A DNA stretch of 53,618 bases from Anaerolineaceae bacterium (GTDB lineage: Bacteria; Chloroflexota; Anaerolineae; Anaerolineales; Anaerolineaceae), in contig JAQTMA010000008.1 of NCBI GenBank assembly GCA_028714615.1, positions 1-53,618 of the forward strand. Reading direction: 5' to 3'. How positions within the stretch are numbered: position 1 is the stretch's first letter; each line of letters starts with the position of its first letter. Shown here piece after piece: positions 1 to 53,618 of the stretch. The translations under genes and the position numbers were made by a program. The notes beneath the pieces were generated by a model. That model did not search any database, was not told where the DNA came from, and was given only the letters and a program-made list of their open reading frames with translations.

Positions 1-375
1 ATCCGTGAAGACACGCAAGATAAAGGTGGTAATAGAGCGCATAGTGAACCTACGCCTCCGTTTGTATCCGGCGTGGTTGACAAACGAATGACAAGAATGG
101 GACGTTATTGAATTAATGTTTGGTGTGATTTAATCCGCAATTACAGGTCAGGAGCTCATTCTGGGAATCCGCGTGGAGAATGCCTGCCTGGACCGAGATG
201 GGCATGCCCTGGCTTCCGCAGCTCGCTCGTAAAGATCTATTGAGCAATGATATTCTTGGTCACGGCAGCTCACCGAGCACATAGGCGGATTTCGAGTATA
301 TCTCACAGGTGAGCCTGGTTGGGCTGGACCAGTGTGATGCTGTTTTTTTTGACACACGTTCATGTGGATCATTCG
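1..375. other. No recognisable gene (left debris)
   Basis: Only short frames that resemble no family I know. The stretch lies beyond the left attachment site, next to the IS21-type scrap, and is probably decayed DNA of the older island. Confidence 0.4.
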
Positions 376-525
376 GGTTCGCTCCCGGTGAATGGCCACC
401 CCATAATACTGGGCCAGCTCCAGGTAAGTCGGGTTGAGGTCCGGGTCATACGGACCGGGACTTTTGACCCCCTGTTTGAGATGTTCTGGTAGGATCACCA
501 GATGTCGTTGATAATCAACGAGCAC
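376..525 (-). pseudogene. IS21-family transposase (IstA-like) remnant
   Basis: About 50 codons on the minus strand read PEHLKQGVKSPGPYDPDLNP followed by TYLELAQYYGVAI. This matches the pattern of IstA-type transposases of the IS21 family, in which a 'DNLK..V..P..Y.PDLNPTY..LA.HYGVA' segment lies in the DDE catalytic region. IstA is normally 400-500 residues, so this is a small fragment. After the recognisable part the frame continues into unrelated residues. No IstB ATPase and no clear terminal repeats were found next to it. It abuts the broken end of the integrase pseudogene at 515-1084, so insertion or deletion by this element probably truncated that gene. The family call is good; exact ends are uncertain. 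Confidence 0.7.
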
Positions 526-1084
526 AATTCAGTCGCTCGCAACCCAGTTTCCAGCAACATCGGAACAATTGCCTGGTCATGGTTGGCGCTTGGTCGGCGC
601 ATCACAAACTTCTTCCTTTCCTCAGTCTGCGATTCTCGCGAGACAAACGCAAGCCTTGAGAAGTTTTTCCACATCTTCCTTTGTAAATGTTTCAACGGGA
701 TGTTTTTGAGCCTTGGGGGCTGTGATTTCTTTTGCAGGATTGGGGAATTTGAACTCCACCTGCAGCCATCCGAAAAAGGATCGAGAGCTCACCCACACAT
801 TGCGAATGGACTTGGCGGACAGCGGCTCGGAGCTTCCATTCCAACGTCTCGGTTTATACTCGGTGCGCAGCCAGGGCCATATAGCCAGTCAGGTCGGAAG
901 ATTGAATTTCCGACACCTCTCGGTCTCCAATGTATTTCAACCAATGACCAAGAGTGAACTCATAGGAGGTAATTGTGCGTTGGCTTAATCCCTCTGCTGT
1001 TTTGAATTTTAGGAAGCCATCGATGGCTTTGGCTAAGGAAAGTGAAACTTTGGATTTTGACGTACCCGGCGAACTGCGGTTCAT
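515..1084 (-). pseudogene. Decayed tyrosine recombinase (integrase of an older island)
   Basis: Read from 1084 with frame changes, this is a close relative of the intact integrase at 51999-53024. Both begin MNR after a GGAGG ribosome site. Both share an N-terminal 'FK/QYKTAEGLS-RTI-SY' stretch, then 'LRTEY-PRR' and 'LS-KSIRN-WV', and then the box I sequence TGLRATELCSL with the catalytic arginine. There is a frameshift near 854 and stop codons in the later part, and the gene ends at about 515 where IS21-like sequence begins. The catalytic C-terminal half (HxxR, second His and Tyr) is gone. It lies just downstream of the displaced tRNA half-site, in the same geometry as the intact copy at the right end, so it is most likely the integrase of an earlier island in the same tRNA. 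Confidence 0.88.
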
Positions 1085-1138
1085 AAGAAATTCCTCCATT
1101 TTTGGAAAAATGTCTACCGCTGCGCGCCAGGCTAATCA

Positions 1139-1166
1139 AAAACCAGAGCCCGACGGACTCTGGTTT
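1139..1166 (-). terminator. Rho-independent terminator after displaced tRNA half
   Basis: On the minus strand an 11-base stem (arms 1155-1165 and 1141-1151, one G-T pair) with a 3-base loop is followed by a T run. It lies 9 bases beyond the displaced tRNA 3' end and would have terminated the tRNA transcript before the integrase. The intact tRNA has a different terminator at 53064-53098. Confidence 0.7.
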
Positions 1167-1174
1167 ACTCTTAG

Positions 1175-1216
1175 TAGCGGGGAGTGGATTCGAACCACTG
1201 ACCTCCGGGTTATGAG
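1175..1216 (-). repeat. Displaced 3' half of tRNA-fMet (attachment site)
   Basis: The sequence runs from the anticodon loop (CTCATAA, anticodon CAT) through the 3' anticodon stem, variable region, T-arm, 3' acceptor strand and discriminator A, with no 5' half. It differs from the intact tRNA in the T-stem: AGTGG/CCACT here against GTTGG/CCAAC there. Pairing is preserved by matching changes on both sides, so both versions look like they came from working tRNAs. It marks the left border of the island. Confidence 0.88.
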
Positions 1217-1382
1217 TCACAATCTACGGTCGCGAACTAACGACCCTACGGGCCTTCAAATCGAGTAGACATGAGGTCCTCAGTTCTTAGGAGCCCTGAG
1301 GTGTACGATTGTCTATTTATTGTAGCAGGAAGTAAGAAACCTTGCATGAAATACGAGAGTGCAACTCAATTTGGCGTCCAAA

Positions 1383-1594
1383 ATGTTTATCCTCCTTACC
1401 AAATACGATATCGCCAAACGCATGAACGTCAGTCCGGCAACCGTATATCTCTGGATGAGGAGAGGTCGCATCCCGACCATCCCCTGAACAATATGATCCG
1501 AGTCCGCTAGAAGGATTTGGCAGAATTCATCGAGAAGAAAAGGGAAGCACCGAAACCCAAATCAATATCCCTAAACCGCTGGGCTAATCGTTAA
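1383..1594 (+). pseudogene. Broken excisionase-like helix-turn-helix gene
   Basis: An ATG at 1383 opens a frame reading LLTKYDIAKRMNVSPATVYL then WMRRGRIPTI, a typical MerR/excisionase-type HTH (HTH_17). The frame stops at 1485-1487. A shifted frame continues directly with NNMIRVR, an in-frame TAG at 1508, then KDLAEFIEKKRE and more, ending at 1594. Joined, the two parts give a normal HTH_17 protein of about 70 residues ('...RIPTI..NMIRVR.KDLAEFIEKKR'). One frameshift and one nonsense codon therefore separate it from a working gene. Such proteins act as recombination directionality factors or regulators in integrative elements, and it lies close to the left attachment site. An intact gene of the same class is at 48149-48358. 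Confidence 0.75.
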
Positions 1595-2222
1595 AGGAAA
1601 CAGACTTTGACATAGAGTAATACCACCTATAAAGATTTCCAAAACCCCAAGCCCAGGGTATCCCATCCCTTCCCCCAGTTCCAGCACTATCCTATCCTTT
1701 GCTCCCTACCTCCCTGCCAAGATGCTTATGGTATTCAAGGAGATGCCATGGCGATACTAGTGCGCTAGAGGTATCCCTTATTTGGTTAGCATCTATTATG
1801 ATAGGTGTTCCCTTGAGATTCCCAAACACCTTCAGGAAGCCGCATCTATGGCTGTTTTTGGGGGATAGAACTATATCGGTGAAGCTGTGGCTGAAAGCCA
1901 CTCATACGGGGTGGGTCCGCCATGCTAGCCACGCGCGTTAGCTCCCCTACCGATTGATCCAGAGCAAGAGGCTTCCAAGCATACCGCATTGGTCTCTTCG
2001 TTGCTCCCCCAACACCAGATTCATCAGCGCCGGGAAAGTATCACCGGGCGCTACTGTCCTGCCATGTTTGTTACTGGCAATAGCTTCACTGATATTATTC
2101 CATTTGGGAGAGCGCATTTCCTTTTGTCTCGGAGGCTCAATCGCAATAGCTTCACTGATTTAGTTCCTCATGATGGAACCCACGATTCCTATAAACCAGC
2201 AACATTCAAGAGATTCACGTTA
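1595..2222. other. No gene; short repeated motif
   Basis: No supported gene. A 17-base motif, GCAATAGCTTCACTGAT, occurs at 2077-2093 and 2143-2159 (66 bases apart). A diverged copy lies in the opposite orientation at 1873-1888. They may be protein-binding sites or remnants of a small element. Confidence 0.4.
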
Positions 2223-3173
2223 TCAAAGGGTATCTTGATAATAGGACTGGCAATCCCTGGCTCGCAATGCCGGGATCCCGACCCGTTGGCCTAATACGCC
2301 AATCCGAGCAATCATGGCTCTTTCGCTCATGGGATCCGAGGTCAAACCATGATCCCCTTTTCGGGATCCTCTCCAGAAATGAGAATCGGGTCCAGTCACT
2401 AGACCCAGATACTGCTGGGCTGCCGTGAGGGTAGCTGCGGTCAGCAGGACGGATATTTGGATCCCTGGTTTTTTCCCGACCAGAAACACCCTGCCGGTTT
2501 CCAGGCAAAAATCCCCCCGGCTCAATCGACTGATTTCTTTGACCGAAAGACCCTGATCAACCAACAGGCAAATCAGCACGGCATCGCGGCAACCCTGGGG
2601 AGTGGCCGGCTGCATCTTTAACTTGCTGACTTGATCGGGGCTCAACCGGACAGGCTTAAGGTCTGCATTGGCATGGAAATTTCGATAGTTCCCTTTGGCC
2701 AACGCGCATAGGGCCTGCATGATGGCCATATCCCGTTTATTGTGTACCCCAGCGATATCGAAAGTGGACTGGCAGGTAGCATAACTGATCGAGCCGGATA
2801 AGTGCGCCAATCCCACCAATACTTTCAAGGCTGAAAGATGGCTGTTGACCGAGGAGATTGCATAACCGCGGTTGATTTGCCACCGAACAAAATCTTTGAT
2901 CAAGTCCCTGGTAATCTCACACCAGGCTGTGGGATCGTCGACCAGATCCCCAGTAGGAATCCCCGTTGACTGAAGATAGTCGGAAAACATTCGTAAGACA
3001 TTTCGATAGGCACGAGCGGTTTTTGGATGGATCAGATTCCAGCTATCTTTGAAGAAAGTATGGGATCCATTATTCACTTTCAAATATTTGGGTAAGACGA
3101 GAAAGTAACTCTTCGACCTTCGTGATCTGGTTGTACTGGATACTGGCGGCATTTCACACCTCGTTTTACGCAT
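2223..3173 (-). pseudogene. Tyrosine recombinase-like protein lacking catalytic residues
   Basis: The 316-residue frame has the layout of a phage-integrase-family protein. An N-terminal SAM-like core-binding domain (about residues 40-145, including 'KTARAYRNVLRMFSDYLQ') is followed by a partial catalytic domain (about 200 onward: 'RDAVLICLLVDQGLSVKEISRL'). In active members the last motif reads GLR-x-x-EL; here the arginine is replaced (GLSVKEI). The C-terminal HxxR box appears as ARDCQS, with His and Arg lost. The frame stops before any G-H-x(n)-Y motif. The protein is therefore almost certainly not a working recombinase. It may be a relic of a former recombinase module or a DNA-binding derivative. 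It is not closely similar to either intact integrase in the window. Confidence 0.65.
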
Positions 3174-3840
3174 TTCTCGTAAGCGTATTTATTATGAATC
3201 CACGAATCAATAATAGCACGTTTGTTCGGATAGCGAGTGCTGGAGTTCCATGTTCCTTGCACAAAATCGACGTCGCCCTCCAAATCAAGGTAATCAATTA
3301 ACACTTTCGATCAAAGATTGGCCAAATCAATGCAAAACATCTAACAATTGCAGGAGTACAGGTAGGCAATCGGTACCCTTCTAAAGTTAGCAATGGAACA
3401 ATTGGAGGGGGTGGAAAATAGCTTGACCCATTATGTTCCCGCCGGCAGAAATTTAAGCTAAAATTCGTTCAGTTTACATCCAGAAAGAGGAGCATCACCA
3501 TCTTGATTCAATGTGAAAGCAAGAGAGCATCCATCTGCATCGTGGGATCGATACAATCGGTAGATCAGGAAGATCTCCTACCGGAAAGTATATTTCTTGT
3601 ATGTACTATTTCTGTGACCTTTCGAGAACGACAATTGAGATAATTGTGGTTAATTTTGTTTGGTATGAAGTTATTGCGCTACACATCGAAAAGTGAACAT
3701 AGGGGGGGTCTTAGAGGTTCTATCAGCTAAATGCCGTCATAAGCACATTATCGAAAAATGATCATCATTATCCACCGAAACGTTTTCGTCATGTTCTAGA
3801 GACCAAGATAACTAGGAAACCATACAACCATTCACCGATT
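3174..3840. other. No convincing gene
   Basis: I see no recognisable coding region. A 40-50 codon frame beginning near 3502 behind an AGAGGAG sequence resembles nothing I know and is not claimed as a gene. Confidence 0.35.
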
Positions 3841-4194
3841 ATTCCACTCTCTCAGGAAGGTCCTACTTGGATAGATGAGAAGATCTCCCGGGTCGTTGGG
3901 GTTACCTACAACGGCCGCCTGGCTGTCGTTGCCAAACTCCGGGTAGGCGAAAACCTAATCTTGCGTCGCGAACCAAAGAATCCTTACGACTACAATGCGA
4001 TTGCGGTTGATCGATCGACGGGAGAACAGGTTGGGTATATTGACCACTTAACCGCCAAGGATCTTGCTCCAAAACTCGATAAATTAAGCAAGGTACCCCT
4101 GGCTACGGTCTATCGCTTGGTGGGGGGTGGGCTTGGGTACTCATCCGGCGTGGAAATCCGTTTTTCCATAACTGATCCAGTTCCAAACCACTGA
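3841..4194 (+). pseudogene. HIRAN-domain fragment (copy A)
   Basis: The frame is open from 3715 to 4194. The later part reads VGVTYNGRLAVVAKLRVGEN, then LILRREPKNPYDYNAIAVD, then GEQVGYIDHLTAKDLAPKLD. This is the pattern of a HIRAN domain, a small fold often attached to SNF2 helicases and nucleases that binds DNA ends or stalled forks. Upstream the frame has no ATG and runs back to a stop at 3712, so the natural start appears lost; a TTG at 3961 would cut the domain. About 14 kb away, at 18110-18403, a second and more decayed copy aligns along the whole domain. The two copies bracket the catabolic module. Confidence 0.7.
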
Positions 4195-4293
4195 ACGGTA
4201 CTCCAACAGTTGGAGTCGAGTGCATCTATCAGGATATTGGATAATCGTTATTATTCCTGATTGAGCGAGACGACAGGCCGAAATAGAGCAACT

Positions 4294-4336
4294 TAAAAAA
4301 AGAGAGAGGAGTTAGGGTTTCCAAGCTCCTCTCTCT
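4294..4336 (-). terminator. Terminator of the LLM-M24-PLP operon
   Basis: A perfect 11-base inverted repeat (4301-4311 and 4326-4336) is followed on the minus strand by seven T residues. It lies about 145 bases beyond the stop of the LLM oxidoreductase gene and is a textbook Rho-independent terminator for the three-gene minus-strand operon. Confidence 0.85.
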
Positions 4337-4479
4337 AGAGATTAATTTATGCATCATATGTATTTAGATCCGAAAATCGATATACTCTTTCACAACCATA
4401 TCCAATTTTGTTTTAGTTCCAATAACGGATCGTAGTCAATACTGGCTGGGCATCAATTAATGTTACATATCGATCCCGT

Positions 4480-5484
4480 CTAGATATATGGCATTACTTC
4501 TTGGGCGAAACATTGTAATTGGTCTTTTAACTCCTCAACAGTATCCGCGCAATAATAGGTTCCACAGAGATGATTTACACCAGCCGCTTTATATTTCTCA
4601 ACTTTTTCAATAATCTCATCTGGACTTCCAACCAAATTCGTTGTTGTTAGATCCATATCCGATTGATCCTTAAGTGTAGATGCTTTCAATGAGACCAGAT
4701 GCTCATATAACTGGCTACGGCAGAATCTCTCAACAGCTGCTTCATGGCTCTTCCCAACATAGCAAATGAACTGGGGACCGACGGCTAGTGCTTCACTTTT
4801 CCTCCCAAGATTTTCGGCGGTTTCCCTTATCTCTAGAACCATCTTCGCTAACTGTTGGGTAGGCATCGGTGCCGGCATCCAACCTTGACCGTACCGAGCA
4901 GTACGGTTGGCAGCATTTGGATTGTTACCTCCGAAGTAAACGGGCAGAGGATCCTGAAGCGGCTTGGGATACATCTCTACATTGTTGAACTCATAATACT
5001 TTCCATGCCAGGAGGCTGTTCTTTCTGTAAACAAAACATGTAAAGCTTGTGCTCCTTCTTCCACCAATTCACCCCGTTGCACTTTCCAATTTGGATTAAG
5101 CGCTTCGAATTCTTCTCGATAGGCTCCAATCCCAAGGCCGAGAATGAATCGACCGTGGCTGAAATGGTCGAATGTAGCTATCTGTTTTGCAACGACAACA
5201 ATGTCACGACGCATGGGTAGAACTAACATTCCAGTGCCAAATTTCAATTTTGTTGTCTGGGCAGCAATAAACGAATAGGTTATTAATGGCTCCCAAAAAT
5301 TCGGGGGTTGGGAAAACTTTTCCCGCACGTATTTTTGGGTGGTCATGTGATCATTCCCCCAGACGGAATGATATCCAAGCTTTTCTGATAAGACGGCTAT
5401 TTCAACTACTTGGTCGGGTGTTGCGAAGGGAACTGGATACATCATCCCTTCCATACATGTAGGTAAACCAACGCTACATAACAT
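4480..5484 (-). CDS. LLM-class flavin/F420-dependent oxidoreductase
   Basis: A luciferase-like (LLM superfamily) TIM-barrel enzyme of about 334 residues, the usual length. Such proteins use reduced FMN or F420 to oxidise or reduce small organic substrates in the cytoplasm. Visible family features are an early 'LGYHSVWGNDHM' segment, 'KFGTGMLVLPMRRDIVVVAK' with the following 'FDHFSHGRFILGLGIG', and 'PLPVYFGGNNPNAANRTARY' in the second half. The region 'GSPDEIIEKVEKYKAAGV' near the C-terminus is typical of the F420-associated subgroup. A TTG at 5493 is directly abutted by AAAGGA, so I prefer the ATG at 5484, which leaves normal spacing. It is the last gene of an operon with the M24 hydrolase and the PLP enzyme. 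FMN or F420 use cannot be decided from sequence alone, and the substrate is unknown. Confidence 0.88.
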   Translation of the reverse strand: MLCSVGLPTCMEGMMYPVPFATPDQVVEIAVLSEKLGYHSVWGNDHMTTQKYVREKFSQPPNFWEPLITYSFIAAQTTKLKFGTGMLVLPMRRDIVVVAKQIATFDHFSHGRFILGLGIGAYREEFEALNPNWKVQRGELVEEGAQALHVLFTERTASWHGKYYEFNNVEMYPKPLQDPLPVYFGGNNPNAANRTARYGQGWMPAPMPTQQLAKMVLEIRETAENLGRKSEALAVGPQFICYVGKSHEAAVERFCRSQLYEHLVSLKASTLKDQSDMDLTTTNLVGSPDEIIEKVEKYKAAGVNHLCGTYYCADTVEELKDQLQCFAQEVMPYI

Positions 5485-5548
5485 GATGTGCAATCCTTTC
5501 TGGCCTGGGATCCATATAACTCAAGTAGTTAGTACAAATTGATTTGGT

Positions 5549-6751
5549 TTATCTATTCAGGATCATAAGGTCTCGGCTCAAAGTCGATAAAAGGACATTG
5601 CCATTAGAACTAACCAAAAATGGGTCTTCAACATGGATGGCGCCTAAGCCGAATTCATAGTAAGGAGTTTCGATGTTCACAACAGTCCCCTCTTCGATTA
5701 CATCGGATACCCCTGGAGCAATCATGACATCTTCATAAACCTCTAGACCTATTCCGTGTCCTACGTGGTGACGTTCGTAATATGGTAAGCCGGCATTTTT
5801 CGTGGCATCCATTGTTAAATTAAAAACTTCTTCACCCGTCATCCCAGCTCTTGTATGATCGATTGCAGCTTGCTCCCCAGCCAATAGCGCTTGATATATC
5901 TTTCTAACCCTAGAACTCGGTTCACACAAAGTTGCTGTTCGGGCAATGTCGGCCCAAAACCCTTCCAAAACCAAACCGACATCGAACCATATCGTATCTT
6001 CGGGTTTCAAGGGGGTTCTGCCCGGATCTACTTCTCCAGCCACTCCGTTTCTGCCGAACCTTATTAAAGTAAACTGCGGTTTACCTCCTTGGCTGACCAC
6101 GGAACGATCAAACTCGCGTGCCATTTCGTACTCTGTCACCCCAACCCCTGCTATAGATAGCGAGGCTAACACTGCATTTTCGGCTACTTTAGTCACCCTG
6201 CACAGATGCTCGATTTCTATTGGAGTTTTAACTTTACGGATCTCCCGAAATAGTTTGGAAGCTGAAACAAAGTTTGCCGAAGGAATTCGTTGCTTCAAAT
6301 TATCTAGATATTGGCAATGGATATTGAATTCATCGATTCCTATCTTCTTGTCGGTTAATCCCATCTTTTTGAGAGCAAATATCAACCCATCTAGAGGCGT
6401 TTTCTCGGGATGATATTCCTGTGCAACCTTTTTCAACCAGAGCTCATCACTTGTTAATTCAACATCATCAATTGGACCAAACCTATAGAATTGTCCATAA
6501 GTGACGACATCTCTGATTGTTTTATATCCCATCCAGGCCTGGTTGATCAGTCCCGCAGAAGCAATGAAGAATGGCTCTGTAGGTCGGTCACGTGTGATCA
6601 CCGCATAAGATTGATGCTCGTAAGGATATAGTTTTAAGCCATCGCTATAGACACCAGTTAGATAATACACATTCCCTAAGGTAGTTGCTACTAATCCATC
6701 CAATCCATTCTCGTCCATCTTTTGCTTTAATCGCTCAATATTAACGAACAT
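5549..6751 (-). CDS. M24-family metallohydrolase (Xaa-Pro peptidase/creatinase-like)
   Basis: A 400-residue pita-bread-fold enzyme: creatinase-type N-terminal domain (about 1-165) and M24 catalytic domain (about 175-400). Metal-ligand motifs are recognisable in order: 'WFDVGLVLEGFWADIART' (two Asp), 'HHVGHGIGLEVYE' (His), 'VVNIETPYY' (Glu) and 'AIHVEDPF' (Glu). The start is supported by AAGGAGG upstream of the ATG. The family includes Xaa-Pro aminopeptidases, creatinase, ectoine hydrolase and related amidases, and sequence reading does not separate them. Placement between an LLM oxidoreductase and a PLP lyase, opposite a molybdenum hydroxylase, suggests hydrolysis of an amide or cyclic-amide intermediate rather than general peptide turnover. 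That is an inference from context. Confidence 0.88.
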   Translation of the reverse strand: MFVNIERLKQKMDENGLDGLVATTLGNVYYLTGVYSDGLKLYPYEHQSYAVITRDRPTEPFFIASAGLINQAWMGYKTIRDVVTYGQFYRFGPIDDVELTSDELWLKKVAQEYHPEKTPLDGLIFALKKMGLTDKKIGIDEFNIHCQYLDNLKQRIPSANFVSASKLFREIRKVKTPIEIEHLCRVTKVAENAVLASLSIAGVGVTEYEMAREFDRSVVSQGGKPQFTLIRFGRNGVAGEVDPGRTPLKPEDTIWFDVGLVLEGFWADIARTATLCEPSSRVRKIYQALLAGEQAAIDHTRAGMTGEEVFNLTMDATKNAGLPYYERHHVGHGIGLEVYEDVMIAPGVSDVIEEGTVVNIETPYYEFGLGAIHVEDPFLVSSNGNVLLSTLSRDLMILNR

Positions 6752-6817
6752 TGCGCCTCCTTCATAATTACCCCGTTACGAGAATGATGTGTATAGTAAG
6801 TACTGTATGCTTAGCGA

Positions 6818-7816
6818 CTAAGTTGTATACTTTTCTACCTCAAGGTATCGATCACGGCTATCCGGTAAAACGGTGACAATTCGTTTTCCAGGACCAAGAT
6901 CTTGGGCTACACGAACACTGGCAAGCACGTTTGCGCCTGAAGACATCCCACAAAAGATACCTTCGAGTTGAGCCAGTTGGTGGGCCATATCGATTGCTTC
7001 CTGATCGGTAATTGAAATCACTCTATCTATAAGGTGGCTTTCAAATATTTGAGGAATGATTCCGTCGGATATTCCCGGAATGAGTGGATAATCTTCCGGA
7101 TTGCCCATCATGGCTTTTCCTGAAGGCTCGACTCCCACAATCAGAATATTCGGATTATGCAGTTTCAGCGCTTGAGCAACCCCCAGGATTGTTCCGCCAG
7201 TTCCAACCGAAGCAACAAATGCATCCAGTTGTCCATCTGTTTTTTCAAGTATCTCACGAGCGGTACCATCTCGGTGTGCTGAAACATTACAGGGGTTTGA
7301 AAATTGACGGGCCCACCATAGGTTTGGATTTCCCTTCTCGAGATCCAAACATACTTGTCGAGGAAGCAATTCAACGTGACCACCATGGACACTGGTATCT
7401 GCAGGGGAATTTTTCGAGTCACTTGAGCGACTAGCCTCGTATGAATCGATGTTTACTGATTCAACTTCGCATCCATAGGCCTGCATGATCGCCATTCTTG
7501 AACGATTGGCCACCATTGCTGGTGAATATGCCTTCATCTTATATCCCTTTACTGCTGCCACGAAGGATAAAGCTGTGCCGGTATTGCCAGTCGTTGCTTC
7601 AATAATCGTACTTCCCTCGTGTAGTAGCCCTCTTTCTTCTGCGTCTTCCACCATTAATTTTGCAATACGGTCTTTAATGCTGCCACTCGGATTTAGAAAT
7701 TCGGGTTTGACCAAGATATCAGAACCAAGTGTTTTTCCTATCCTATTTAACCTAACTAGTGGGATATCCCCGATTAAATCCATCATACTCTGTACTATTT
7801 TTTGGCTCGAGTTCAT
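6818..7816 (-). CDS. Cysteine-synthase-like PLP-dependent enzyme
   Basis: A 332-residue fold-type II PLP enzyme. The PLP lysine lies in NPSGSIKDR (about residues 42-50), the substrate-binding loop is ATTGNTG, the phosphate-binding loop is GTGGT, and the C-terminal 'GMSSGAN' and 'VTVLPDSRDRYL' match O-acetylserine sulfhydrylase/cystathionine beta-synthase relatives. A segment of about 30 residues (130-160, 'SRSSDSKNSPADTSVHGGHV') is unlike standard cysteine synthases and may set a different specificity. It begins after GGGAGG and is first in the operon with the M24 and LLM genes. In a catabolic cluster it could be a beta-replacement or lyase enzyme on a non-standard amino acid; cysteine synthesis is the default alternative. 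Confidence 0.85.
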   Translation of the reverse strand: MNSSQKIVQSMMDLIGDIPLVRLNRIGKTLGSDILVKPEFLNPSGSIKDRIAKLMVEDAEERGLLHEGSTIIEATTGNTGTALSFVAAVKGYKMKAYSPAMVANRSRMAIMQAYGCEVESVNIDSYEASRSSDSKNSPADTSVHGGHVELLPRQVCLDLEKGNPNLWWARQFSNPCNVSAHRDGTAREILEKTDGQLDAFVASVGTGGTILGVAQALKLHNPNILIVGVEPSGKAMMGNPEDYPLIPGISDGIIPQIFESHLIDRVISITDQEAIDMAHQLAQLEGIFCGMSSGANVLASVRVAQDLGPGKRIVTVLPDSRDRYLEVEKYTT

Positions 7817-7998
7817 GGCGCCTCCCGGTTTTCGATGCCAGCTGATTATTAATGATTCACCATCTCATTCTGAAGTAGACAATGTTTTATAGATATTGCG
7901 TCCGTCAGATTAAACGAGAATAACATCTAATTCATTGCTTATAAATCAGACTTCTTGCCAAATTGTGGTCTCCCACTTTTAGTCTATTTAACTAATGC

Positions 7999-8027
7999 TT
8001 GACTCTGAAGATTAAAGTGTGTACAAT
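7999..8027 (+). promoter_or_regulatory. Sigma-70-type promoter for the IclR gene
   Basis: TTGACT (7999-8004), a 17-base spacer and TACAAT (8022-8027) form a near-consensus promoter. The -10 box overlaps the palindrome ACAATTGT within GTACAATTGTTTAC, a plausible IclR operator for autoregulation. It lies in the 434-base divergent region 7817-8250 between the PLP gene and the IclR gene. I did not find an equally good minus-strand promoter. Confidence 0.7.
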
Positions 8028-8250
8028 TGTTTACGTAAGAGGAACACTGTTTCTGCTATTGTTACACGTTGCAGACTATTTGTCAAGATAGTATTTCCAA
8101 TTTCTATTACTTTTTCATATGTTCTAAGTCGGGCTCTGCATAAAGTCACAGGTTACCCAGAGAATATTGTTACTGATACAATCCCATAGGCTGTTACACC
8201 AGCCAAATATGGCAATCGACTTTCAATCTGGGATAAATAAGGAGCAGGCT

Positions 8251-9036
8251 GTGACCAAAATCGCTTATGACCAACAACCAAATCAAGCCTTAGCGAAGGC
8301 TTTAGAGATATTAAACGCTTTCAGTGAAGATAAACCAACTTGGGGAATTCGCGAACTGGGCAGGGAATTAGGAATTAATCCTACAACTATTCATCGATTG
8401 GTTACAACCCTAGTAAACGCTGGCTATTTGGAACGCAGCCCTGAGCGACAGACATATTCCTTAGGGCCTAGAGTATTGAAACTTGCCGATGTTTATCACC
8501 ACTTCAATCCATTGCCTACCGTTGCCCGTAAGGTATTCGAGACCTATGCGGATCGGTTTGAACATACTTTGTACCTTGGGTGTTTAAACAATTATGAAGT
8601 AATCTACCTGGCAATCCAAGATGGCCGGGCTCCAATTAAAGTAACTATAGAACCAGGAGCTTCAACCGGTTTGCATTCGACTGCACTTGGCAAGATCTTG
8701 CTTGCAAATCAAACCGATGAGTTTATAAGCGATTTCATCAATAGCCATCGGTTGTCCACTTTTACCCAAAGAACTATTACAAACCCCGAAACTCTATGGG
8801 ATCAAATTCGTGAGATTAGAGAGTGCAAGTACGCAGTAAATGATGGGGAACAATACCCAGATGTTGGATCGTTGGGAGTCCCGGTTCCCGAAAACGCTCA
8901 TCAAAGTTTGTATGCTGTAAGTCTTGCATACCCACGCCACTTAATTACGGAGAACCGACTAACGATTGAAAGCCTTGTACCCTTAGCCCGAGAGATCGCG
9001 CGTGATATCGCGATTAGGATCAATGGCATCGGCTAA
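8251..9036 (+). CDS. IclR-family transcriptional regulator
   Basis: An IclR-type regulator of about 261 residues from the GTG at 8251, which has AAGGAG at 6-base spacing; upstream ATGs lack a ribosome site and would add a tail not typical of the family. The N-terminal winged helix 'ALEILNAFSEDKPTWGIREL' with 'LGINPTTIHRLVTTL' is followed by the C-terminal effector domain, with 'STALGKILLAN' and 'YAVNDGEQYPDVGSLGVPV' matching the family ligand pocket. IclR proteins commonly control neighbouring catabolic genes in response to a pathway metabolite. It diverges from the PLP-M24-LLM operon and precedes the molybdenum hydroxylase genes, so it probably controls both arms. Confidence 0.92.
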   Translation: MTKIAYDQQPNQALAKALEILNAFSEDKPTWGIRELGRELGINPTTIHRLVTTLVNAGYLERSPERQTYSLGPRVLKLADVYHHFNPLPTVARKVFETYADRFEHTLYLGCLNNYEVIYLAIQDGRAPIKVTIEPGASTGLHSTALGKILLANQTDEFISDFINSHRLSTFTQRTITNPETLWDQIREIRECKYAVNDGEQYPDVGSLGVPVPENAHQSLYAVSLAYPRHLITENRLTIESLVPLAREIARDIAIRINGIG

Positions 9037-9291
9037 CTGCGCAGAAATCGTGATGTATCCATCAAGTGATCTGGGTCGTGGCCGTCCAACACCCAGAATT
9101 AATCAGTTACCAGATTATTCGAATTTATTACCACCAATTTACGCAATCATCGGACAAAACCCGACTGCGTTTGTATATCCCAGGAAACGGATAGTGGAAT
9201 ATCTGATATTCCATTATGGGATCAACAAGTCATAGAATTGCTGATTTTGTGTTCATTATCTTTAAAAAGATAAGAAATAAGGATGAGCGCT

Positions 9292-10575
9292 ATGATTAAT
9301 AATTGCGGATCCAGCGGCTCTGGTGTTATCGGAAAGCGTATCTCAAGAAGAGATGTTCTTGATAAGGTAACCGGAAAAGAACGGTATTCTGGCGACTTAT
9401 CCAAAGAAAATATGCTAACGACCATTCCAGTCCATAGTCCAGTCCCTCATGGAATCATTCGCAAAATCGATACAAAAGTTGCACTATCGGTTCCCGGTGT
9501 CGTTTCAATCCTAACAGCTGCTGATATTCCTGGCCGGAATACAATCACCCCATTCGTAATAGATGAACAGCCTTTTCTATCCTCCGACCGGGTACGATCG
9601 ATGGGGGATGTTGTTTGCATCATTGCAGCTGAAGACGAACTTTCAGCTCAAAAAGCTAAAACCCTGATTGAGCTTGAAATTGACGAATTACCGATCATTG
9701 ATACTCCCCAAGCCGCTATGAAACAGGGTGCTTATTCAATTCACCCAAAAGGAAATGTAGTAAATCACGTGAAAATCCGTCATGGTGATATCGGAGCTGG
9801 GTTTCGGCAGGCCGATATTGTCGTTGAGGGAAATTACTATACGCCCTTGATTGAACACGCTTACATCGAACCAGACGCTGCTCTTTCCTATTACGATGAT
9901 GACGGGACCCTGGTTGTCAATGTTGGCACGCAAGGAATTTATGATGAGCTAACCGACATCGCAGAAGGTCTTGCTTTACCTCATGATCGTGTTCGGATAA
10001 TTCAACCTGCTATCGGTGGCGCATTTGGCGGTAAGGAAGAGACATATATTGGATTTTTCGTTGCCCTAGTGACGTACCACACAAAAAGACCCGCCAAAAT
10101 GGTATGGAACAGGGAGGATGTCTTTATGTTAAGCAACGTCCGCCATGCAAGTTATATATACATGAAAACGGGGGCGACAAGAGACGGGTATCTCACAGCA
10201 CTACAAGCTGATTTGGTTTATGACACGGGAGCATACGCTTATTGGGGTCCAAACATCGTTGCATTTGCTAGCTGCATGGCATCCGGCCCATATGTCGTAC
10301 CAAACGCCTGGGTAGATGGAAGAGCAGTATATACCAATAACCTTAGAGCGGGATCCATGCGCGGCTGGGGTGCACCTCAGGTAGCATTTGCTTGGGAATC
10401 CCAGATGGATCGTCTTGCTGTTGCCCTGAAAATTCATCCCCTTGTCTTTAGGTGGAAGAATGCCGCAGCTGATGGAAGCTTGACAATTAATGGGTCACCG
10501 TTCCCACCTGGAGTTGGGGTAAAAGATACGATTCGAAAGATGGCTGAACTCAAAGGTGTTTCGCTAACCCAATAA
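9292..10575 (+). CDS. Molybdenum hydroxylase large subunit, N-terminal part
   Basis: First part of a xanthine-dehydrogenase-family molybdopterin-binding subunit (aldehyde oxidase/xanthine dehydrogenase superfamily). The a/b-hammerhead domain (about residues 15-125, 'GKERYSGDL') is followed by Moco domain 1, with 'AIGGAFGGKEE' near residue 240 and 'MRGWGAPQ' near 355. The frame ends at a TAA after 'LKGVSLTQ', about 428 residues in, where a normal subunit of 700-770 residues would continue. The rest is encoded in another frame from 10644. I chose the ATG at 9292 because AAGGA overlaps the ATG at 9283 but is well spaced for 9292. Together with 10644-11657 and 11660-13096 it would form a Mo/FeS/FAD hydroxylase that oxidises an N-heterocycle or aldehyde with water as oxygen donor. 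Xanthine is only one possible substrate. Confidence 0.85.
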   Translation: MINNCGSSGSGVIGKRISRRDVLDKVTGKERYSGDLSKENMLTTIPVHSPVPHGIIRKIDTKVALSVPGVVSILTAADIPGRNTITPFVIDEQPFLSSDRVRSMGDVVCIIAAEDELSAQKAKTLIELEIDELPIIDTPQAAMKQGAYSIHPKGNVVNHVKIRHGDIGAGFRQADIVVEGNYYTPLIEHAYIEPDAALSYYDDDGTLVVNVGTQGIYDELTDIAEGLALPHDRVRIIQPAIGGAFGGKEETYIGFFVALVTYHTKRPAKMVWNREDVFMLSNVRHASYIYMKTGATRDGYLTALQADLVYDTGAYAYWGPNIVAFASCMASGPYVVPNAWVDGRAVYTNNLRAGSMRGWGAPQVAFAWESQMDRLAVALKIHPLVFRWKNAAADGSLTINGSPFPPGVGVKDTIRKMAELKGVSLTQ

Positions 10576-10643
10576 TTTCGACCTATTACTTAATGCCGTT
10601 TTAGTATGCGGATTTACAGCAGGGTTACCGGGGAGGGTTGCGA

Positions 10644-11657
10644 ATGAAGAAACTCGGAACAGGTTATGCGAGCACCTATATGGGGGCAATGATTCGCTTC
10701 GGCATAAACGACGAATCCAACGTAAGAGTGTCGGTGAATCCGGATGGATCATTGTTGGTTGCTTCAGCTGCTGCCGATTTGGGTGAAGGCTTGGGGATGA
10801 CATTATCGATTATTGTCTCTGAAGCTTTTGGTGGCCTTGATCAGGACCAGATCCACCTTCTGTTAAATGATTCGGCGAAAGCACCTGATGGGATGGTTAC
10901 AGCGGCATCTAGACAAACCACCATGACCGGGATGGCAACGTATCAAGCATGCGAGACCCTGTCTGCAAAGTTGCTCTCTTTAGCCAGTGAAATACTAGAC
11001 GTTCCAACGGAGCAGCTGTCATGGATTGGCGGTCTTGTAGTAGACAAAAACCAACCTGAACATTTCATCTCTCTTCCAGCAATGGCTGATGAGGCAAAAC
11101 GGGTTGGGATTGAGCTAGTCACTCAAGCGAAATTTGTTGCCCCCCTAACTACCCCGTTGGATCCTGAAACGGGAAAATCAGAACTTCCGATCAATTCATT
11201 CAGCTACGCAACGGTGGCTGCGGACGTAGAAGTGGACACGGACACCGGCGTTGTTCAGGTTTTGAAACTTACCGCAATCATGGATTCGGGCAAAATTATC
11301 AACATTGAAGGAGCAGAAGGGCAAGTAGAAGGGGGATTAATGATGGGCCTCGGGTTTGCCTTAACGGAAGATTTTATCCATACAAAAGGTATCCCGATGA
11401 CACGAGGTTATTATCAGTACTCAATCCCTTCATTCGTCGATTGTGGCGAAATCGAAGTTCATTTTGTGGAAGATTCACCAGGTTTTGGACCTTACGGAGC
11501 TAAAGGATTAGGCGAATCACCAACTGTGATTACTGCACCGGCGATTTTGAATGCCATTTACGACGCAATCGGTGTTCGGATCTACAGTTTGCCTGCTACT
11601 CCTGAGAGAGTTATTCGTGCATTGCGAGAACACAAAGCAGTTGTTGAGGAGGCATAA
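10644..11657 (+). CDS. Molybdenum hydroxylase large subunit, C-terminal part
   Basis: Second part of the same large subunit, about 337 residues. It carries 'AADLGEGLGMTLSIIVSEAFG', then 'DTDTGVVQVLKLTAIMDSGK', and the signature GAKGLGESP near residue 285, whose glutamate is the general base of the family. Only about 60 bases with stops in all three frames separate it from the upstream part, and the two parts sum to a normal subunit length. A strong GGGGAGG lies 7 bases before the ATG at 10644, so it could be translated as a separate chain and assemble with the first. The alternatives are a disabling frameshift or a sequencing error. It is followed after two bases by the FAD/FeS gene. Confidence 0.8.
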   Translation: MKKLGTGYASTYMGAMIRFGINDESNVRVSVNPDGSLLVASAAADLGEGLGMTLSIIVSEAFGGLDQDQIHLLLNDSAKAPDGMVTAASRQTTMTGMATYQACETLSAKLLSLASEILDVPTEQLSWIGGLVVDKNQPEHFISLPAMADEAKRVGIELVTQAKFVAPLTTPLDPETGKSELPINSFSYATVAADVEVDTDTGVVQVLKLTAIMDSGKIINIEGAEGQVEGGLMMGLGFALTEDFIHTKGIPMTRGYYQYSIPSFVDCGEIEVHFVEDSPGFGPYGAKGLGESPTVITAPAILNAIYDAIGVRIYSLPATPERVIRALREHKAVVEEA

Positions 11658-11659
11658 TC

Positions 11660-13096
11660 ATGTGGCAGGGGTATTTTATACCTGGGACTATAGACCAGCT
11701 GCTAGATCTACTTAACACTCATCAAGATTGCTCGCGCATCATTGGTGGTGGTACCGATGTAATGATACAGATAGAGAATGGAACTAGCCACCCCCAATAC
11801 ATTATTGATATCAGTAGAATACCTGACCAAAATAAGGTCGAACTGGATAACGCTGGTTTCTTACATCTGGGCGCAAATGTCACTCACAACCAGGTTGTGA
11901 CGTCATCGCTTTGCCGCCAAAATGCATACCCTCTCTTCCAGGCATGTTTACAGGTGGGCTCGCCCCAGGTTCGCAATCGCGGAACCGTGGTAGGAAACTT
12001 GGTGACCGCATCCCCGGCTGCCGATGCCCCTCCAGCTCTGTGTGTATTGGACGCGACCATCGTTATATCCAGTAAGTCAAGAGGTGTTCGCAGAATTAAC
12101 ATCAATGAATTCTTCACCGGATTTCGGAAAGTTGACTTACGACCTGATGAGGTGGTAATTGAAATAATCATTCCACCACACAATAGCAACTTTGACGCTA
12201 GATTTGTGAAGCTCGCTGGTCGGAGAATATCTGGCATATCAACTGTGAACGTAGCTGCATCGATTCAAAAAGATATGTCAGGAAAGATAATCCAAGCGAT
12301 GATTGCACTGGGCAGCGTAGCCCCAATGGTCGTGAGAGCCCACAAAGCAGAGCAGTTCCTCCTGGGTAAACAATTAAACACCGACATCATCCAAGAAGCC
12401 TCCAAACTTGTTGTCGATGTTATCAATCCAATCGATGATATCCGTGGCAGTGCCGAATATCGCATGTGGATGGCTATCGAATTAACCAAAAAAGCCTTCA
12501 TTCCTTGGTTGACGGGGAAAGAAGAGGAGAAAATTCCAGATCGTATCGCTACGCTTACTACCCAATACGAAAGTAAACCGATCCCGGAAAGTGGATTCTC
12601 TCTCGATATCCATGATGGGTCTCGGATTGAAATTAATGTCAATGGGATTGGGTATAGCGTTACAGGGGCTGTAGGAAAAAGTCTCCTCCACCTGATCAGA
12701 GATGATCTGGGATTGATGGGTTCAAAGAAAGGATGTGGGGAGGGAGAATGTGGCGCGTGCACAGTTCTCCTTGATGGTCAAGCGGTTTTGAGTTGCTTGG
12801 TTCCAGCCCCACGAGCACACCATTGCGAGGTATTTACGATTGAAGGTCTAGCTCAGGATGGCAATCTGCATTTCCTTCAAAAAGCAATGATTGATACCAG
12901 TGCGGTTCAATGTGGATATTGCACTCCGGGAATATTAATCTCAAGCTTTGCTTTACTCAAAGAATACCCAGGAGCCAGAGGAGATGCGATTAAACAGGCT
13001 CTCTCGGGACATCTCTGTCGGTGTACTGGATATCAGAGGTATTACAAAGCGGTAGAGAGTGCCTTTATTCAATACGAGGAACAAGTTGTGAAGTGA
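11660..13096 (+). CDS. Fused FAD-binding and 2Fe-2S subunit of molybdenum hydroxylase
   Basis: A 478-residue fusion of two usually separate subunits. Residues 1-285 are a CoxM/XdhB-type FAD domain: 'RIIGGGTDVMIQ' near 27 and 'VRNRGTVVGNLVTASPAADA' near 105-120. Residues 310-475 are a CoxS/XdhC-type iron-sulfur domain: the plant ferredoxin-like cluster motif CGEGECGAC near 358 with a later Cys, and the second cluster motifs CGYC near 417 and CRC near 453. All eight expected cysteines appear present. GAGGAGG precedes the ATG, and the start follows the large-subunit stop by two bases, so translation is coupled. The chain would pass electrons from Moco through both clusters to FAD. The fusion order (FAD first, FeS second) is notable. 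Confidence 0.92.
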   Translation: MWQGYFIPGTIDQLLDLLNTHQDCSRIIGGGTDVMIQIENGTSHPQYIIDISRIPDQNKVELDNAGFLHLGANVTHNQVVTSSLCRQNAYPLFQACLQVGSPQVRNRGTVVGNLVTASPAADAPPALCVLDATIVISSKSRGVRRININEFFTGFRKVDLRPDEVVIEIIIPPHNSNFDARFVKLAGRRISGISTVNVAASIQKDMSGKIIQAMIALGSVAPMVVRAHKAEQFLLGKQLNTDIIQEASKLVVDVINPIDDIRGSAEYRMWMAIELTKKAFIPWLTGKEEEKIPDRIATLTTQYESKPIPESGFSLDIHDGSRIEINVNGIGYSVTGAVGKSLLHLIRDDLGLMGSKKGCGEGECGACTVLLDGQAVLSCLVPAPRAHHCEVFTIEGLAQDGNLHFLQKAMIDTSAVQCGYCTPGILISSFALLKEYPGARGDAIKQALSGHLCRCTGYQRYYKAVESAFIQYEEQVVK

Positions 13097-13219
13097 CACA
13101 AAAACTACATATAAAGGAATTTCAGAAGAGGAGGTGATACTAACCAAATACAAGAACGACAGATCGTGTCAGTTTGGTCAAACTAAAATCAGAAACATTT
13201 CACAGGACAGGAGAAGGCG

Positions 13220-14248
13220 ATGAATAGTAAGAGAGTTTTCGCTGTTGTTATGGTAGCTCTACTAGTCTTCCTGACGATTGGCTGTGCTCCACAAACTGCC
13301 CCGGCTTCACTTGCAGAAAAACCCACTATCCCCCCTGCTGCTCCAGCCAAAAATCTCCGCGTGGCTTTAATTATGGAGGGAGTTATCACGGATGCAGGAT
13401 GGAATGCTGATGCGTACAACGGCTTGATGGAAGCAAAGAAACAAGTCGCCAACATAGATGTTGCCTACTCCGAGGGTGTAAAAGCGCCGGATTGGGAAGC
13501 TACTATGCGGGATTATGGGAAACAAGGTTATGATGTGATTTTATGCCACCACAGTGTCATGACAGACACCGCAGGCCGCGTGGCACCTGAGTTCCCAAAA
13601 TCACTCTATGTGGTTTCAAACTCTGGCATCACTGGACCCAATATTTCTGGTCTGGACACAAAAAATGAAGAAAGCGGATATATGGCAGGCTACATCGCTG
13701 GGCTGCTGACAAAGACCAAGAAGGTCGGCTATATTGTTTCCATCGATGCACTGTTCGCCAGGCGCGCAAACCTTGGATTCAAAGATGGTGCAAAAGCAGC
13801 TTGCCCGGATTGCGAAGTAAAATCCACAACTGTAGGCAGTTCTGATGACCTCGCTGGTGGAAAAGAGGCAGGCTTTGCCATGTATGATGCTGGAGTGGAT
13901 ATCATCTGGCAGTATGCGGATGCCACTGGCCTCGGTGTTATTGAAGCCGCCAAAGTTAGAAATCAAATGGTTATTGGATCGGGCGCCGATCAGCTGGACC
14001 TTGCACCGGACAATCTAGTAACAACTACCGGCCAATTCTTAGCACCGATGATCCTTTCGGTAATCAAAGGTGTCAAAGAAGGCACCTTTGTAGCCAACCA
14101 AGCCCACCTCTACGGTTACGATACTGGGCTGTATGACTTGGGGAGAATTAACGATAAGCTGGTGACCAAAGATCAAGCAGCCAAAATAGAACAAGTCCGT
14201 CAGGACCTGAAGGCTGGAAAGATCAAAATTGAACATCTGATGCAGTAG
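13220..14248 (+). CDS. BMP-family substrate-binding lipoprotein
   Basis: A 342-residue lipoprotein of the BMP/PnrA family, which captures purine nucleosides or related compounds for ABC import. The signal sequence ends in a lipobox, LTIGC, with the lipidated Cys at residue 22, followed by a Pro/Ala-rich linker. Family segments include 'LRVALIMEGVITDAGWNADAYNG', a substrate-loop-like 'CHHSVMTDTAGRVAPEFP' and 'EESGYMAGYIAGLLTKTKKVGY'. The start is set by AGGAGAAGG before the ATG. It is followed by an ATPase and two permeases and preceded by the molybdenum hydroxylase genes, which supports a purine-like or heterocyclic ligand. Confidence 0.92.
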   Translation: MNSKRVFAVVMVALLVFLTIGCAPQTAPASLAEKPTIPPAAPAKNLRVALIMEGVITDAGWNADAYNGLMEAKKQVANIDVAYSEGVKAPDWEATMRDYGKQGYDVILCHHSVMTDTAGRVAPEFPKSLYVVSNSGITGPNISGLDTKNEESGYMAGYIAGLLTKTKKVGYIVSIDALFARRANLGFKDGAKAACPDCEVKSTTVGSSDDLAGGKEAGFAMYDAGVDIIWQYADATGLGVIEAAKVRNQMVIGSGADQLDLAPDNLVTTTGQFLAPMILSVIKGVKEGTFVANQAHLYGYDTGLYDLGRINDKLVTKDQAAKIEQVRQDLKAGKIKIEHLMQ

Positions 14249-14284
14249 TATTAGAAATACCACAGTACCCGAGTACACGACAAA

Positions 14285-14315
14285 GTAGAGGGGCGTCATT
14301 TCTGAGTCCCTCTAC
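14285..14315 (+). terminator. Hairpin after binding-protein gene (partial terminator)
   Basis: An 8-base stem GTAGAGGG/CCCTCTAC with a 15-base loop lies 37 bases after the binding-protein stop. Only a short T run follows, so it may act as a partial terminator or mRNA stabiliser, giving more binding protein than ATPase and permeases. Confidence 0.5.
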
Positions 14316-14427
14316 CTTCCAATAAGGCATCGCATTACTCAAATGGGGGAGTTCTCCTCTATCACTATTGAGGTTTTAAGGGCAAGACTTACTCGGGGTT
14401 CCTTGGAATGTGGGAGGAGACAGATCA

Positions 14428-15951
14428 ATGGCGAATGCGATCAAGATGGAAGGAATTGTAAAACGCTTTCCAGGGGTCCTGGCTAACGATCGTGTAACCC
14501 TCCAAATCAACCAGGGGGAGATCCATGCATTATTAGGAGAGAATGGGGCAGGGAAATCAACCCTGATGAACATTCTTTACGGGTTATATCGTGCAGATGC
14601 TGGGCTCATATACCTGAATGATAGACCCGTTGAGATTAGAAATCCCAAGCATGCAATTGAGCTAGGCATTAGCATGGTACATCAAGACTTTATGCTAGTA
14701 CCTGTATTCACCGTTGCCGAGAATATTATTCTTGGAATGGAAACACCCCGTGAACCACTGCTAGATCTTCGCCAAGCCTGTAGTCGCTTGGAGGAAATAT
14801 CAAAGGCATACGGACTGAGTATAGATCCTTCTGCAAAGATCTGGCAGCTTTCAGTAGGTACACAACAAAGGGTGGAAATAATTAAAGCCCTTTATAAGGG
14901 CGCTGAAGTTCTCATTTTGGATGAGCCTACGTCCGTTCTAACTCCTGGCGAGATTGACGATTTATTTAAAATCCTGAGACGGCTAAGAGATGAAGGCAAG
15001 ACTGTCATATTCATTACACACAAACTACACGAGGTTATGGAAATAAGTGACCGCATCACCGTTTTACGTGATGGTTGTGTAATTGGGACTGTCGAAACAA
15101 AAAACGTAGACGAATCGACTCTAGCCAAAATGATGGTTGGCCGGGAAGTAGTGCTGAAGGTTACTAAACCCCCAGCTTCCCTAAGACAGGAGATACTATC
15201 GGTAGAAGACGTTCATGTACAAGGCGATCGAGGGATTTCCGCAGTAAATGGCGTTTCGTTACACGTCCGAGCAGGAGAAATCTTGGGAATTGCAGGGGTG
15301 GATGGGAATGGTCAGGCAGAACTCGCAGAAGCAATCATGGGTTTACGGCCAACTACCTCTGGAAGAATTCTTCTAGAAGGTCAAGTGATTAATGGATTAA
15401 CAACGAATAAGATCATTCAAAAGGGTGTAGCCTTAATTCCTCCAGATCGAAAAGGAATGAGTCTGATTGGTGAGTTTACAGTTGAAGAGAACCTATTGTT
15501 GAAAAGATGGAGATATTCGCCCTTTGTAAAATATTTCCTTTTTAATATCCAATCTATTCACAAATACAGCGATAGCATGATAAATGAATCCGATATCAGG
15601 ACACCTGGGGCTTGGGTTAAAGTAAAGAATTTGAGCGGCGGCAATCAACAAAAAGTTGTACTCGCTAGGGAATTGTTCTGCAAACCCAAATTATTGATTG
15701 CCCAACAACCTACACGAGGCTTGGATGTGGCAGCCATTGAATATGTTTACAAACGACTGCTGCAAGAGCGGGAGCGAGGGACAGCCATAATTCTTATCTC
15801 GACCGAACTGGATGAAGTATTATCGTTATCCGATAGAATAGTTGTGTTTTATGAAGGAAAAATAATGGGTGAGGTCGATGGCGAAGCAGCCAACGTCCAC
15901 GAAATTGGATTGATGATGGCAGGGTCGATGAAAAATCATGAACAAAACTGA
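14428..15951 (+). CDS. ABC transporter ATPase (BMP-type, two nucleotide-binding domains)
   Basis: About 507 residues with duplicated ABC domains, as in nucleoside and sugar importers of the BMP/Rbs type. Domain 1: Walker A GENGAGKST near residue 40, Q-loop 'MVHQDFMLVP', signature region 'LSVGTQQRVEIIKAL', Walker B LILDEPTSVL. Domain 2: a degenerate Walker A (GVDGNGQAEL), the signature LSGGNQQK and a Walker B region reading 'LLIAQQPTRGLDV', in which the usual Asp-Glu is replaced. Catalysis is therefore probably asymmetric, as common in this subfamily. GGAGGAG precedes the ATG at 14428. The stop overlaps the first permease start by 14 bases. Confidence 0.94.
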   Translation: MANAIKMEGIVKRFPGVLANDRVTLQINQGEIHALLGENGAGKSTLMNILYGLYRADAGLIYLNDRPVEIRNPKHAIELGISMVHQDFMLVPVFTVAENIILGMETPREPLLDLRQACSRLEEISKAYGLSIDPSAKIWQLSVGTQQRVEIIKALYKGAEVLILDEPTSVLTPGEIDDLFKILRRLRDEGKTVIFITHKLHEVMEISDRITVLRDGCVIGTVETKNVDESTLAKMMVGREVVLKVTKPPASLRQEILSVEDVHVQGDRGISAVNGVSLHVRAGEILGIAGVDGNGQAELAEAIMGLRPTTSGRILLEGQVINGLTTNKIIQKGVALIPPDRKGMSLIGEFTVEENLLLKRWRYSPFVKYFLFNIQSIHKYSDSMINESDIRTPGAWVKVKNLSGGNQQKVVLARELFCKPKLLIAQQPTRGLDVAAIEYVYKRLLQERERGTAIILISTELDEVLSLSDRIVVFYEGKIMGEVDGEAANVHEIGLMMAGSMKNHEQN

Positions 15952-17044
15952 TACAGCCGTAATCCCGATTAAGGACAGAAAAAAACATGGGCTTAAATCT
16001 GAGACCCTGATCAATATTGCTGTACCGATCTGTGCTGTTCTAGCCGGATTGTTGTTAGCTGCCGGATTAGTCATAGCTGCAGGTGTGGACCCGATCAAGG
16101 CATATGGGGCATTAATCACTGGAGCTTTTGGGGATGCCTGGTCCACGGGCAATTCCCTCGGAAGAGCAACACCATTAATTCTCGCTGGCTTAGGTGTTGC
16201 TTTCGCATTTAAATCTGGTGTGTGGAATGTAGGGGCCGAAGGACAAATCTATATCGGCGCACTTTGTGCCACACTCGTGGGTTTATTCGTTAAGGGCCTA
16301 CCAGCATTTATTCACTTGCCTTTGTCACTATTGGCTGGATTTACCGGTGGTGCGATTTGGGGAGGAATCGCAGGATATCTGAAAGCGAGATTTAAAATTA
16401 ACGAAGTAATCAGCACTCTTATGCTAAATTACATAGCAATTTACATTGTGGGTGCTTTGGTTAGAGGACCCATCATAGAATTCCCAAATCACGAACCACA
16501 AACAGCCCAAGTCGCCGAGTCTGCCCGCCTCCCTATTATCTTCCCAGACACTCGACTCAGCGCCGGCATACTCCTCGCCATTATAGCGGTCGGGGTTGTT
16601 TATCTCATTCTCAGAAGGACACCAATCGGATACGAGGTAAGAGCCGTTGGCGAAAGCCCTACTGCTGCTAAACACGCCGGCATGAATATTGTTTGGATCC
16701 AGGTGCTAGCGATGCTGATTAGTGGTGGCTTAGCCGGTTTGGCGGGTACATCTGAAGTATTGGGGGCACAATACAGGCTCAGAGATATGTTTCTGCCCAA
16801 CTACGGTTACGATGCCTTAGCAGTTGCTATGCTGGGGCAATTACATCCTATTGGTGTATTCATTTCAGGCATTTTCTTCGGAGCCTTACGCGCAGGCTCT
16901 GGAACAATGCAACGGATGGTTGGTTTGCCATCTTCTCTCGTTTTTGTTATACAAGGCGCGGTTGTATTCATGGTCGTTAGCACCGTAATATTCCGGGAGT
17001 TATACGCACGCTCGTCGCGGAAGGAAAAAGTCCATGTTGAATGA
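15938..17044 (+). CDS. BMP-type ABC importer permease 1
   Basis: A 368-residue inner-membrane protein with about 8-10 hydrophobic segments. It belongs to the branched-chain/ribose/nucleoside permease family, with 'NVGAEGQIYIGALCATLVGL' and 'INEVISTLMLNYIAIYIVG', and the cytoplasmic ATPase-coupling loop 'GYEVRAVGESPTAAKHAGMN'. It is the NupP/YufP-like partner of permease 2. Its start overlaps the ATPase stop and its stop overlaps the next start, showing translational coupling. A positively charged N-terminal tail precedes the first membrane span. Confidence 0.93.
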   Translation: MNKTDTAVIPIKDRKKHGLKSETLINIAVPICAVLAGLLLAAGLVIAAGVDPIKAYGALITGAFGDAWSTGNSLGRATPLILAGLGVAFAFKSGVWNVGAEGQIYIGALCATLVGLFVKGLPAFIHLPLSLLAGFTGGAIWGGIAGYLKARFKINEVISTLMLNYIAIYIVGALVRGPIIEFPNHEPQTAQVAESARLPIIFPDTRLSAGILLAIIAVGVVYLILRRTPIGYEVRAVGESPTAAKHAGMNIVWIQVLAMLISGGLAGLAGTSEVLGAQYRLRDMFLPNYGYDALAVAMLGQLHPIGVFISGIFFGALRAGSGTMQRMVGLPSSLVFVIQGAVVFMVVSTVIFRELYARSSRKEKVHVE

Positions 17045-17978
17045 TTTACTCAAATTACTGCTAACAGAGGAATTCCTGTATGCGACGATCAGGATAGCCA
17101 CGCCAATAATCTTGGCTGCCCTCGGTGAAGTATTCTTGGAGCGGTCCGGTGTCATCAATTTGGGTATGGAAGGAATGATGCTGATGGGAGCACTTTTTGG
17201 AGTTGTTGGAGCTTCCATGAGCGGTAATACGTGGATTGGGCTATTAACAGCAATCGTAATAGGGGTAGTGGTAGCTTTAATCTTCGGTTTGTCTGTAATT
17301 ACGCTTCGAGCCAACCAAATTGTGGCAGGGGCTGCCATTAATATTACTGCACTAGGGCTAACCACCTTTTTGAACCGGGTCATCTTTGGTATACGCCCTC
17401 TCCCCGTGCAAATAAATGTACTCACCCCATGGCCAGTGCCTATACTTAGTAAAATTCCGGTCATCGGACATGTTTTGTTCGAACAGGATCCTCTGGTATA
17501 TCTCGCGTACTTTGTCATCATAATATCAACATTTATTCTGTTTAGAACTACATGGGGCCTGAAAATTCGTTCCGTAGGCGAACATCCCCGTGCTGCTGAT
17601 ACCGTGGGTATATCTGTTAATAAGTGGCGGTATATCTGCCTAATGTTTAACGGGGTCATGTGTGGAATCGCGGGTGCTTCACTTTCGCTCGTCCAATTAA
17701 ATACATTTACTGATAATATGACTACCGGCCGAGGTTTCATTGCTATGGCTGCGGTAATTTTTGGTCGATGGAATCCAATCGGAGCTGCACTTGCATCATT
17801 AGTATTCGGCGGGGCTAGCGCTCTTCAACTTCGTTTGCAAGCATTTCAGATTGGGATATCCAATCAATTCTTATTGATGATTCCCTACTTGCTAACTTTG
17901 GTTGGTGTAATTATTTTCCGGGGCCATACTGCAACTCCAAAAGCATTAGCAAAACCGTATGCGAAAGAGGAGAGCTAA
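17034..17978 (+). CDS. BMP-type ABC importer permease 2
   Basis: A 314-residue membrane permease paired with the upstream one (NupQ/YufQ-like). Characteristic segments are 'ERSGVINLGMEGMMLMGAL', 'LRANQIVAGAAINITALGLT' and the coupling loop 'GLKIRSVGEHPRAADTVGIS'. It has about 8 membrane spans and overlaps permease 1 by 11 bases. It completes a four-gene importer with the lipoprotein and the ATPase. Together with the molybdenum hydroxylase this points to uptake and oxidation of a purine, nucleoside or similar heterocycle; transport specificity is inferred from family only. Confidence 0.93.
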   Translation: MLNDLLKLLLTEEFLYATIRIATPIILAALGEVFLERSGVINLGMEGMMLMGALFGVVGASMSGNTWIGLLTAIVIGVVVALIFGLSVITLRANQIVAGAAINITALGLTTFLNRVIFGIRPLPVQINVLTPWPVPILSKIPVIGHVLFEQDPLVYLAYFVIIISTFILFRTTWGLKIRSVGEHPRAADTVGISVNKWRYICLMFNGVMCGIAGASLSLVQLNTFTDNMTTGRGFIAMAAVIFGRWNPIGAALASLVFGGASALQLRLQAFQIGISNQFLLMIPYLLTLVGVIIFRGHTATPKALAKPYAKEES

Positions 17979-18109
17979 GCAAACAACATTTACGACCATC
18001 GAGCTCACCTGAGTAATGCAGTCAATTAGTGAGTGGGCACAATTTACTGAGAACCTTTTTCCTCTCACCCACTATTTCCCCCGAGAAAAATAAGGACACC
18101 ACCAACGAG

Positions 18110-18403
18110 AAAAACCTGCAGGTTGGTAGGGTTATTCAATTCGGCTGCCAGATTGTTATTGCTAAACCCCAGGTAGGTGAAAAGCTGACCTTGTGTCATA
18201 AACCAGAGAATCAATATGCCAGAAACGCCATTAAAGGTGATCGCTTAACAGGGGATCATATATAGTTTATTGACCGATTCGCCTTCGAAAATCCTGCGGC
18301 AAAGTTCGATCGTTTCGGATAACTTGTCTCAGCAATACTAAATTGCTTGATTATTGGTTGACCAGGGTATTCATCCGTTGTTGAAATCCGGTTTTTGTCC
18401 CAG
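18110..18403 (+). pseudogene. HIRAN-domain fragment (copy B, decayed)
   Basis: The frame reads VGRVIQFGCQIVIAKPQVGE, then KLTLCHKPENQYARNAI, then a TAG after 'TGDHI', then FIDRFAFENPAAKFDRF, and, after a frame change, PGYSSVVEIRF. Every part aligns with copy A (3841-4194), including the terminal 'GYSS-VEIRF', although the DNA has diverged considerably. A nonsense codon and at least one frameshift make it non-functional. Lying just after the importer genes, it closes a bracket of HIRAN remnants around the catabolic module. Confidence 0.7.
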
Positions 18404-18589
18404 AGCTTGCGCATCATAGACAAAGACTAAAATCAAATAATGAACGGGGTGATAGAGAGAAGATGCACCCTTACCCCATCAACGTACCCCCTCAATTATA
18501 TTAGAACATATTTTCTACGCAAAAAACAGTAACTTCTCACCGTTTATCGGGACAGACAGTAAAGAAGGACTGCGCAGAATGCCTTTTCG

Positions 18590-18910
18590 ATCACCAAAGC
18601 CAAGGCCGCATAGCACTTTGCTCCCTACTCGGAACGAAAGCTGCGGGTGACTTTGCGATGCACTACCGACGATCGCAAAGCCCGTTCGGACATATTGTTT
18701 GGTCGGCTCGACATCGCTGAGGTAGAGGAAGACGAGCAGACTCTGGCGTTATCTCCGGAACCGGTGTTGCAATCTAGCCTCCGGCTGAGACAGCGGACGC
18801 TCGAGCAGCTGGTCAAGGTGGCGTTCCATGCGCGCTACTTGCGCGGCAACTTGGTTTGGGGGGAGTTGCTCAGGTTGGTGATGCAGGGAGATGCTTTGTT
18901 CAAATCAGCT
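18590..18910 (-). pseudogene. IS66-family transposase C-terminal remnant
   Basis: Read on the minus strand with frame changes, this gives 'HLDQLLERPLSQPEARLQHR', a stop, 'RQSLLVFLYLSDVEPT', then 'SERALRSSVVHRKVTRSFRS' and, after a TAG in place of Trp, 'GAKCYAAL'. The pattern '..FLY.P.V.PTNN.SERALRPSVVHRKV..GFRSEWGA..YA' is the conserved C-terminal part of IS66-type transposases. Stops and frameshifts show long decay. No terminal inverted repeats were found. A plus-strand reading frame over the same region (18647-18913) is a shadow. Confidence 0.72.
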
Positions 18911-19300
18911 TGATGGATATCAGTGCCAATCAAGTCTGTTCTCCAGAATTCTCCTTTTACGCAGAATCGCACTGAAAAGTTTAGCAATGTTTAGTTTTAC
19001 CACGACAATGTTTGATTCAATAAGTTTTGCATTACTGAGGTCGGAATTGATGTTTCACCGCAAGAAAGTTTACCCTATACAAATCCGTTTTAATCATTTT
19101 AGCGTTTGCTAGAATGTCTTTTGGAAATCAATTTCCCTAGGGTTCCATCCATTTATGTCTACATCGCATTGATCGATTTCAAATTTTAGGATATTCAATA
19201 CGCCAAGTATTTCAAGAAGTAACCTCTTATTAGGACAGTCGAGTGCTCATCGATTGCCATACTTGAAACCTCATCTTCTCCAATCCGATTGGATAATCAT
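18911..19300. other. No recognisable gene
   Basis: AT-rich spacer between the transposase remnant and the end of the kinase gene. I see no gene and no clear terminator for the ABC-3C operon. Confidence 0.4.
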
Positions 19301-20242
19301 TCACAATTTGATTTCACGTAATACATTGCCTACTTCACTTGCAGTTTCAATTCTTTCATTCGGATCATCAAATAATAAGGCCATTACTATCTCATGAATG
19401 ACGGGACAATCCTTTTTTGAGGGAATTCCTGCGGATACCTTCCCGGTAGCCAAATACCAAATTACCTTGCCTAATTGGAATAAATCAGAACGATGGTCAA
19501 CTGGATGGCTTTTATCTTCGGCAGAAGCAATTAATTCGGGTGATGAAAAAAAGACGGGGCCAACAAATTCCTGTTGCCTTGTAAAATTATCTAATGGTCG
19601 CCCCGAAACATCCTCATCCATCCTTTTTGCTATACCAAAATCGATCATCTTGATACACCCGCGTTCTCTACCCCACACGAAATTTGCGGGTTTGATATCT
19701 CGATGAATATATCCTAATGAATGAAAATAAGCCAATGCATCACAGATTTGTAGGCAAACCCCAATCAACAATTGCGGAGGCAGTGGCCCATGTCTTGATA
19801 TATGCGCGGCCATGTTATCATTTCCAAGTTCTATTGCCAACCAAGGTATGCTTACTTTATCATCATTCTCGGAATGGGCTTCAACACTACCATTATCATA
19901 ATACTTTGCGATCCTATCATGGTTCAGTTCGCGAATTATTCGGACTTCGTTCCTAAAGCGATCAACGCGGGAAGTTTCTTGTTGTTTTAAAATTTTTATT
20001 GCAAAAAACTCATCTCTATTTATCGTGCCATTATCATTGACCTGATAGGATTGAAATACTATTCCATTACCGCCCTGTGTATACGTAGAGCCGATCTGAT
20101 ATTCATTTCCATTTTCACCTCTTACACATCGCGGTAAATTGAATCGACCAAGAGGCGTGTTTCCGTTGAATGCATTTATGTACATTGATGGTTTCTCCGA
20201 AGTCAAAGGTTCTCGTTTGTTGAATATTGCGTAATAATTCAT
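19301..20242 (-). CDS. Ser/Thr protein kinase in ABC-3C operon
   Basis: A 313-residue soluble Hanks-type kinase. The glycine-rich loop is QGGNGIVFQSY (about residues 55-66), the ATP-anchoring lysine lies in FFAIKILK (near 77), the catalytic loop is HRDIKPANF (near 176) and the metal-binding motif is DFG (near 197). All key catalytic residues are present, so it should be active. There is no transmembrane segment or PASTA sensor. It starts 9 bases after the ATPase stop and is the last gene of the operon, so it is probably part of the defence system, possibly modifying host translation or regulating the nuclease. A housekeeping role is less likely given the spacing. The 55 residues before the kinase domain ('GRFNLPRC') are unassigned. 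Confidence 0.88.
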   Translation of the reverse strand: MNYYAIFNKREPLTSEKPSMYINAFNGNTPLGRFNLPRCVRGENGNEYQIGSTYTQGGNGIVFQSYQVNDNGTINRDEFFAIKILKQQETSRVDRFRNEVRIIRELNHDRIAKYYDNGSVEAHSENDDKVSIPWLAIELGNDNMAAHISRHGPLPPQLLIGVCLQICDALAYFHSLGYIHRDIKPANFVWGRERGCIKMIDFGIAKRMDEDVSGRPLDNFTRQQEFVGPVFFSSPELIASAEDKSHPVDHRSDLFQLGKVIWYLATGKVSAGIPSKKDCPVIHEIVMALLFDDPNERIETASEVGNVLREIKL

Positions 20243-20251
20243 GCCGGAAAA

Positions 20252-22180
20252 TCAACGACTAGAGGAAACCAATCTATTATGTTTTCTAAGCAACATCTTA
20301 TCTGGGTTGCTGATTGTATCTCGAACATACGGCTCAAGGCTGGGTGGTAAATACCGAGTTGTGAGAATTATCTGCCAATCTTGATCGGTGCTATCCTCAG
20401 TCGAAGATAACTGACCGATGTAATTTAATAACTTTGTATGGTTATCCTCATTCAAGTCACCAACATTCGGGGAATCAATGACTAGCATCTTCGGGAAGTA
20501 TGTTTGCTGCATTCTGGCGAAATTGAGCAATGCGAGATGAAAACATACAGTTGCCAGCCCTTTAAATGCAGTACCTTGAGCGATATATAAATTACCATTG
20601 ATTAATGGCAAGAGTGTCTGCGGATCAATAGACACTTCCCGCACTTTCGGGAAACCAACTGCCCTTAAAACATCCGAATACATCCGCCTGAGTGCTTCCC
20701 GAAGTTGACGCTTTGCCTTACTGACCTCTTCAAGCTCATCCGTTAATTCGGCAAGTTGGGATTTTAGCTTGTCCAACTCCTCTCTTTGCTTTTCAATAGA
20801 TAGTCCCTGTTCAAGCAGGTGGATTGCCTTCGCCAATTCAGCTTGACGTTCAGAAACCATATCAGCTTGTGCAATTAGTTGGTCAACCGCTGGGGATACG
20901 AAAGCAGAAACCTGTACTTCAAGTTCTCTGCCTATTGCCCGTTCGTTTTCCTTCAGTTGCATCAACCGATTTTGATAGCCATTCAAATCCCTTTGCAACG
21001 AATCAAGGATTTGATTGGTTTCTTCAATTTGAACATCAACATCATCAGTTTTTAGTATTCTTCGGGGAAGAGAGTCAGAAGTGGTAATTAATGGACGGTT
21101 GCATAACAAGCATCGTCCTGCTTTCTCTCTAAATCGCATCTCAATAGAAATTTCCTGCAAACATCGAGGGCAAATATCAAAATCAACGTGACTGAGCTTG
21201 GTTGTGGATGCTTGTAAAAGCAGAGATTTCTGCTTGTCGCTACGGAGGGAAGAATTTAATTCTTTGAGGCGGTTTGCTTCCTGCTGGTTGCCAAGGTAGC
21301 TCTGTTCAATCTCAGAAATTTCCTGTTTGATAGATAATAACTTCTGGCGAAGAGCATCTGTTTGACCACGCCTATCACTATTCTGACCTTGAACCATCAA
21401 TTGTTGGATAGCGCGTTGTTCTGCTCGCGCCGTAGCTAGATTTGTTCTTGCTTCTTCAACGTGAGCATTCGCATCAATGAGAGATGGCACACCATTCTCA
21501 TCAAGAAATTTTGTTACATTGGTTACAAAGTTTTCCAATAATTGCTCCCGTCTAGTTATTTCACCTATTCGCTCTTCCAATGGGAATCGGTCAAGAGGGG
21601 TGATACCTGTCAAGAAGCCAATAATGTCGGATTTCCGTGTCTCCGGTTCTACCTTGAATAATATTTCCGCAAAACTATTTTCTTGATGGAGGATAAATGC
21701 ACGCATTAGCAAGCGGAAACTAAGTGGTGTGGTTTCACCTGTGCGCGTCTTTACCGACACTTCAGGAATACCTGTCAATTTAAGGAGGAGCGGAGACATA
21801 TCTTCAATACTGATCATCTCTGACGGAGTTTTTTCCATGCCCGGTACATAAGGGCCTTCATAAAGGTGGGCTGCGCTAAAGATATCAACCAATGATCGTT
21901 GGATTGTAAAAACCCCACTATCGACCTCAAATTCAAGCCACAATGTATCTATTTGATCAATAATTGAAGCAAAAAAGAATTTTGCTTTTGAGTCGTGCTT
22001 TTTCCCAAATCCATGTTGAATTAATTCGACTAGTGATGTCTTGCCACATCCGTTTGTCGAACGAATATCATTCCCAGTCTGAACTGATTGGATAACATTC
22101 AGACCCGGATAGAACCTCTGATCGTAAGCCAATTTACCATCGACAACAACCCGCCTGATAATTAATTTTGGTGATTGCAT
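20252..22180 (-). CDS. Rad50/SMC-like ABC ATPase of ABC-3C system
   Basis: A 642-residue ABC-type ATPase. Walker A is STNGCGKTSL (residues 41-50). Long coiled coils (about 195-320 and 390-520) flank a central pair CPRC...CLLC (about 338-362), like a zinc hook. Walker B 'MLVIDSPNVGDL' lies near 560-572, followed by 'QIILTTRYL'. This is the arrangement of SMC-like ATPases in the ABC-three-component conflict systems described by Krishnan, Burroughs, Iyer and Aravind. The role would be to sense DNA or replication structures and license the nuclease encoded upstream. GAGGGGG precedes the ATG, 32 bases after the middle-component stop. The Walker A, with Cys in 'NGCGKT', departs from the common 'NGSGKS' but is compatible with function. 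Confidence 0.85.
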   Translation of the reverse strand: MQSPKLIIRRVVVDGKLAYDQRFYPGLNVIQSVQTGNDIRSTNGCGKTSLVELIQHGFGKKHDSKAKFFFASIIDQIDTLWLEFEVDSGVFTIQRSLVDIFSAAHLYEGPYVPGMEKTPSEMISIEDMSPLLLKLTGIPEVSVKTRTGETTPLSFRLLMRAFILHQENSFAEILFKVEPETRKSDIIGFLTGITPLDRFPLEERIGEITRREQLLENFVTNVTKFLDENGVPSLIDANAHVEEARTNLATARAEQRAIQQLMVQGQNSDRRGQTDALRQKLLSIKQEISEIEQSYLGNQQEANRLKELNSSLRSDKQKSLLLQASTTKLSHVDFDICPRCLQEISIEMRFREKAGRCLLCNRPLITTSDSLPRRILKTDDVDVQIEETNQILDSLQRDLNGYQNRLMQLKENERAIGRELEVQVSAFVSPAVDQLIAQADMVSERQAELAKAIHLLEQGLSIEKQREELDKLKSQLAELTDELEEVSKAKRQLREALRRMYSDVLRAVGFPKVREVSIDPQTLLPLINGNLYIAQGTAFKGLATVCFHLALLNFARMQQTYFPKMLVIDSPNVGDLNEDNHTKLLNYIGQLSSTEDSTDQDWQIILTTRYLPPSLEPYVRDTISNPDKMLLRKHNRLVSSSR

Positions 22181-22212
22181 GGATACCCCCTCATAAAATG
22201 ATCAGTAGATTA

Positions 22213-22770
22213 TCAGATTATCTCGCCCAACTTGCGACTGACGATCTCTGGAAAGTTTTGATAGATGAATAATTTCAGGCGCGAACCAGTATAGGAATTG
22301 AATAGTTTATAAATGTGATCGGCCCTTCTAATCAAACGCGAAAACGCTGGATCAGCTTCAAGGCTTTGTAAAACAGAAACGCCTTTTGGTGTCAGTCGAA
22401 AAACATCAACTCTGTTAGCCAACGGTGGCTCGATCAATCCTTTTCCAACCATATAGGCAATCACAACATAATATGCAGAATCCCAAGGGCCATACAGATA
22501 CCTCACCATTCTGCTTTCAATAGTCTCCATGTCATCTGCATCTGATACCCCTAATTCCCTATCCACAACCTTTTTCTCCAGCTTGATTGAAGCTCGCTGC
22601 AAGTATTCGGGATATCTCATAAAGAAGTCAAGTTTGGCTAATAAAGTCCGTCCAGTTATTGCAGGTAATTTTTCGGGGGTTGATTGCGGTTTTCCGCAAT
22701 GGCCTAGCAATATGACTAGCCGTGCTACATGATAGGCTAAATTCTCCGTTGAGGGTATGCTTCTCTTCAT
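22213..22770 (-). CDS. ABC-3C middle component-like protein
   Basis: A 185-residue soluble, mostly helical protein with no catalytic motif. The segment 'LAKLDFFMRYPEYLQRA' near 50 and the winged-helix-like 'GLIEPPLANRVDVFRLTPKG' near 115 resemble the small middle components (MC) that join ATPase and effector in ABC-3C systems. Its ATG overlaps the nuclease stop by four bases, so translation is coupled. The assignment rests mainly on size, location and this weak similarity. It probably bridges ATPase and nuclease. Confidence 0.65.
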   Translation of the reverse strand: MKRSIPSTENLAYHVARLVILLGHCGKPQSTPEKLPAITGRTLLAKLDFFMRYPEYLQRASIKLEKKVVDRELGVSDADDMETIESRMVRYLYGPWDSAYYVVIAYMVGKGLIEPPLANRVDVFRLTPKGVSVLQSLEADPAFSRLIRRADHIYKLFNSYTGSRLKLFIYQNFPEIVSRKLGEII

Positions 22771-23975
22771 TGATGAGCCTCTCGGTTAACACTCTGCCAC
22801 CATGAAAAGCATTTGTCAGTGGACAGCCAGAGTAGGCCCAAGCAAAATGGTAAGTCTACATCATGGATAGTAGGAAAATATGTATTTATTATGCTTGGTA
22901 TCTGTGGTTGAATTGTAGCCATGATTTCAGGCCCAATCTTGGAGCTGGTACTATGATGGGAGATTGCACTCCGATTTAATGATTGGATGGTAATGAGCGC
23001 CAGTTCTAAATCTTCGATTTGATCATCCAACCCAAGCAATTCTAAACGACGGCGTTTTCCTTGAGCGCGTTTCATTTGGAGTGCGAGTGTAGGAAACTCT
23101 GTAACATCGAAACCACCCAAACATGCCTTCTTTTCGGCTATCGAATTGCCGGGAATTCTCTTCAGATCGGGTAAATTTGCCTCTACCGCAACAGCTTCTT
23201 CCCGGCAAGCCATTACCTCATTCTGAGAAATTGTCCTTTCTGGAAGACTTTTCGCTTCAATAATTTTTCTCACAATGAGAAGAAGTAAACGGGAGAACAT
23301 ATCATCCAACTTAGGAATATTTAATAAGGGTTGGCCGGGAAAAGCTTCCATTAGCGCATTCGATAATTCATCAAAAGGCGGACGGCTGCGAATATAGAAG
23401 GACTTTGTATCAATCCAGGTATTGTGGAGCAAGCTACATGCCTCAGAAATTTCAACTTGTTCTCCCCCCGATTTCATCAACTCAATAATTCTAGGCAAAA
23501 TTTCCTTTTCAAGTTCCGCCAATTCTAATGCTTCTTTCTCTAAAAGGGTCTGCCCGTCATGTATTATGTCCAGTAAGTATTTCAAGCGGTAAAGTTGCCC
23601 ATAGGATTTGCCTGGCTGTAATTGGGTCTTGGCATCCGCAACATGATCGGAAACAAAGTGAAACTGGCAGTGATGGTCAAATGCTGATCTTCGTCGGTAC
23701 TGGTCCCTTAGAATGGGTAAAACGTCAGCGATCGTCCAGGGCGGTTGGGACTCATCACGGCATTTCACCTGATGAAGTTCAAAGGATCCATCTATTTTTA
23801 TTAAAGTTACGTCATCGATCCCTTCAGGTATTACACCTATGACTTCTGAATGGGGGAGTATTAGGTGGATACACCAATATGCTGTATAAACAATTTGTGC
23901 CCAATGTTTTTCGAGCGTATCTGCACCCGTGTCGTCATATTGTCGTAAGACCAATTCTTTAACTCGTCTATTCAT
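22767..23975 (-). CDS. DUF4297/Cap4-like endonuclease, ABC-3C effector
   Basis: A 402-residue protein with an N-terminal PD-(D/E)xK-type nuclease domain. 'GIDDVTLIKIDGSFELHQVK' (residues 52-71) supplies the acidic residues (D53/D54) and the Q-x-K motif (Q69, K71) seen in the DUF4297 family, which includes the dsDNA nuclease Cap4 of CBASS. The remaining 300 residues, including 'FHFVSDHVADAKTQLQPG' and a helical C-terminus, are a likely regulatory or ATPase-contact region. It is the first gene of a four-gene operon (nuclease, middle component, ATPase, kinase). The expected role is DNA cleavage when infection is sensed. Confidence 0.8.
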   Translation of the reverse strand: MNRRVKELVLRQYDDTGADTLEKHWAQIVYTAYWCIHLILPHSEVIGVIPEGIDDVTLIKIDGSFELHQVKCRDESQPPWTIADVLPILRDQYRRRSAFDHHCQFHFVSDHVADAKTQLQPGKSYGQLYRLKYLLDIIHDGQTLLEKEALELAELEKEILPRIIELMKSGGEQVEISEACSLLHNTWIDTKSFYIRSRPPFDELSNALMEAFPGQPLLNIPKLDDMFSRLLLLIVRKIIEAKSLPERTISQNEVMACREEAVAVEANLPDLKRIPGNSIAEKKACLGGFDVTEFPTLALQMKRAQGKRRRLELLGLDDQIEDLELALITIQSLNRSAISHHSTSSKIGPEIMATIQPQIPSIINTYFPTIHDVDLPFCLGLLWLSTDKCFSWWQSVNREAHQ

Positions 23976-24490
23976 CCTGACCCTTTATTGAATCAATTTG
24001 CATAGCCTGAATCAGCCCTGCTACACGTACTTCACAGGCATACCAATTAGTAAACATACCGACTAAGCGGGTATTCTTTTTGCTCTTCCTGAAGAAGGGC
24101 AAAATAATCAGTTGTAATTATTCAGGGCTATACATCAATAATTATACTCATGAGTAAGAAATCTTAGCAATTAATCAACCGACTACAATAGGAAATGGTG
24201 TTTATTAGTGGTAGTTTCTTCCGCCGTGGCATGATTCCGAGAAAACGTGGGTGAGTTTGGTGATATATTGACTGCTCATTACGATTCTCAAAATATGAGT
24301 TATTACAATTATGGATGATTAGGTGCGCCACCGTTTGATGCCACCACCAAATAGTTGGTTCCCTCTCACCCATAAATCAACGCCCTCCGGCGCAGGTTGC
24401 CTGACTTGCACCCAAGCATGGTCAATAGAATGATTGCCTCCTACTGTTATCGGTGCTACGGATAAGGCCAATCGCTTTTGGCCCTATCTT
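23976..24490. other. Intergenic region between the two defence operons
   Basis: No supported gene. A 69-codon minus-strand frame at 24164-24373 resembles nothing known. The inverted repeat described next begins at 24491. Confidence 0.4.
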
Positions 24491-24605
24491 CCTAAACTGA
24501 TCGCAAGATGAGATCTACATGTTTCGTCTCGGACTCACGCCTGATGGGTGCAAAGCTCTGCGGGTTTCATTGTGCGATCAGTTTAGGATATCACTGTGCG
24601 ATCAG
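24491..24605. repeat. Paired inverted/direct repeats, possible insertion-sequence ends
   Basis: A perfect 15-base inverted repeat, CCTAAACTGATCGCA at 24491-24505 and its complement at 24573-24587, has 67 bases between the arms. TGTGCGATCAG is repeated directly at 24571-24581 and 24595-24605. Multiple short end repeats like these occur at termini of IS21-type elements, so this may be a transposon-end remnant or a mini-element. Alternatively the 15-base arms form a long-range hairpin beyond the helicase gene. Confidence 0.5.
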
Positions 24606-24615
24606 AATATGTTTT

Positions 24616-27600
24616 TCACCCGGTGATCCGTCCTCGCAGCTCTAGCAAATCCTGCTCGAAGTTCTCACCTCGGATGACCACCACCCGATACCCCAACCGC
24701 CTCAACGCGATCCGCTTCCTCTCGTCCGCCACCTGGACGTAATCCCGGTAATGCGGACTTCCATCCACGAACACCACAATACGCGGTTGGTAGAAGAAGT
24801 CGGCAATCGCCAGCGGTGCCTGATCCTGGTCATACAGCGTTTTCTGGCCTTCATCCGGCAGCCGGACGTTCTGCTCGACCAACCAATCCAGAGTTTGTCG
24901 TTCCAAGTCGGATTGGCAACCCGCATGCAAAATGCTCAGGCGGTCTCCTTCGGTTACATCGTCCGCTTGGATGGTGACATCCCCTATCCCGTTCAGCCAA
25001 TCTAAAACCACCGTCCGGTCCATCACCGCGTGGTCGCGCTGGTTGTAGAAGGACAGCAAGCATTCGTAGCAAGCTTTCTCGCAGCCCTGTTCAGAATCAT
25101 TCCCGTGCAATAGTTCCCGCATGCGCAACAGGAGGGAAGTCATCCGGTCCGGCTCGTTGAGCGCTGATAGGATCCCACTCCCACCGGTGGAGGTTTCGTA
25201 TAAAATCACCCGGGAGCATAGAGGTTTCGCGGGGTCTGGGAGCAGAAAACCTCCAATCTCACTTTCATCCACCTGGAACGCCACGAGCACTGCTCGGATT
25301 AAGGCGTTCTTCAAGGTGGTGTAGAACACCTCCCGGCGGTAATTCCCGGGTAGTGGGACATCGAAAATCGCCAGATCGCTTTGCTGCAAATCGGTCAGCC
25401 ACAGACCCTGAAGCAAATCTTCTTCATGGGCGCCTTGCGAGCAGTCCCCATGCTGAGTCACATTGCGGATATGTTTTCGCACGGCCTCTTCAGATAACAA
25501 CCAGGCATTACATTTCCGGCACAGGGTAAAACCGGTGGCCTGCCCTTCCGCATTGCGCGGGCCATGATTGACCAGTAAGATCTGACCTTCATTTTCCAAC
25601 GCTATCGAGAATTGGGCACTGCCCCCCGAATTGACCGAGTAGCGGCGGGAATATCCAGACCGGCGGTAATGCGGGGTGATCTCGTACCCCAGCCTCAACC
25701 GTTCTTCCTCGTCAGCGGTAATGCGAGCCCGGCGCATGGCGAACATGTCGCATAACGCCATGCCGAGACGCGGATGCATCGCCCCCAGGTCCTGCCCACA
25801 ATCGCAAGCAGCCCGGCTGGTCTCTTGCTCGCCAATATAACTGCGCCCACAGGCTGGGCAGATCAATACCCGCTCCGTAGATGGCTCGAGCTGGCGGGTC
25901 TTAGGCCGGCCATGGGTGACTTCATAACGTTCGCCCCGGTAGTACACAAAGTTGCCAGGAGCATATTCGACCAGCGCAATCGAGGGGCTGCGGGCAAGCT
26001 CTTCCTCGCGCATATCGAAGGAAAGGTGAGCGGCCTCGGGTGGGAAGGCATATCCAGGCAGAAACCCTTCTCCACCGAGGTAGCGATAAACGTACCAATC
26101 CGCTTCACCGCTGCGCATGTCTTCCAGCTTCTTTTCGATCACCGATCGCCGGCGGTTCAGGCTCATATCGACACCCTCTTGACCGAGGATGCGGTTGAGG
26201 CCCTGCCGTTCTTCATCCAGACGTTTGTACTCGATGCGCCAGCGCTCCATCGCCCGATCCAGATCAGCAATAAATTCGCTGACCGTCCCTTCTACCATGA
26301 CTTTCGTGAACCAGGAGTACTGACCCATCTCTTCCTTGAAGGCTTCAAAGACGGCCTGACAGATGGCAACATGCTGGCGGTCAAGCGCTGTGCGCCAGGC
26401 GGTAAGTAGATCCGGTCGCAGCGGATAGTTCTCGAGCTCCAGATCTAGCAGTTCTTCTGGTTTGGAGGGCAGCTTTTCTCCGCCTGCTCGGCCCATTGTC
26501 TCCAAAACGAGCGCATGGATGTGCGCTTTCAGCAGGTACGGATTGTCCAGGCGAAACCGCGGGGCGGCGATCGCACCAGAGATCATCTTCTCGGGGAAGC
26601 GGTAGAAGTACTGGTCGTGCGGCCCACGCGCCTGACCAACGCCGGCAAATACCGAGATTAGAGACGGCTGTCCACTGCGGCCGGCACGACCAGCGCGTTG
26701 GGCGTAGTTGCTGGGGCTGGGGGGAACATTGCGCAGGGTCACGGCGTTCAGGTGGCCGATGTCAATTCCCAACTCCATAGTCGGGGTACAGATCAGGACA
26801 TTCAGTGGATTGGCTGGATTCTTGAAATTAATTTCGATTTTGCGGCGATCTTCTCCCGCAACCTGGCCGGAATGTTCCTCGGCCTTGATGCGGCCGGCCT
26901 CCCGCAGCGACATGGCGTACATCTGCCGGAAATAATTCGCAGACAGGTCTCGCTCGGTGAGCTGCGTCCGGCAGGTGGAGCTGGTACAAACACGCAGCTG
27001 CTGGAAACGGTGCACCGTCAGGCATTTCGGGCAGATGAGTTGCCTTTCCGTCGGGTCTGCTTGAAGGGTGATGATATCCGCGGGGATCATGTAGAGACTG
27101 TAGGGCGTTTTATGGTCATACACCGTGTGCCGGTACAGGAACCCAATTTTTGGCCGGGAAAGGTTCTCCACCAGGCGGGCAATTAGCTCGTTGGCCTCCG
27201 CTGCTGGTAAATCTACCACCCGGCGCACCCAGGCAGTCAGCTGCGTATTTGTCCCGGTGAACCGGTAAGCCGTGTATTTATTCCAATTCGTGCTCGGGGC
27301 TTCATCGCTGTAGCCGATCGGCCCGCGGAACTCTTCATCATGGAATTGGACATCCTCGTTCATCCGGTTGAGCACCGTCGTCCGGAAATTGACTGGAGAC
27401 AGAATCGTGTCGTGGCGAATTGCCTGGCGTTTGCGGATCAAGTCCAACATGCCGAGCAGCAGATCGTAGCGCACTTCCGGGGTGAGCCCAGCCATTTCGG
27501 GGATATCGTACCAGGCAGCAGAGTCGGCAGCGAACTGTTCAAGGCCTGAATACCCCACTCGGAGAAGTCCCACATCTTCCAAGTTTTGGTGGGTGCGCCG

Positions 27601-29922
27601 GTGCGTGCCGCGCAGCTCTTGCAAGGTCAGGAAGATTAGATACTGTTGGTACTTCTCGTCCGCCTGGGGATCGCCCCCGTACATGCGTTCGTCGCGGGCA
27701 TAATGGGGGAGCATATTCTTCTGACGCAATGTTTCATAGATCGCCAGGCCGATGCCGCCCAGGTCCTGGCTGTTAGCGCTGCTTTTCAAGGCCTGGTACA
27801 ACCCGCGCCGGAAGGCAAAGCGGCTGTGCAGACTGTTCATGTGAGCTGACTGAAGGGCAGCATCCTGGCGGTTGTCCGAGAAGGCAATAACCTTCTTCTG
27901 ACCTTTGGGCAACCCCCGCACCTGGGCATTGATCAGCACATCGGTGGCGGTGGAGCGGCCGACCGAGCCAAAAGTAAACAGCTTATTAAACTCCCGGCTG
28001 CGGCGGTCATGGGCGATGCCGCAGTTCGGGCAAAACAGGAATGGGCTGGGCAGGAACAGTCCATGCAGCTTGGCATGGCGGCACTGGCCGTCTACTTCGC
28101 CGCATTCGGAGCAAATGCTGATCTCGATGGGTAAGACATCCTGGAAATCATGTTTGATACGCCCTGCCGGTGTGCGCCAATGATCGGGTAAAGGATTGGT
28201 CTGATCATCCCACGGCTTGAGGGAGAGGTATCCGAGATGGCCAAGGTTTTCGACACTGTCCAGTTCAGCCGAGGAGAGACGATTAGTCTCATCGATGGCC
28301 ACGCTGTAAAATTCCTGGCCGCAGGCTCGACAAAACACCATGGTGTAGGTTGGACGGTGGCGCCCTTCGCCCGCGCATACCGGGCAGGCCACTTCACCGC
28401 GGTCATTGAGATGGGGATGGTCCACATCCAGGCAGGCGGAAATGGCCCTGCCCTGGCTGAAGAAGGCGTGCAGCTTGGGTTGTAGACGAGGCATTTCCAT
28501 CAGTGTGGCTTCCACCTCCTCCCGGCCGATCCCTAACTCCTGGCTGAGGTCGGCCACGTCGCGCACGTGCTCCCCAAGCAAATGGATCATTTGCCTGTGG
28601 GTATCATTGAGCTGGTCGGACAATGGAGCGTATACTTCCGCGATCACGTTTTCCGCTGCAAATGGCTCGCCAAACAACGTGCTGGCGAAGCTGGAAACCG
28701 CTTGCGCCGCAGTCTCCTTCCCTCCGCTTTCCACAGTCGCCGAGGTGCCAATACAATGCAGCCGGCCTGCGGTGTGGGTATGCTGTTTCAAGCGTCGGAT
28801 CAAGGCGGCTACATCTGCACCGCGCTTTCCTGAGTAGGTATGCACCTCATCTAATACAAGGAATTGCAGCACTTCGGGATGAGCGAAGAGGGTGCGGTCT
28901 TCAAAGCGAGTCAGCAGCAGTTCCAGCATCACGTAGTTGGTCATCAGGATATCGGGGGGATTCTGCTGAATCTCGGCTCGGGACAATACCTCGGAATCGA
29001 ATGGCTGCGACCGTCCGGTTGCTTCACGGTAGCGCTGCAGGGCTTGTTCCGGCTGGCTGGCCGTATCCCCGGTATAGAGGGCAATTTTGAGACCCGAAGC
29101 ATGCAGCCGCCCGGAGAATTCATCATACTGGCTGTTGGCCAAAGCGTTCATCGGATAAATGATTACCGCCTTAATCCCGCGTATTCCCCGTTCCCGCTGA
29201 CGCAGGGCTTCGGAAACGATTGGGATCCCAAACGCAAATGACTTCCCAGACCCTGTACCGGTTGCCACAATCACATTCTGGCCTTCCAAGATTTTCCGAA
29301 TCGCAGCCGTCTGGTGGTGGTGCGGGTGAATCGGCGTAGATGCCGCGTCTTCAACTATTCGGCGGAAGGCAGGCAGCACCCCCCGATGGAGGACACCCTG
29401 GTCAACCAGGTCGCCTAGCCGTTCCCCTTGGGCAAACGGCATGGAGATTTGGACGAAGGGAGGTTTCCACAACAGCGAACCATTCTCGACGTGATCCAGC
29501 ACCCATTCGCCGATATCTGGGTTCTGGAAGCGCTGGAAAGTGCGTACATAGCTCAGGTAATCTTGCTGCACCTGGCGCAGGATGGCAAAGGGATCCATCG
29601 GGCCGAAAATGACATCTTCAAACTCGGGCTCCGCTGGAGGAGTAACTTGTACCTGGCGGGGCAGCAGCGCAGCCGCCTGCATCGCCTGAAGGAAAGCAAT
29701 TTGAACCGGCGGACACATGGTTGCCAGGTTCACCATTCCCATCAGCGCCGCCTGATCTCTCGTCGCCAGCACCGTGACGATAATTTCGCGCAGAAATTCC
29801 ATATTGACTTGGTCGACACCGGAAAAATCGAGCTGCTGCCCGGGTTGGCGCAGTTCTTCCCCGATCCGGTGGGCCAGGGTTAAATCATTCAAATCGGCAC
29901 GTTCTCGCAAGAGTATCGTCAT
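24616..29922 (-). CDS. Giant DEAD/DEAH helicase with DUF1998 and C-terminal nuclease-like domain
   Basis: About 1768 residues. A STAS-like segment (about 1-65, 'QLDFSGVDQVNMEFLREI', resembling DUF4325) precedes a superfamily 2 helicase: Walker A ATGTGSGKS near 220, VLDEVHTYSG near 356, GTSATV near 394 and QRAGRAGRSG near 1072. Several CxxC pairs lie between (CPVCAG..CRACG, CSECGEVDGQC, CPNCG). The DUF1998 motif 'CEKACYECLLSFYNQ' is near 1612, and the last 75 residues ('IADFFYQPRIVVFVDG' then 'LRRLGYRVVVI') look like a Vsr/DUF559-type nuclease fold. DISARM encodes the helicase (DrmA) and DUF1998 (DrmB) as separate genes; here they appear joined. It is the last gene of the twelve-gene operon. 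I start it at MTILLRERADL rather than the ATG seven codons upstream. Confidence 0.88.
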   Translation of the reverse strand: MTILLRERADLNDLTLAHRIGEELRQPGQQLDFSGVDQVNMEFLREIIVTVLATRDQAALMGMVNLATMCPPVQIAFLQAMQAAALLPRQVQVTPPAEPEFEDVIFGPMDPFAILRQVQQDYLSYVRTFQRFQNPDIGEWVLDHVENGSLLWKPPFVQISMPFAQGERLGDLVDQGVLHRGVLPAFRRIVEDAASTPIHPHHHQTAAIRKILEGQNVIVATGTGSGKSFAFGIPIVSEALRQRERGIRGIKAVIIYPMNALANSQYDEFSGRLHASGLKIALYTGDTASQPEQALQRYREATGRSQPFDSEVLSRAEIQQNPPDILMTNYVMLELLLTRFEDRTLFAHPEVLQFLVLDEVHTYSGKRGADVAALIRRLKQHTHTAGRLHCIGTSATVESGGKETAAQAVSSFASTLFGEPFAAENVIAEVYAPLSDQLNDTHRQMIHLLGEHVRDVADLSQELGIGREEVEATLMEMPRLQPKLHAFFSQGRAISACLDVDHPHLNDRGEVACPVCAGEGRHRPTYTMVFCRACGQEFYSVAIDETNRLSSAELDSVENLGHLGYLSLKPWDDQTNPLPDHWRTPAGRIKHDFQDVLPIEISICSECGEVDGQCRHAKLHGLFLPSPFLFCPNCGIAHDRRSREFNKLFTFGSVGRSTATDVLINAQVRGLPKGQKKVIAFSDNRQDAALQSAHMNSLHSRFAFRRGLYQALKSSANSQDLGGIGLAIYETLRQKNMLPHYARDERMYGGDPQADEKYQQYLIFLTLQELRGTHRRTHQNLEDVGLLRVGYSGLEQFAADSAAWYDIPEMAGLTPEVRYDLLLGMLDLIRKRQAIRHDTILSPVNFRTTVLNRMNEDVQFHDEEFRGPIGYSDEAPSTNWNKYTAYRFTGTNTQLTAWVRRVVDLPAAEANELIARLVENLSRPKIGFLYRHTVYDHKTPYSLYMIPADIITLQADPTERQLICPKCLTVHRFQQLRVCTSSTCRTQLTERDLSANYFRQMYAMSLREAGRIKAEEHSGQVAGEDRRKIEINFKNPANPLNVLICTPTMELGIDIGHLNAVTLRNVPPSPSNYAQRAGRAGRSGQPSLISVFAGVGQARGPHDQYFYRFPEKMISGAIAAPRFRLDNPYLLKAHIHALVLETMGRAGGEKLPSKPEELLDLELENYPLRPDLLTAWRTALDRQHVAICQAVFEAFKEEMGQYSWFTKVMVEGTVSEFIADLDRAMERWRIEYKRLDEERQGLNRILGQEGVDMSLNRRRSVIEKKLEDMRSGEADWYVYRYLGGEGFLPGYAFPPEAAHLSFDMREEELARSPSIALVEYAPGNFVYYRGERYEVTHGRPKTRQLEPSTERVLICPACGRSYIGEQETSRAACDCGQDLGAMHPRLGMALCDMFAMRRARITADEEERLRLGYEITPHYRRSGYSRRYSVNSGGSAQFSIALENEGQILLVNHGPRNAEGQATGFTLCRKCNAWLLSEEAVRKHIRNVTQHGDCSQGAHEEDLLQGLWLTDLQQSDLAIFDVPLPGNYRREVFYTTLKNALIRAVLVAFQVDESEIGGFLLPDPAKPLCSRVILYETSTGGSGILSALNEPDRMTSLLLRMRELLHGNDSEQGCEKACYECLLSFYNQRDHAVMDRTVVLDWLNGIGDVTIQADDVTEGDRLSILHAGCQSDLERQTLDWLVEQNVRLPDEGQKTLYDQDQAPLAIADFFYQPRIVVFVDGSPHYRDYVQVADERKRIALRRLGYRVVVIRGENFEQDLLELRGRITG

Positions 29923-29956
29923 TATCGATCCCTTCTCGATCAAGCGTTATGCAGTT

Positions 29957-32092
29957 CTAGTTGATATCCAAGCAATCCCACAAATCGGGAGAAGCGGTGG
30001 TCATGAATGGGGAAATCAGCCTATTCCGGTATGCCACAATCAAACGGCGCATGGCGCGGGTCATGCCAACAAACAATATCCGTCGCTCTTGGGCCAGGTG
30101 CTTTTCCAAGTCATCGGCTCGTTCGTCGGGAAGGTCACGGGGTAGCTGTCCTTTTTCGGTGTACGGCAAAACAACGATAGGAAACTCCAGTCCCTTCCCG
30201 GAATGGATGGTCAGTGCTTTTGCTCCAGGAGCGTAAAGGTTAATACTTTTCCCAGTAACATAGGTAGTAGGTAACCCAAAGTTAGTTAAATATGCAGCAG
30301 CTTGCTGGGCCAGCTGGTTATTGGGCGCCAGGATGGCGATCGCGCTGTTGGGCATGTGCAGTTCTCGGGCAACAACAGCCAGGCGGTCAGCCAGAGCTAA
30401 AAATAGCATCTCTTCATTTACCGCTGATAAAATAACCGGCCGAGGCCCCGAATGTACGAACACCTGGTCGAGCGCTTCTTCATCACCGGCCCCAGTATTG
30501 TTCAACATTGCCGCGGCAGCTGTAGCGATCTGGCGGGTCGTCCGATAGTTCCGTTTGAGAATGCGGGTGCGCCCGGTAACGCGCAGGGAATCGTGTACAT
30601 TTTTCCAGGCAAACCCTTTGTTATACAGCGATTGGCTTGCGTCTGCGGTTAGGAAAATGCCCTCGGGGGATTGGCATAAATCGATGCAAAATGCCAGCGC
30701 GGCGGGCGTTAGATCTTGCGCTTCATCTACCAACACGTAATCAAATTTCTGGCTCTGCCATTGGCCACTCATGACTAATTCTAAAGCTCGCCGGCGCAGG
30801 GTACCCCAGGTGGTTTTACGCGGTGAGCTGTATTGCAAGAACCGGTCTGCGTGCTCGTAGATCATCCAGACGGCTTCACGCATGCGCGCATCGAAAGCAT
30901 ACCCGCGTCCCGAACGGTCCACCTTCAAGTACTCTTCCAAGGTCTGGATCCCCTGCCCCTCGATGACCCATTCGAATTCCTCGATCAGGTAATCGTCACG
31001 TAAGGCTTTCAAAGCATTCCCGATCAACATGCTTTCAAGCAGAGTTTTGCCATGGGGGTTATAAGCAGCTCTCGCGCTGGTAAGTGCATTGAGCAGATCC
31101 ATATGGGACGCCATGGTTGGCTTCCCATCCTTCGACTCAACGATCTGACGGGCAATCCGGTCAACCGTTGATACCTCAAGTTCGATTGGAGAGTCTTGGA
31201 CTCCTTCTAGCAGGTGAGAAATTAGCTGCCGCGATACTTCCACCAGTGTATTGGTATAGGTAGTAAATAGAACGCGGACGGATCTTGAATGATTCCTTGG
31301 GTTCCTTACTGCTCGCTCCACCAGTGCCCGCACCCGATACATGGCCACTGTCGATTTTCCTGAGCCCGGCCCTCCTTTGACCAGCGTCGGCCCTTTCAAA
31401 CCCCAATCGACGTAGCGTTCTTGGTCCTTATCAAGGAGCAGCAAAAAGTCGATGAGATTACCCTCAGCGTAGCGGGTCAGATCACCCGGCTGCTGCACGA
31501 CCAGATTGGGCTGGTCGACCAATTCTTCCGCAGTCGCCGGCCACAAGCAATCGACGACATGCAGGATATAAGTATCGGGAGCACCGCAGTTCTGCAGCTG
31601 GTCCTCAGTCTCGCAGCCCAGGAAACAATGATGGCATTCCAACGGGATTAACCACCGGGTGAGCAGATCTGAGGTCAACTGGTACGGGAGCGTACGAGAT
31701 TGATCAGTTGCCCTCTGGCGGGTGTGATTCTGCCATTCCACTGGCGTTTCTTGATCCGGATCGAGCGCCTTTTCCAAGGCACTTGAATAATCCGCGTAGG
31801 CAGGCTCGTCAGGTTGGTAACGCATACGCTCGTAGACTTCGCCCCGAGGACCGATACCCAGAATCTGGACTAAATCCCGCCCTGGGAAAACTGCGTAGAC
31901 CATGCGATATTCACCAATGCGATAACGCCACAGATGTTCATGGTGTTTGAGCCGCTTGATGGTATCGCCCCGGGGAGTAATTGGGTCAAGCTCCAATTCT
32001 TCCTGGGCGGCATCCACGCGCCTCTGCATGTCCTTGTTCAGGTTGAGGAAATCCGCTCGGAAAGCGGGTTTCACTGTGATGATATAAGGCAT
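29957..32092 (-). CDS. RelE-like domain fused to UvrD-family helicase
   Basis: About 711 residues. Residues 1-90 resemble a RelE/ParE-type toxin fold ('WRYRIGEYRMVYAVF', 'VQILGIGPRGEVYERM'). The rest is a superfamily 1 helicase: Walker A KGGPGSGKST near 236, VLVDEAQDLTP near 452, 'LKRNYRTTRQIATAA', IHSGKGLEF near 628 and VGMTRAMRRL near 670. All helicase motifs look intact. A toxin-like domain fused to a helicase suggests either RNA or DNA cleavage coupled to translocation, or use of the fold only for binding. The start at MPYIITVKPAF follows the winged-helix gene stop by 7 bases, and the large helicase starts 34 bases downstream. Confidence 0.88.
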   Translation of the reverse strand: MPYIITVKPAFRADFLNLNKDMQRRVDAAQEELELDPITPRGDTIKRLKHHEHLWRYRIGEYRMVYAVFPGRDLVQILGIGPRGEVYERMRYQPDEPAYADYSSALEKALDPDQETPVEWQNHTRQRATDQSRTLPYQLTSDLLTRWLIPLECHHCFLGCETEDQLQNCGAPDTYILHVVDCLWPATAEELVDQPNLVVQQPGDLTRYAEGNLIDFLLLLDKDQERYVDWGLKGPTLVKGGPGSGKSTVAMYRVRALVERAVRNPRNHSRSVRVLFTTYTNTLVEVSRQLISHLLEGVQDSPIELEVSTVDRIARQIVESKDGKPTMASHMDLLNALTSARAAYNPHGKTLLESMLIGNALKALRDDYLIEEFEWVIEGQGIQTLEEYLKVDRSGRGYAFDARMREAVWMIYEHADRFLQYSSPRKTTWGTLRRRALELVMSGQWQSQKFDYVLVDEAQDLTPAALAFCIDLCQSPEGIFLTADASQSLYNKGFAWKNVHDSLRVTGRTRILKRNYRTTRQIATAAAAMLNNTGAGDEEALDQVFVHSGPRPVILSAVNEEMLFLALADRLAVVARELHMPNSAIAILAPNNQLAQQAAAYLTNFGLPTTYVTGKSINLYAPGAKALTIHSGKGLEFPIVVLPYTEKGQLPRDLPDERADDLEKHLAQERRILFVGMTRAMRRLIVAYRNRLISPFMTTASPDLWDCLDIN

Positions 32093-32099
32093 AATACCT

Positions 32100-32372
32100 C
32101 TATTTCGTTGGAAGGTCACCAGGGTGATTGTCTATGAAGTAAAACACCCATTCCCGTTCTCCGTAGATTCCCTGGACTCCCCGGATTTTTCCCTGATTCA
32201 TCAGCTGGCGTGTGATCATAAACACCTGTTGGTGCGGCGATACCCCTGTCTGACGGGCAATTTCAGAGTTGCTCGCCCCATGGGGAGCGATGGACAACAG
32301 GTAACGTACAATTTTTTGGGTATTGGTTGGTAACGCCCTCTCGCCGATTTCCTTGTTACTTTCTTTTGCCAT
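32100..32372 (-). CDS. Small winged-helix protein
   Basis: A 90-residue protein with a winged helix-turn-helix: 'IVRYLLSIAPHGASNSEIAR' followed by 'TGVSPHQQVFMITRQLMNQG' and a wing ending 'EREWVFYF'. It overlaps the end of the RusA-like gene by 17 bases and ends 7 bases before the RelE-UvrD start. It is probably the operon's own DNA-binding regulator or a DNA-binding subunit of the complex. No specific family is recognised. Confidence 0.7.
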   Translation of the reverse strand: MAKESNKEIGERALPTNTQKIVRYLLSIAPHGASNSEIARQTGVSPHQQVFMITRQLMNQGKIRGVQGIYGEREWVFYFIDNHPGDLPTK

Positions 32373-32733
32373 AAATCCACACCTCAGCGCATTCCAGACC
32401 GTCCGGTCCAAATTCGGCTTCGACCTGAACCCCGCGGACATGATGAATGTGGTCATCCGGGTATAGCAACCCAGTAAATGCATCCACAATTAGCTTGGGG
32501 ATATTCTCTACATCAGGAATCTGCCGGACTACCTGCCCTCGAGACTTGTTAACGATGCAGTGGATGGAAAACACGAACCAAGCGTACTGACTAGCCAATT
32601 CGTTGGACAGCCCAGCTCGCTCTCGAACTGTCTGCTGATATTCCTGGTCGTGCGACGACCCCCAGGTCTGGACGCGGGGAATCGAGAAGCGAGCAACCTC
32701 TTCTAGCCCAATTGGCTTATCAAATATCGGCAT
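32356..32733 (-). CDS. RusA-like endonuclease
   Basis: A 125-residue protein. The segment PDVENIPKLIVDAFTGLLYP followed by DD (residues 73-94) matches the RusA Holliday-junction resolvase signature 'PDxDN..K...D.L.g....DD'. Putative catalytic residues are D74, E76 (Asp in RusA), K80 and D93/D94. The C-terminal 'GVQVEAEFGPDGLECAEVWI' fits the final strand. RusA proteins cut branched DNA and are usual in phages and mobile elements; one inside a restriction-like operon is unusual. It overlaps the upstream gene by 14 bases and the downstream gene by 17. One acidic substitution leaves catalytic activity uncertain. Confidence 0.7.
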   Translation of the reverse strand: MPIFDKPIGLEEVARFSIPRVQTWGSSHDQEYQQTVRERAGLSNELASQYAWFVFSIHCIVNKSRGQVVRQIPDVENIPKLIVDAFTGLLYPDDHIHHVRGVQVEAEFGPDGLECAEVWIYGKRK

Positions 32734-33448
32734 GATGCGCTAACCTTCGTCCGATCTCTCCGAAATACGAATCACTAACCCCTCGCGCTGTCGGGTGCTT
32801 GACTAACGCAAAGAAAATACCCTGATTTTCGGCCAGTCCCCACTCCCCAGAATCCTGAAGATGAAACGGTTTCCCCGCAATGATTTCATACCATTTTTGA
32901 TAAACCAACCCATAGCAAACCACATACTCAGGCTGACAGCGTTCAACCATTCCACGAATTGCTTCGGCTCTACTGTAGCGCTTCGTTTTGCGATATGCCT
33001 CCCGGCTGCTGAGCTCGGGTATGCTAAACCAAGTCGGATAGTTCCATATATTAGCATTGGGAGATGGTAGAGGCAGCAGTTCTAAAGAGCAGGTCTCCCC
33101 ATCCTGGCGACCAAAACAGGCCTTCTGGTAGGCTTGGACTGATGTTCTATCATACGGCTCCCCTTTTAGCGACTGTAATAGGCATATGAGCCGTTTCCAC
33201 GTAGGTTGCATCCTGACCGGATCCCTGAAAAACCGATCCATCCCCAGCCGGTGATGAAACTCGGACACGTCGGCTGTAGCCGGTCGGCCAAGTTCGTCCC
33301 AAATCTCCAGACGCCGGCAGATCTCCTCCCGGGTATCTCCGCCGCCTTCCTCCATGCCCACGAACCAGAAAGGACCGGCTGGGTTGCCATAGCCGTAAAA
33401 CCCTTTCATGAAATCAATGAGCAGTTTGTCAGATGGTGTCTCAGGCAT
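32720..33448 (-). CDS. Uncharacterised protein, possibly uracil-DNA-glycosylase-like fold
   Basis: A 242-residue protein. The stretch GPFWFVGMEEGGG (about 25-37), with later 'EYVVCYGLVYQKWYE' and 'FFALVKHPTARGVSDSYF', is the order of elements in the UDG superfamily: a first glycine-rich catalytic loop, a central strand and a final loop containing His. The classic GQDP and HPS motifs are not exact, so activity on uracil is doubtful. It may instead recognise modified bases or act as a DNA-binding accessory. It starts 40 bases after the NucS-like gene stop. Function unknown. Confidence 0.5.
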   Translation of the reverse strand: MPETPSDKLLIDFMKGFYGYGNPAGPFWFVGMEEGGGDTREEICRRLEIWDELGRPATADVSEFHHRLGMDRFFRDPVRMQPTWKRLICLLQSLKGEPYDRTSVQAYQKACFGRQDGETCSLELLPLPSPNANIWNYPTWFSIPELSSREAYRKTKRYSRAEAIRGMVERCQPEYVVCYGLVYQKWYEIIAGKPFHLQDSGEWGLAENQGIFFALVKHPTARGVSDSYFGEIGRRLAHHADI

Positions 33449-33488
33449 AACCGACCCATAATCGATCGAATGACATCCCTATTAACCT

Positions 33489-34472
33489 CTAAGTCGTTCC
33501 TACCTTTGTTTGCTTTACCACTCCTTCGAACAAGCCATCTAACCCGTTCACGAAGGCTTCTACCTGATTCGCCGTCATCTCACGCCAGCCAGATACACCT
33601 AAAGCACCAAGGGCCGCTTCTTCGGATACGGGGAAAAACTCCGTAAAGACCTCAGGCTCAATATACATCCATAAGGGCTTGCCAGGTTTCGGATCAGCTC
33701 GTACGGTAAACAGCATGCGGGTGTGGTTGTTGGGAGGCGTAAACATGATACTCCGCGCATATGGACGCGGGTATAGGCCATGCTTCAGCGCTCCTTCGAC
33801 CAACGCATGTACCTCCGCCCCGACCCCATGTTGATCAGCCATATGGCATATCGCATCTATGGTCTGGTATTTCACTGGTTCCGAGAACGCATTTCCATGA
33901 TCTGTATCCAACTCGGTCAGTTCCCGGGTAAGGATCCGCTCACCAGTCTCGAGCTCAAACATATCAAAAGAAATGACCGAAATAGGCATCTCGTAGCGTT
34001 GTGTCAGGAACTGGACAGTACGGTCTAGCCCCGGTGTTCGTCCGGCACCTACTAAGAAGATCACCGTCTCCCGTTGGGTTGAATTATTATCTTCTTCTAC
34101 ACCCCGTTGGCGCAGGAGTTCATGCAGGGATTTCCCTTTCGGTTTCAGGTAACCATCTACTTGCCGCTGCAAATCCCCATGGCGAGATGTGCCAATGTAG
34201 GCAGCGTAGTAAATCGCCTGGCTTATCGCATCCGCAGTAATCGCTCCGGCTTTGATCTCAATAATTGCCCAGCGTCCTTGCGGATCCAGCGCCAGGAGAT
34301 CAAGGCGTCCACCTTCCATGGAAAGCTGTCGCCCAATAATCTCTAGGCCGCCTTGAACCAGGCGAGGGTCTGCTTCGATCCAAGATTCCAGGTTCTTTTC
34401 AATGTCGATATTGCATTCGGGGAGCTTCTTAGGACCCTGTCCAACAATTTGCCATAACCCGAACCTCGACAT
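33489..34472 (-). CDS. NucS/DUF91-like endonuclease
   Basis: A 327-residue protein. Residues 20-100 contain 'LESWIEADPRLVQGGLEII' and 'GGRLDLLALDPQGRWAIIEI' ending in KAG, a PD-(D/E)xK core with D58, E72 and K74 as catalytic candidates. This is the DUF91/NucS family, whose members include mismatch-specific and branched-DNA nucleases. The C-terminal 200 residues ('HTRMLFTVRADPKPGKPLWM', 'SGWREMTANQVEAFVNGLDG') are unlike mycobacterial NucS and may bind the partner complex. AGGAGG precedes the ATG. It lies 23 bases after the Mrr-like gene. Confidence 0.78.
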   Translation of the reverse strand: MSRFGLWQIVGQGPKKLPECNIDIEKNLESWIEADPRLVQGGLEIIGRQLSMEGGRLDLLALDPQGRWAIIEIKAGAITADAISQAIYYAAYIGTSRHGDLQRQVDGYLKPKGKSLHELLRQRGVEEDNNSTQRETVIFLVGAGRTPGLDRTVQFLTQRYEMPISVISFDMFELETGERILTRELTELDTDHGNAFSEPVKYQTIDAICHMADQHGVGAEVHALVEGALKHGLYPRPYARSIMFTPPNNHTRMLFTVRADPKPGKPLWMYIEPEVFTEFFPVSEEAALGALGVSGWREMTANQVEAFVNGLDGLFEGVVKQTKVGTT

Positions 34473-34495
34473 AACGACCTCCTGGCGAAAATATT

Positions 34496-35704
34496 TTATT
34501 CTGAGGATTCCGTTGATTCTGGTTGTTCTTCTCCGATGGAGAGCAACTTCTTCTCATCGAATTCATAAAAGTCAACACTCTTCTTAGAGATACCGATCTC
34601 GTAATCCATCAATAGGTCCAACAGCTTTTCCCCATCAATAAGTGTGATCGGTGCAGTCCCCTGCTCCAGCGATCCATTCTTTGCACCCGAAGAGAACGTG
34701 CCAGTTGTGATAATCGTCCCCCGCATAGCTTTGAACCGATGCAGTGAACCACGTAGCTGGTCTAACACCGTACGATTAATGGATCCGCTGTGACGCTTCA
34801 CCTGGACGACCTCCCTGACAGAACTAATACCTAGCTCGATATCGGCTACCACGTCGACGCCTTTGTCGTTGCTGGGAGAGGTCACACTCACATTGATATA
34901 CCCCATCTCTTGGAGTAGCAGGCAAACCAGATGCTCAAATTTGTAGGGATTCATCGTAGAAAGGTAATTTGCAAACTTTTCCCGGGCTTCTTGAGAGATT
35001 TGGTGGGCCAACTGTTGTAGCTCCGTTTGCTTGGATGTCACGGCTCGGCCGGGAATATGTGATGCCCCTTGCTGCAACTTAGCCAGTCCTTTGTCCGTGA
35101 TGCTATAGCGATTAGCATTCCGCTCGATCAACCCCCTGTCGATCAGATTTACCAGGCGATTATATAGCGAGCTCTTGTGTACCGATTCGCTGCGGTAGTT
35201 GGTGTAGGTATCACAGAATTCAACATACCCAGGAAGGATTTCCGACCGCTGACAGGGGCTATGTTCGCTGACAAGCTGCAACACTGAAAGCAAGCCTTCC
35301 TGCCGATCCAACTCCATCACCAAGCCGCCATCCGGTTGGGTAATGAATTCTTCCCCTCTTGCGGTGTTCTTCAGGCAATCCTGGTTATCCTTCTCCATCA
35401 TCTTGTAATGGTCGGATAGCATCCAACACCAATAGGAGTGGCGGGGATTAACGTGCTCGTCTGTTTTTTTCCAAAGCCGTTTGGCCAGCTCACGTTCGGT
35501 ACCCTGCAGCCGGATAGGGATCCATTCTAATGGGTCCCTCCAGTCTACATTCGCCTGAGGATTGCCTATCTGATCCCAGATCTGCTTCATCATCGCCATG
35601 TAGATTGGAAAGGCTTCTCCGTCCATGGCTTGGATGAACGCCCTCACCTGAGTATAGGTCGGGAGGTGCGGGGTGAGTGAGTGGCGAACATCAGCAGTAT
35701 CCAT
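34496..35704 (-). CDS. Mrr-like restriction endonuclease
   Basis: About 402 residues. A central winged-helix region (about 150-230, 'LYNRLVNLIDRGLIERNANR') is followed by an Mrr_cat PD-(D/E)xK domain (about 250-370): 'YKFEHLVCLLLQEMGY', 'DKGVDVVADIEL' and 'REVVQVKRH', giving the E...D...Q-x-K catalytic set. Mrr-type enzymes cleave DNA, often modified DNA. The N-terminal 140 residues ('QLGTERELAKRLWKKTDEH'-like region) are unassigned. AAAGGAG precedes the ATG at 35704; a start 11 codons earlier lacks a good ribosome site. It follows the 252-residue unknown by about 36 bases. Confidence 0.82.
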   Translation of the reverse strand: MDTADVRHSLTPHLPTYTQVRAFIQAMDGEAFPIYMAMMKQIWDQIGNPQANVDWRDPLEWIPIRLQGTERELAKRLWKKTDEHVNPRHSYWCWMLSDHYKMMEKDNQDCLKNTARGEEFITQPDGGLVMELDRQEGLLSVLQLVSEHSPCQRSEILPGYVEFCDTYTNYRSESVHKSSLYNRLVNLIDRGLIERNANRYSITDKGLAKLQQGASHIPGRAVTSKQTELQQLAHQISQEAREKFANYLSTMNPYKFEHLVCLLLQEMGYINVSVTSPSNDKGVDVVADIELGISSVREVVQVKRHSGSINRTVLDQLRGSLHRFKAMRGTIITTGTFSSGAKNGSLEQGTAPITLIDGEKLLDLLMDYEIGISKKSVDFYEFDEKKLLSIGEEQPESTESSE

Positions 35705-35740
35705 TGGCACTCCTTTTTTTCGAATCATCCATATCAACAG

Positions 35741-36499
35741 TTACTTAACCCACGGCAGCCAGGGAGATAGCAGCCTCTGCCAGACCTCCGCAGCAGACCA
35801 ATCACCTTCCGGTTCTGGATCAAATAGCACACCAATCTCCAGGTCGATCCAAACCCAGTCGAGCCTGCCTTTTTGGTTCGCTGCGGCTGCCAATCCAACC
35901 AGGTTTTGGCTGGAATACAAAGGTTCCATTTCGTCGCGTAAATTGCGGACTTCGCGGCAGGTTAGTTCTCCCTTTTCGTTCATATCGAACCATAATCTTC
36001 CTGCGGAATGGTCTGCACAGTAGGATTCTATGTTTTCATACGGCCACTCATCCCCGTCTTCCAGGATTTCCATACCGGTTGTGTAAGTTCCGCCAACTTT
36101 AACCATTAATGGATATCCATTCGCTTGGAGTACCTCCCGGGCAGCACTTAAAAAGCTTACTGTACTGATCTGCTGAACGATAGTATGCCAGGACCAGGTA
36201 GAATCCATGATCCAGCCGCGGTCCCTGAGATGTGGATTTGCCAGGGCAGCTACCACACCAAAGCCCTTCTCAACATAAAACGAAGTGAATAATTTGCCTT
36301 CCAGTTCTTCAAAGCGCAGGCATAACTTGGGGAAAGGATAGGCAGGCCATTGGGTGGTACGCAAAAGGTACCAGGGATTTCTTTCTGGGTTATAGAAATT
36401 CCAGGGTCGAGCGGTCAACCCCCGGTGTGAGATACCCAAGCTCTCCTGCCGCAGTGCATGAGCGAGGTCTGGCAAACTTCGGAACGCGATCGTGTTCAT
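35741..36499 (-). CDS. Uncharacterised 252-residue protein
   Basis: Soluble, acidic, with no signal peptide and no catalytic motif that I recognise. It is rich in Trp and Tyr ('WPYENIES', 'WAWHTIVQ'-like stretch, 'LDWVWIDLEIGVLFDPEPEG'), suggesting a compact mixed alpha/beta fold that may bind DNA or a partner. It lies between the methyltransferase (29 bases upstream) and the Mrr-like nuclease, all on one strand with close spacing, so it is probably a subunit or specificity factor of the same system. No function is proposed. Confidence 0.65.
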   Translation of the reverse strand: MNTIAFRSLPDLAHALRQESLGISHRGLTARPWNFYNPERNPWYLLRTTQWPAYPFPKLCLRFEELEGKLFTSFYVEKGFGVVAALANPHLRDRGWIMDSTWSWHTIVQQISTVSFLSAAREVLQANGYPLMVKVGGTYTTGMEILEDGDEWPYENIESYCADHSAGRLWFDMNEKGELTCREVRNLRDEMEPLYSSQNLVGLAAAANQKGRLDWVWIDLEIGVLFDPEPEGDWSAAEVWQRLLSPWLPWVK

Positions 36500-36528
36500 A
36501 GGATTCTTAGAACCGCCATTTCCGACTT

Positions 36529-39500
36529 CTACTTTCCAAACTTCTTATATCCCGGATCTTTCCCGCCGTGGACCAAGCGGGTGTGCCTCTCCTGGTCCAT
36601 GCCCACGATCATCTTCCCGCACGCCTGGCACTTGGATAGCGAGAAATCCATCAGGGCGAGCTGGGCTGGGGAGACCTCGCGCGGTTCTGGCAAGGGTGGT
36701 GGCTCGACTTTCGCTGCTGGTCGAGAGGTGATTACTCTATTAGTGGCTATCCCAGGAGGAAATTTCCCTGGGTCCGGAGCGAGCGGGGACTCTGGCGTGG
36801 GGGTAGATGGTGGCCGAGAAGGTTGATTTATCTCAGATTTTTGTGCGTTGGATATTTGTGAGGAAACCTGGACAGATTTTATAAATAACCCCAACTCACC
36901 CAATATACCAATTGCACGATAAATATTCTCATCTGTAAACCAGGAGTTATCAATTTTTTCGGGCCAATCCGATTGAAAGTATGCCCGAATATTCTCAGGT
37001 GTGATGACTCTATCATTGGCAAATATCTCTCGGCCAGCAAAATCTACGGTCGCAATACCGCCAAGATCATCCTTCGTCAATTCAGACAACCGTTTGATTA
37101 TTTGGCTTGCCCGGTTTGTATCTGTTATTACTATATCTGTGGCATCAAGGGCTTTATTTATATTTCGACCCCTCACAACATTGGTTTTCCCCTTCACAGC
37201 CCAATAATTTCGTTTTTTGGCTAGTCCACCTGCCTTATAGGTCAAACCCGGAGAATAGGGTCCGGCGGCAAACTCGCGGTATGAGATGTCCAAGTCCACT
37301 AGGTTGGACCTTTGCAAAAAGTAGCTATATTTTTGAATTTCGAACAAAGGTATTGAGAAATTGTTTCCAAAATTCTCTAAAAGCCATGCGACGGTAATCG
37401 TTTGACGGAAATTTGGGGATCCTTGTTTATTAATATTTTTGACTGGATCTGGGATTGATGGTATCCAGTGAATAGCAGGTACTGGTTGCCTGAGTTCGGT
37501 TACTGGTGTCTTTGCGGCAAGAGGCAGAGGTGGCTCAGTCCGTTTTGGCGCGAGGACCAGAGAAGGGTTGGCCACAGGGACAAACGTCCGCTCGCCGATG
37601 ACTGACTCCTGCTGCACGGCGCGCACTTCAGGCGGGATCAGATCACTGCCAGCGAGGCGGTCGTAGGCTTCCAAGGAGAGGCGTTTGGTTCGGTATTCAC
37701 CAAACTTGGCTTCATCTTTTCGGCAGACAATGGGAAATGTGCCAAGGATATATTCAAATTCAAGTCTGGACAAACCAAATAGATTTGCATAAAGACCATC
37801 GAGTTCAGCTCGAATATTTGCTCTTCTATCCTCATCCCATCTGAAAGGACTGTATGAGAATCCGTCTGCTCGTCTCGTAGCTACCCAATTAGGACGAATT
37901 TCGGTCGTCATGGATTGATCAGTTTGGTTTTTCTTCCATTGCTCAATAATTTTCATTCGTAGGGTATCGTTCGATTCGAGCCAAATATCATCTGCGAGAC
38001 CTATCATATCCCACGAACAACAAGAAAGCTCTAAAACTCTAGGAATGATGAATTGTTCTAGCTCGGGACAACTTAACAAATCGGGATTTGGGGCAACCAA
38101 TTCATATAAAACCCCCTTGAGTAACATGCCTGGTGTTCGAAGCCTCGCGAGAAAATCAAAGGGAATTGAGTTCAGCACAGAGAGGAAGGTTGCTTGTTGC
38201 TTCCTTGGGAACTTTAAAGGATCCACTCGTAACGCTACCAAGGCATCGTTTGCAGGATACCCAGGAACGAATGCAGCTATTACGGTTCTGGCATTTGAAA
38301 TGACATTGGTTATTCTTCGGAACGCGATATATATTTTGGGTAAGCCAAGATAAGCAAATCTCTCTTTGGCTAAGCTAGATGGTATCCAGTACCTAGGTTC
38401 TATTATGTAATTTGGGTCGATTTTTTGTTCTAGGTCAGGATGATGAGTTTCTGGTTTTTTCCCGAATCTAATTGCTATGTTAATTCCTTCAAAGGAACTA
38501 AATCTATGATCATAAATTTGGATGTATTTCCCTTCATAAAAGGGAACGTACTCGAGGTCACCTGATTTATATTTATTATCATCATCAGCAACAAAACCCA
38601 ATGCCTCCAATTCTTCTTTGGATTTAAATATTCCGCTGTCCCCTGATGCATGAAATAATGTGCTGTATGAAATCGACCAAGGATTGGAGCCTCGAGTCTC
38701 GTCTACTAACACCTTTAACAGACTATAGGTCTTCTTCAATATATGGTAATCTGTCTTTGAGGAAATTAGAGGAACTTTCCCTGAATTTGGGCTTAATATT
38801 TGGATATCTGATTTCTCGAAATTAAATATTCTATCGGAATCTGAAAGATCATCTACTGTGGCACAGTAAAAGGCAAATTGCTGAGTTTTTGTCGTATCAA
38901 TTGTTCTGGACGCTATTGTCAGTAAGGAATATCTTTCATGATAGCCAACTGAGGGAAATAATCCTTTCCAATTTTTAAAATCGTACAGAGAAGTAATTTG
39001 CGTATTGTCAAATAGGTAATTGAACAGACACAATGCATTATCTGCAGAAAAAAAACTGGATTTTACCACTATTCCAGCTCGGCCCTGGAAATTTATTAAT
39101 TGACTAGCTAATTCCGTGAAAGGAAGGTAGGTGTTAATCTCTCCATCAGATGAATGAACAAATCTTGCAGAATTTTTTACAAATTTGGTAAGAAATTCTG
39201 CCTGAGTGTAGTCATGTAGCCATTGATTGTATAACGAGGGATTCCGCGTTTTCAGTTTTTGTATTTCGTTGTCTCTTGTAAATTTTTTCTTATTGTTCGC
39301 TATTAGCTCATCTTTCCCCGAAAAATATTCTATTTCTAATATTGAATATTTTTCCCACGGGGGATTTCCAAGCACTACATCAAAACCACCTGACCCTTCA
39401 TTGTCAAATAGTTCGGGGAACTCTAGTTCCCAGTGCAGGAAGCGGTGTTCGTCGCGCAAACTCCTGGCCAGCGACTTTTTCTTCTCGTTTACCAGGCGAG

Positions 39501-41895
39501 GCGCGGCCAGTGTCTGGTAAACGTCCTGGGTGGTAGGCGGCAATGGCATTTTCCGTTCACCGCGACGTGACTGGATGCCAGCCCGAGCATCACGCACTTG
39601 TTCCTCTGCCGGAAGCGGCCAGAAAAAAGCCGCTGTCCACAAGTCAAATGCCAGGCGCTTTGCTGAGTCTCCGCTCTTTGCTTGAAGCGCCTGGTAGCGT
39701 TGTTCTGCTTGAGCCGGGTCATCCTGCGCCAACTGCTCCAACTCTATCCACAACCGGAAATCATCGGAATCATCGATTTCAATCACCCGCAGCACATTGA
39801 GCTGGCCGGCAAGCTCCGCATCGTTCTGCCGCTTCATTGCCCGGGCCAGATCTTTGTCATCACCCGTTGCGCCTCCATAGGCTTCGGATGGGATACCTTT
39901 GGCAACCAGATGCTGCCAGGCACCCACCAGCGAGTTGCCGCAGCGGATATGGTGGTCGAGGAAATTGAGCTTCTGGTCCTCCACCACGGCGTTGATCCAT
40001 AATGAGAGCTTGCACAGCTCAACAGCCAGAGGATTGAGGTCCACCGCAAACAGGCAGTGAGCCAGCACGTCCCTTCGGGCAAGGCGAATGTCGCGCTCCG
40101 GTGGGTACAGGTCACCACTGCGAACTTGCCCCAGGCGCAGTCCCAGGGTATTATCCACAGCGATAAGGAAGGCGCCCGAACCGGCGGCCGGGTCGATGAC
40201 TTTTATCTTCAGCAATGCCTGCTCGGCTGCATGGCGCATAACCGGGGTCAGCAACTCGGGGTGGTCGGCGTCGTAGTCCGGGATGGCGGCATGTAGGCGT
40301 TCCTCAAGCACAGGGATCAGCGCCGACTTGATCAATTCATTCACCAGCGAGGGATGTGTGTAATAGGAGCCGGTGGTCTTGCGTTCCTTCCCGCGCGGGT
40401 CGAGGAAGAACATCCCTGCCGCAATCTCCCGGCCTTCCACCGTCTCAGGCAAACTGGCGATGCGCGGGGTATAGTCCAAAAGGCTTTCGTAGACGCTGCC
40501 CATCTCTTCCACGGATAGATCCGCGTAGGAGATGCGCTGCAGGACATGGTCGCGCTCCACGGTGGTCAGGGCGCGGATGGCTATGAGCAGCGCATCGTTA
40601 CGCAAGCAGGGTTCATCCCCCTCGCCGTTTGAGCGAGAATCCCGGGAGGTAGCGGGCGTAAGGATAGGGGTCTTGGCGGTGGAAAAGAGAGCGCCGTCAT
40701 AGCCAAAGATATCCAGCTCAGGAACGCCGTGTTCTACCATGGAAAATGTTGCTTTGAGCCGCTCCCACAGATCTACGTGAGTGTCTTCTCCACCGGGGAG
40801 CTCGGCCAGGCTGCGTAGAGCTGTCAGCGAATACTCTTCCATATACAGCTTGCCGCGCCCAGGGAACATGCCGCGCTGTTCGGCAAACAGCAAGAACAGG
40901 ACGCGGTAGATGATCTTCAGTATATCTTCATACAGTGAGAAGACCGGGATTTCACCAGCCTGCAGCCGGGGCAGCAGACCGGGCGTTGCGTGCAGAAAGC
41001 CGTTGGCCAGCGTTTCGATGGCTGTGCGGACGTTGTCGCGCAGGTCGTCGCCCACCTTTACGCCAGTCGATAGCGCGTGCTGGTAGAAGCTTTCTAATGG
41101 AGTCAGCTGGGTGGGTCGTTCTTCGACCTCGACGACTTCTTCAGCTTCCTCGTCTTCCACATCAGGCTGAATGCGTTTTTTGGTCCGGGCCGGCGTACTC
41201 GGTTGAGCAGCAGGCATCGGCAGGAAACGGCTGGCGTGGCACAGCCTGTAAAGCGCCCGGAAAGCGGCGAAATCGCGCCCGGCGAAGATGCCCTGCAGGT
41301 CGAATTCGACATAACCGCGTGTGTAGGTATGGTGATAGTCGCGCATCAGGCGCAGCCGCAGCCCGTCGGTGACGAAACCCCACAGCGCCTCGTGACACAG
41401 GTTGAGGTAGCGCTGTACCAGGTCGTGCGGGGCCAGTCGCTTCAACCCGGCACCCCCATCACGCCGGGTGTCCAGGCTGTCGTTGGCCGGCAGCACGGAA
41501 TGGACCGGAATACGAATCTGCTCGGCGCCGTTGGGCAAGCCCATATGGCTGATCGGGAAGCGCAGGTCATCTTGCACGTCTCCGACCGGGATATCGGCTC
41601 GCTGGTACTCCAGGCCATACTCCAGCAGCAGGAAGAGCGGCCGGATCCAGCGGTCGCGCAGGGTGGAGATATCCATCTCGGGGATTTCTTTCTCGATGGC
41701 GTCCCAGCGCTCAACCAACAACTCCCAGGCGGCGCCAATGGATCGCTCCAGTTCTGCGGGCGTGGGAGTCTTGCGTCCGGGCAGAGCGAAGGTTTCCGGT
41801 GCAGCTGCTGGGTGGTTGAAGGAGACCTGCTGCACAGCCTCGATGAATTGGTGGGTCAGGAGTCCGCCGGAAAGGGAGATGTTGGGAGAGGGCAT
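36529..41895 (-). CDS. Very large PglX/Eco57I-like adenine DNA methyltransferase
   Basis: 1788 residues. A 550-residue N-terminal region leads to the class 1 methyltransferase motif I 'DPAAGSGAFLIAVDN' near 563 and motif IV NPPWEKYS near 841, typical of N6-adenine methylases of BREX (PglX), DISARM (DrmMI) and type IIG enzymes. Residues about 1000-1400 are likely target recognition. A segment near 1508-1570 ('EIQKYSYFLQRSNLV', 'AAGPYSPGLTYKAGGL') resembles Panacea/SocA-type domains. The C-terminus carries a Pro-rich linker and CQACGKMIVGMDQERHTRLVH (near 1753), a likely zinc finger. The DNA from about 36.84 to 39.40 kb is clearly AT-richer than both sides. It probably marks self DNA for the system. 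No PD-(D/E)xK nuclease motif is obvious in it. Confidence 0.88.
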   Translation of the reverse strand: MPSPNISLSGGLLTHQFIEAVQQVSFNHPAAAPETFALPGRKTPTPAELERSIGAAWELLVERWDAIEKEIPEMDISTLRDRWIRPLFLLLEYGLEYQRADIPVGDVQDDLRFPISHMGLPNGAEQIRIPVHSVLPANDSLDTRRDGGAGLKRLAPHDLVQRYLNLCHEALWGFVTDGLRLRLMRDYHHTYTRGYVEFDLQGIFAGRDFAAFRALYRLCHASRFLPMPAAQPSTPARTKKRIQPDVEDEEAEEVVEVEERPTQLTPLESFYQHALSTGVKVGDDLRDNVRTAIETLANGFLHATPGLLPRLQAGEIPVFSLYEDILKIIYRVLFLLFAEQRGMFPGRGKLYMEEYSLTALRSLAELPGGEDTHVDLWERLKATFSMVEHGVPELDIFGYDGALFSTAKTPILTPATSRDSRSNGEGDEPCLRNDALLIAIRALTTVERDHVLQRISYADLSVEEMGSVYESLLDYTPRIASLPETVEGREIAAGMFFLDPRGKERKTTGSYYTHPSLVNELIKSALIPVLEERLHAAIPDYDADHPELLTPVMRHAAEQALLKIKVIDPAAGSGAFLIAVDNTLGLRLGQVRSGDLYPPERDIRLARRDVLAHCLFAVDLNPLAVELCKLSLWINAVVEDQKLNFLDHHIRCGNSLVGAWQHLVAKGIPSEAYGGATGDDKDLARAMKRQNDAELAGQLNVLRVIEIDDSDDFRLWIELEQLAQDDPAQAEQRYQALQAKSGDSAKRLAFDLWTAAFFWPLPAEEQVRDARAGIQSRRGERKMPLPPTTQDVYQTLAAPRLVNEKKKSLARSLRDEHRFLHWELEFPELFDNEGSGGFDVVLGNPPWEKYSILEIEYFSGKDELIANNKKKFTRDNEIQKLKTRNPSLYNQWLHDYTQAEFLTKFVKNSARFVHSSDGEINTYLPFTELASQLINFQGRAGIVVKSSFFSADNALCLFNYLFDNTQITSLYDFKNWKGLFPSVGYHERYSLLTIASRTIDTTKTQQFAFYCATVDDLSDSDRIFNFEKSDIQILSPNSGKVPLISSKTDYHILKKTYSLLKVLVDETRGSNPWSISYSTLFHASGDSGIFKSKEELEALGFVADDDNKYKSGDLEYVPFYEGKYIQIYDHRFSSFEGINIAIRFGKKPETHHPDLEQKIDPNYIIEPRYWIPSSLAKERFAYLGLPKIYIAFRRITNVISNARTVIAAFVPGYPANDALVALRVDPLKFPRKQQATFLSVLNSIPFDFLARLRTPGMLLKGVLYELVAPNPDLLSCPELEQFIIPRVLELSCCSWDMIGLADDIWLESNDTLRMKIIEQWKKNQTDQSMTTEIRPNWVATRRADGFSYSPFRWDEDRRANIRAELDGLYANLFGLSRLEFEYILGTFPIVCRKDEAKFGEYRTKRLSLEAYDRLAGSDLIPPEVRAVQQESVIGERTFVPVANPSLVLAPKRTEPPLPLAAKTPVTELRQPVPAIHWIPSIPDPVKNINKQGSPNFRQTITVAWLLENFGNNFSIPLFEIQKYSYFLQRSNLVDLDISYREFAAGPYSPGLTYKAGGLAKKRNYWAVKGKTNVVRGRNINKALDATDIVITDTNRASQIIKRLSELTKDDLGGIATVDFAGREIFANDRVITPENIRAYFQSDWPEKIDNSWFTDENIYRAIGILGELGLFIKSVQVSSQISNAQKSEINQPSRPPSTPTPESPLAPDPGKFPPGIATNRVITSRPAAKVEPPPLPEPREVSPAQLALMDFSLSKCQACGKMIVGMDQERHTRLVHGGKDPGYKKFGK

Positions 41896-41943
41896 AGAAG
41901 GTCCAGGAGTTAGTGGTTAGTGATTAGGAGCTGGTCAAACTCT

Positions 41944-42837
41944 TTATTGCATCTGTTCATTCAAGATTGGCAGTAGAGTGCCGTTGCGCAGATAAGTTGC
42001 ATACCTATACCACTGCCTAAGCATGTCAGTTTTAACTGATAACCGACTTGCCCAATGTTGGGTATCAGAGTAAAGGGCTTCGTTATTTGAGATCTGGATT
42101 AAAGTTGGCACATCGTTTTCTAGGATACACGACAATTCCTGCAGAATAAATGCCTGCGAATTGGGCAGTTGCCGCATAATAATTTCCGGGTGGAAATTAA
42201 CACCAGCTGAATATGTTTTTACAATCTCAACCAAGCTTTTCCTTGCAATGAAATGCGGATCAACAACAATTCTGTGAAGGCAATCGAAAGGTAATAATTC
42301 GCCCTTCATCGTTAGGCTAATTTCTGGATTTACGGCATAATCTATCCCAAAACGTTTTCTGAGTTCAGATTTGGTTCTAAGTTCCCTTCTCTTCTTGGGG
42401 TATGCATTCGCGGGGTATTTAAACGTCTCATTCAAATCATTGATCAATTGCAGGGAATCGTGTTCGCGGTTGAAATTAAATCCCCCACCAGATTGTATGC
42501 TAATCGCAACATCATCAGCAAGCAATAATGCTTCCGGAAAGAACTCAAAAGCTATGGGTCCATAAATGGTTGGTATAGCATCTTTTCCGTCTTCGAAAGA
42601 TGCACCATAGTCCAACGGATTGGCAAACACTTTATCCCAGACCGAGTTCTCTCGGTCATGTTCATCGGTATCAAAAGCTGTAAAAGGAAGCCTATGTTCT
42701 TCGAGTAACCTGCGCGAGGGTATACCTCCTAAGGGAATATATGATTGATAGTCGATAAATTGGCAGGAATGGAAAATCTTAACCTGTCGTTGGTTGAATA
42801 ACTCGACGACCTCTTCAATTTGTTTGCCGTAAAACAT
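41944..42837 (-). CDS. Uncharacterised protein with weak DarT-like resemblance
   Basis: 297 residues. The N-terminal part 'QVKIFHSCQFIDYQSYIP' with 'GGIPSRRLLEE' and 'DYGASFEDG' followed by 'IPTIYGPIAFEFF' recalls the layout of DUF4433/DarT-type DNA ADP-ribosyltransferases (an F/YH pair, a Gly-Ile-x-Ser/R loop and later motifs). The similarity is faint and I cannot place the catalytic glutamate. The C-terminal half is helical. GAGG precedes the ATG. It lies between the UDG-like gene and the methyltransferase on the same strand. DNA modification is one possibility; the function is not established. Confidence 0.45.
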   Translation of the reverse strand: MFYGKQIEEVVELFNQRQVKIFHSCQFIDYQSYIPLGGIPSRRLLEEHRLPFTAFDTDEHDRENSVWDKVFANPLDYGASFEDGKDAIPTIYGPIAFEFFPEALLLADDVAISIQSGGGFNFNREHDSLQLINDLNETFKYPANAYPKKRRELRTKSELRKRFGIDYAVNPEISLTMKGELLPFDCLHRIVVDPHFIARKSLVEIVKTYSAGVNFHPEIIMRQLPNSQAFILQELSCILENDVPTLIQISNNEALYSDTQHWASRLSVKTDMLRQWYRYATYLRNGTLLPILNEQMQ

Positions 42838-42896
42838 GATGTGGCCTCAATGTGATGTGGTTGGGTAGCGGGTTCATTCCTGTTGCTAAAATAGAA

Positions 42897-43589
42897 TTAA
42901 GGAATGGTCAGATGATGTAACACCATCAAGGTCTGTTTCATAAATCCGATATACCTTTCCAGGTTGTCCTTATAATACTGTTTCCGCAAGCTGGGTTGAT
43001 GTGGGAACGGGAAGATGACGTGGTTCAGGACATTTTCCTCAGGATAGAGATAACGGTAGCCTCGATGTTCTCCGGGTTTCCAGCCTAAGACGTATCCCCA
43101 ATAATCCCGTACTTTAACATTTCTGAGATCTGTTACGAGTACAGACAAAAGAGGTTCACCCAAGGTAATAACGGGAACACCGGAAAACTCAGCTAATTCT
43201 TCCTTCAAAAGAGGTAACCAATATCTTAAAGCCGGCCTAAAGACATCCAGGGATCGAATCTGGGTGGGTGGTTCTATGAAGAAATTCTTATACAGGTTGG
43301 TGGCATATACGTTTTCTTCCAGGGATATCCCTAACCCTGCACAGATTCTTGCCAGGTACGTTCGCAGGTTGCCCGACCGATCCAGATTCAATACGCAATG
43401 GATTTTCTTTCTGGAAATTGAGTTTTTTATCGTTGGATCCTGGCCAAGTACAACCAATCGGATTTCCCCATTTCCACGATACACCTCAGGGATCGGTAGA
43501 TCAGCATCGACATAGGAACCCAAGGATGAGTCCCCTCTTAATCGGTCATTTATTGCCCAAGCTTTTCTGGTTAGCGATTCGTTTTGCAT
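42897..43589 (-). CDS. Uracil-DNA glycosylase superfamily protein
   Basis: About 230 residues from the ATG at 43589. 'RLVVLGQDPTIKNS' (near 44-57) corresponds to the catalytic water-activating loop GQDPY of UDG, and 'FPFPHQPSLRKQYY' near 190 corresponds to the HPS leucine-loop region. A central 'VPVITLGEPLLSVL' fits the core strand. The usual Tyr after GQDP is Thr, so its base preference may differ from uracil. No FeS-cluster cysteine set is visible. It starts about 30 bases after the SNF2 gene. In this operon it could remove modified or deaminated phage bases so that the nucleases can act; that role is inferred. Confidence 0.75.
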   Translation of the reverse strand: MQNESLTRKAWAINDRLRGDSSLGSYVDADLPIPEVYRGNGEIRLVVLGQDPTIKNSISRKKIHCVLNLDRSGNLRTYLARICAGLGISLEENVYATNLYKNFFIEPPTQIRSLDVFRPALRYWLPLLKEELAEFSGVPVITLGEPLLSVLVTDLRNVKVRDYWGYVLGWKPGEHRGYRYLYPEENVLNHVIFPFPHQPSLRKQYYKDNLERYIGFMKQTLMVLHHLTIP

Positions 43590-43618
43590 TACTACATTCC
43601 CCTTTGATGTTAGCGAGC

Positions 43619-46474
43619 TTAATCCGGCCAGAGTACTTTTACTGATAGCAAGTCCCATGAGCTAATCGCTAACTGGTCGGCTCCTTCCAGCCAACTCGCC
43701 TCGCGGTGAAGTGCTTCACGAAGTGCTATCCGATTGAAAACAATCGCCTGGCGCCGGAGTTCAACCTGCTGATCGCACAGCACACTCAACTTCGCATGAG
43801 ATAGTGCGTCATGAAGGATCTCTTCAGCTTCCTGGTGTGTCAGGGTGACCGGTGATGGTTTTGCATTGATTAACCGCCGAGTAGCCTCGGAGTTCAACGT
43901 TTCGTCTCCATATACTGGGAGGGCAAACGTTAGTAAATCCTCAAGGATTTGCGGTGGCGTCGTACTGGTTGTATAGCGAACCACGAGTGTAAACAATGCG
44001 GTTACCTCTGAAACATCCGGGGTGACAAGGACAGCAGTCCGGCCATATCGGATTTGAGCTCCTGGCTGGCCGCAGTCCGGCTCGAATGTCTGGCGTTTGA
44101 GCACGTCCATCAGCCGCCTGACTAGCGGGTGCCCCAGATCCAATACTTCTACCTCAGGATGGTCCAAACCGACTTGCGGATCGAAGGTGGCGCGCGCAAT
44201 TCCATCGGCTACACCCGGCAGCCTGAGATCTGGATTACTGATCGCGATCCGCAGGGTCCGGTCCGTGTTTTCGGAAACTACACAGCCCATGCTGTTCAAT
44301 CCGCTCATCACAAACTTGCGGATTTCCTCGGTAGTACCGATCGTTTCATTCACCTGCTGCATCTGGGTTTCGACCACACCCAGGCTGATATCGCTCTGTC
44401 CATAGAAGGATTCGCCTTTGATCCGTTCCAACAGCTCTTCGCTGAATGGATCTTCGGGCGCTGCCTCATTCTGAGCGACAGTTTCAAACAAGCTTAGCTG
44501 GACCGGGCCGAGATGCACCCCCCGGCCGTGCTCGCTGATGAAATCCAGGATGTTGTTCTCATCCCCAAAAAAGGGCGGGGAAAAGCCGTAGGCATCGCGG
44601 ATGCTGCGGGCTTTCTTGACCAGGTGCTCGAGGATGACCGCGTCCAGGGTATCGTTCATTACCATGGTACGGATGACCACCTGCCCTTCGGGCTGCCCGA
44701 AGCGGTCGATGCGGCCGTTGCGTTGTTCCAGGCGATTGGGATTCCAGGGCAGCTCATAATGGATCAGCTGGCTGGCCAGATACTGCAGGTTGACCCCTTC
44801 ACTAATCGCATCCGTAGCGACCATGACGGCCTTGGGGGCTTGATCAAATTTATCGAATGCTTCCTTGCGCTGGACCTCATTCATCCCACCGTGCAAGGTA
44901 ATCACCTTGACCTGGCTAAACTGCGGAAACTTTTGGATTTGCTCCGCCAGGTACTCCATCGTGTCGCGGTAACGGGTGAAGATGATGGCTTTATGCTTGT
45001 TCAGAACCATAGTGCGCAGCGTATTGCGCAGCAAATCCTGCAACTTATTATCAGCAGAGGGGGTGACGCGTTCAGCCAGGCGCTGAAGATCGTCCATGGT
45101 TTTCAGTTCCGCCCGGATAGCTTCTGGACTGCCGGTGGCGACCCGTTCAGAGCGGTCGACGATTTCAGCTTCGTCGTATTGCTCGCCTGGATCCTCATCG
45201 AGGACATTCGCCCTGGCCACCTCGAAGGGGATCAGCAGGTCCTGATCGGTTAAGCCGTCCAGGCGCTGCTCCAGGGCCAGCCGGCGATTGCGCAGTGAAC
45301 GACGCAGCGCTTCGGGAGATGACAGTGCCCGTTTGTGCAGGTGAAGAACTGCCCACCCTGCCAGGGTTTGGATGTTGGTTCGGGCGCCGCGCACATTCTC
45401 CAGGATCAACTCGCCATATTGATTAACCGCCTCGATTACAACGCGCTCCTGGGCGGAGGGCTGTATGGTGACTTCGTTTTGGTCGCGTTCTGGAAAGTGC
45501 TGCTGCGAGCCGGAACTTTGGCGCAGCCACTGCTCCACATCTGACCGGCGGCGCTGGATGATATGCTGGCTGGCTGCTGCCCGGTTAATGCGCGGATCAT
45601 GCACCGGACCCTCCACCATGTCGGGATCCAACATCCGCAGCAGGCTGGCGAAGGAATCCGTATAACCGTTATGCGGGGTGGCGGTGAGCATCAGCATATG
45701 CTTGACATTCGGTGAGGATGCAAGCGCCTTCCCTAGCTCCCAGCGGTCCATGCTGACGTGCTGGTCAGGTCCGCTTTGATGGGGTTTGGCCATCTGGTGG
45801 GCCTCATCAACCAGGACGATATCCCAGGGAACTTCCAAGATTTGGTTTTTGATATCCGGGCTTTTGGCGTAGTCAATTGAAACGATGAAGCAGTTGTGGA
45901 ACTCCCAAGGGTTTGAGCCGGCTGGCAGGTCGCGTTCTAAGGCGCGCCGGTGCGTGCGTGAGAAGATGACTGCATCCAGGTGGAAGAAGTAATCCAGCGC
46001 CTGCCGCCACTGCTCGCGCAGACCGGCCGGGCAAACAATCAGCACACGCCGCGCCAGGCCGCGCGCCAGAAGTTCGCTAACGACAAGTCCAGCTTCGATG
46101 GTCTTGCCCAAGCCGACATCATCAGCGATCAGCAGGCGGACGCGCGGTTGCTCCAGGGCCATCACCAATGGAGCGAGTTGATAAGCCACCGGGATGGCCC
46201 GTGACCGCTGCAAAGCCAGCAGCGGCGCGGTGGAATGGACCATTGACAGCCGAAAGGCGCGCAGCATCAGGTCATGGGCTTGGGGCGTGCCAACCGTGGC
46301 CGGGTCGGGTGCAGGCAGGTTGCCAGGGGAGACCTTCTCAACGGGGAGGTAGAGGCGCACCTGCCGGGTAGCTTCATCGACCGCAGTCAGGTAGAGAACG
46401 TCGCCGTCTTGGGCATCCACGCGCCATAAGCGTTGCCGAGCTTGCACCAACGTACCGGGAGAGTACAGGGGCAT
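43619..46474 (-). CDS. SNF2-family helicase (DrmD/HepA-like)
   Basis: 951 residues. The superfamily 2 SNF2 motor has motif I ADDVGLGKTIEAG near 116, motif II VDEAHQMA near 220, LTATPHNG near 265, motif V 'VATDAISEGVNLQYL' and motif VI 'EQRNGRIDRFGQ' near 585. The N-terminal 'TLVQARQRLWRVD' segment and long C-terminal region match the HepA/RapA-like architecture of DrmD in class 1 DISARM. It is the first gene of the operon, behind a promoter at 46507-46537 and an AAAGGA ribosome site. It probably translocates on duplex DNA and helps distinguish unmodified incoming DNA. Confidence 0.9.
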   Translation of the reverse strand: MPLYSPGTLVQARQRLWRVDAQDGDVLYLTAVDEATRQVRLYLPVEKVSPGNLPAPDPATVGTPQAHDLMLRAFRLSMVHSTAPLLALQRSRAIPVAYQLAPLVMALEQPRVRLLIADDVGLGKTIEAGLVVSELLARGLARRVLIVCPAGLREQWRQALDYFFHLDAVIFSRTHRRALERDLPAGSNPWEFHNCFIVSIDYAKSPDIKNQILEVPWDIVLVDEAHQMAKPHQSGPDQHVSMDRWELGKALASSPNVKHMLMLTATPHNGYTDSFASLLRMLDPDMVEGPVHDPRINRAAASQHIIQRRRSDVEQWLRQSSGSQQHFPERDQNEVTIQPSAQERVVIEAVNQYGELILENVRGARTNIQTLAGWAVLHLHKRALSSPEALRRSLRNRRLALEQRLDGLTDQDLLIPFEVARANVLDEDPGEQYDEAEIVDRSERVATGSPEAIRAELKTMDDLQRLAERVTPSADNKLQDLLRNTLRTMVLNKHKAIIFTRYRDTMEYLAEQIQKFPQFSQVKVITLHGGMNEVQRKEAFDKFDQAPKAVMVATDAISEGVNLQYLASQLIHYELPWNPNRLEQRNGRIDRFGQPEGQVVIRTMVMNDTLDAVILEHLVKKARSIRDAYGFSPPFFGDENNILDFISEHGRGVHLGPVQLSLFETVAQNEAAPEDPFSEELLERIKGESFYGQSDISLGVVETQMQQVNETIGTTEEIRKFVMSGLNSMGCVVSENTDRTLRIAISNPDLRLPGVADGIARATFDPQVGLDHPEVEVLDLGHPLVRRLMDVLKRQTFEPDCGQPGAQIRYGRTAVLVTPDVSEVTALFTLVVRYTTSTTPPQILEDLLTFALPVYGDETLNSEATRRLINAKPSPVTLTHQEAEEILHDALSHAKLSVLCDQQVELRRQAIVFNRIALREALHREASWLEGADQLAISSWDLLSVKVLWPD

Positions 46475-46506
46475 GATTTTTCCTTTGATCGTTGTTGGAC
46501 GAATTG

Positions 46507-46537
46507 ATTATATACCAGACCAATAAATTTTCCGCAA
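46507..46537 (-). promoter_or_regulatory. Promoter of the twelve-gene defence operon
   Basis: On the minus strand TTGCGG (46537-46532) is followed after 17 bases by TATATA, within TGGTATATAAT, which also provides an extended -10 TG. The box lies about 35 bases before the SNF2 start codon. It is the only good promoter-like sequence I see near the start of this gene block. Confidence 0.55.
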
Positions 46538-46739
46538 TTTTCAATTGCTCTCATGGGCTCACTCATCACATTTGTCAGGTTCAATAACAATCAAAAGAGA
46601 CTATTCGGGATGGCAAGGAAATTAATGGGAGGAAAACCGCTTTGGTAAGCATGGAATGAGTGGTTTAGTATAAAGAATTATCTGACCCACGCATAACAAA
46701 CCACTACTCCGAGCTAAATATACAAAACCCAACCCCAAC
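46538..46739. other. Divergent intergenic region
   Basis: No gene. It separates the minus-strand defence operon from the plus-strand mobility genes, and I see no strong plus-strand promoter here. Confidence 0.4.
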
Positions 46740-46784
46740 ATGCGCGCAGGTGTCGAAAAAGCATCGACACCTGCGCGCATTTTT
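46740..46784 (+). terminator. Long perfect hairpin with T run
   Basis: Two perfectly complementary 17-base arms (46740-46756 and 46764-46780) around a 7-base loop are followed by TTTT. In form it is a plus-strand Rho-independent terminator, but no plus-strand gene precedes it. A weaker outer match (46728-46734 with 46792-46798) extends the symmetry. It could protect the downstream genes from read-through, or it could be a recombination or replication site. Confidence 0.55.
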
Positions 46785-46838
46785 CCGCATTGGTTGGGGC
46801 CGGCGACGGTTGAGCAAGTCGGGGGGCTAACCGCACTC

Positions 46839-47147
46839 ATGGAGATGGGACTGGACAATCACAGCCGGTCCCATCGCCTGAGCGTGCTCTCCGTGCTGGT
46901 CGGCCGGGAAGTGCTCTCGGCCAAGTACCTCACCAAATGGGAAGCCCACACCCTGATCGATATGATCCGGGAACCAGACGTAACACCATGGAGCTTATCA
47001 CGAGATGGCTACACCCTCATCCAAGGCGCAGAGCGAGAAGCTGAAGCAATTGCGGAACGATACCACGACCCGGATCCTGAACTCACGGCGATTTATGGGG
47101 ATCTACCACTGCCCGGTCTGCATGAAACCCCTGAACGGGTCGGGTGA
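46839..47147 (+). CDS. Small uncharacterised protein, possibly truncated
   Basis: About 102 residues from the ATG at 46839; the frame is open further upstream, back into the hairpin. The segment 'RLSVLSVLVGREVLSAKYLT' followed by 'KWEAHTLIDMI' resembles the C-terminal linker of recombination or single-strand-binding proteins of phage-like elements, in which 'GR-V-S---LT--EA--LI' precedes an acidic tail. The lack of a well-defined N-terminal domain suggests that only the C-terminal part survives. It overlaps the next gene by about 53 bases in a different frame. Function uncertain. Confidence 0.45.
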   Translation: MEMGLDNHSRSHRLSVLSVLVGREVLSAKYLTKWEAHTLIDMIREPDVTPWSLSRDGYTLIQGAEREAEAIAERYHDPDPELTAIYGDLPLPGLHETPERVG

Positions 47148-47520
47148 GCTGCATGAGGTCATGCTAACGCGGGGCGACGTGCAGTTTGCCAAGGATGAAG
47201 ACAAGCTCCGCATCCACGTGCCCCAAAACTGCACGGTGCTGCACCCGGGGGACTGCCACCACGCCGCCCAGCACACCGAAGAAGGCAAGATTGCCTGTTT
47301 GCGACAGATGGCCTTCTTCGAAAGCTACGACGCACTGCACGCGTGGCTGACCGAGATAGCCTTTGCCCTGCGTTCGCGGATCCCGGTCGATGAACGCCGG
47401 TTCTTGATCGGACACCATATTGCCATCGAAAAGGTAGACGGATTGTACATGCACCATCAGGAGCGGAAGGCTCGCCAGGTTGCCAACACCCGCCATATTT
47501 ACAAAGGCTCTACCAGATAG
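47095..47520 (+). CDS. HNH-like zinc-binding protein
   Basis: About 141 residues from the ATG at 47095. It begins 'YHCPVCMKPLNGSGELHEVM' and continues 'CTVLHPGDCHHAAQHTEEGK', which gives CxxC, ELHE, a central N..C..L and a CHH group. This is the order of a treble-clef HNH nuclease with some substitutions. The rest ('DERRFLIGHHIAIEKVDGL') is unassigned. The ribosome site is weak, and the frame could begin further upstream (47005), overlapping the previous gene. HNH proteins are common in mobile elements, as homing, packaging or anti-phage nucleases. Confidence 0.6.
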   Translation: MGIYHCPVCMKPLNGSGELHEVMLTRGDVQFAKDEDKLRIHVPQNCTVLHPGDCHHAAQHTEEGKIACLRQMAFFESYDALHAWLTEIAFALRSRIPVDERRFLIGHHIAIEKVDGLYMHHQERKARQVANTRHIYKGSTR

Positions 47521-47551
47521 AGCCCAACCATCCATAAGGGAGAACCTATCA

Positions 47552-47701
47552 ATGAGCAAAAGGAAAGCCAAACGTTACCACAACCGTCTCGAGGTCGAGA
47601 TCATTCGATCCGAGAAATACGCCAACAATAACACCCATTTGATGATCCAAATTACTCTACTGCGGGTCGAAAAGCCTGGAGGTGAGAATGGCGGGGTATG
47701 A
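47552..47701 (+). CDS. Small basic protein (49 residues)
   Basis: A short Lys/Arg-rich protein, 'MSKRKAKRYHNRLEVEIIRS', behind an AAGGGAG ribosome site. It overlaps the next gene by 14 bases, which supports translation. No family is recognised; it may be a nucleic-acid-binding or regulatory peptide. Confidence 0.5.
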   Translation: MSKRKAKRYHNRLEVEIIRSEKYANNNTHLMIQITLLRVEKPGGENGGV

Positions 47702-47975
47702 AGCTGTACCGCAAGATTGGTTCAAAAGTGGCGGCATCTGGGCCGGAATGACCCTGGGGGAGTTTGTGCGCCTGCTGGTGGACGGCGGTCCGACCGACGT
47801 GGTGCTGGCGCGGGTAAAGGACAAGTCGGAGATCGGCAAAGACGGCGCTTTTCGGCTGAGCCTGGAGGTGGAGCTAGTGCCTAACGGCCACGTGGAAGAG
47901 CGCATGGTGGAGCTGGTCGTGACTGTGGCTCACCAGGATCTGCAGGCAATGATCAACAAGGGGGTCATTCGATAA
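47688..47975 (+). CDS. Uncharacterised 95-residue protein
   Basis: A small soluble protein containing 'GMTLGEFVRLLVDGGPTDVV' and a C-terminal half with beta-strand character ('LSLEVELVPNGHVEERMVEL'). GGAGGTGAG lies just before the ATG, and the start overlaps the preceding gene. It is probably part of the island's mobility or replication operon. Nothing in it identifies a function. Confidence 0.55.
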   Translation: MAGYEAVPQDWFKSGGIWAGMTLGEFVRLLVDGGPTDVVLARVKDKSEIGKDGAFRLSLEVELVPNGHVEERMVELVVTVAHQDLQAMINKGVIR

Positions 47976-48006
47976 ACTGCTACAGCAGGAGAAAAAATGG
48001 CTTGAG

Positions 48007-48042
48007 CCAATATCGAGTATTTTCAAAAATACTCGATATTGG
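48007..48042. promoter_or_regulatory. 36-base palindrome, probable operator
   Basis: Perfect 17-base arms (48007-48023 and 48026-48042) around a 2-base centre, AT-rich, in the 173-base gap upstream of the HTH gene at 48149. The near-absence of a loop favours a dimeric protein-binding site over a terminator, and no T run follows. The HTH protein itself or another island regulator may bind here. Confidence 0.6.
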
Positions 48043-48148
48043 AGGGGGATAACTCAGTACTAACCGTGCTACGATGATTCTAGGTCCGAAGGGATCATTT
48101 GTTTCCCATCCTTATCAATGCAGTATCAAAGTAACCAAGGAGAAAACG

Positions 48149-48358
48149 ATGCAAACAAGACTACTGAAAGCAGCTGAAGTTGCCCAAGCACTGGGTGTCA
48201 GCCGCACCCATGCATTTTTGCTTATGCGTAGCGGGGCCATCGAAGTTATTCGGTTTGGCAAGAGTGTGCGGGTCACCGAAACTGCCCTCGAACAATTCAT
48301 TTGCCAAAACACAAGGAAAGTGAGCAATCCAAAACTGGATGAACTAGACAATCATTAA
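48149..48358 (+). CDS. Excisionase-like HTH protein
   Basis: 69 residues. 'LLKAAEVAQALGVSRTHAFL' followed by 'LMRSGAIEVIRFGKSVRV' is a typical MerR/excisionase HTH_17 domain with its wing. AAGGAG precedes the ATG. Such proteins control excision or the early operon of integrative elements. It is the intact counterpart of the broken gene at 1383-1594, although the two are not close copies. The palindrome at 48007-48042 lies upstream. Confidence 0.82.
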   Translation: MQTRLLKAAEVAQALGVSRTHAFLLMRSGAIEVIRFGKSVRVTETALEQFICQNTRKVSNPKLDELDNH

Positions 48359-48561
48359 GTCTTGGAGAGGCTGAATCCAACCTACGGTTTGGGTTTTCGA
48401 TTATACAACAATGATCAATTATGAATGTCTTGACCCAGTTATTAATTCGTGAGGCAAACCTTCCCAAAAAGAAGTCAGCTGAATTCGCAATTTAGGCTGA
48501 ACACCATTGAGCTCGGATTCATTCCAATATAGGAGTGAATTAACAACGAAGAGGAAAAACC

Positions 48562-50331
48562 ATGCCTAAAGCAAATAATTCTTCATTTGTAGCCCAATCC
48601 CTCGGTGATTTTTCTAAGGATTACCAGAAAAACAACCACGCAGTGATTAAAGCGCGAAAATTGAAAAGTCGCGATCACGACGATTCTCTAATAATGGTCG
48701 GGTCCGCAGAAGACGCTGCTGATCTGGAAAACAACCAGGATATGTCCCTTCCCGCCGAAAATGAAGAAATTCCATTCGATTATGGCAAGCCCAAACATCA
48801 ACTAAACCTACCTTTAATTATTATGACTGATACGAAGGTAAGTGAGAATAGCGATATGGCATACGGTCTGTTGGTTAAGGCCAATAATCCCCCTCGTTTT
48901 TTTCAAAGGGGAGGAAAGTTGGTCCTCCTATCGCAGGATGAGAATGGGAAATGTTTGCTCAATATTGCAAATAAAGAAATACTTACCCATCATTTGCACA
49001 GGGTTGCCAACTTTGTTCTGCTCGAGAAAAATGGCGTCCAATCCCCTGCCGCCTATATCCAAACGGTCGTTAATGACATCTTAGGGAGATCGAATCTCCC
49101 TGGGATACCCGCCTTTCACGGAATTATTAATACGCCAATTGTCCGGGAAGATGGAACGATCCTCGCGACGCCTGGATATGATCAGGTAACTGGATTGTTT
49201 TATTCCCCGATAGCAAACCTTGTTGATATTAATATTCCACTGAAGCCGATTCAAAAAGACATCCATACTGCAAAAGCAATTTTAGAGGAAATGATCCATG
49301 AGTTCCCCTTCGATGGAGAAGCCTCTAAAACGAATTATATTGGTTTACTCTTAACAACGATGGCCCGATCAGCTATTCCACGCCCTAGCCAAGTACCCTT
49401 AGCTTTGATTAGCGCAACCAAGCAAGGAACCGGGAAAACTAACCTGGGGAAATTCGCCTGCACCATCAGCACCGGTCATCCAGCGAAGATAACCCCCATA
49501 CCTTCGTCGGAAGAAGAATGGGTAAAAACGTCGACTAGTCTTTTAAATGAAAACCAACGTGTCGTCCTTTTGGATAATTTAAGTACAGTTTTGAAATCGG
49601 ACATACTGAACGCCCTGATCACCGCCGAAGAGTGGTTTACTCGTTTGCTTGGGACCAATCGTATGTTCAACTTTCCCCAGGACATGGTTTTAATTGTGAC
49701 TGGCAATAATATACGGTTAGGTGGCGACACCCCTCGCCGATGTTTCTGGATCCGTTTGGATGCAAAAACGTCTCAGCCAGAGAATCGGCATTTTTTGATA
49801 AAGAACCTCCCAAAATGGGTTCTAGAGAACATCAAAGATCTAGTCTGGGCACTGTTGGTATTAGTTCGCGCTTGGTTCGTAGCCGGTTGTCCAGAACCGA
49901 CGACGAGCACTATGGGGGGGTTCGAAGAATGGTCCAGGTTTGTTGGGGGCATTTTGGAGTGTGCAGGCTATTCCCAGTTCCTTGCTAATCGGCAACAAAT
50001 GACCGATACCGCCGTGGATGATGCCATGGAAAATGAGATATTTCTGCGCGCGCTACAAAAGCAATACCCTGCTAGGTCAGTTAGGGCTGTCGAAATAGCC
50101 AAGGACATCGAGAAATGCTCTTCACTCCAAGAATTTCTTCCAGGTTGTCTCCCGGACCCAAATGGAAAAGGGCGATTGATGCGTGATACACTTCCCCATT
50201 CGCTTGGCGAATATTTCAAGAAGTTAAACGGAACTCCATTCGGAGATTCCAATGTTAGGGTAGAACGAGATGGGGTCCATACTCATACTGGGACCGCCCT
50301 ATGGCGATTCAGAGCGGATACTGCTGGTTAG
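48562..50331 (+). CDS. Phage/plasmid-type replication ATPase (primase-helicase-like)
   Basis: 589 residues. An AAA+/superfamily 3-like ATPase core has Walker A KQGTGKTNL near 285-294, Walker B RVVLLDNL near 332 and a sensor 1 'LIVTGNNIRLGG' followed by 'RRCFWIRLD' as arginine finger. The N-terminal 270 residues have no clear primase motif but resemble the leading part of D5/P4-like or DUF927-type replication proteins. GAGGAAAA precedes the ATG. Such proteins replicate integrative elements and satellites after excision. The element carries no capsid or conjugation genes. Confidence 0.72.
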   Translation: MPKANNSSFVAQSLGDFSKDYQKNNHAVIKARKLKSRDHDDSLIMVGSAEDAADLENNQDMSLPAENEEIPFDYGKPKHQLNLPLIIMTDTKVSENSDMAYGLLVKANNPPRFFQRGGKLVLLSQDENGKCLLNIANKEILTHHLHRVANFVLLEKNGVQSPAAYIQTVVNDILGRSNLPGIPAFHGIINTPIVREDGTILATPGYDQVTGLFYSPIANLVDINIPLKPIQKDIHTAKAILEEMIHEFPFDGEASKTNYIGLLLTTMARSAIPRPSQVPLALISATKQGTGKTNLGKFACTISTGHPAKITPIPSSEEEWVKTSTSLLNENQRVVLLDNLSTVLKSDILNALITAEEWFTRLLGTNRMFNFPQDMVLIVTGNNIRLGGDTPRRCFWIRLDAKTSQPENRHFLIKNLPKWVLENIKDLVWALLVLVRAWFVAGCPEPTTSTMGGFEEWSRFVGGILECAGYSQFLANRQQMTDTAVDDAMENEIFLRALQKQYPARSVRAVEIAKDIEKCSSLQEFLPGCLPDPNGKGRLMRDTLPHSLGEYFKKLNGTPFGDSNVRVERDGVHTHTGTALWRFRADTAG

Positions 50332-50502
50332 TGATGCGGGGGGTGCGGGGGCAGAATGACTTGGTTGGATTAATAGGAAAAACAAATATATATTATCCAA
50401 CACTGGGAGAACTGCTTTACGCCCCGGCACCCCCCGCAAAAGCTGAAAAAGTCCATTATTTTACGTCAAAGAAGCGTCATTGATGCCAAAAGGATAATTG
50501 AA

Positions 50503-50907
50503 ATGCAAACAGCTAACCAGAAAGCGAAAATCAATCTACCCCATTCTGCCATCATAAGAGCTCCCGGCCTTTTGCCAATGCTCTATACAGTAAGCGAGCT
50601 TGCACAAGATTTGGGATTACCTGACCGCACCTTACGAGACTGGCTGGCATCCGGTGCCCCACATCAACGTGACTCAAAGAACCGGATCTGGATTGACGGG
50701 AAGACATTCTACAATTGGCTCGACAATCAACGGAAAACCAAGAACACCGAAAAGCTTACCGACGATCAGGCGTGGTGCCTGCGCTGCAAGGCGCCTGTTA
50801 AACTATGGCAGCCAGAAACACGACTAATAAAAGGTAAACTCATCCATATCCGAGGAACCTGCCCGATCTGCGGTTGCACTATCAACCGGGGAGGACGCCT
50901 TGATTAA
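50503..50907 (+). CDS. HTH plus zinc-ribbon protein
   Basis: 134 residues. An HTH_17-type domain 'TVSELAQDLGLPDRTLRDWL' (about 30-50) is followed by a zinc ribbon formed by CLRC (about 88-91) and CPICGC near the C-terminus. It is probably a DNA-binding partner of the recombinase that follows: its last 8 bases overlap the TTG start of that gene, with the GGGGAGG ribosome site inside this one. Function is inferred from this coupling. Confidence 0.75.
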   Translation: MQTANQKAKINLPHSAIIRAPGLLPMLYTVSELAQDLGLPDRTLRDWLASGAPHQRDSKNRIWIDGKTFYNWLDNQRKTKNTEKLTDDQAWCLRCKAPVKLWQPETRLIKGKLIHIRGTCPICGCTINRGGRLD

Positions 50908-51994
50908 CCGCGAAAATTACACACTGGTCAAGACACATCTGACCTACCTGGAAGAGGTCGGCCAACTCTCGCCCTCCTCTGTCGAGCGTTACTGGTTCTA
51001 CCTGCGCCATCTGCTGCTGTGGGCCGACGACCGCGTATTGGGAAAAGCCGCGACTCTCCGCCCCACGTTCCCCGCATATGTCGCATCACAACCGGCCAGG
51101 CGGGGTGAAGGTAATCTTGCCGCTGAATCTCAAAAGAAGATTGTAGAGACAGCCAAACGATTTTTCCAATGGGCAAAAACCAATTATCCCAAATCATATC
51201 GCGAGATGCCCTCCAGTTGGATTGATTTGCTACGTCCTCCCCGTTTACCGCAACCATCGGATGAGCATGAATATGTGACCGTGGACGACGTTACCCGATT
51301 GGCTACGCGCATAGATTCTGCTGAAGACTTGGCAATGAAGCGTGATCAGGCTGCGGCAGCCATGCTATTTCTCTCCGGGATGCGGGCCAATGCCTTTGTC
51401 ACCCTGCCAATCTCAGCTGTCGACCTCCCCAGCCGATCAGTTCGCCAATGGCCCGAGCTCGGGGTCAAGACCAAAAATGGCAAGCGGGCGACCACGTACC
51501 TGCTTCCGATCCCCGACCTGCTAACGGTTGTGGAAGAATGGGATGCGCTTGTCCGGTCGAGCCTGCCCCCCACATCGCGGTGGTACGCTCCAATCGAGAG
51601 CTGCTGGGGTGACCAGATCTTCTCCTCCGCCGAGCCGGGCGAGAACCGCAACCATGCCTTGGACAAACGTTTGAAGCTGCTTTACGGACGTGCTAACCTG
51701 CCCTACCACTCGGCACACAAGTTCCGTCACGGCCACGCCGTATACGGCCTGCAGCACGCTCAAACCATGGCGGACTATAAAGCCCTGTCCCTGAACCTGA
51801 TGCACCAGGACATCAAGATCACCGACCAGATTTACGCTCCGATCCTCAACGACGAAGTTAAGCAACGGGTTGCCGGGATGTCCAACCTACCAGCAGACCA
51901 ACCAGATGACGATCTTGGATCTTACTTTAACAGCCTTAGCAACGCCCAGCTATCAAAAGCGATGGCGATTATTGCTGATCGGTTGATCCGGTAA
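50900..51994 (+). CDS. Tyrosine recombinase 2 (accessory integrase)
   Basis: 364 residues. N-terminal core-binding domain 'PSSVERYWFYLRHLLLWADD'; catalytic domain with Arg in SGMRANAFVTLP, HKFRHGHA (box II His and Arg) and 'LMHQDIKITDQIYAP' (second His and Tyr). All catalytic residues are present. It begins with TTG behind GGGGAGG, overlapping the HTH/zinc-ribbon gene, and its stop is 4 bases from the end of the convergent integrase. It is of a different subfamily from that enzyme and may act at another site or in element resolution. Confidence 0.85.
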   Translation: MINRENYTLVKTHLTYLEEVGQLSPSSVERYWFYLRHLLLWADDRVLGKAATLRPTFPAYVASQPARRGEGNLAAESQKKIVETAKRFFQWAKTNYPKSYREMPSSWIDLLRPPRLPQPSDEHEYVTVDDVTRLATRIDSAEDLAMKRDQAAAAMLFLSGMRANAFVTLPISAVDLPSRSVRQWPELGVKTKNGKRATTYLLPIPDLLTVVEEWDALVRSSLPPTSRWYAPIESCWGDQIFSSAEPGENRNHALDKRLKLLYGRANLPYHSAHKFRHGHAVYGLQHAQTMADYKALSLNLMHQDIKITDQIYAPILNDEVKQRVAGMSNLPADQPDDDLGSYFNSLSNAQLSKAMAIIADRLIR

Positions 51995-51998
51995 TGGT

Positions 51999-53024
51999 TT
52001 ATAGATGCCAGTTGTCAGCAGGACTCGCTTTTCGATGCGCTTCTTCGACATCGATATCCGCAAGGCGGGAGTAATGCTGGACCATGTCCAGGGTCGAGTG
52101 TCCCAGCAGCGATTGCAGGGTAAACACGTCTCCCCCCGAGCGCAAGTAGGTGATGGCAAAAGTATGGCGGAAACGGTGGGGGTGACTTTTCTTCACCCCC
52201 GCTCGCTCGCCCAGCCAGTTGATCACCTGGCGCAGCGCGTCCCGGTTGAACGGCCGGCCATATTTCCCAATGAACAATGGCGTTTCTGGATCCTGGCCAT
52301 CCTCCCGATCCACCAGGTAGCGCCAAATTGCCTTACGAGCAACTTTTCCCAGATACACCGTCCGGCCCTTCCCACCCTTAGCGCCGCCGTAAACCCCATG
52401 CCGGACCTGCAGCTTTCCCGTCTTTGGATCCAGATCAGCCACGCGGAGCGAACACAGCTCGGATGCCCGCAGCCCGGTATCGACCAGGGTCAGGATGATG
52501 GCCCGGTCGCGGAAGGAGGTCGCCCGGCGCATGGTGAACTTCTTGCGCCGATTGGTATCAGCCTCCAGGCAGTGGTCGCATGCTTTCAACAAGGCTTCGA
52601 TATTTTCCTTGCTAAATGGCTCGACTGGAGCTTCGGTAAACTTGGGCGCCGGCAGTGTGTCCATGGGGTCGTGGATGCCGAACTCATCCGCCGCCCAATG
52701 AAAGAAGGCCGACAGGGTGACCCAATGGTTGCGGATGGTCTTGGTCGATAATCCACGGTCATTGCCGCCGGTAATACGGCGCGGCCTGTATTCCGTGCGA
52801 AGATAGGTCAGGTAATGAGTGATGTCTTGCGTGGTAATGCGGCTTGTTTCCACGTCCCTCTGGTACTCCAACCATAACTTCAAATCGTGCCGATAAGATT
52901 CGATAGTCCGGGGGCTGAGGCCCTCAGCAGTTTTGTACTGCAGAAAGCCGTCCACTGCGGTTCCGGTCGATAAGCCCTTCGATCGCCGCGAAGGGGATTT
53001 CGAGCCCGGAGGTCTACGGTTCAT
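51999..53024 (-). CDS. Tyrosine recombinase 1, island integrase
   Basis: 341 residues. SAM-like N-terminal domain 'GFLQYKTAEGLSPRTIESYR', then the catalytic domain with R in TGLRASELCSL, the Lys region 'GGKGRTVYLGK', HRFRHTFA (His, Arg), and GHSTLDMVQHYSR with the second His and the nucleophile Tyr. AAGGAGG precedes the ATG. It lies just downstream of the tRNA-fMet on the same strand, the normal site for a tRNA-targeting integrase. The pseudogene at 515-1084 is a close relative in the same position beside the displaced tRNA half, so this enzyme most likely inserted the island. Confidence 0.95.
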   Translation of the reverse strand: MNRRPPGSKSPSRRSKGLSTGTAVDGFLQYKTAEGLSPRTIESYRHDLKLWLEYQRDVETSRITTQDITHYLTYLRTEYRPRRITGGNDRGLSTKTIRNHWVTLSAFFHWAADEFGIHDPMDTLPAPKFTEAPVEPFSKENIEALLKACDHCLEADTNRRKKFTMRRATSFRDRAIILTLVDTGLRASELCSLRVADLDPKTGKLQVRHGVYGGAKGGKGRTVYLGKVARKAIWRYLVDREDGQDPETPLFIGKYGRPFNRDALRQVINWLGERAGVKKSHPHRFRHTFAITYLRSGGDVFTLQSLLGHSTLDMVQHYSRLADIDVEEAHRKASPADNWHL

Positions 53025-53063
53025 GATAATCCTCCTTGGTTAGGAGGGCTCTCTGAACTGAAA

Positions 53064-53098
53064 ACCGCCGGGTTCCCTATTTGAAGGAGACCGGCGGT
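53064..53098 (-). terminator. Terminator of tRNA-fMet
   Basis: On the minus strand an 8-base stem ACCGCCGG/CCGGCGGT (53091-53098 with 53064-53071) and a 19-base loop are followed by TTT. It lies 16 bases after the tRNA discriminator and before the integrase gene, so it would terminate the tRNA transcript. Confidence 0.65.
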
Positions 53099-53114
53099 CT
53101 GCGATTGTGGCTAG

Positions 53115-53186
53115 TAGCGGGGGTTGGATTCGAACCAACGACCTCCGGGTTATGAGCCCGACGAGCTGCCACTGCTCTACCCCGCA
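53115..53186 (-). tRNA. Initiator tRNA-fMet (CAT)
   Basis: A complete 72-base tRNA (CCA not encoded). The anticodon loop is CTCATAA, and the anticodon stem carries three consecutive G-C pairs (GGG/CCC) next to the loop. The first acceptor position is unpaired (T-T). Both are hallmarks of the bacterial initiator tRNA. The acceptor stem is otherwise G/C-rich and all arms pair. Its 3' half is the attachment site of the island, and the integrase follows on the same strand. Confidence 0.95.
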
Positions 53187-53241
53187 TCGAAGAATTCCTA
53201 ACAGACCTTAAATATACCACCCTGCTCCACCACCGTCAAGG

Positions 53242-53618
53242 TCACTCCCCAAAGAAAAGCGCCTCCCATACCTGCCAGTTTTGCACCGTTTGCACGATGG
53301 GCGCTTCCACCCCCGGCGTCGGCGTTACCTGCCCAGATGGCTCCACAGGCACGATGGGAACATCGCCCGGTTGGATCATGTGTCCCTCTTGCCGGGCCCA
53401 TTCTTGCACAGCCACATCTGAGGTAGCGTAGGCGATCTGCTCCTTCAAATACTGTTGAGTTGCGACAAGCTGGGTCATGTGCGCACCCATCTCTTTGCGC
53501 TGGTCGTTAAGCCGCAACATCTCACCCATCCGATTGTTGAAGTCCATCATCAAGAGGATGAGCACCACGAGAGCTGCTGCCCACAGAATCCGCCGGTCGG
53601 CGAGGTGGAATCGCTTCA
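53242..53618 (-). CDS. FtsB/DivIC-like septum formation protein (edge of window)
   Basis: Translation runs from the window edge: 'KRFHLADRRILWAAALVV' leads into a single membrane span, then a coiled coil ('MLRLNDQRKEMGAHMTQL') and 'YATSDVAVQEWARQEGHMIQ' with 'PGDVPIVPV'. This is the layout of FtsB/DivIC (septum formation initiator family): a short cytoplasmic N-terminus, one transmembrane helix and an extracytoplasmic coiled coil. The codon before the first Lys ends in TG at the last two bases of the window, so the start codon is probably only one base outside. It is host chromosomal sequence beside the tRNA. Confidence 0.82.
   Translation of the reverse strand, partial: KRFHLADRRILWAAALVVLILLMMDFNNRMGEMLRLNDQRKEMGAHMTQLVATQQYLKEQIAYATSDVAVQEWARQEGHMIQPGDVPIVPVEPSGQVTPTPGVEAPIVQTVQNWQVWEALFFGE

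What the first reader, a model, noticed from the sequence alone, without database searches (positions are those of the whole stretch)
24616..46474. Twelve-gene composite defence operon, DISARM-like core with added nucleases
Twelve minus-strand genes, with gaps mostly under 60 bases and several overlaps, start at one promoter-like site. The order is SNF2 helicase, UDG-family protein, unknown, PglX-like methyltransferase, unknown, Mrr-like nuclease, NucS-like nuclease, possible UDG-like protein, RusA-like nuclease, winged helix, RelE-UvrD, DUF1998 helicase with nuclease-like tail. The SNF2, adenine methylase and DUF1998 helicase match the core of class 1 DISARM. The drmC phospholipase-D gene is absent, DrmA- and DrmB-type domains are joined, and four nuclease-type proteins plus a UDG are added. 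This combination does not match any defence system I know by name. It suggests a pathway that opens, surveys, de-bases and cuts unmodified DNA.
Basis: partly seen in the sequence, partly recalled or inferred. Interest (0 to 1): 0.93.

Follow-up and report, generated by a model that had tools for sequence, protein, structure and literature searches.

The report
ARMADA phage-defence operon with nested toxin
A twelve-gene bacterial operon is a recently named phage-defence system (ARMADA) carrying eight extra genes, and its DNA-marking enzyme has a tail that resembles an antitoxin for the toxin-like gene next door, which would wire a defence system and a suicide switch together.

Summary
The twelve genes are real, at the stated coordinates, and packed like one operon (gaps -17 to +59 bp). 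The order A-B-D-C also occurs in cyanobacteria. The other eight genes are nested cargo in the armA/armB and armB/armD gaps. In 46 neighbourhoods of ArmC relatives, none of the eight recurs except gene 3, once, so the "open, survey, de-base, cut" pathway is unsupported. Nested defence or toxin genes at the same gaps are common in ARMADA. New finding: "unknown" gene 3 has a DarT-type ADP-ribosyltransferase fold, and ArmB of this window, unlike 23 others, carries a C-terminal domain homologous to the DarT-binding half of antitoxin DarG (hhalign E 5e-11). The two resemble the two chains of one solved complex (7yk3). Most likely ArmB restrains the nested toxin, so attack on ArmB would release it; that step is inferred. 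Gene 2 is a UDG-superfamily glycosylase; gene 8 as a UDG is unconfirmed.

The parts
43619..46474 (-). armA: BrxHII/RapA/DrmD-like SNF2 helicase, 951 aa
   Evidence: PADLOC DrmD E 4e-123; NCBIfam DrmD 457.6 bits, under its cut-off of 610; 50.6% identity to G222 ArmA
42897..43589 (-). nested gene 2: UDG-superfamily DNA glycosylase, 230 aa (start chosen by me)
   Evidence: 527 homologues at E<=1e-3, 3 of the 120 listed carry Pfam PF03167; D51 of GQDP and H197 of PHQPS invariant in 22 of 22 aligned rows
41944..42837 (-). nested gene 3: DarT-fold ADP-ribosyltransferase, 297 aa
36529..41895 (-). armB: PglX-like adenine methylase, 1788 aa, with an extra C-terminal tail
   Evidence: PADLOC DrmMI E 2e-79; Pfam Eco57I; DPAAGSG 568, NPPW 844; in 17 of 21 other ArmBs the best alignment ends at window residue 1412-1420
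36871..37452 (-). DarG C-terminal-domain-like (DarT-neutralising type) domain at the end of ArmB, about residues 1482-1675
35741..36499 (-). nested gene 5: unknown, 252 aa
   Evidence: one close homologue, 50% identity; weak relatives in at least two of 400 Chloroflexota genomes
34496..35728 (-). nested gene 6: Mrr-type restriction endonuclease
   Evidence: Pfam Mrr_cat E 3e-28; PADLOC PDC-S02 E 2e-135
33489..34472 (-). nested gene 7: NucS_C-type nuclease
   Evidence: Pfam NucS_C E 2e-6; PADLOC PDC-S11 E 4e-28
32720..33448 (-). nested gene 8: unknown; UDG-like not confirmed
   Evidence: no family hit; profile comparison with the gene 2 family not significant
32356..32733 (-). nested gene 9: RusA-like
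   Evidence: Pfam RusA 25.1 bits, cut-off 22.8
32100..32372 (-). nested gene 10: small HTH-like protein, 90 aa
   Evidence: weak HTH-type matches, E 0.02-0.1, under cut-off
29957..32092 (-). armD: RelE/ParE domain fused to a GajB-like UvrD helicase, 711 aa
   Evidence: Pfam ParE_toxin residues 8-87 and UvrD; PADLOC GajB; 34-37% identity to cyanobacterial ArmD
24616..29922 (-). armC: YprA/DruE-type helicase with DUF1998 and Vsr/DUF559-like nuclease tail, 1768 aa
   Evidence: PADLOC DruE E 1e-118; Pfam DEAD, Helicase_C, MZB; tail DUF559 E 5e-4; eight CxxC

Best explanation
It is an ARMADA anti-phage operon (armA-armB-armD-armC) used as a platform for nested defence cargo. The core most likely acts as in E. 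coli: a methylase (ArmB) and helicases (ArmA, ArmC, ArmD), with the nuclease tail of ArmC as the likely cutter, block phage DNA directly. Two gaps hold eight extra genes that act as further layers: a UDG-superfamily glycosylase (plausibly removing modified phage bases, as Brig1-3 do), Mrr- and NucS-type nucleases, a RusA-like protein, three small or unknown proteins and a DarT-fold ADP-ribosyltransferase. The transferase is kept in check by the DarG-like tail of ArmB. If a phage inhibits or titrates ArmB, or makes enough ssDNA to compete for the toxin, the transferase is released and modifies DNA, stopping replication: a guard wired into the defence core. Shown here by computation: gene content, ARMADA architecture, DarT fold, DarG-tail homology. 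Inferred: all activities, the ArmB-toxin contact, the release step.
For: ARMADA core: against the definition in PMC12458937; same genes in E. coli ATCC 8739, a locus tested in that paper; order A-B-D-C in two Pseudanabaena plasmids and genome G510. Cargo platform: of 19 non-redundant A-first loci (E. coli included), 16 have at least one same-strand ORF of 80 aa or more between armB and armC/armD and 8 between armA and armB; 9 of 16 nested ORFs that I chose to scan are defence or toxin families. Toxin and antitoxin halves: gene 3 DarT fold; ArmB tail to DarG C-terminal domain; 30 shuffled tails reach Prob 2.5 at most, 200 shuffles 3.6 bits against 28.7. A classical DarT is nested in another ARMADA, G259, followed by an ADP-ribosylglycohydrolase. 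RefSeq names a DarT-family gene in a Deinococcus BREX operon that also has a RelE-UvrD. DarG's C-terminal domain blocks DarT by ssDNA mimicry (PMC11481870, passages).
Against: Gene 3 is not significantly similar to DarT in sequence (hhalign Prob 0.9, E 0.061). In 11 of 18 other loci (8 of the 11 Poribacteria) its family follows a conserved ~315-aa partner that the window lacks, so its usual control may differ. The tail model used DarG rows as its alignment and is partly circular. The closest relative of the tail found in whole genomes sits on an HsdS subunit, with no toxin seen on its 4-kb contig, so the domain could serve other binding. No ADP-ribose hydrolase was recognised in the operon. 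None of 23 other ArmBs has the tail, so the case is single. The Deinococcus gene called DarT by RefSeq is not hit by PADLOC or by my DarT profile. Co-transcription was not tested and no promoter was found.
Confidence: 0.6

Rival explanations
1. Plain defence-island stacking: ARMADA core with unrelated hitch-hiking defence genes; gene 3 works alone or with an unseen partner, and the ArmB tail is a DNA- or protein-binding module without antitoxin role.
For: GC content is mosaic: armA and armC 57-58%, first half of armB about 60%, its middle 34-45%, gene 2 44.6%, gene 3 41.4%, genes 5-10 49.5-52%. Seven of the eight cargo genes never recur and gene 3 recurs once in 46 neighbourhoods. The tail domain also sits on an HsdS.
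Against: The only gene-3-type frame and the best DarG-CTD frame of the window are adjacent genes; a toxin without restraint is unlikely to persist; DarT also recurs inside ARMADA G259.
Confidence: 0.3
2. One reading: a single twelve-gene pathway that opens, surveys, de-bases and cuts unmodified DNA.
For: Tight operon; glycosylase, nuclease and helicase genes side by side.
Against: The set does not recur. Four core genes suffice for defence in E. coli (PMC12458937). Gene 8 as UDG is unconfirmed.
Confidence: 0.05
3. A variant class 1 DISARM with drmA-drmB fusion and lost drmC.
For: ArmA scores as DrmD and ArmB as DrmMI.
Against: ArmC is DruE-like, not DrmA; it has a nuclease-like tail; RelE-UvrD is an ARMADA gene; no Pfam PLD domain in the 12 proteins.
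Confidence: 0.03

Closest known systems
ARMADA (Bell et al. 2025, PMC12458937; E. coli ATCC 8739 and NCTC 12900)
   Same: All four core proteins with motifs; operon; ArmC with DUF1998 and a C-terminal PD-(D/E)xK-like tail; ArmD with RelE domain.
   Different: armD before armC; eight nested genes (none in the ATCC 8739 core); ArmB with DarG-like tail; ArmC in a deep clade with one Chloroflexota locus, apart from E. coli type II.
DarTG toxin-antitoxin (DarT1/DarT2, DarG)
   Same: Gene 3 has the DarT fold; the ArmB tail is homologous to the DarG C-terminal domain.
   Different: No macrodomain or NADAR hit; the antitoxin-like domain is fused to a methylase; gene 3 is a divergent family.
Brig1/Brig2/Brig3 defence glycosylases (PMC11078745, PMC13160076, passages seen)
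   Same: UDG-superfamily protein in a defence locus; Brig1 homologues occur near Pgl/BREX genes (figure legend).
   Different: Similarity of gene 2 to Brig proteins was not tested; substrate unknown.
DISARM class 1
   Same: SNF2 helicase and PglX-like methylase.
   Different: One-piece DruE-type helicase, no drmC, RelE-UvrD present.
BREX locus of Deinococcus sp. NW-56 plasmid (NZ_CP026518)
   Same: RelE-UvrD (33% identity) and a gene annotated as DarT-family beside a PglX-type methylase.
   Different: BREX core; its 'DarT' is not of the gene 3 family and is a RefSeq label that my DarT profile does not confirm.

Membership tests
ARMADA | YprA helicase of the ARMADA/Druantia side with DUF1998 | tested here: met
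   PADLOC DruE E 1e-118, MZB, eight CxxC
ARMADA | BrxHII/RapA-like SNF2 helicase (ArmA) | tested here: met
   DrmD, HmaA, BrxHI/II and RapA models
ARMADA | PglX-like methylase (ArmB) with GxG and NPPW | tested here: met
ARMADA | Vsr-type nuclease at the ArmC C-terminus | tested here: inconclusive
   DUF559 E 5e-4, 20.3 bits against cut-off 20.6; D...VDG motif; that DUF559 is Vsr-like is recalled
ARMADA type II | RelE-GajB helicase (ArmD) | tested here: met
ARMADA type II | Strict order A-B-C-D | tested here: not met
   Order here A-B-D-C with cargo; E. coli is A-B-C-D
ARMADA type II | ArmC in the type II clade | tested here: inconclusive
   Window+G222 100/100, grouped with cyanobacterial and Chloroflexota ArmC apart from E. 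coli; long branches, no certain type I anchor
DISARM class 1 | Separate DrmA and DrmB genes and PLD-type DrmC | tested here: not met
   One 1768-aa helicase scoring as DruE; no Pfam PLD domain in the 12 proteins
DarT | DarT fold | tested here: met
DarT | DarT sequence family | tested here: not met
   No Pfam or NCBIfam hit; hhalign E 0.061
DarT | DNA ADP-ribosylation | not testable with these tools
   needs an assay
DarG (ArmB tail) | C-terminal DarT-binding domain | tested here: met
   hhalign E 5.2e-11; the NCBIfam DarG model gives only 15.1 bits, cut-off 250
DarG (ArmB tail) | ADP-ribosyl hydrolase (macrodomain or NADAR) | tested here: inconclusive
   No such Pfam hit in the 12 proteins; folds of genes 5 and 8 not tested
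UDG superfamily (gene 2) | Catalytic motifs | tested here: met
   GQDP and PHQPS invariant in 22 of 22; PF03167 on 3 of 120 listed relatives; Pfam itself does not hit gene 2; motif roles recalled
UDG superfamily (gene 8) | Profile similarity to a UDG family | tested here: inconclusive
   hhalign with the gene 2 family E 0.57 on 4 shallow rows

The most novel reading that the evidence does not exclude
A phage-defence methylase doubles as an antitoxin: the DarG-like tail of ArmB holds a nested DarT-like DNA ADP-ribosyltransferase inactive, so that anti-ARMADA phage factors trigger suicide. More widely, DNA-recognition subunits (ArmB, HsdS) have captured DarG-type domains to guard their systems, and ARMADA operons carry interchangeable nested defences at two fixed gaps.
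Probability: 0.45. Interest if true: 0.82.

Novelty: new variant of a known kind. Interest (0 to 1): 0.62.

Why it matters
ARMADA was named only in 2025 and its mechanism is open. This operon shows that it accepts nested defence genes at set places, and suggests a physical link between a defence methylase and an abortive toxin. If true, inhibiting the methylase would be lethal to the infected cell, a built-in answer to anti-restriction proteins, testable in a laboratory E. coli strain with two genes.

Tried and rejected
DISARM and Druantia as the home of the core: rejected. The twelve genes as one conserved system: all twelve proteins were compared (blastp on ORFs and tblastn, E<=1e-3) with 46 neighbourhoods of ArmC relatives: 42 genomes (22 fetched, the latter upstream side only), G007, two Pseudanabaena plasmids and E. 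coli ATCC 8739. 27 of the 46 show A, B and C in the stretch held; the rest show fewer core genes there, so some may not be ARMADA. The only cargo hit is gene 3 in G007, outside its core. An earlier count had missed G192, whose genes lie across two fetched stretches; one search replaces it. A concatenated query of the eight cargo proteins (400 Chloroflexota genomes) hit 138 of 400, the listed rows being scattered and mostly Mrr and NucS; only two candidates per genome were scored, so linked sets could be missed. Six gene 7 neighbourhoods (L165-L170) resemble each other in gene lengths and look chromosomal rather than defensive (by eye).

Relatives in IMG/VR by pattern scan: none for genes 2, 3, 8 or the ArmB tail. 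Gene 8 against gene 2 family and gene 5 against gene 3 family: not significant. Partner of gene 3's family in the window: none. ArmB tail by Pfam and by sequence against the PDB: nothing; gene 3 profile and gene 2 by sequence against the PDB: nothing of use. Second cyanobacterial tail hit, G537 (E 6e-6), is a TPR protein and was dropped as chance; it shows that E near 1e-5 in that search is not safe, so the single Chloroflexota hit (1 of 301, E 8e-5) counts only because it lies inside a DarG gene. Poribacteria: 0 of 84. tRNA att-site repeat: only a 16-base copy at 1200, not pursued. Taxonomy: no genome is held for the window; of the Chloroflexota and cyanobacterial genomes searched the closest ArmC is in a Chloroflexota genome, G222; host not proven. 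Paper searches without a hit on DarG domains fused to specificity subunits or on guard methylases; DarT with nested BREX: one paper, judged beside the point from its listing. The held main text of Bell et al. has no DarT, ADP-ribos-, glycosylase, nested or accessory (supplements not read).

Full report
OBSERVATION. All twelve ORFs are present on the minus strand at the stated coordinates. After choosing likelier ATG starts (my choice, five genes) the gaps run from -17 to +59 bp. Helicase, methylase and nuclease motifs are intact. A sigma-70-type scan found no promoter upstream of gene 1; one terminator-like site lies downstream of gene 12 at 24380-24393 (shuffles give 0.3).

THE CORE IS ARMADA. 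PADLOC scores gene 12 as DruE (E 1e-118), with DrmA at 2e-18; gene 1 as DrmD; gene 4 as DrmMI; gene 11 as GajB. Pfam adds MZB/DUF1998 on gene 12 and a ParE/RelE domain on gene 11. This is the set that Bell et al. (PMC12458937; I saw the abstract, the first three of eight parts of the text, the conclusions and the figure legends) call ArmA, ArmB, ArmC and ArmD. They report that the four genes protect E. coli without abortive infection and that each is needed. The order A-B-C-D of E. coli ATCC 8739 was checked. The window has A-B-D-C, with cargo; D directly before C also occurs in Pseudanabaena galeata and Pseudanabaena sp. ABRG5-3 plasmids and in cyanobacterial genomes G510 and G533. ArmC relatives at E<=1e-60 occur in 64 of 400 Chloroflexota and 19 of 292 cyanobacterial genomes. 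In an ArmC tree of 28 rows the window pairs with Chloroflexota genome G222 (100/100, 46% identity) as sister to 22 cyanobacterial and Chloroflexota ArmCs; E. coli type II ArmC and that of ABRG5-3 lie outside on long branches. So ArmD, described as the mark of type II, is here in a lineage that is not clearly type II; the type remains open.

CARGO SLOTS. Of 46 neighbourhoods (42 genomes, G007, two plasmids, E. coli), 27 show A, B and C; 20 of these have A first, and two of the 20 are 99.9% alike, leaving 19. Between armB and armC/armD, 16 of 19 have at least one same-strand ORF of 80 aa or more; between armA and armB, 8 of 19. The three without a B-to-C insert are G512, ABRG5-3 and E. coli. These are mechanical ORFs, and short ones may be spurious. 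Of 16 nested ORFs that I chose for a Pfam scan, mostly the larger ones, nine are defence or toxin types: NB-ARC/TPR (G222); PIN, PtuA and PtuB, i.e. Septu (G510; PADLOC E 5e-156 and 2e-86); GmrSD (G164); OLD/AriA-like (G323); DarT and ADP-ribosylglycohydrolase (G259); Uma2 (G504). The other seven: a 195-aa ORF with a weak zf-AN1 match and a zinc-ribbon 273-aa ORF (G222), a radical SAM protein and a kinase-like protein (G542), a UvrD-like 1440-aa protein (G106), one without hits (G144), one IS200-type transposase (G504). The two Pseudanabaena plasmids carry PIN/DUF6516 genes and Phd-VapC in the gaps (RefSeq names).

THE WINDOW'S OWN CARGO. Gene 2 is a UDG-superfamily protein. Genes 6 and 7 match PADLOC's candidate families PDC-S02 and PDC-S11. 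Gene 9 is RusA-like. Gene 5 has one close homologue in the protein search. Genes 8 and 10 stay undefined. None of genes 2 and 5-10 recurs in the 46 neighbourhoods; gene 3 recurs once, in G007, some 7 kb past armB. GC content shows a mosaic: armA 57.6%, armC 57.5%, first part of armB near 60%, its middle 34-45%, gene 2 44.6%, gene 3 41.4%, genes 5-10 49.5-52%, armD 53.5%. So cargo and the methylase's specificity region probably came separately.

MECHANISM. DarG's C-terminal domain blocks DarT by mimicking ssDNA (PMC11481870, passages). By analogy ArmB should hold gene 3's product inactive; loss or occupation of ArmB would free it. That DarT recurs inside ARMADA (G259, with a hydrolase) and, by RefSeq's label, with a RelE-UvrD in a Deinococcus BREX operon (label not confirmed) supports a functional link between PglX-type systems and DNA ADP-ribosylation. 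No interaction was tested. Gene 2 may act like Brig1-3, glycosylases that remove modified phage bases (PMC11078745, PMC13160076, passages).

VERDICT. The core is known (2025 preprint); the D-C order and nesting are variants seen elsewhere; the DarT-fold gene with a DarG-tailed methylase was not found described in the searches I made. The ARMADA assignment I hold at about 0.93, the layered-cargo reading at 0.75, the ArmB-as-antitoxin step at 0.45-0.5.

Noticed in passing
window 19301-23975, minus strand: Next operon: protein kinase, AAA_23 ATPase (642 aa), 185-aa protein with a weak ABC-3C MC2 match (E 0.02), Cap4-nuclease-like 402 aa just under cut-off: looks like an ABC three-component-type defence system.
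   Followed up: no
window 50503-53186: HTH protein, two tyrosine recombinase-like genes (50900-51994 +, Pfam phage integrase; 51999-53024 -, by eye) and tRNA-Met: possible integration module of a mobile island; only a 16-base tRNA copy at 1200 found.
   Followed up: partly
L178 (NZ_CP026518.1, Deinococcus sp. NW-56 plasmid): BREX operon with nested RelE-UvrD, HNH, DarT-family (RefSeq label) and HsdR_N-type genes.
   Followed up: partly
L193 (G259:C253), 9649-12043: Classical DarT plus ADP-ribosylglycohydrolase nested after armB of a Chloroflexota ARMADA.
   Followed up: partly
L108 (G510:C71), 10145-12256: A Septu pair (PtuA, PtuB) nested between armB and armD of a cyanobacterial ARMADA.
   Followed up: partly
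L001-L006, L008-L011, L014: A conserved, unnamed ~315-aa gene directly upstream of gene-3-family DarT-fold genes, often overlapping: a likely new toxin-antitoxin pair.
   Followed up: partly
L317:159-1961 (G613): HsdS specificity subunit with a C-terminal DarG-tail-like domain.
   Followed up: partly
L177 (G057:C1), 6462-9703: Mrr-like, UvrD-like and DarT-like (E 6e-5) genes in a row.
   Followed up: no
L003:6454-7035, minus: 193-aa ORF matching the DarG-tail profile (E 2e-4) about 3 kb from a gene-3-family locus; no Pfam hit.
   Followed up: no
window 42897-43589: The protein search lists an identical 208-aa form of gene 2 on a 32,225-base contig, not 53,618 (P0047): a second assembly of the region or a cut contig.
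   Followed up: no
window 36529-41895: Sharp GC drop inside armB from about 60% to 34-45% near residue 800: probably an exchanged specificity region.
   Followed up: no
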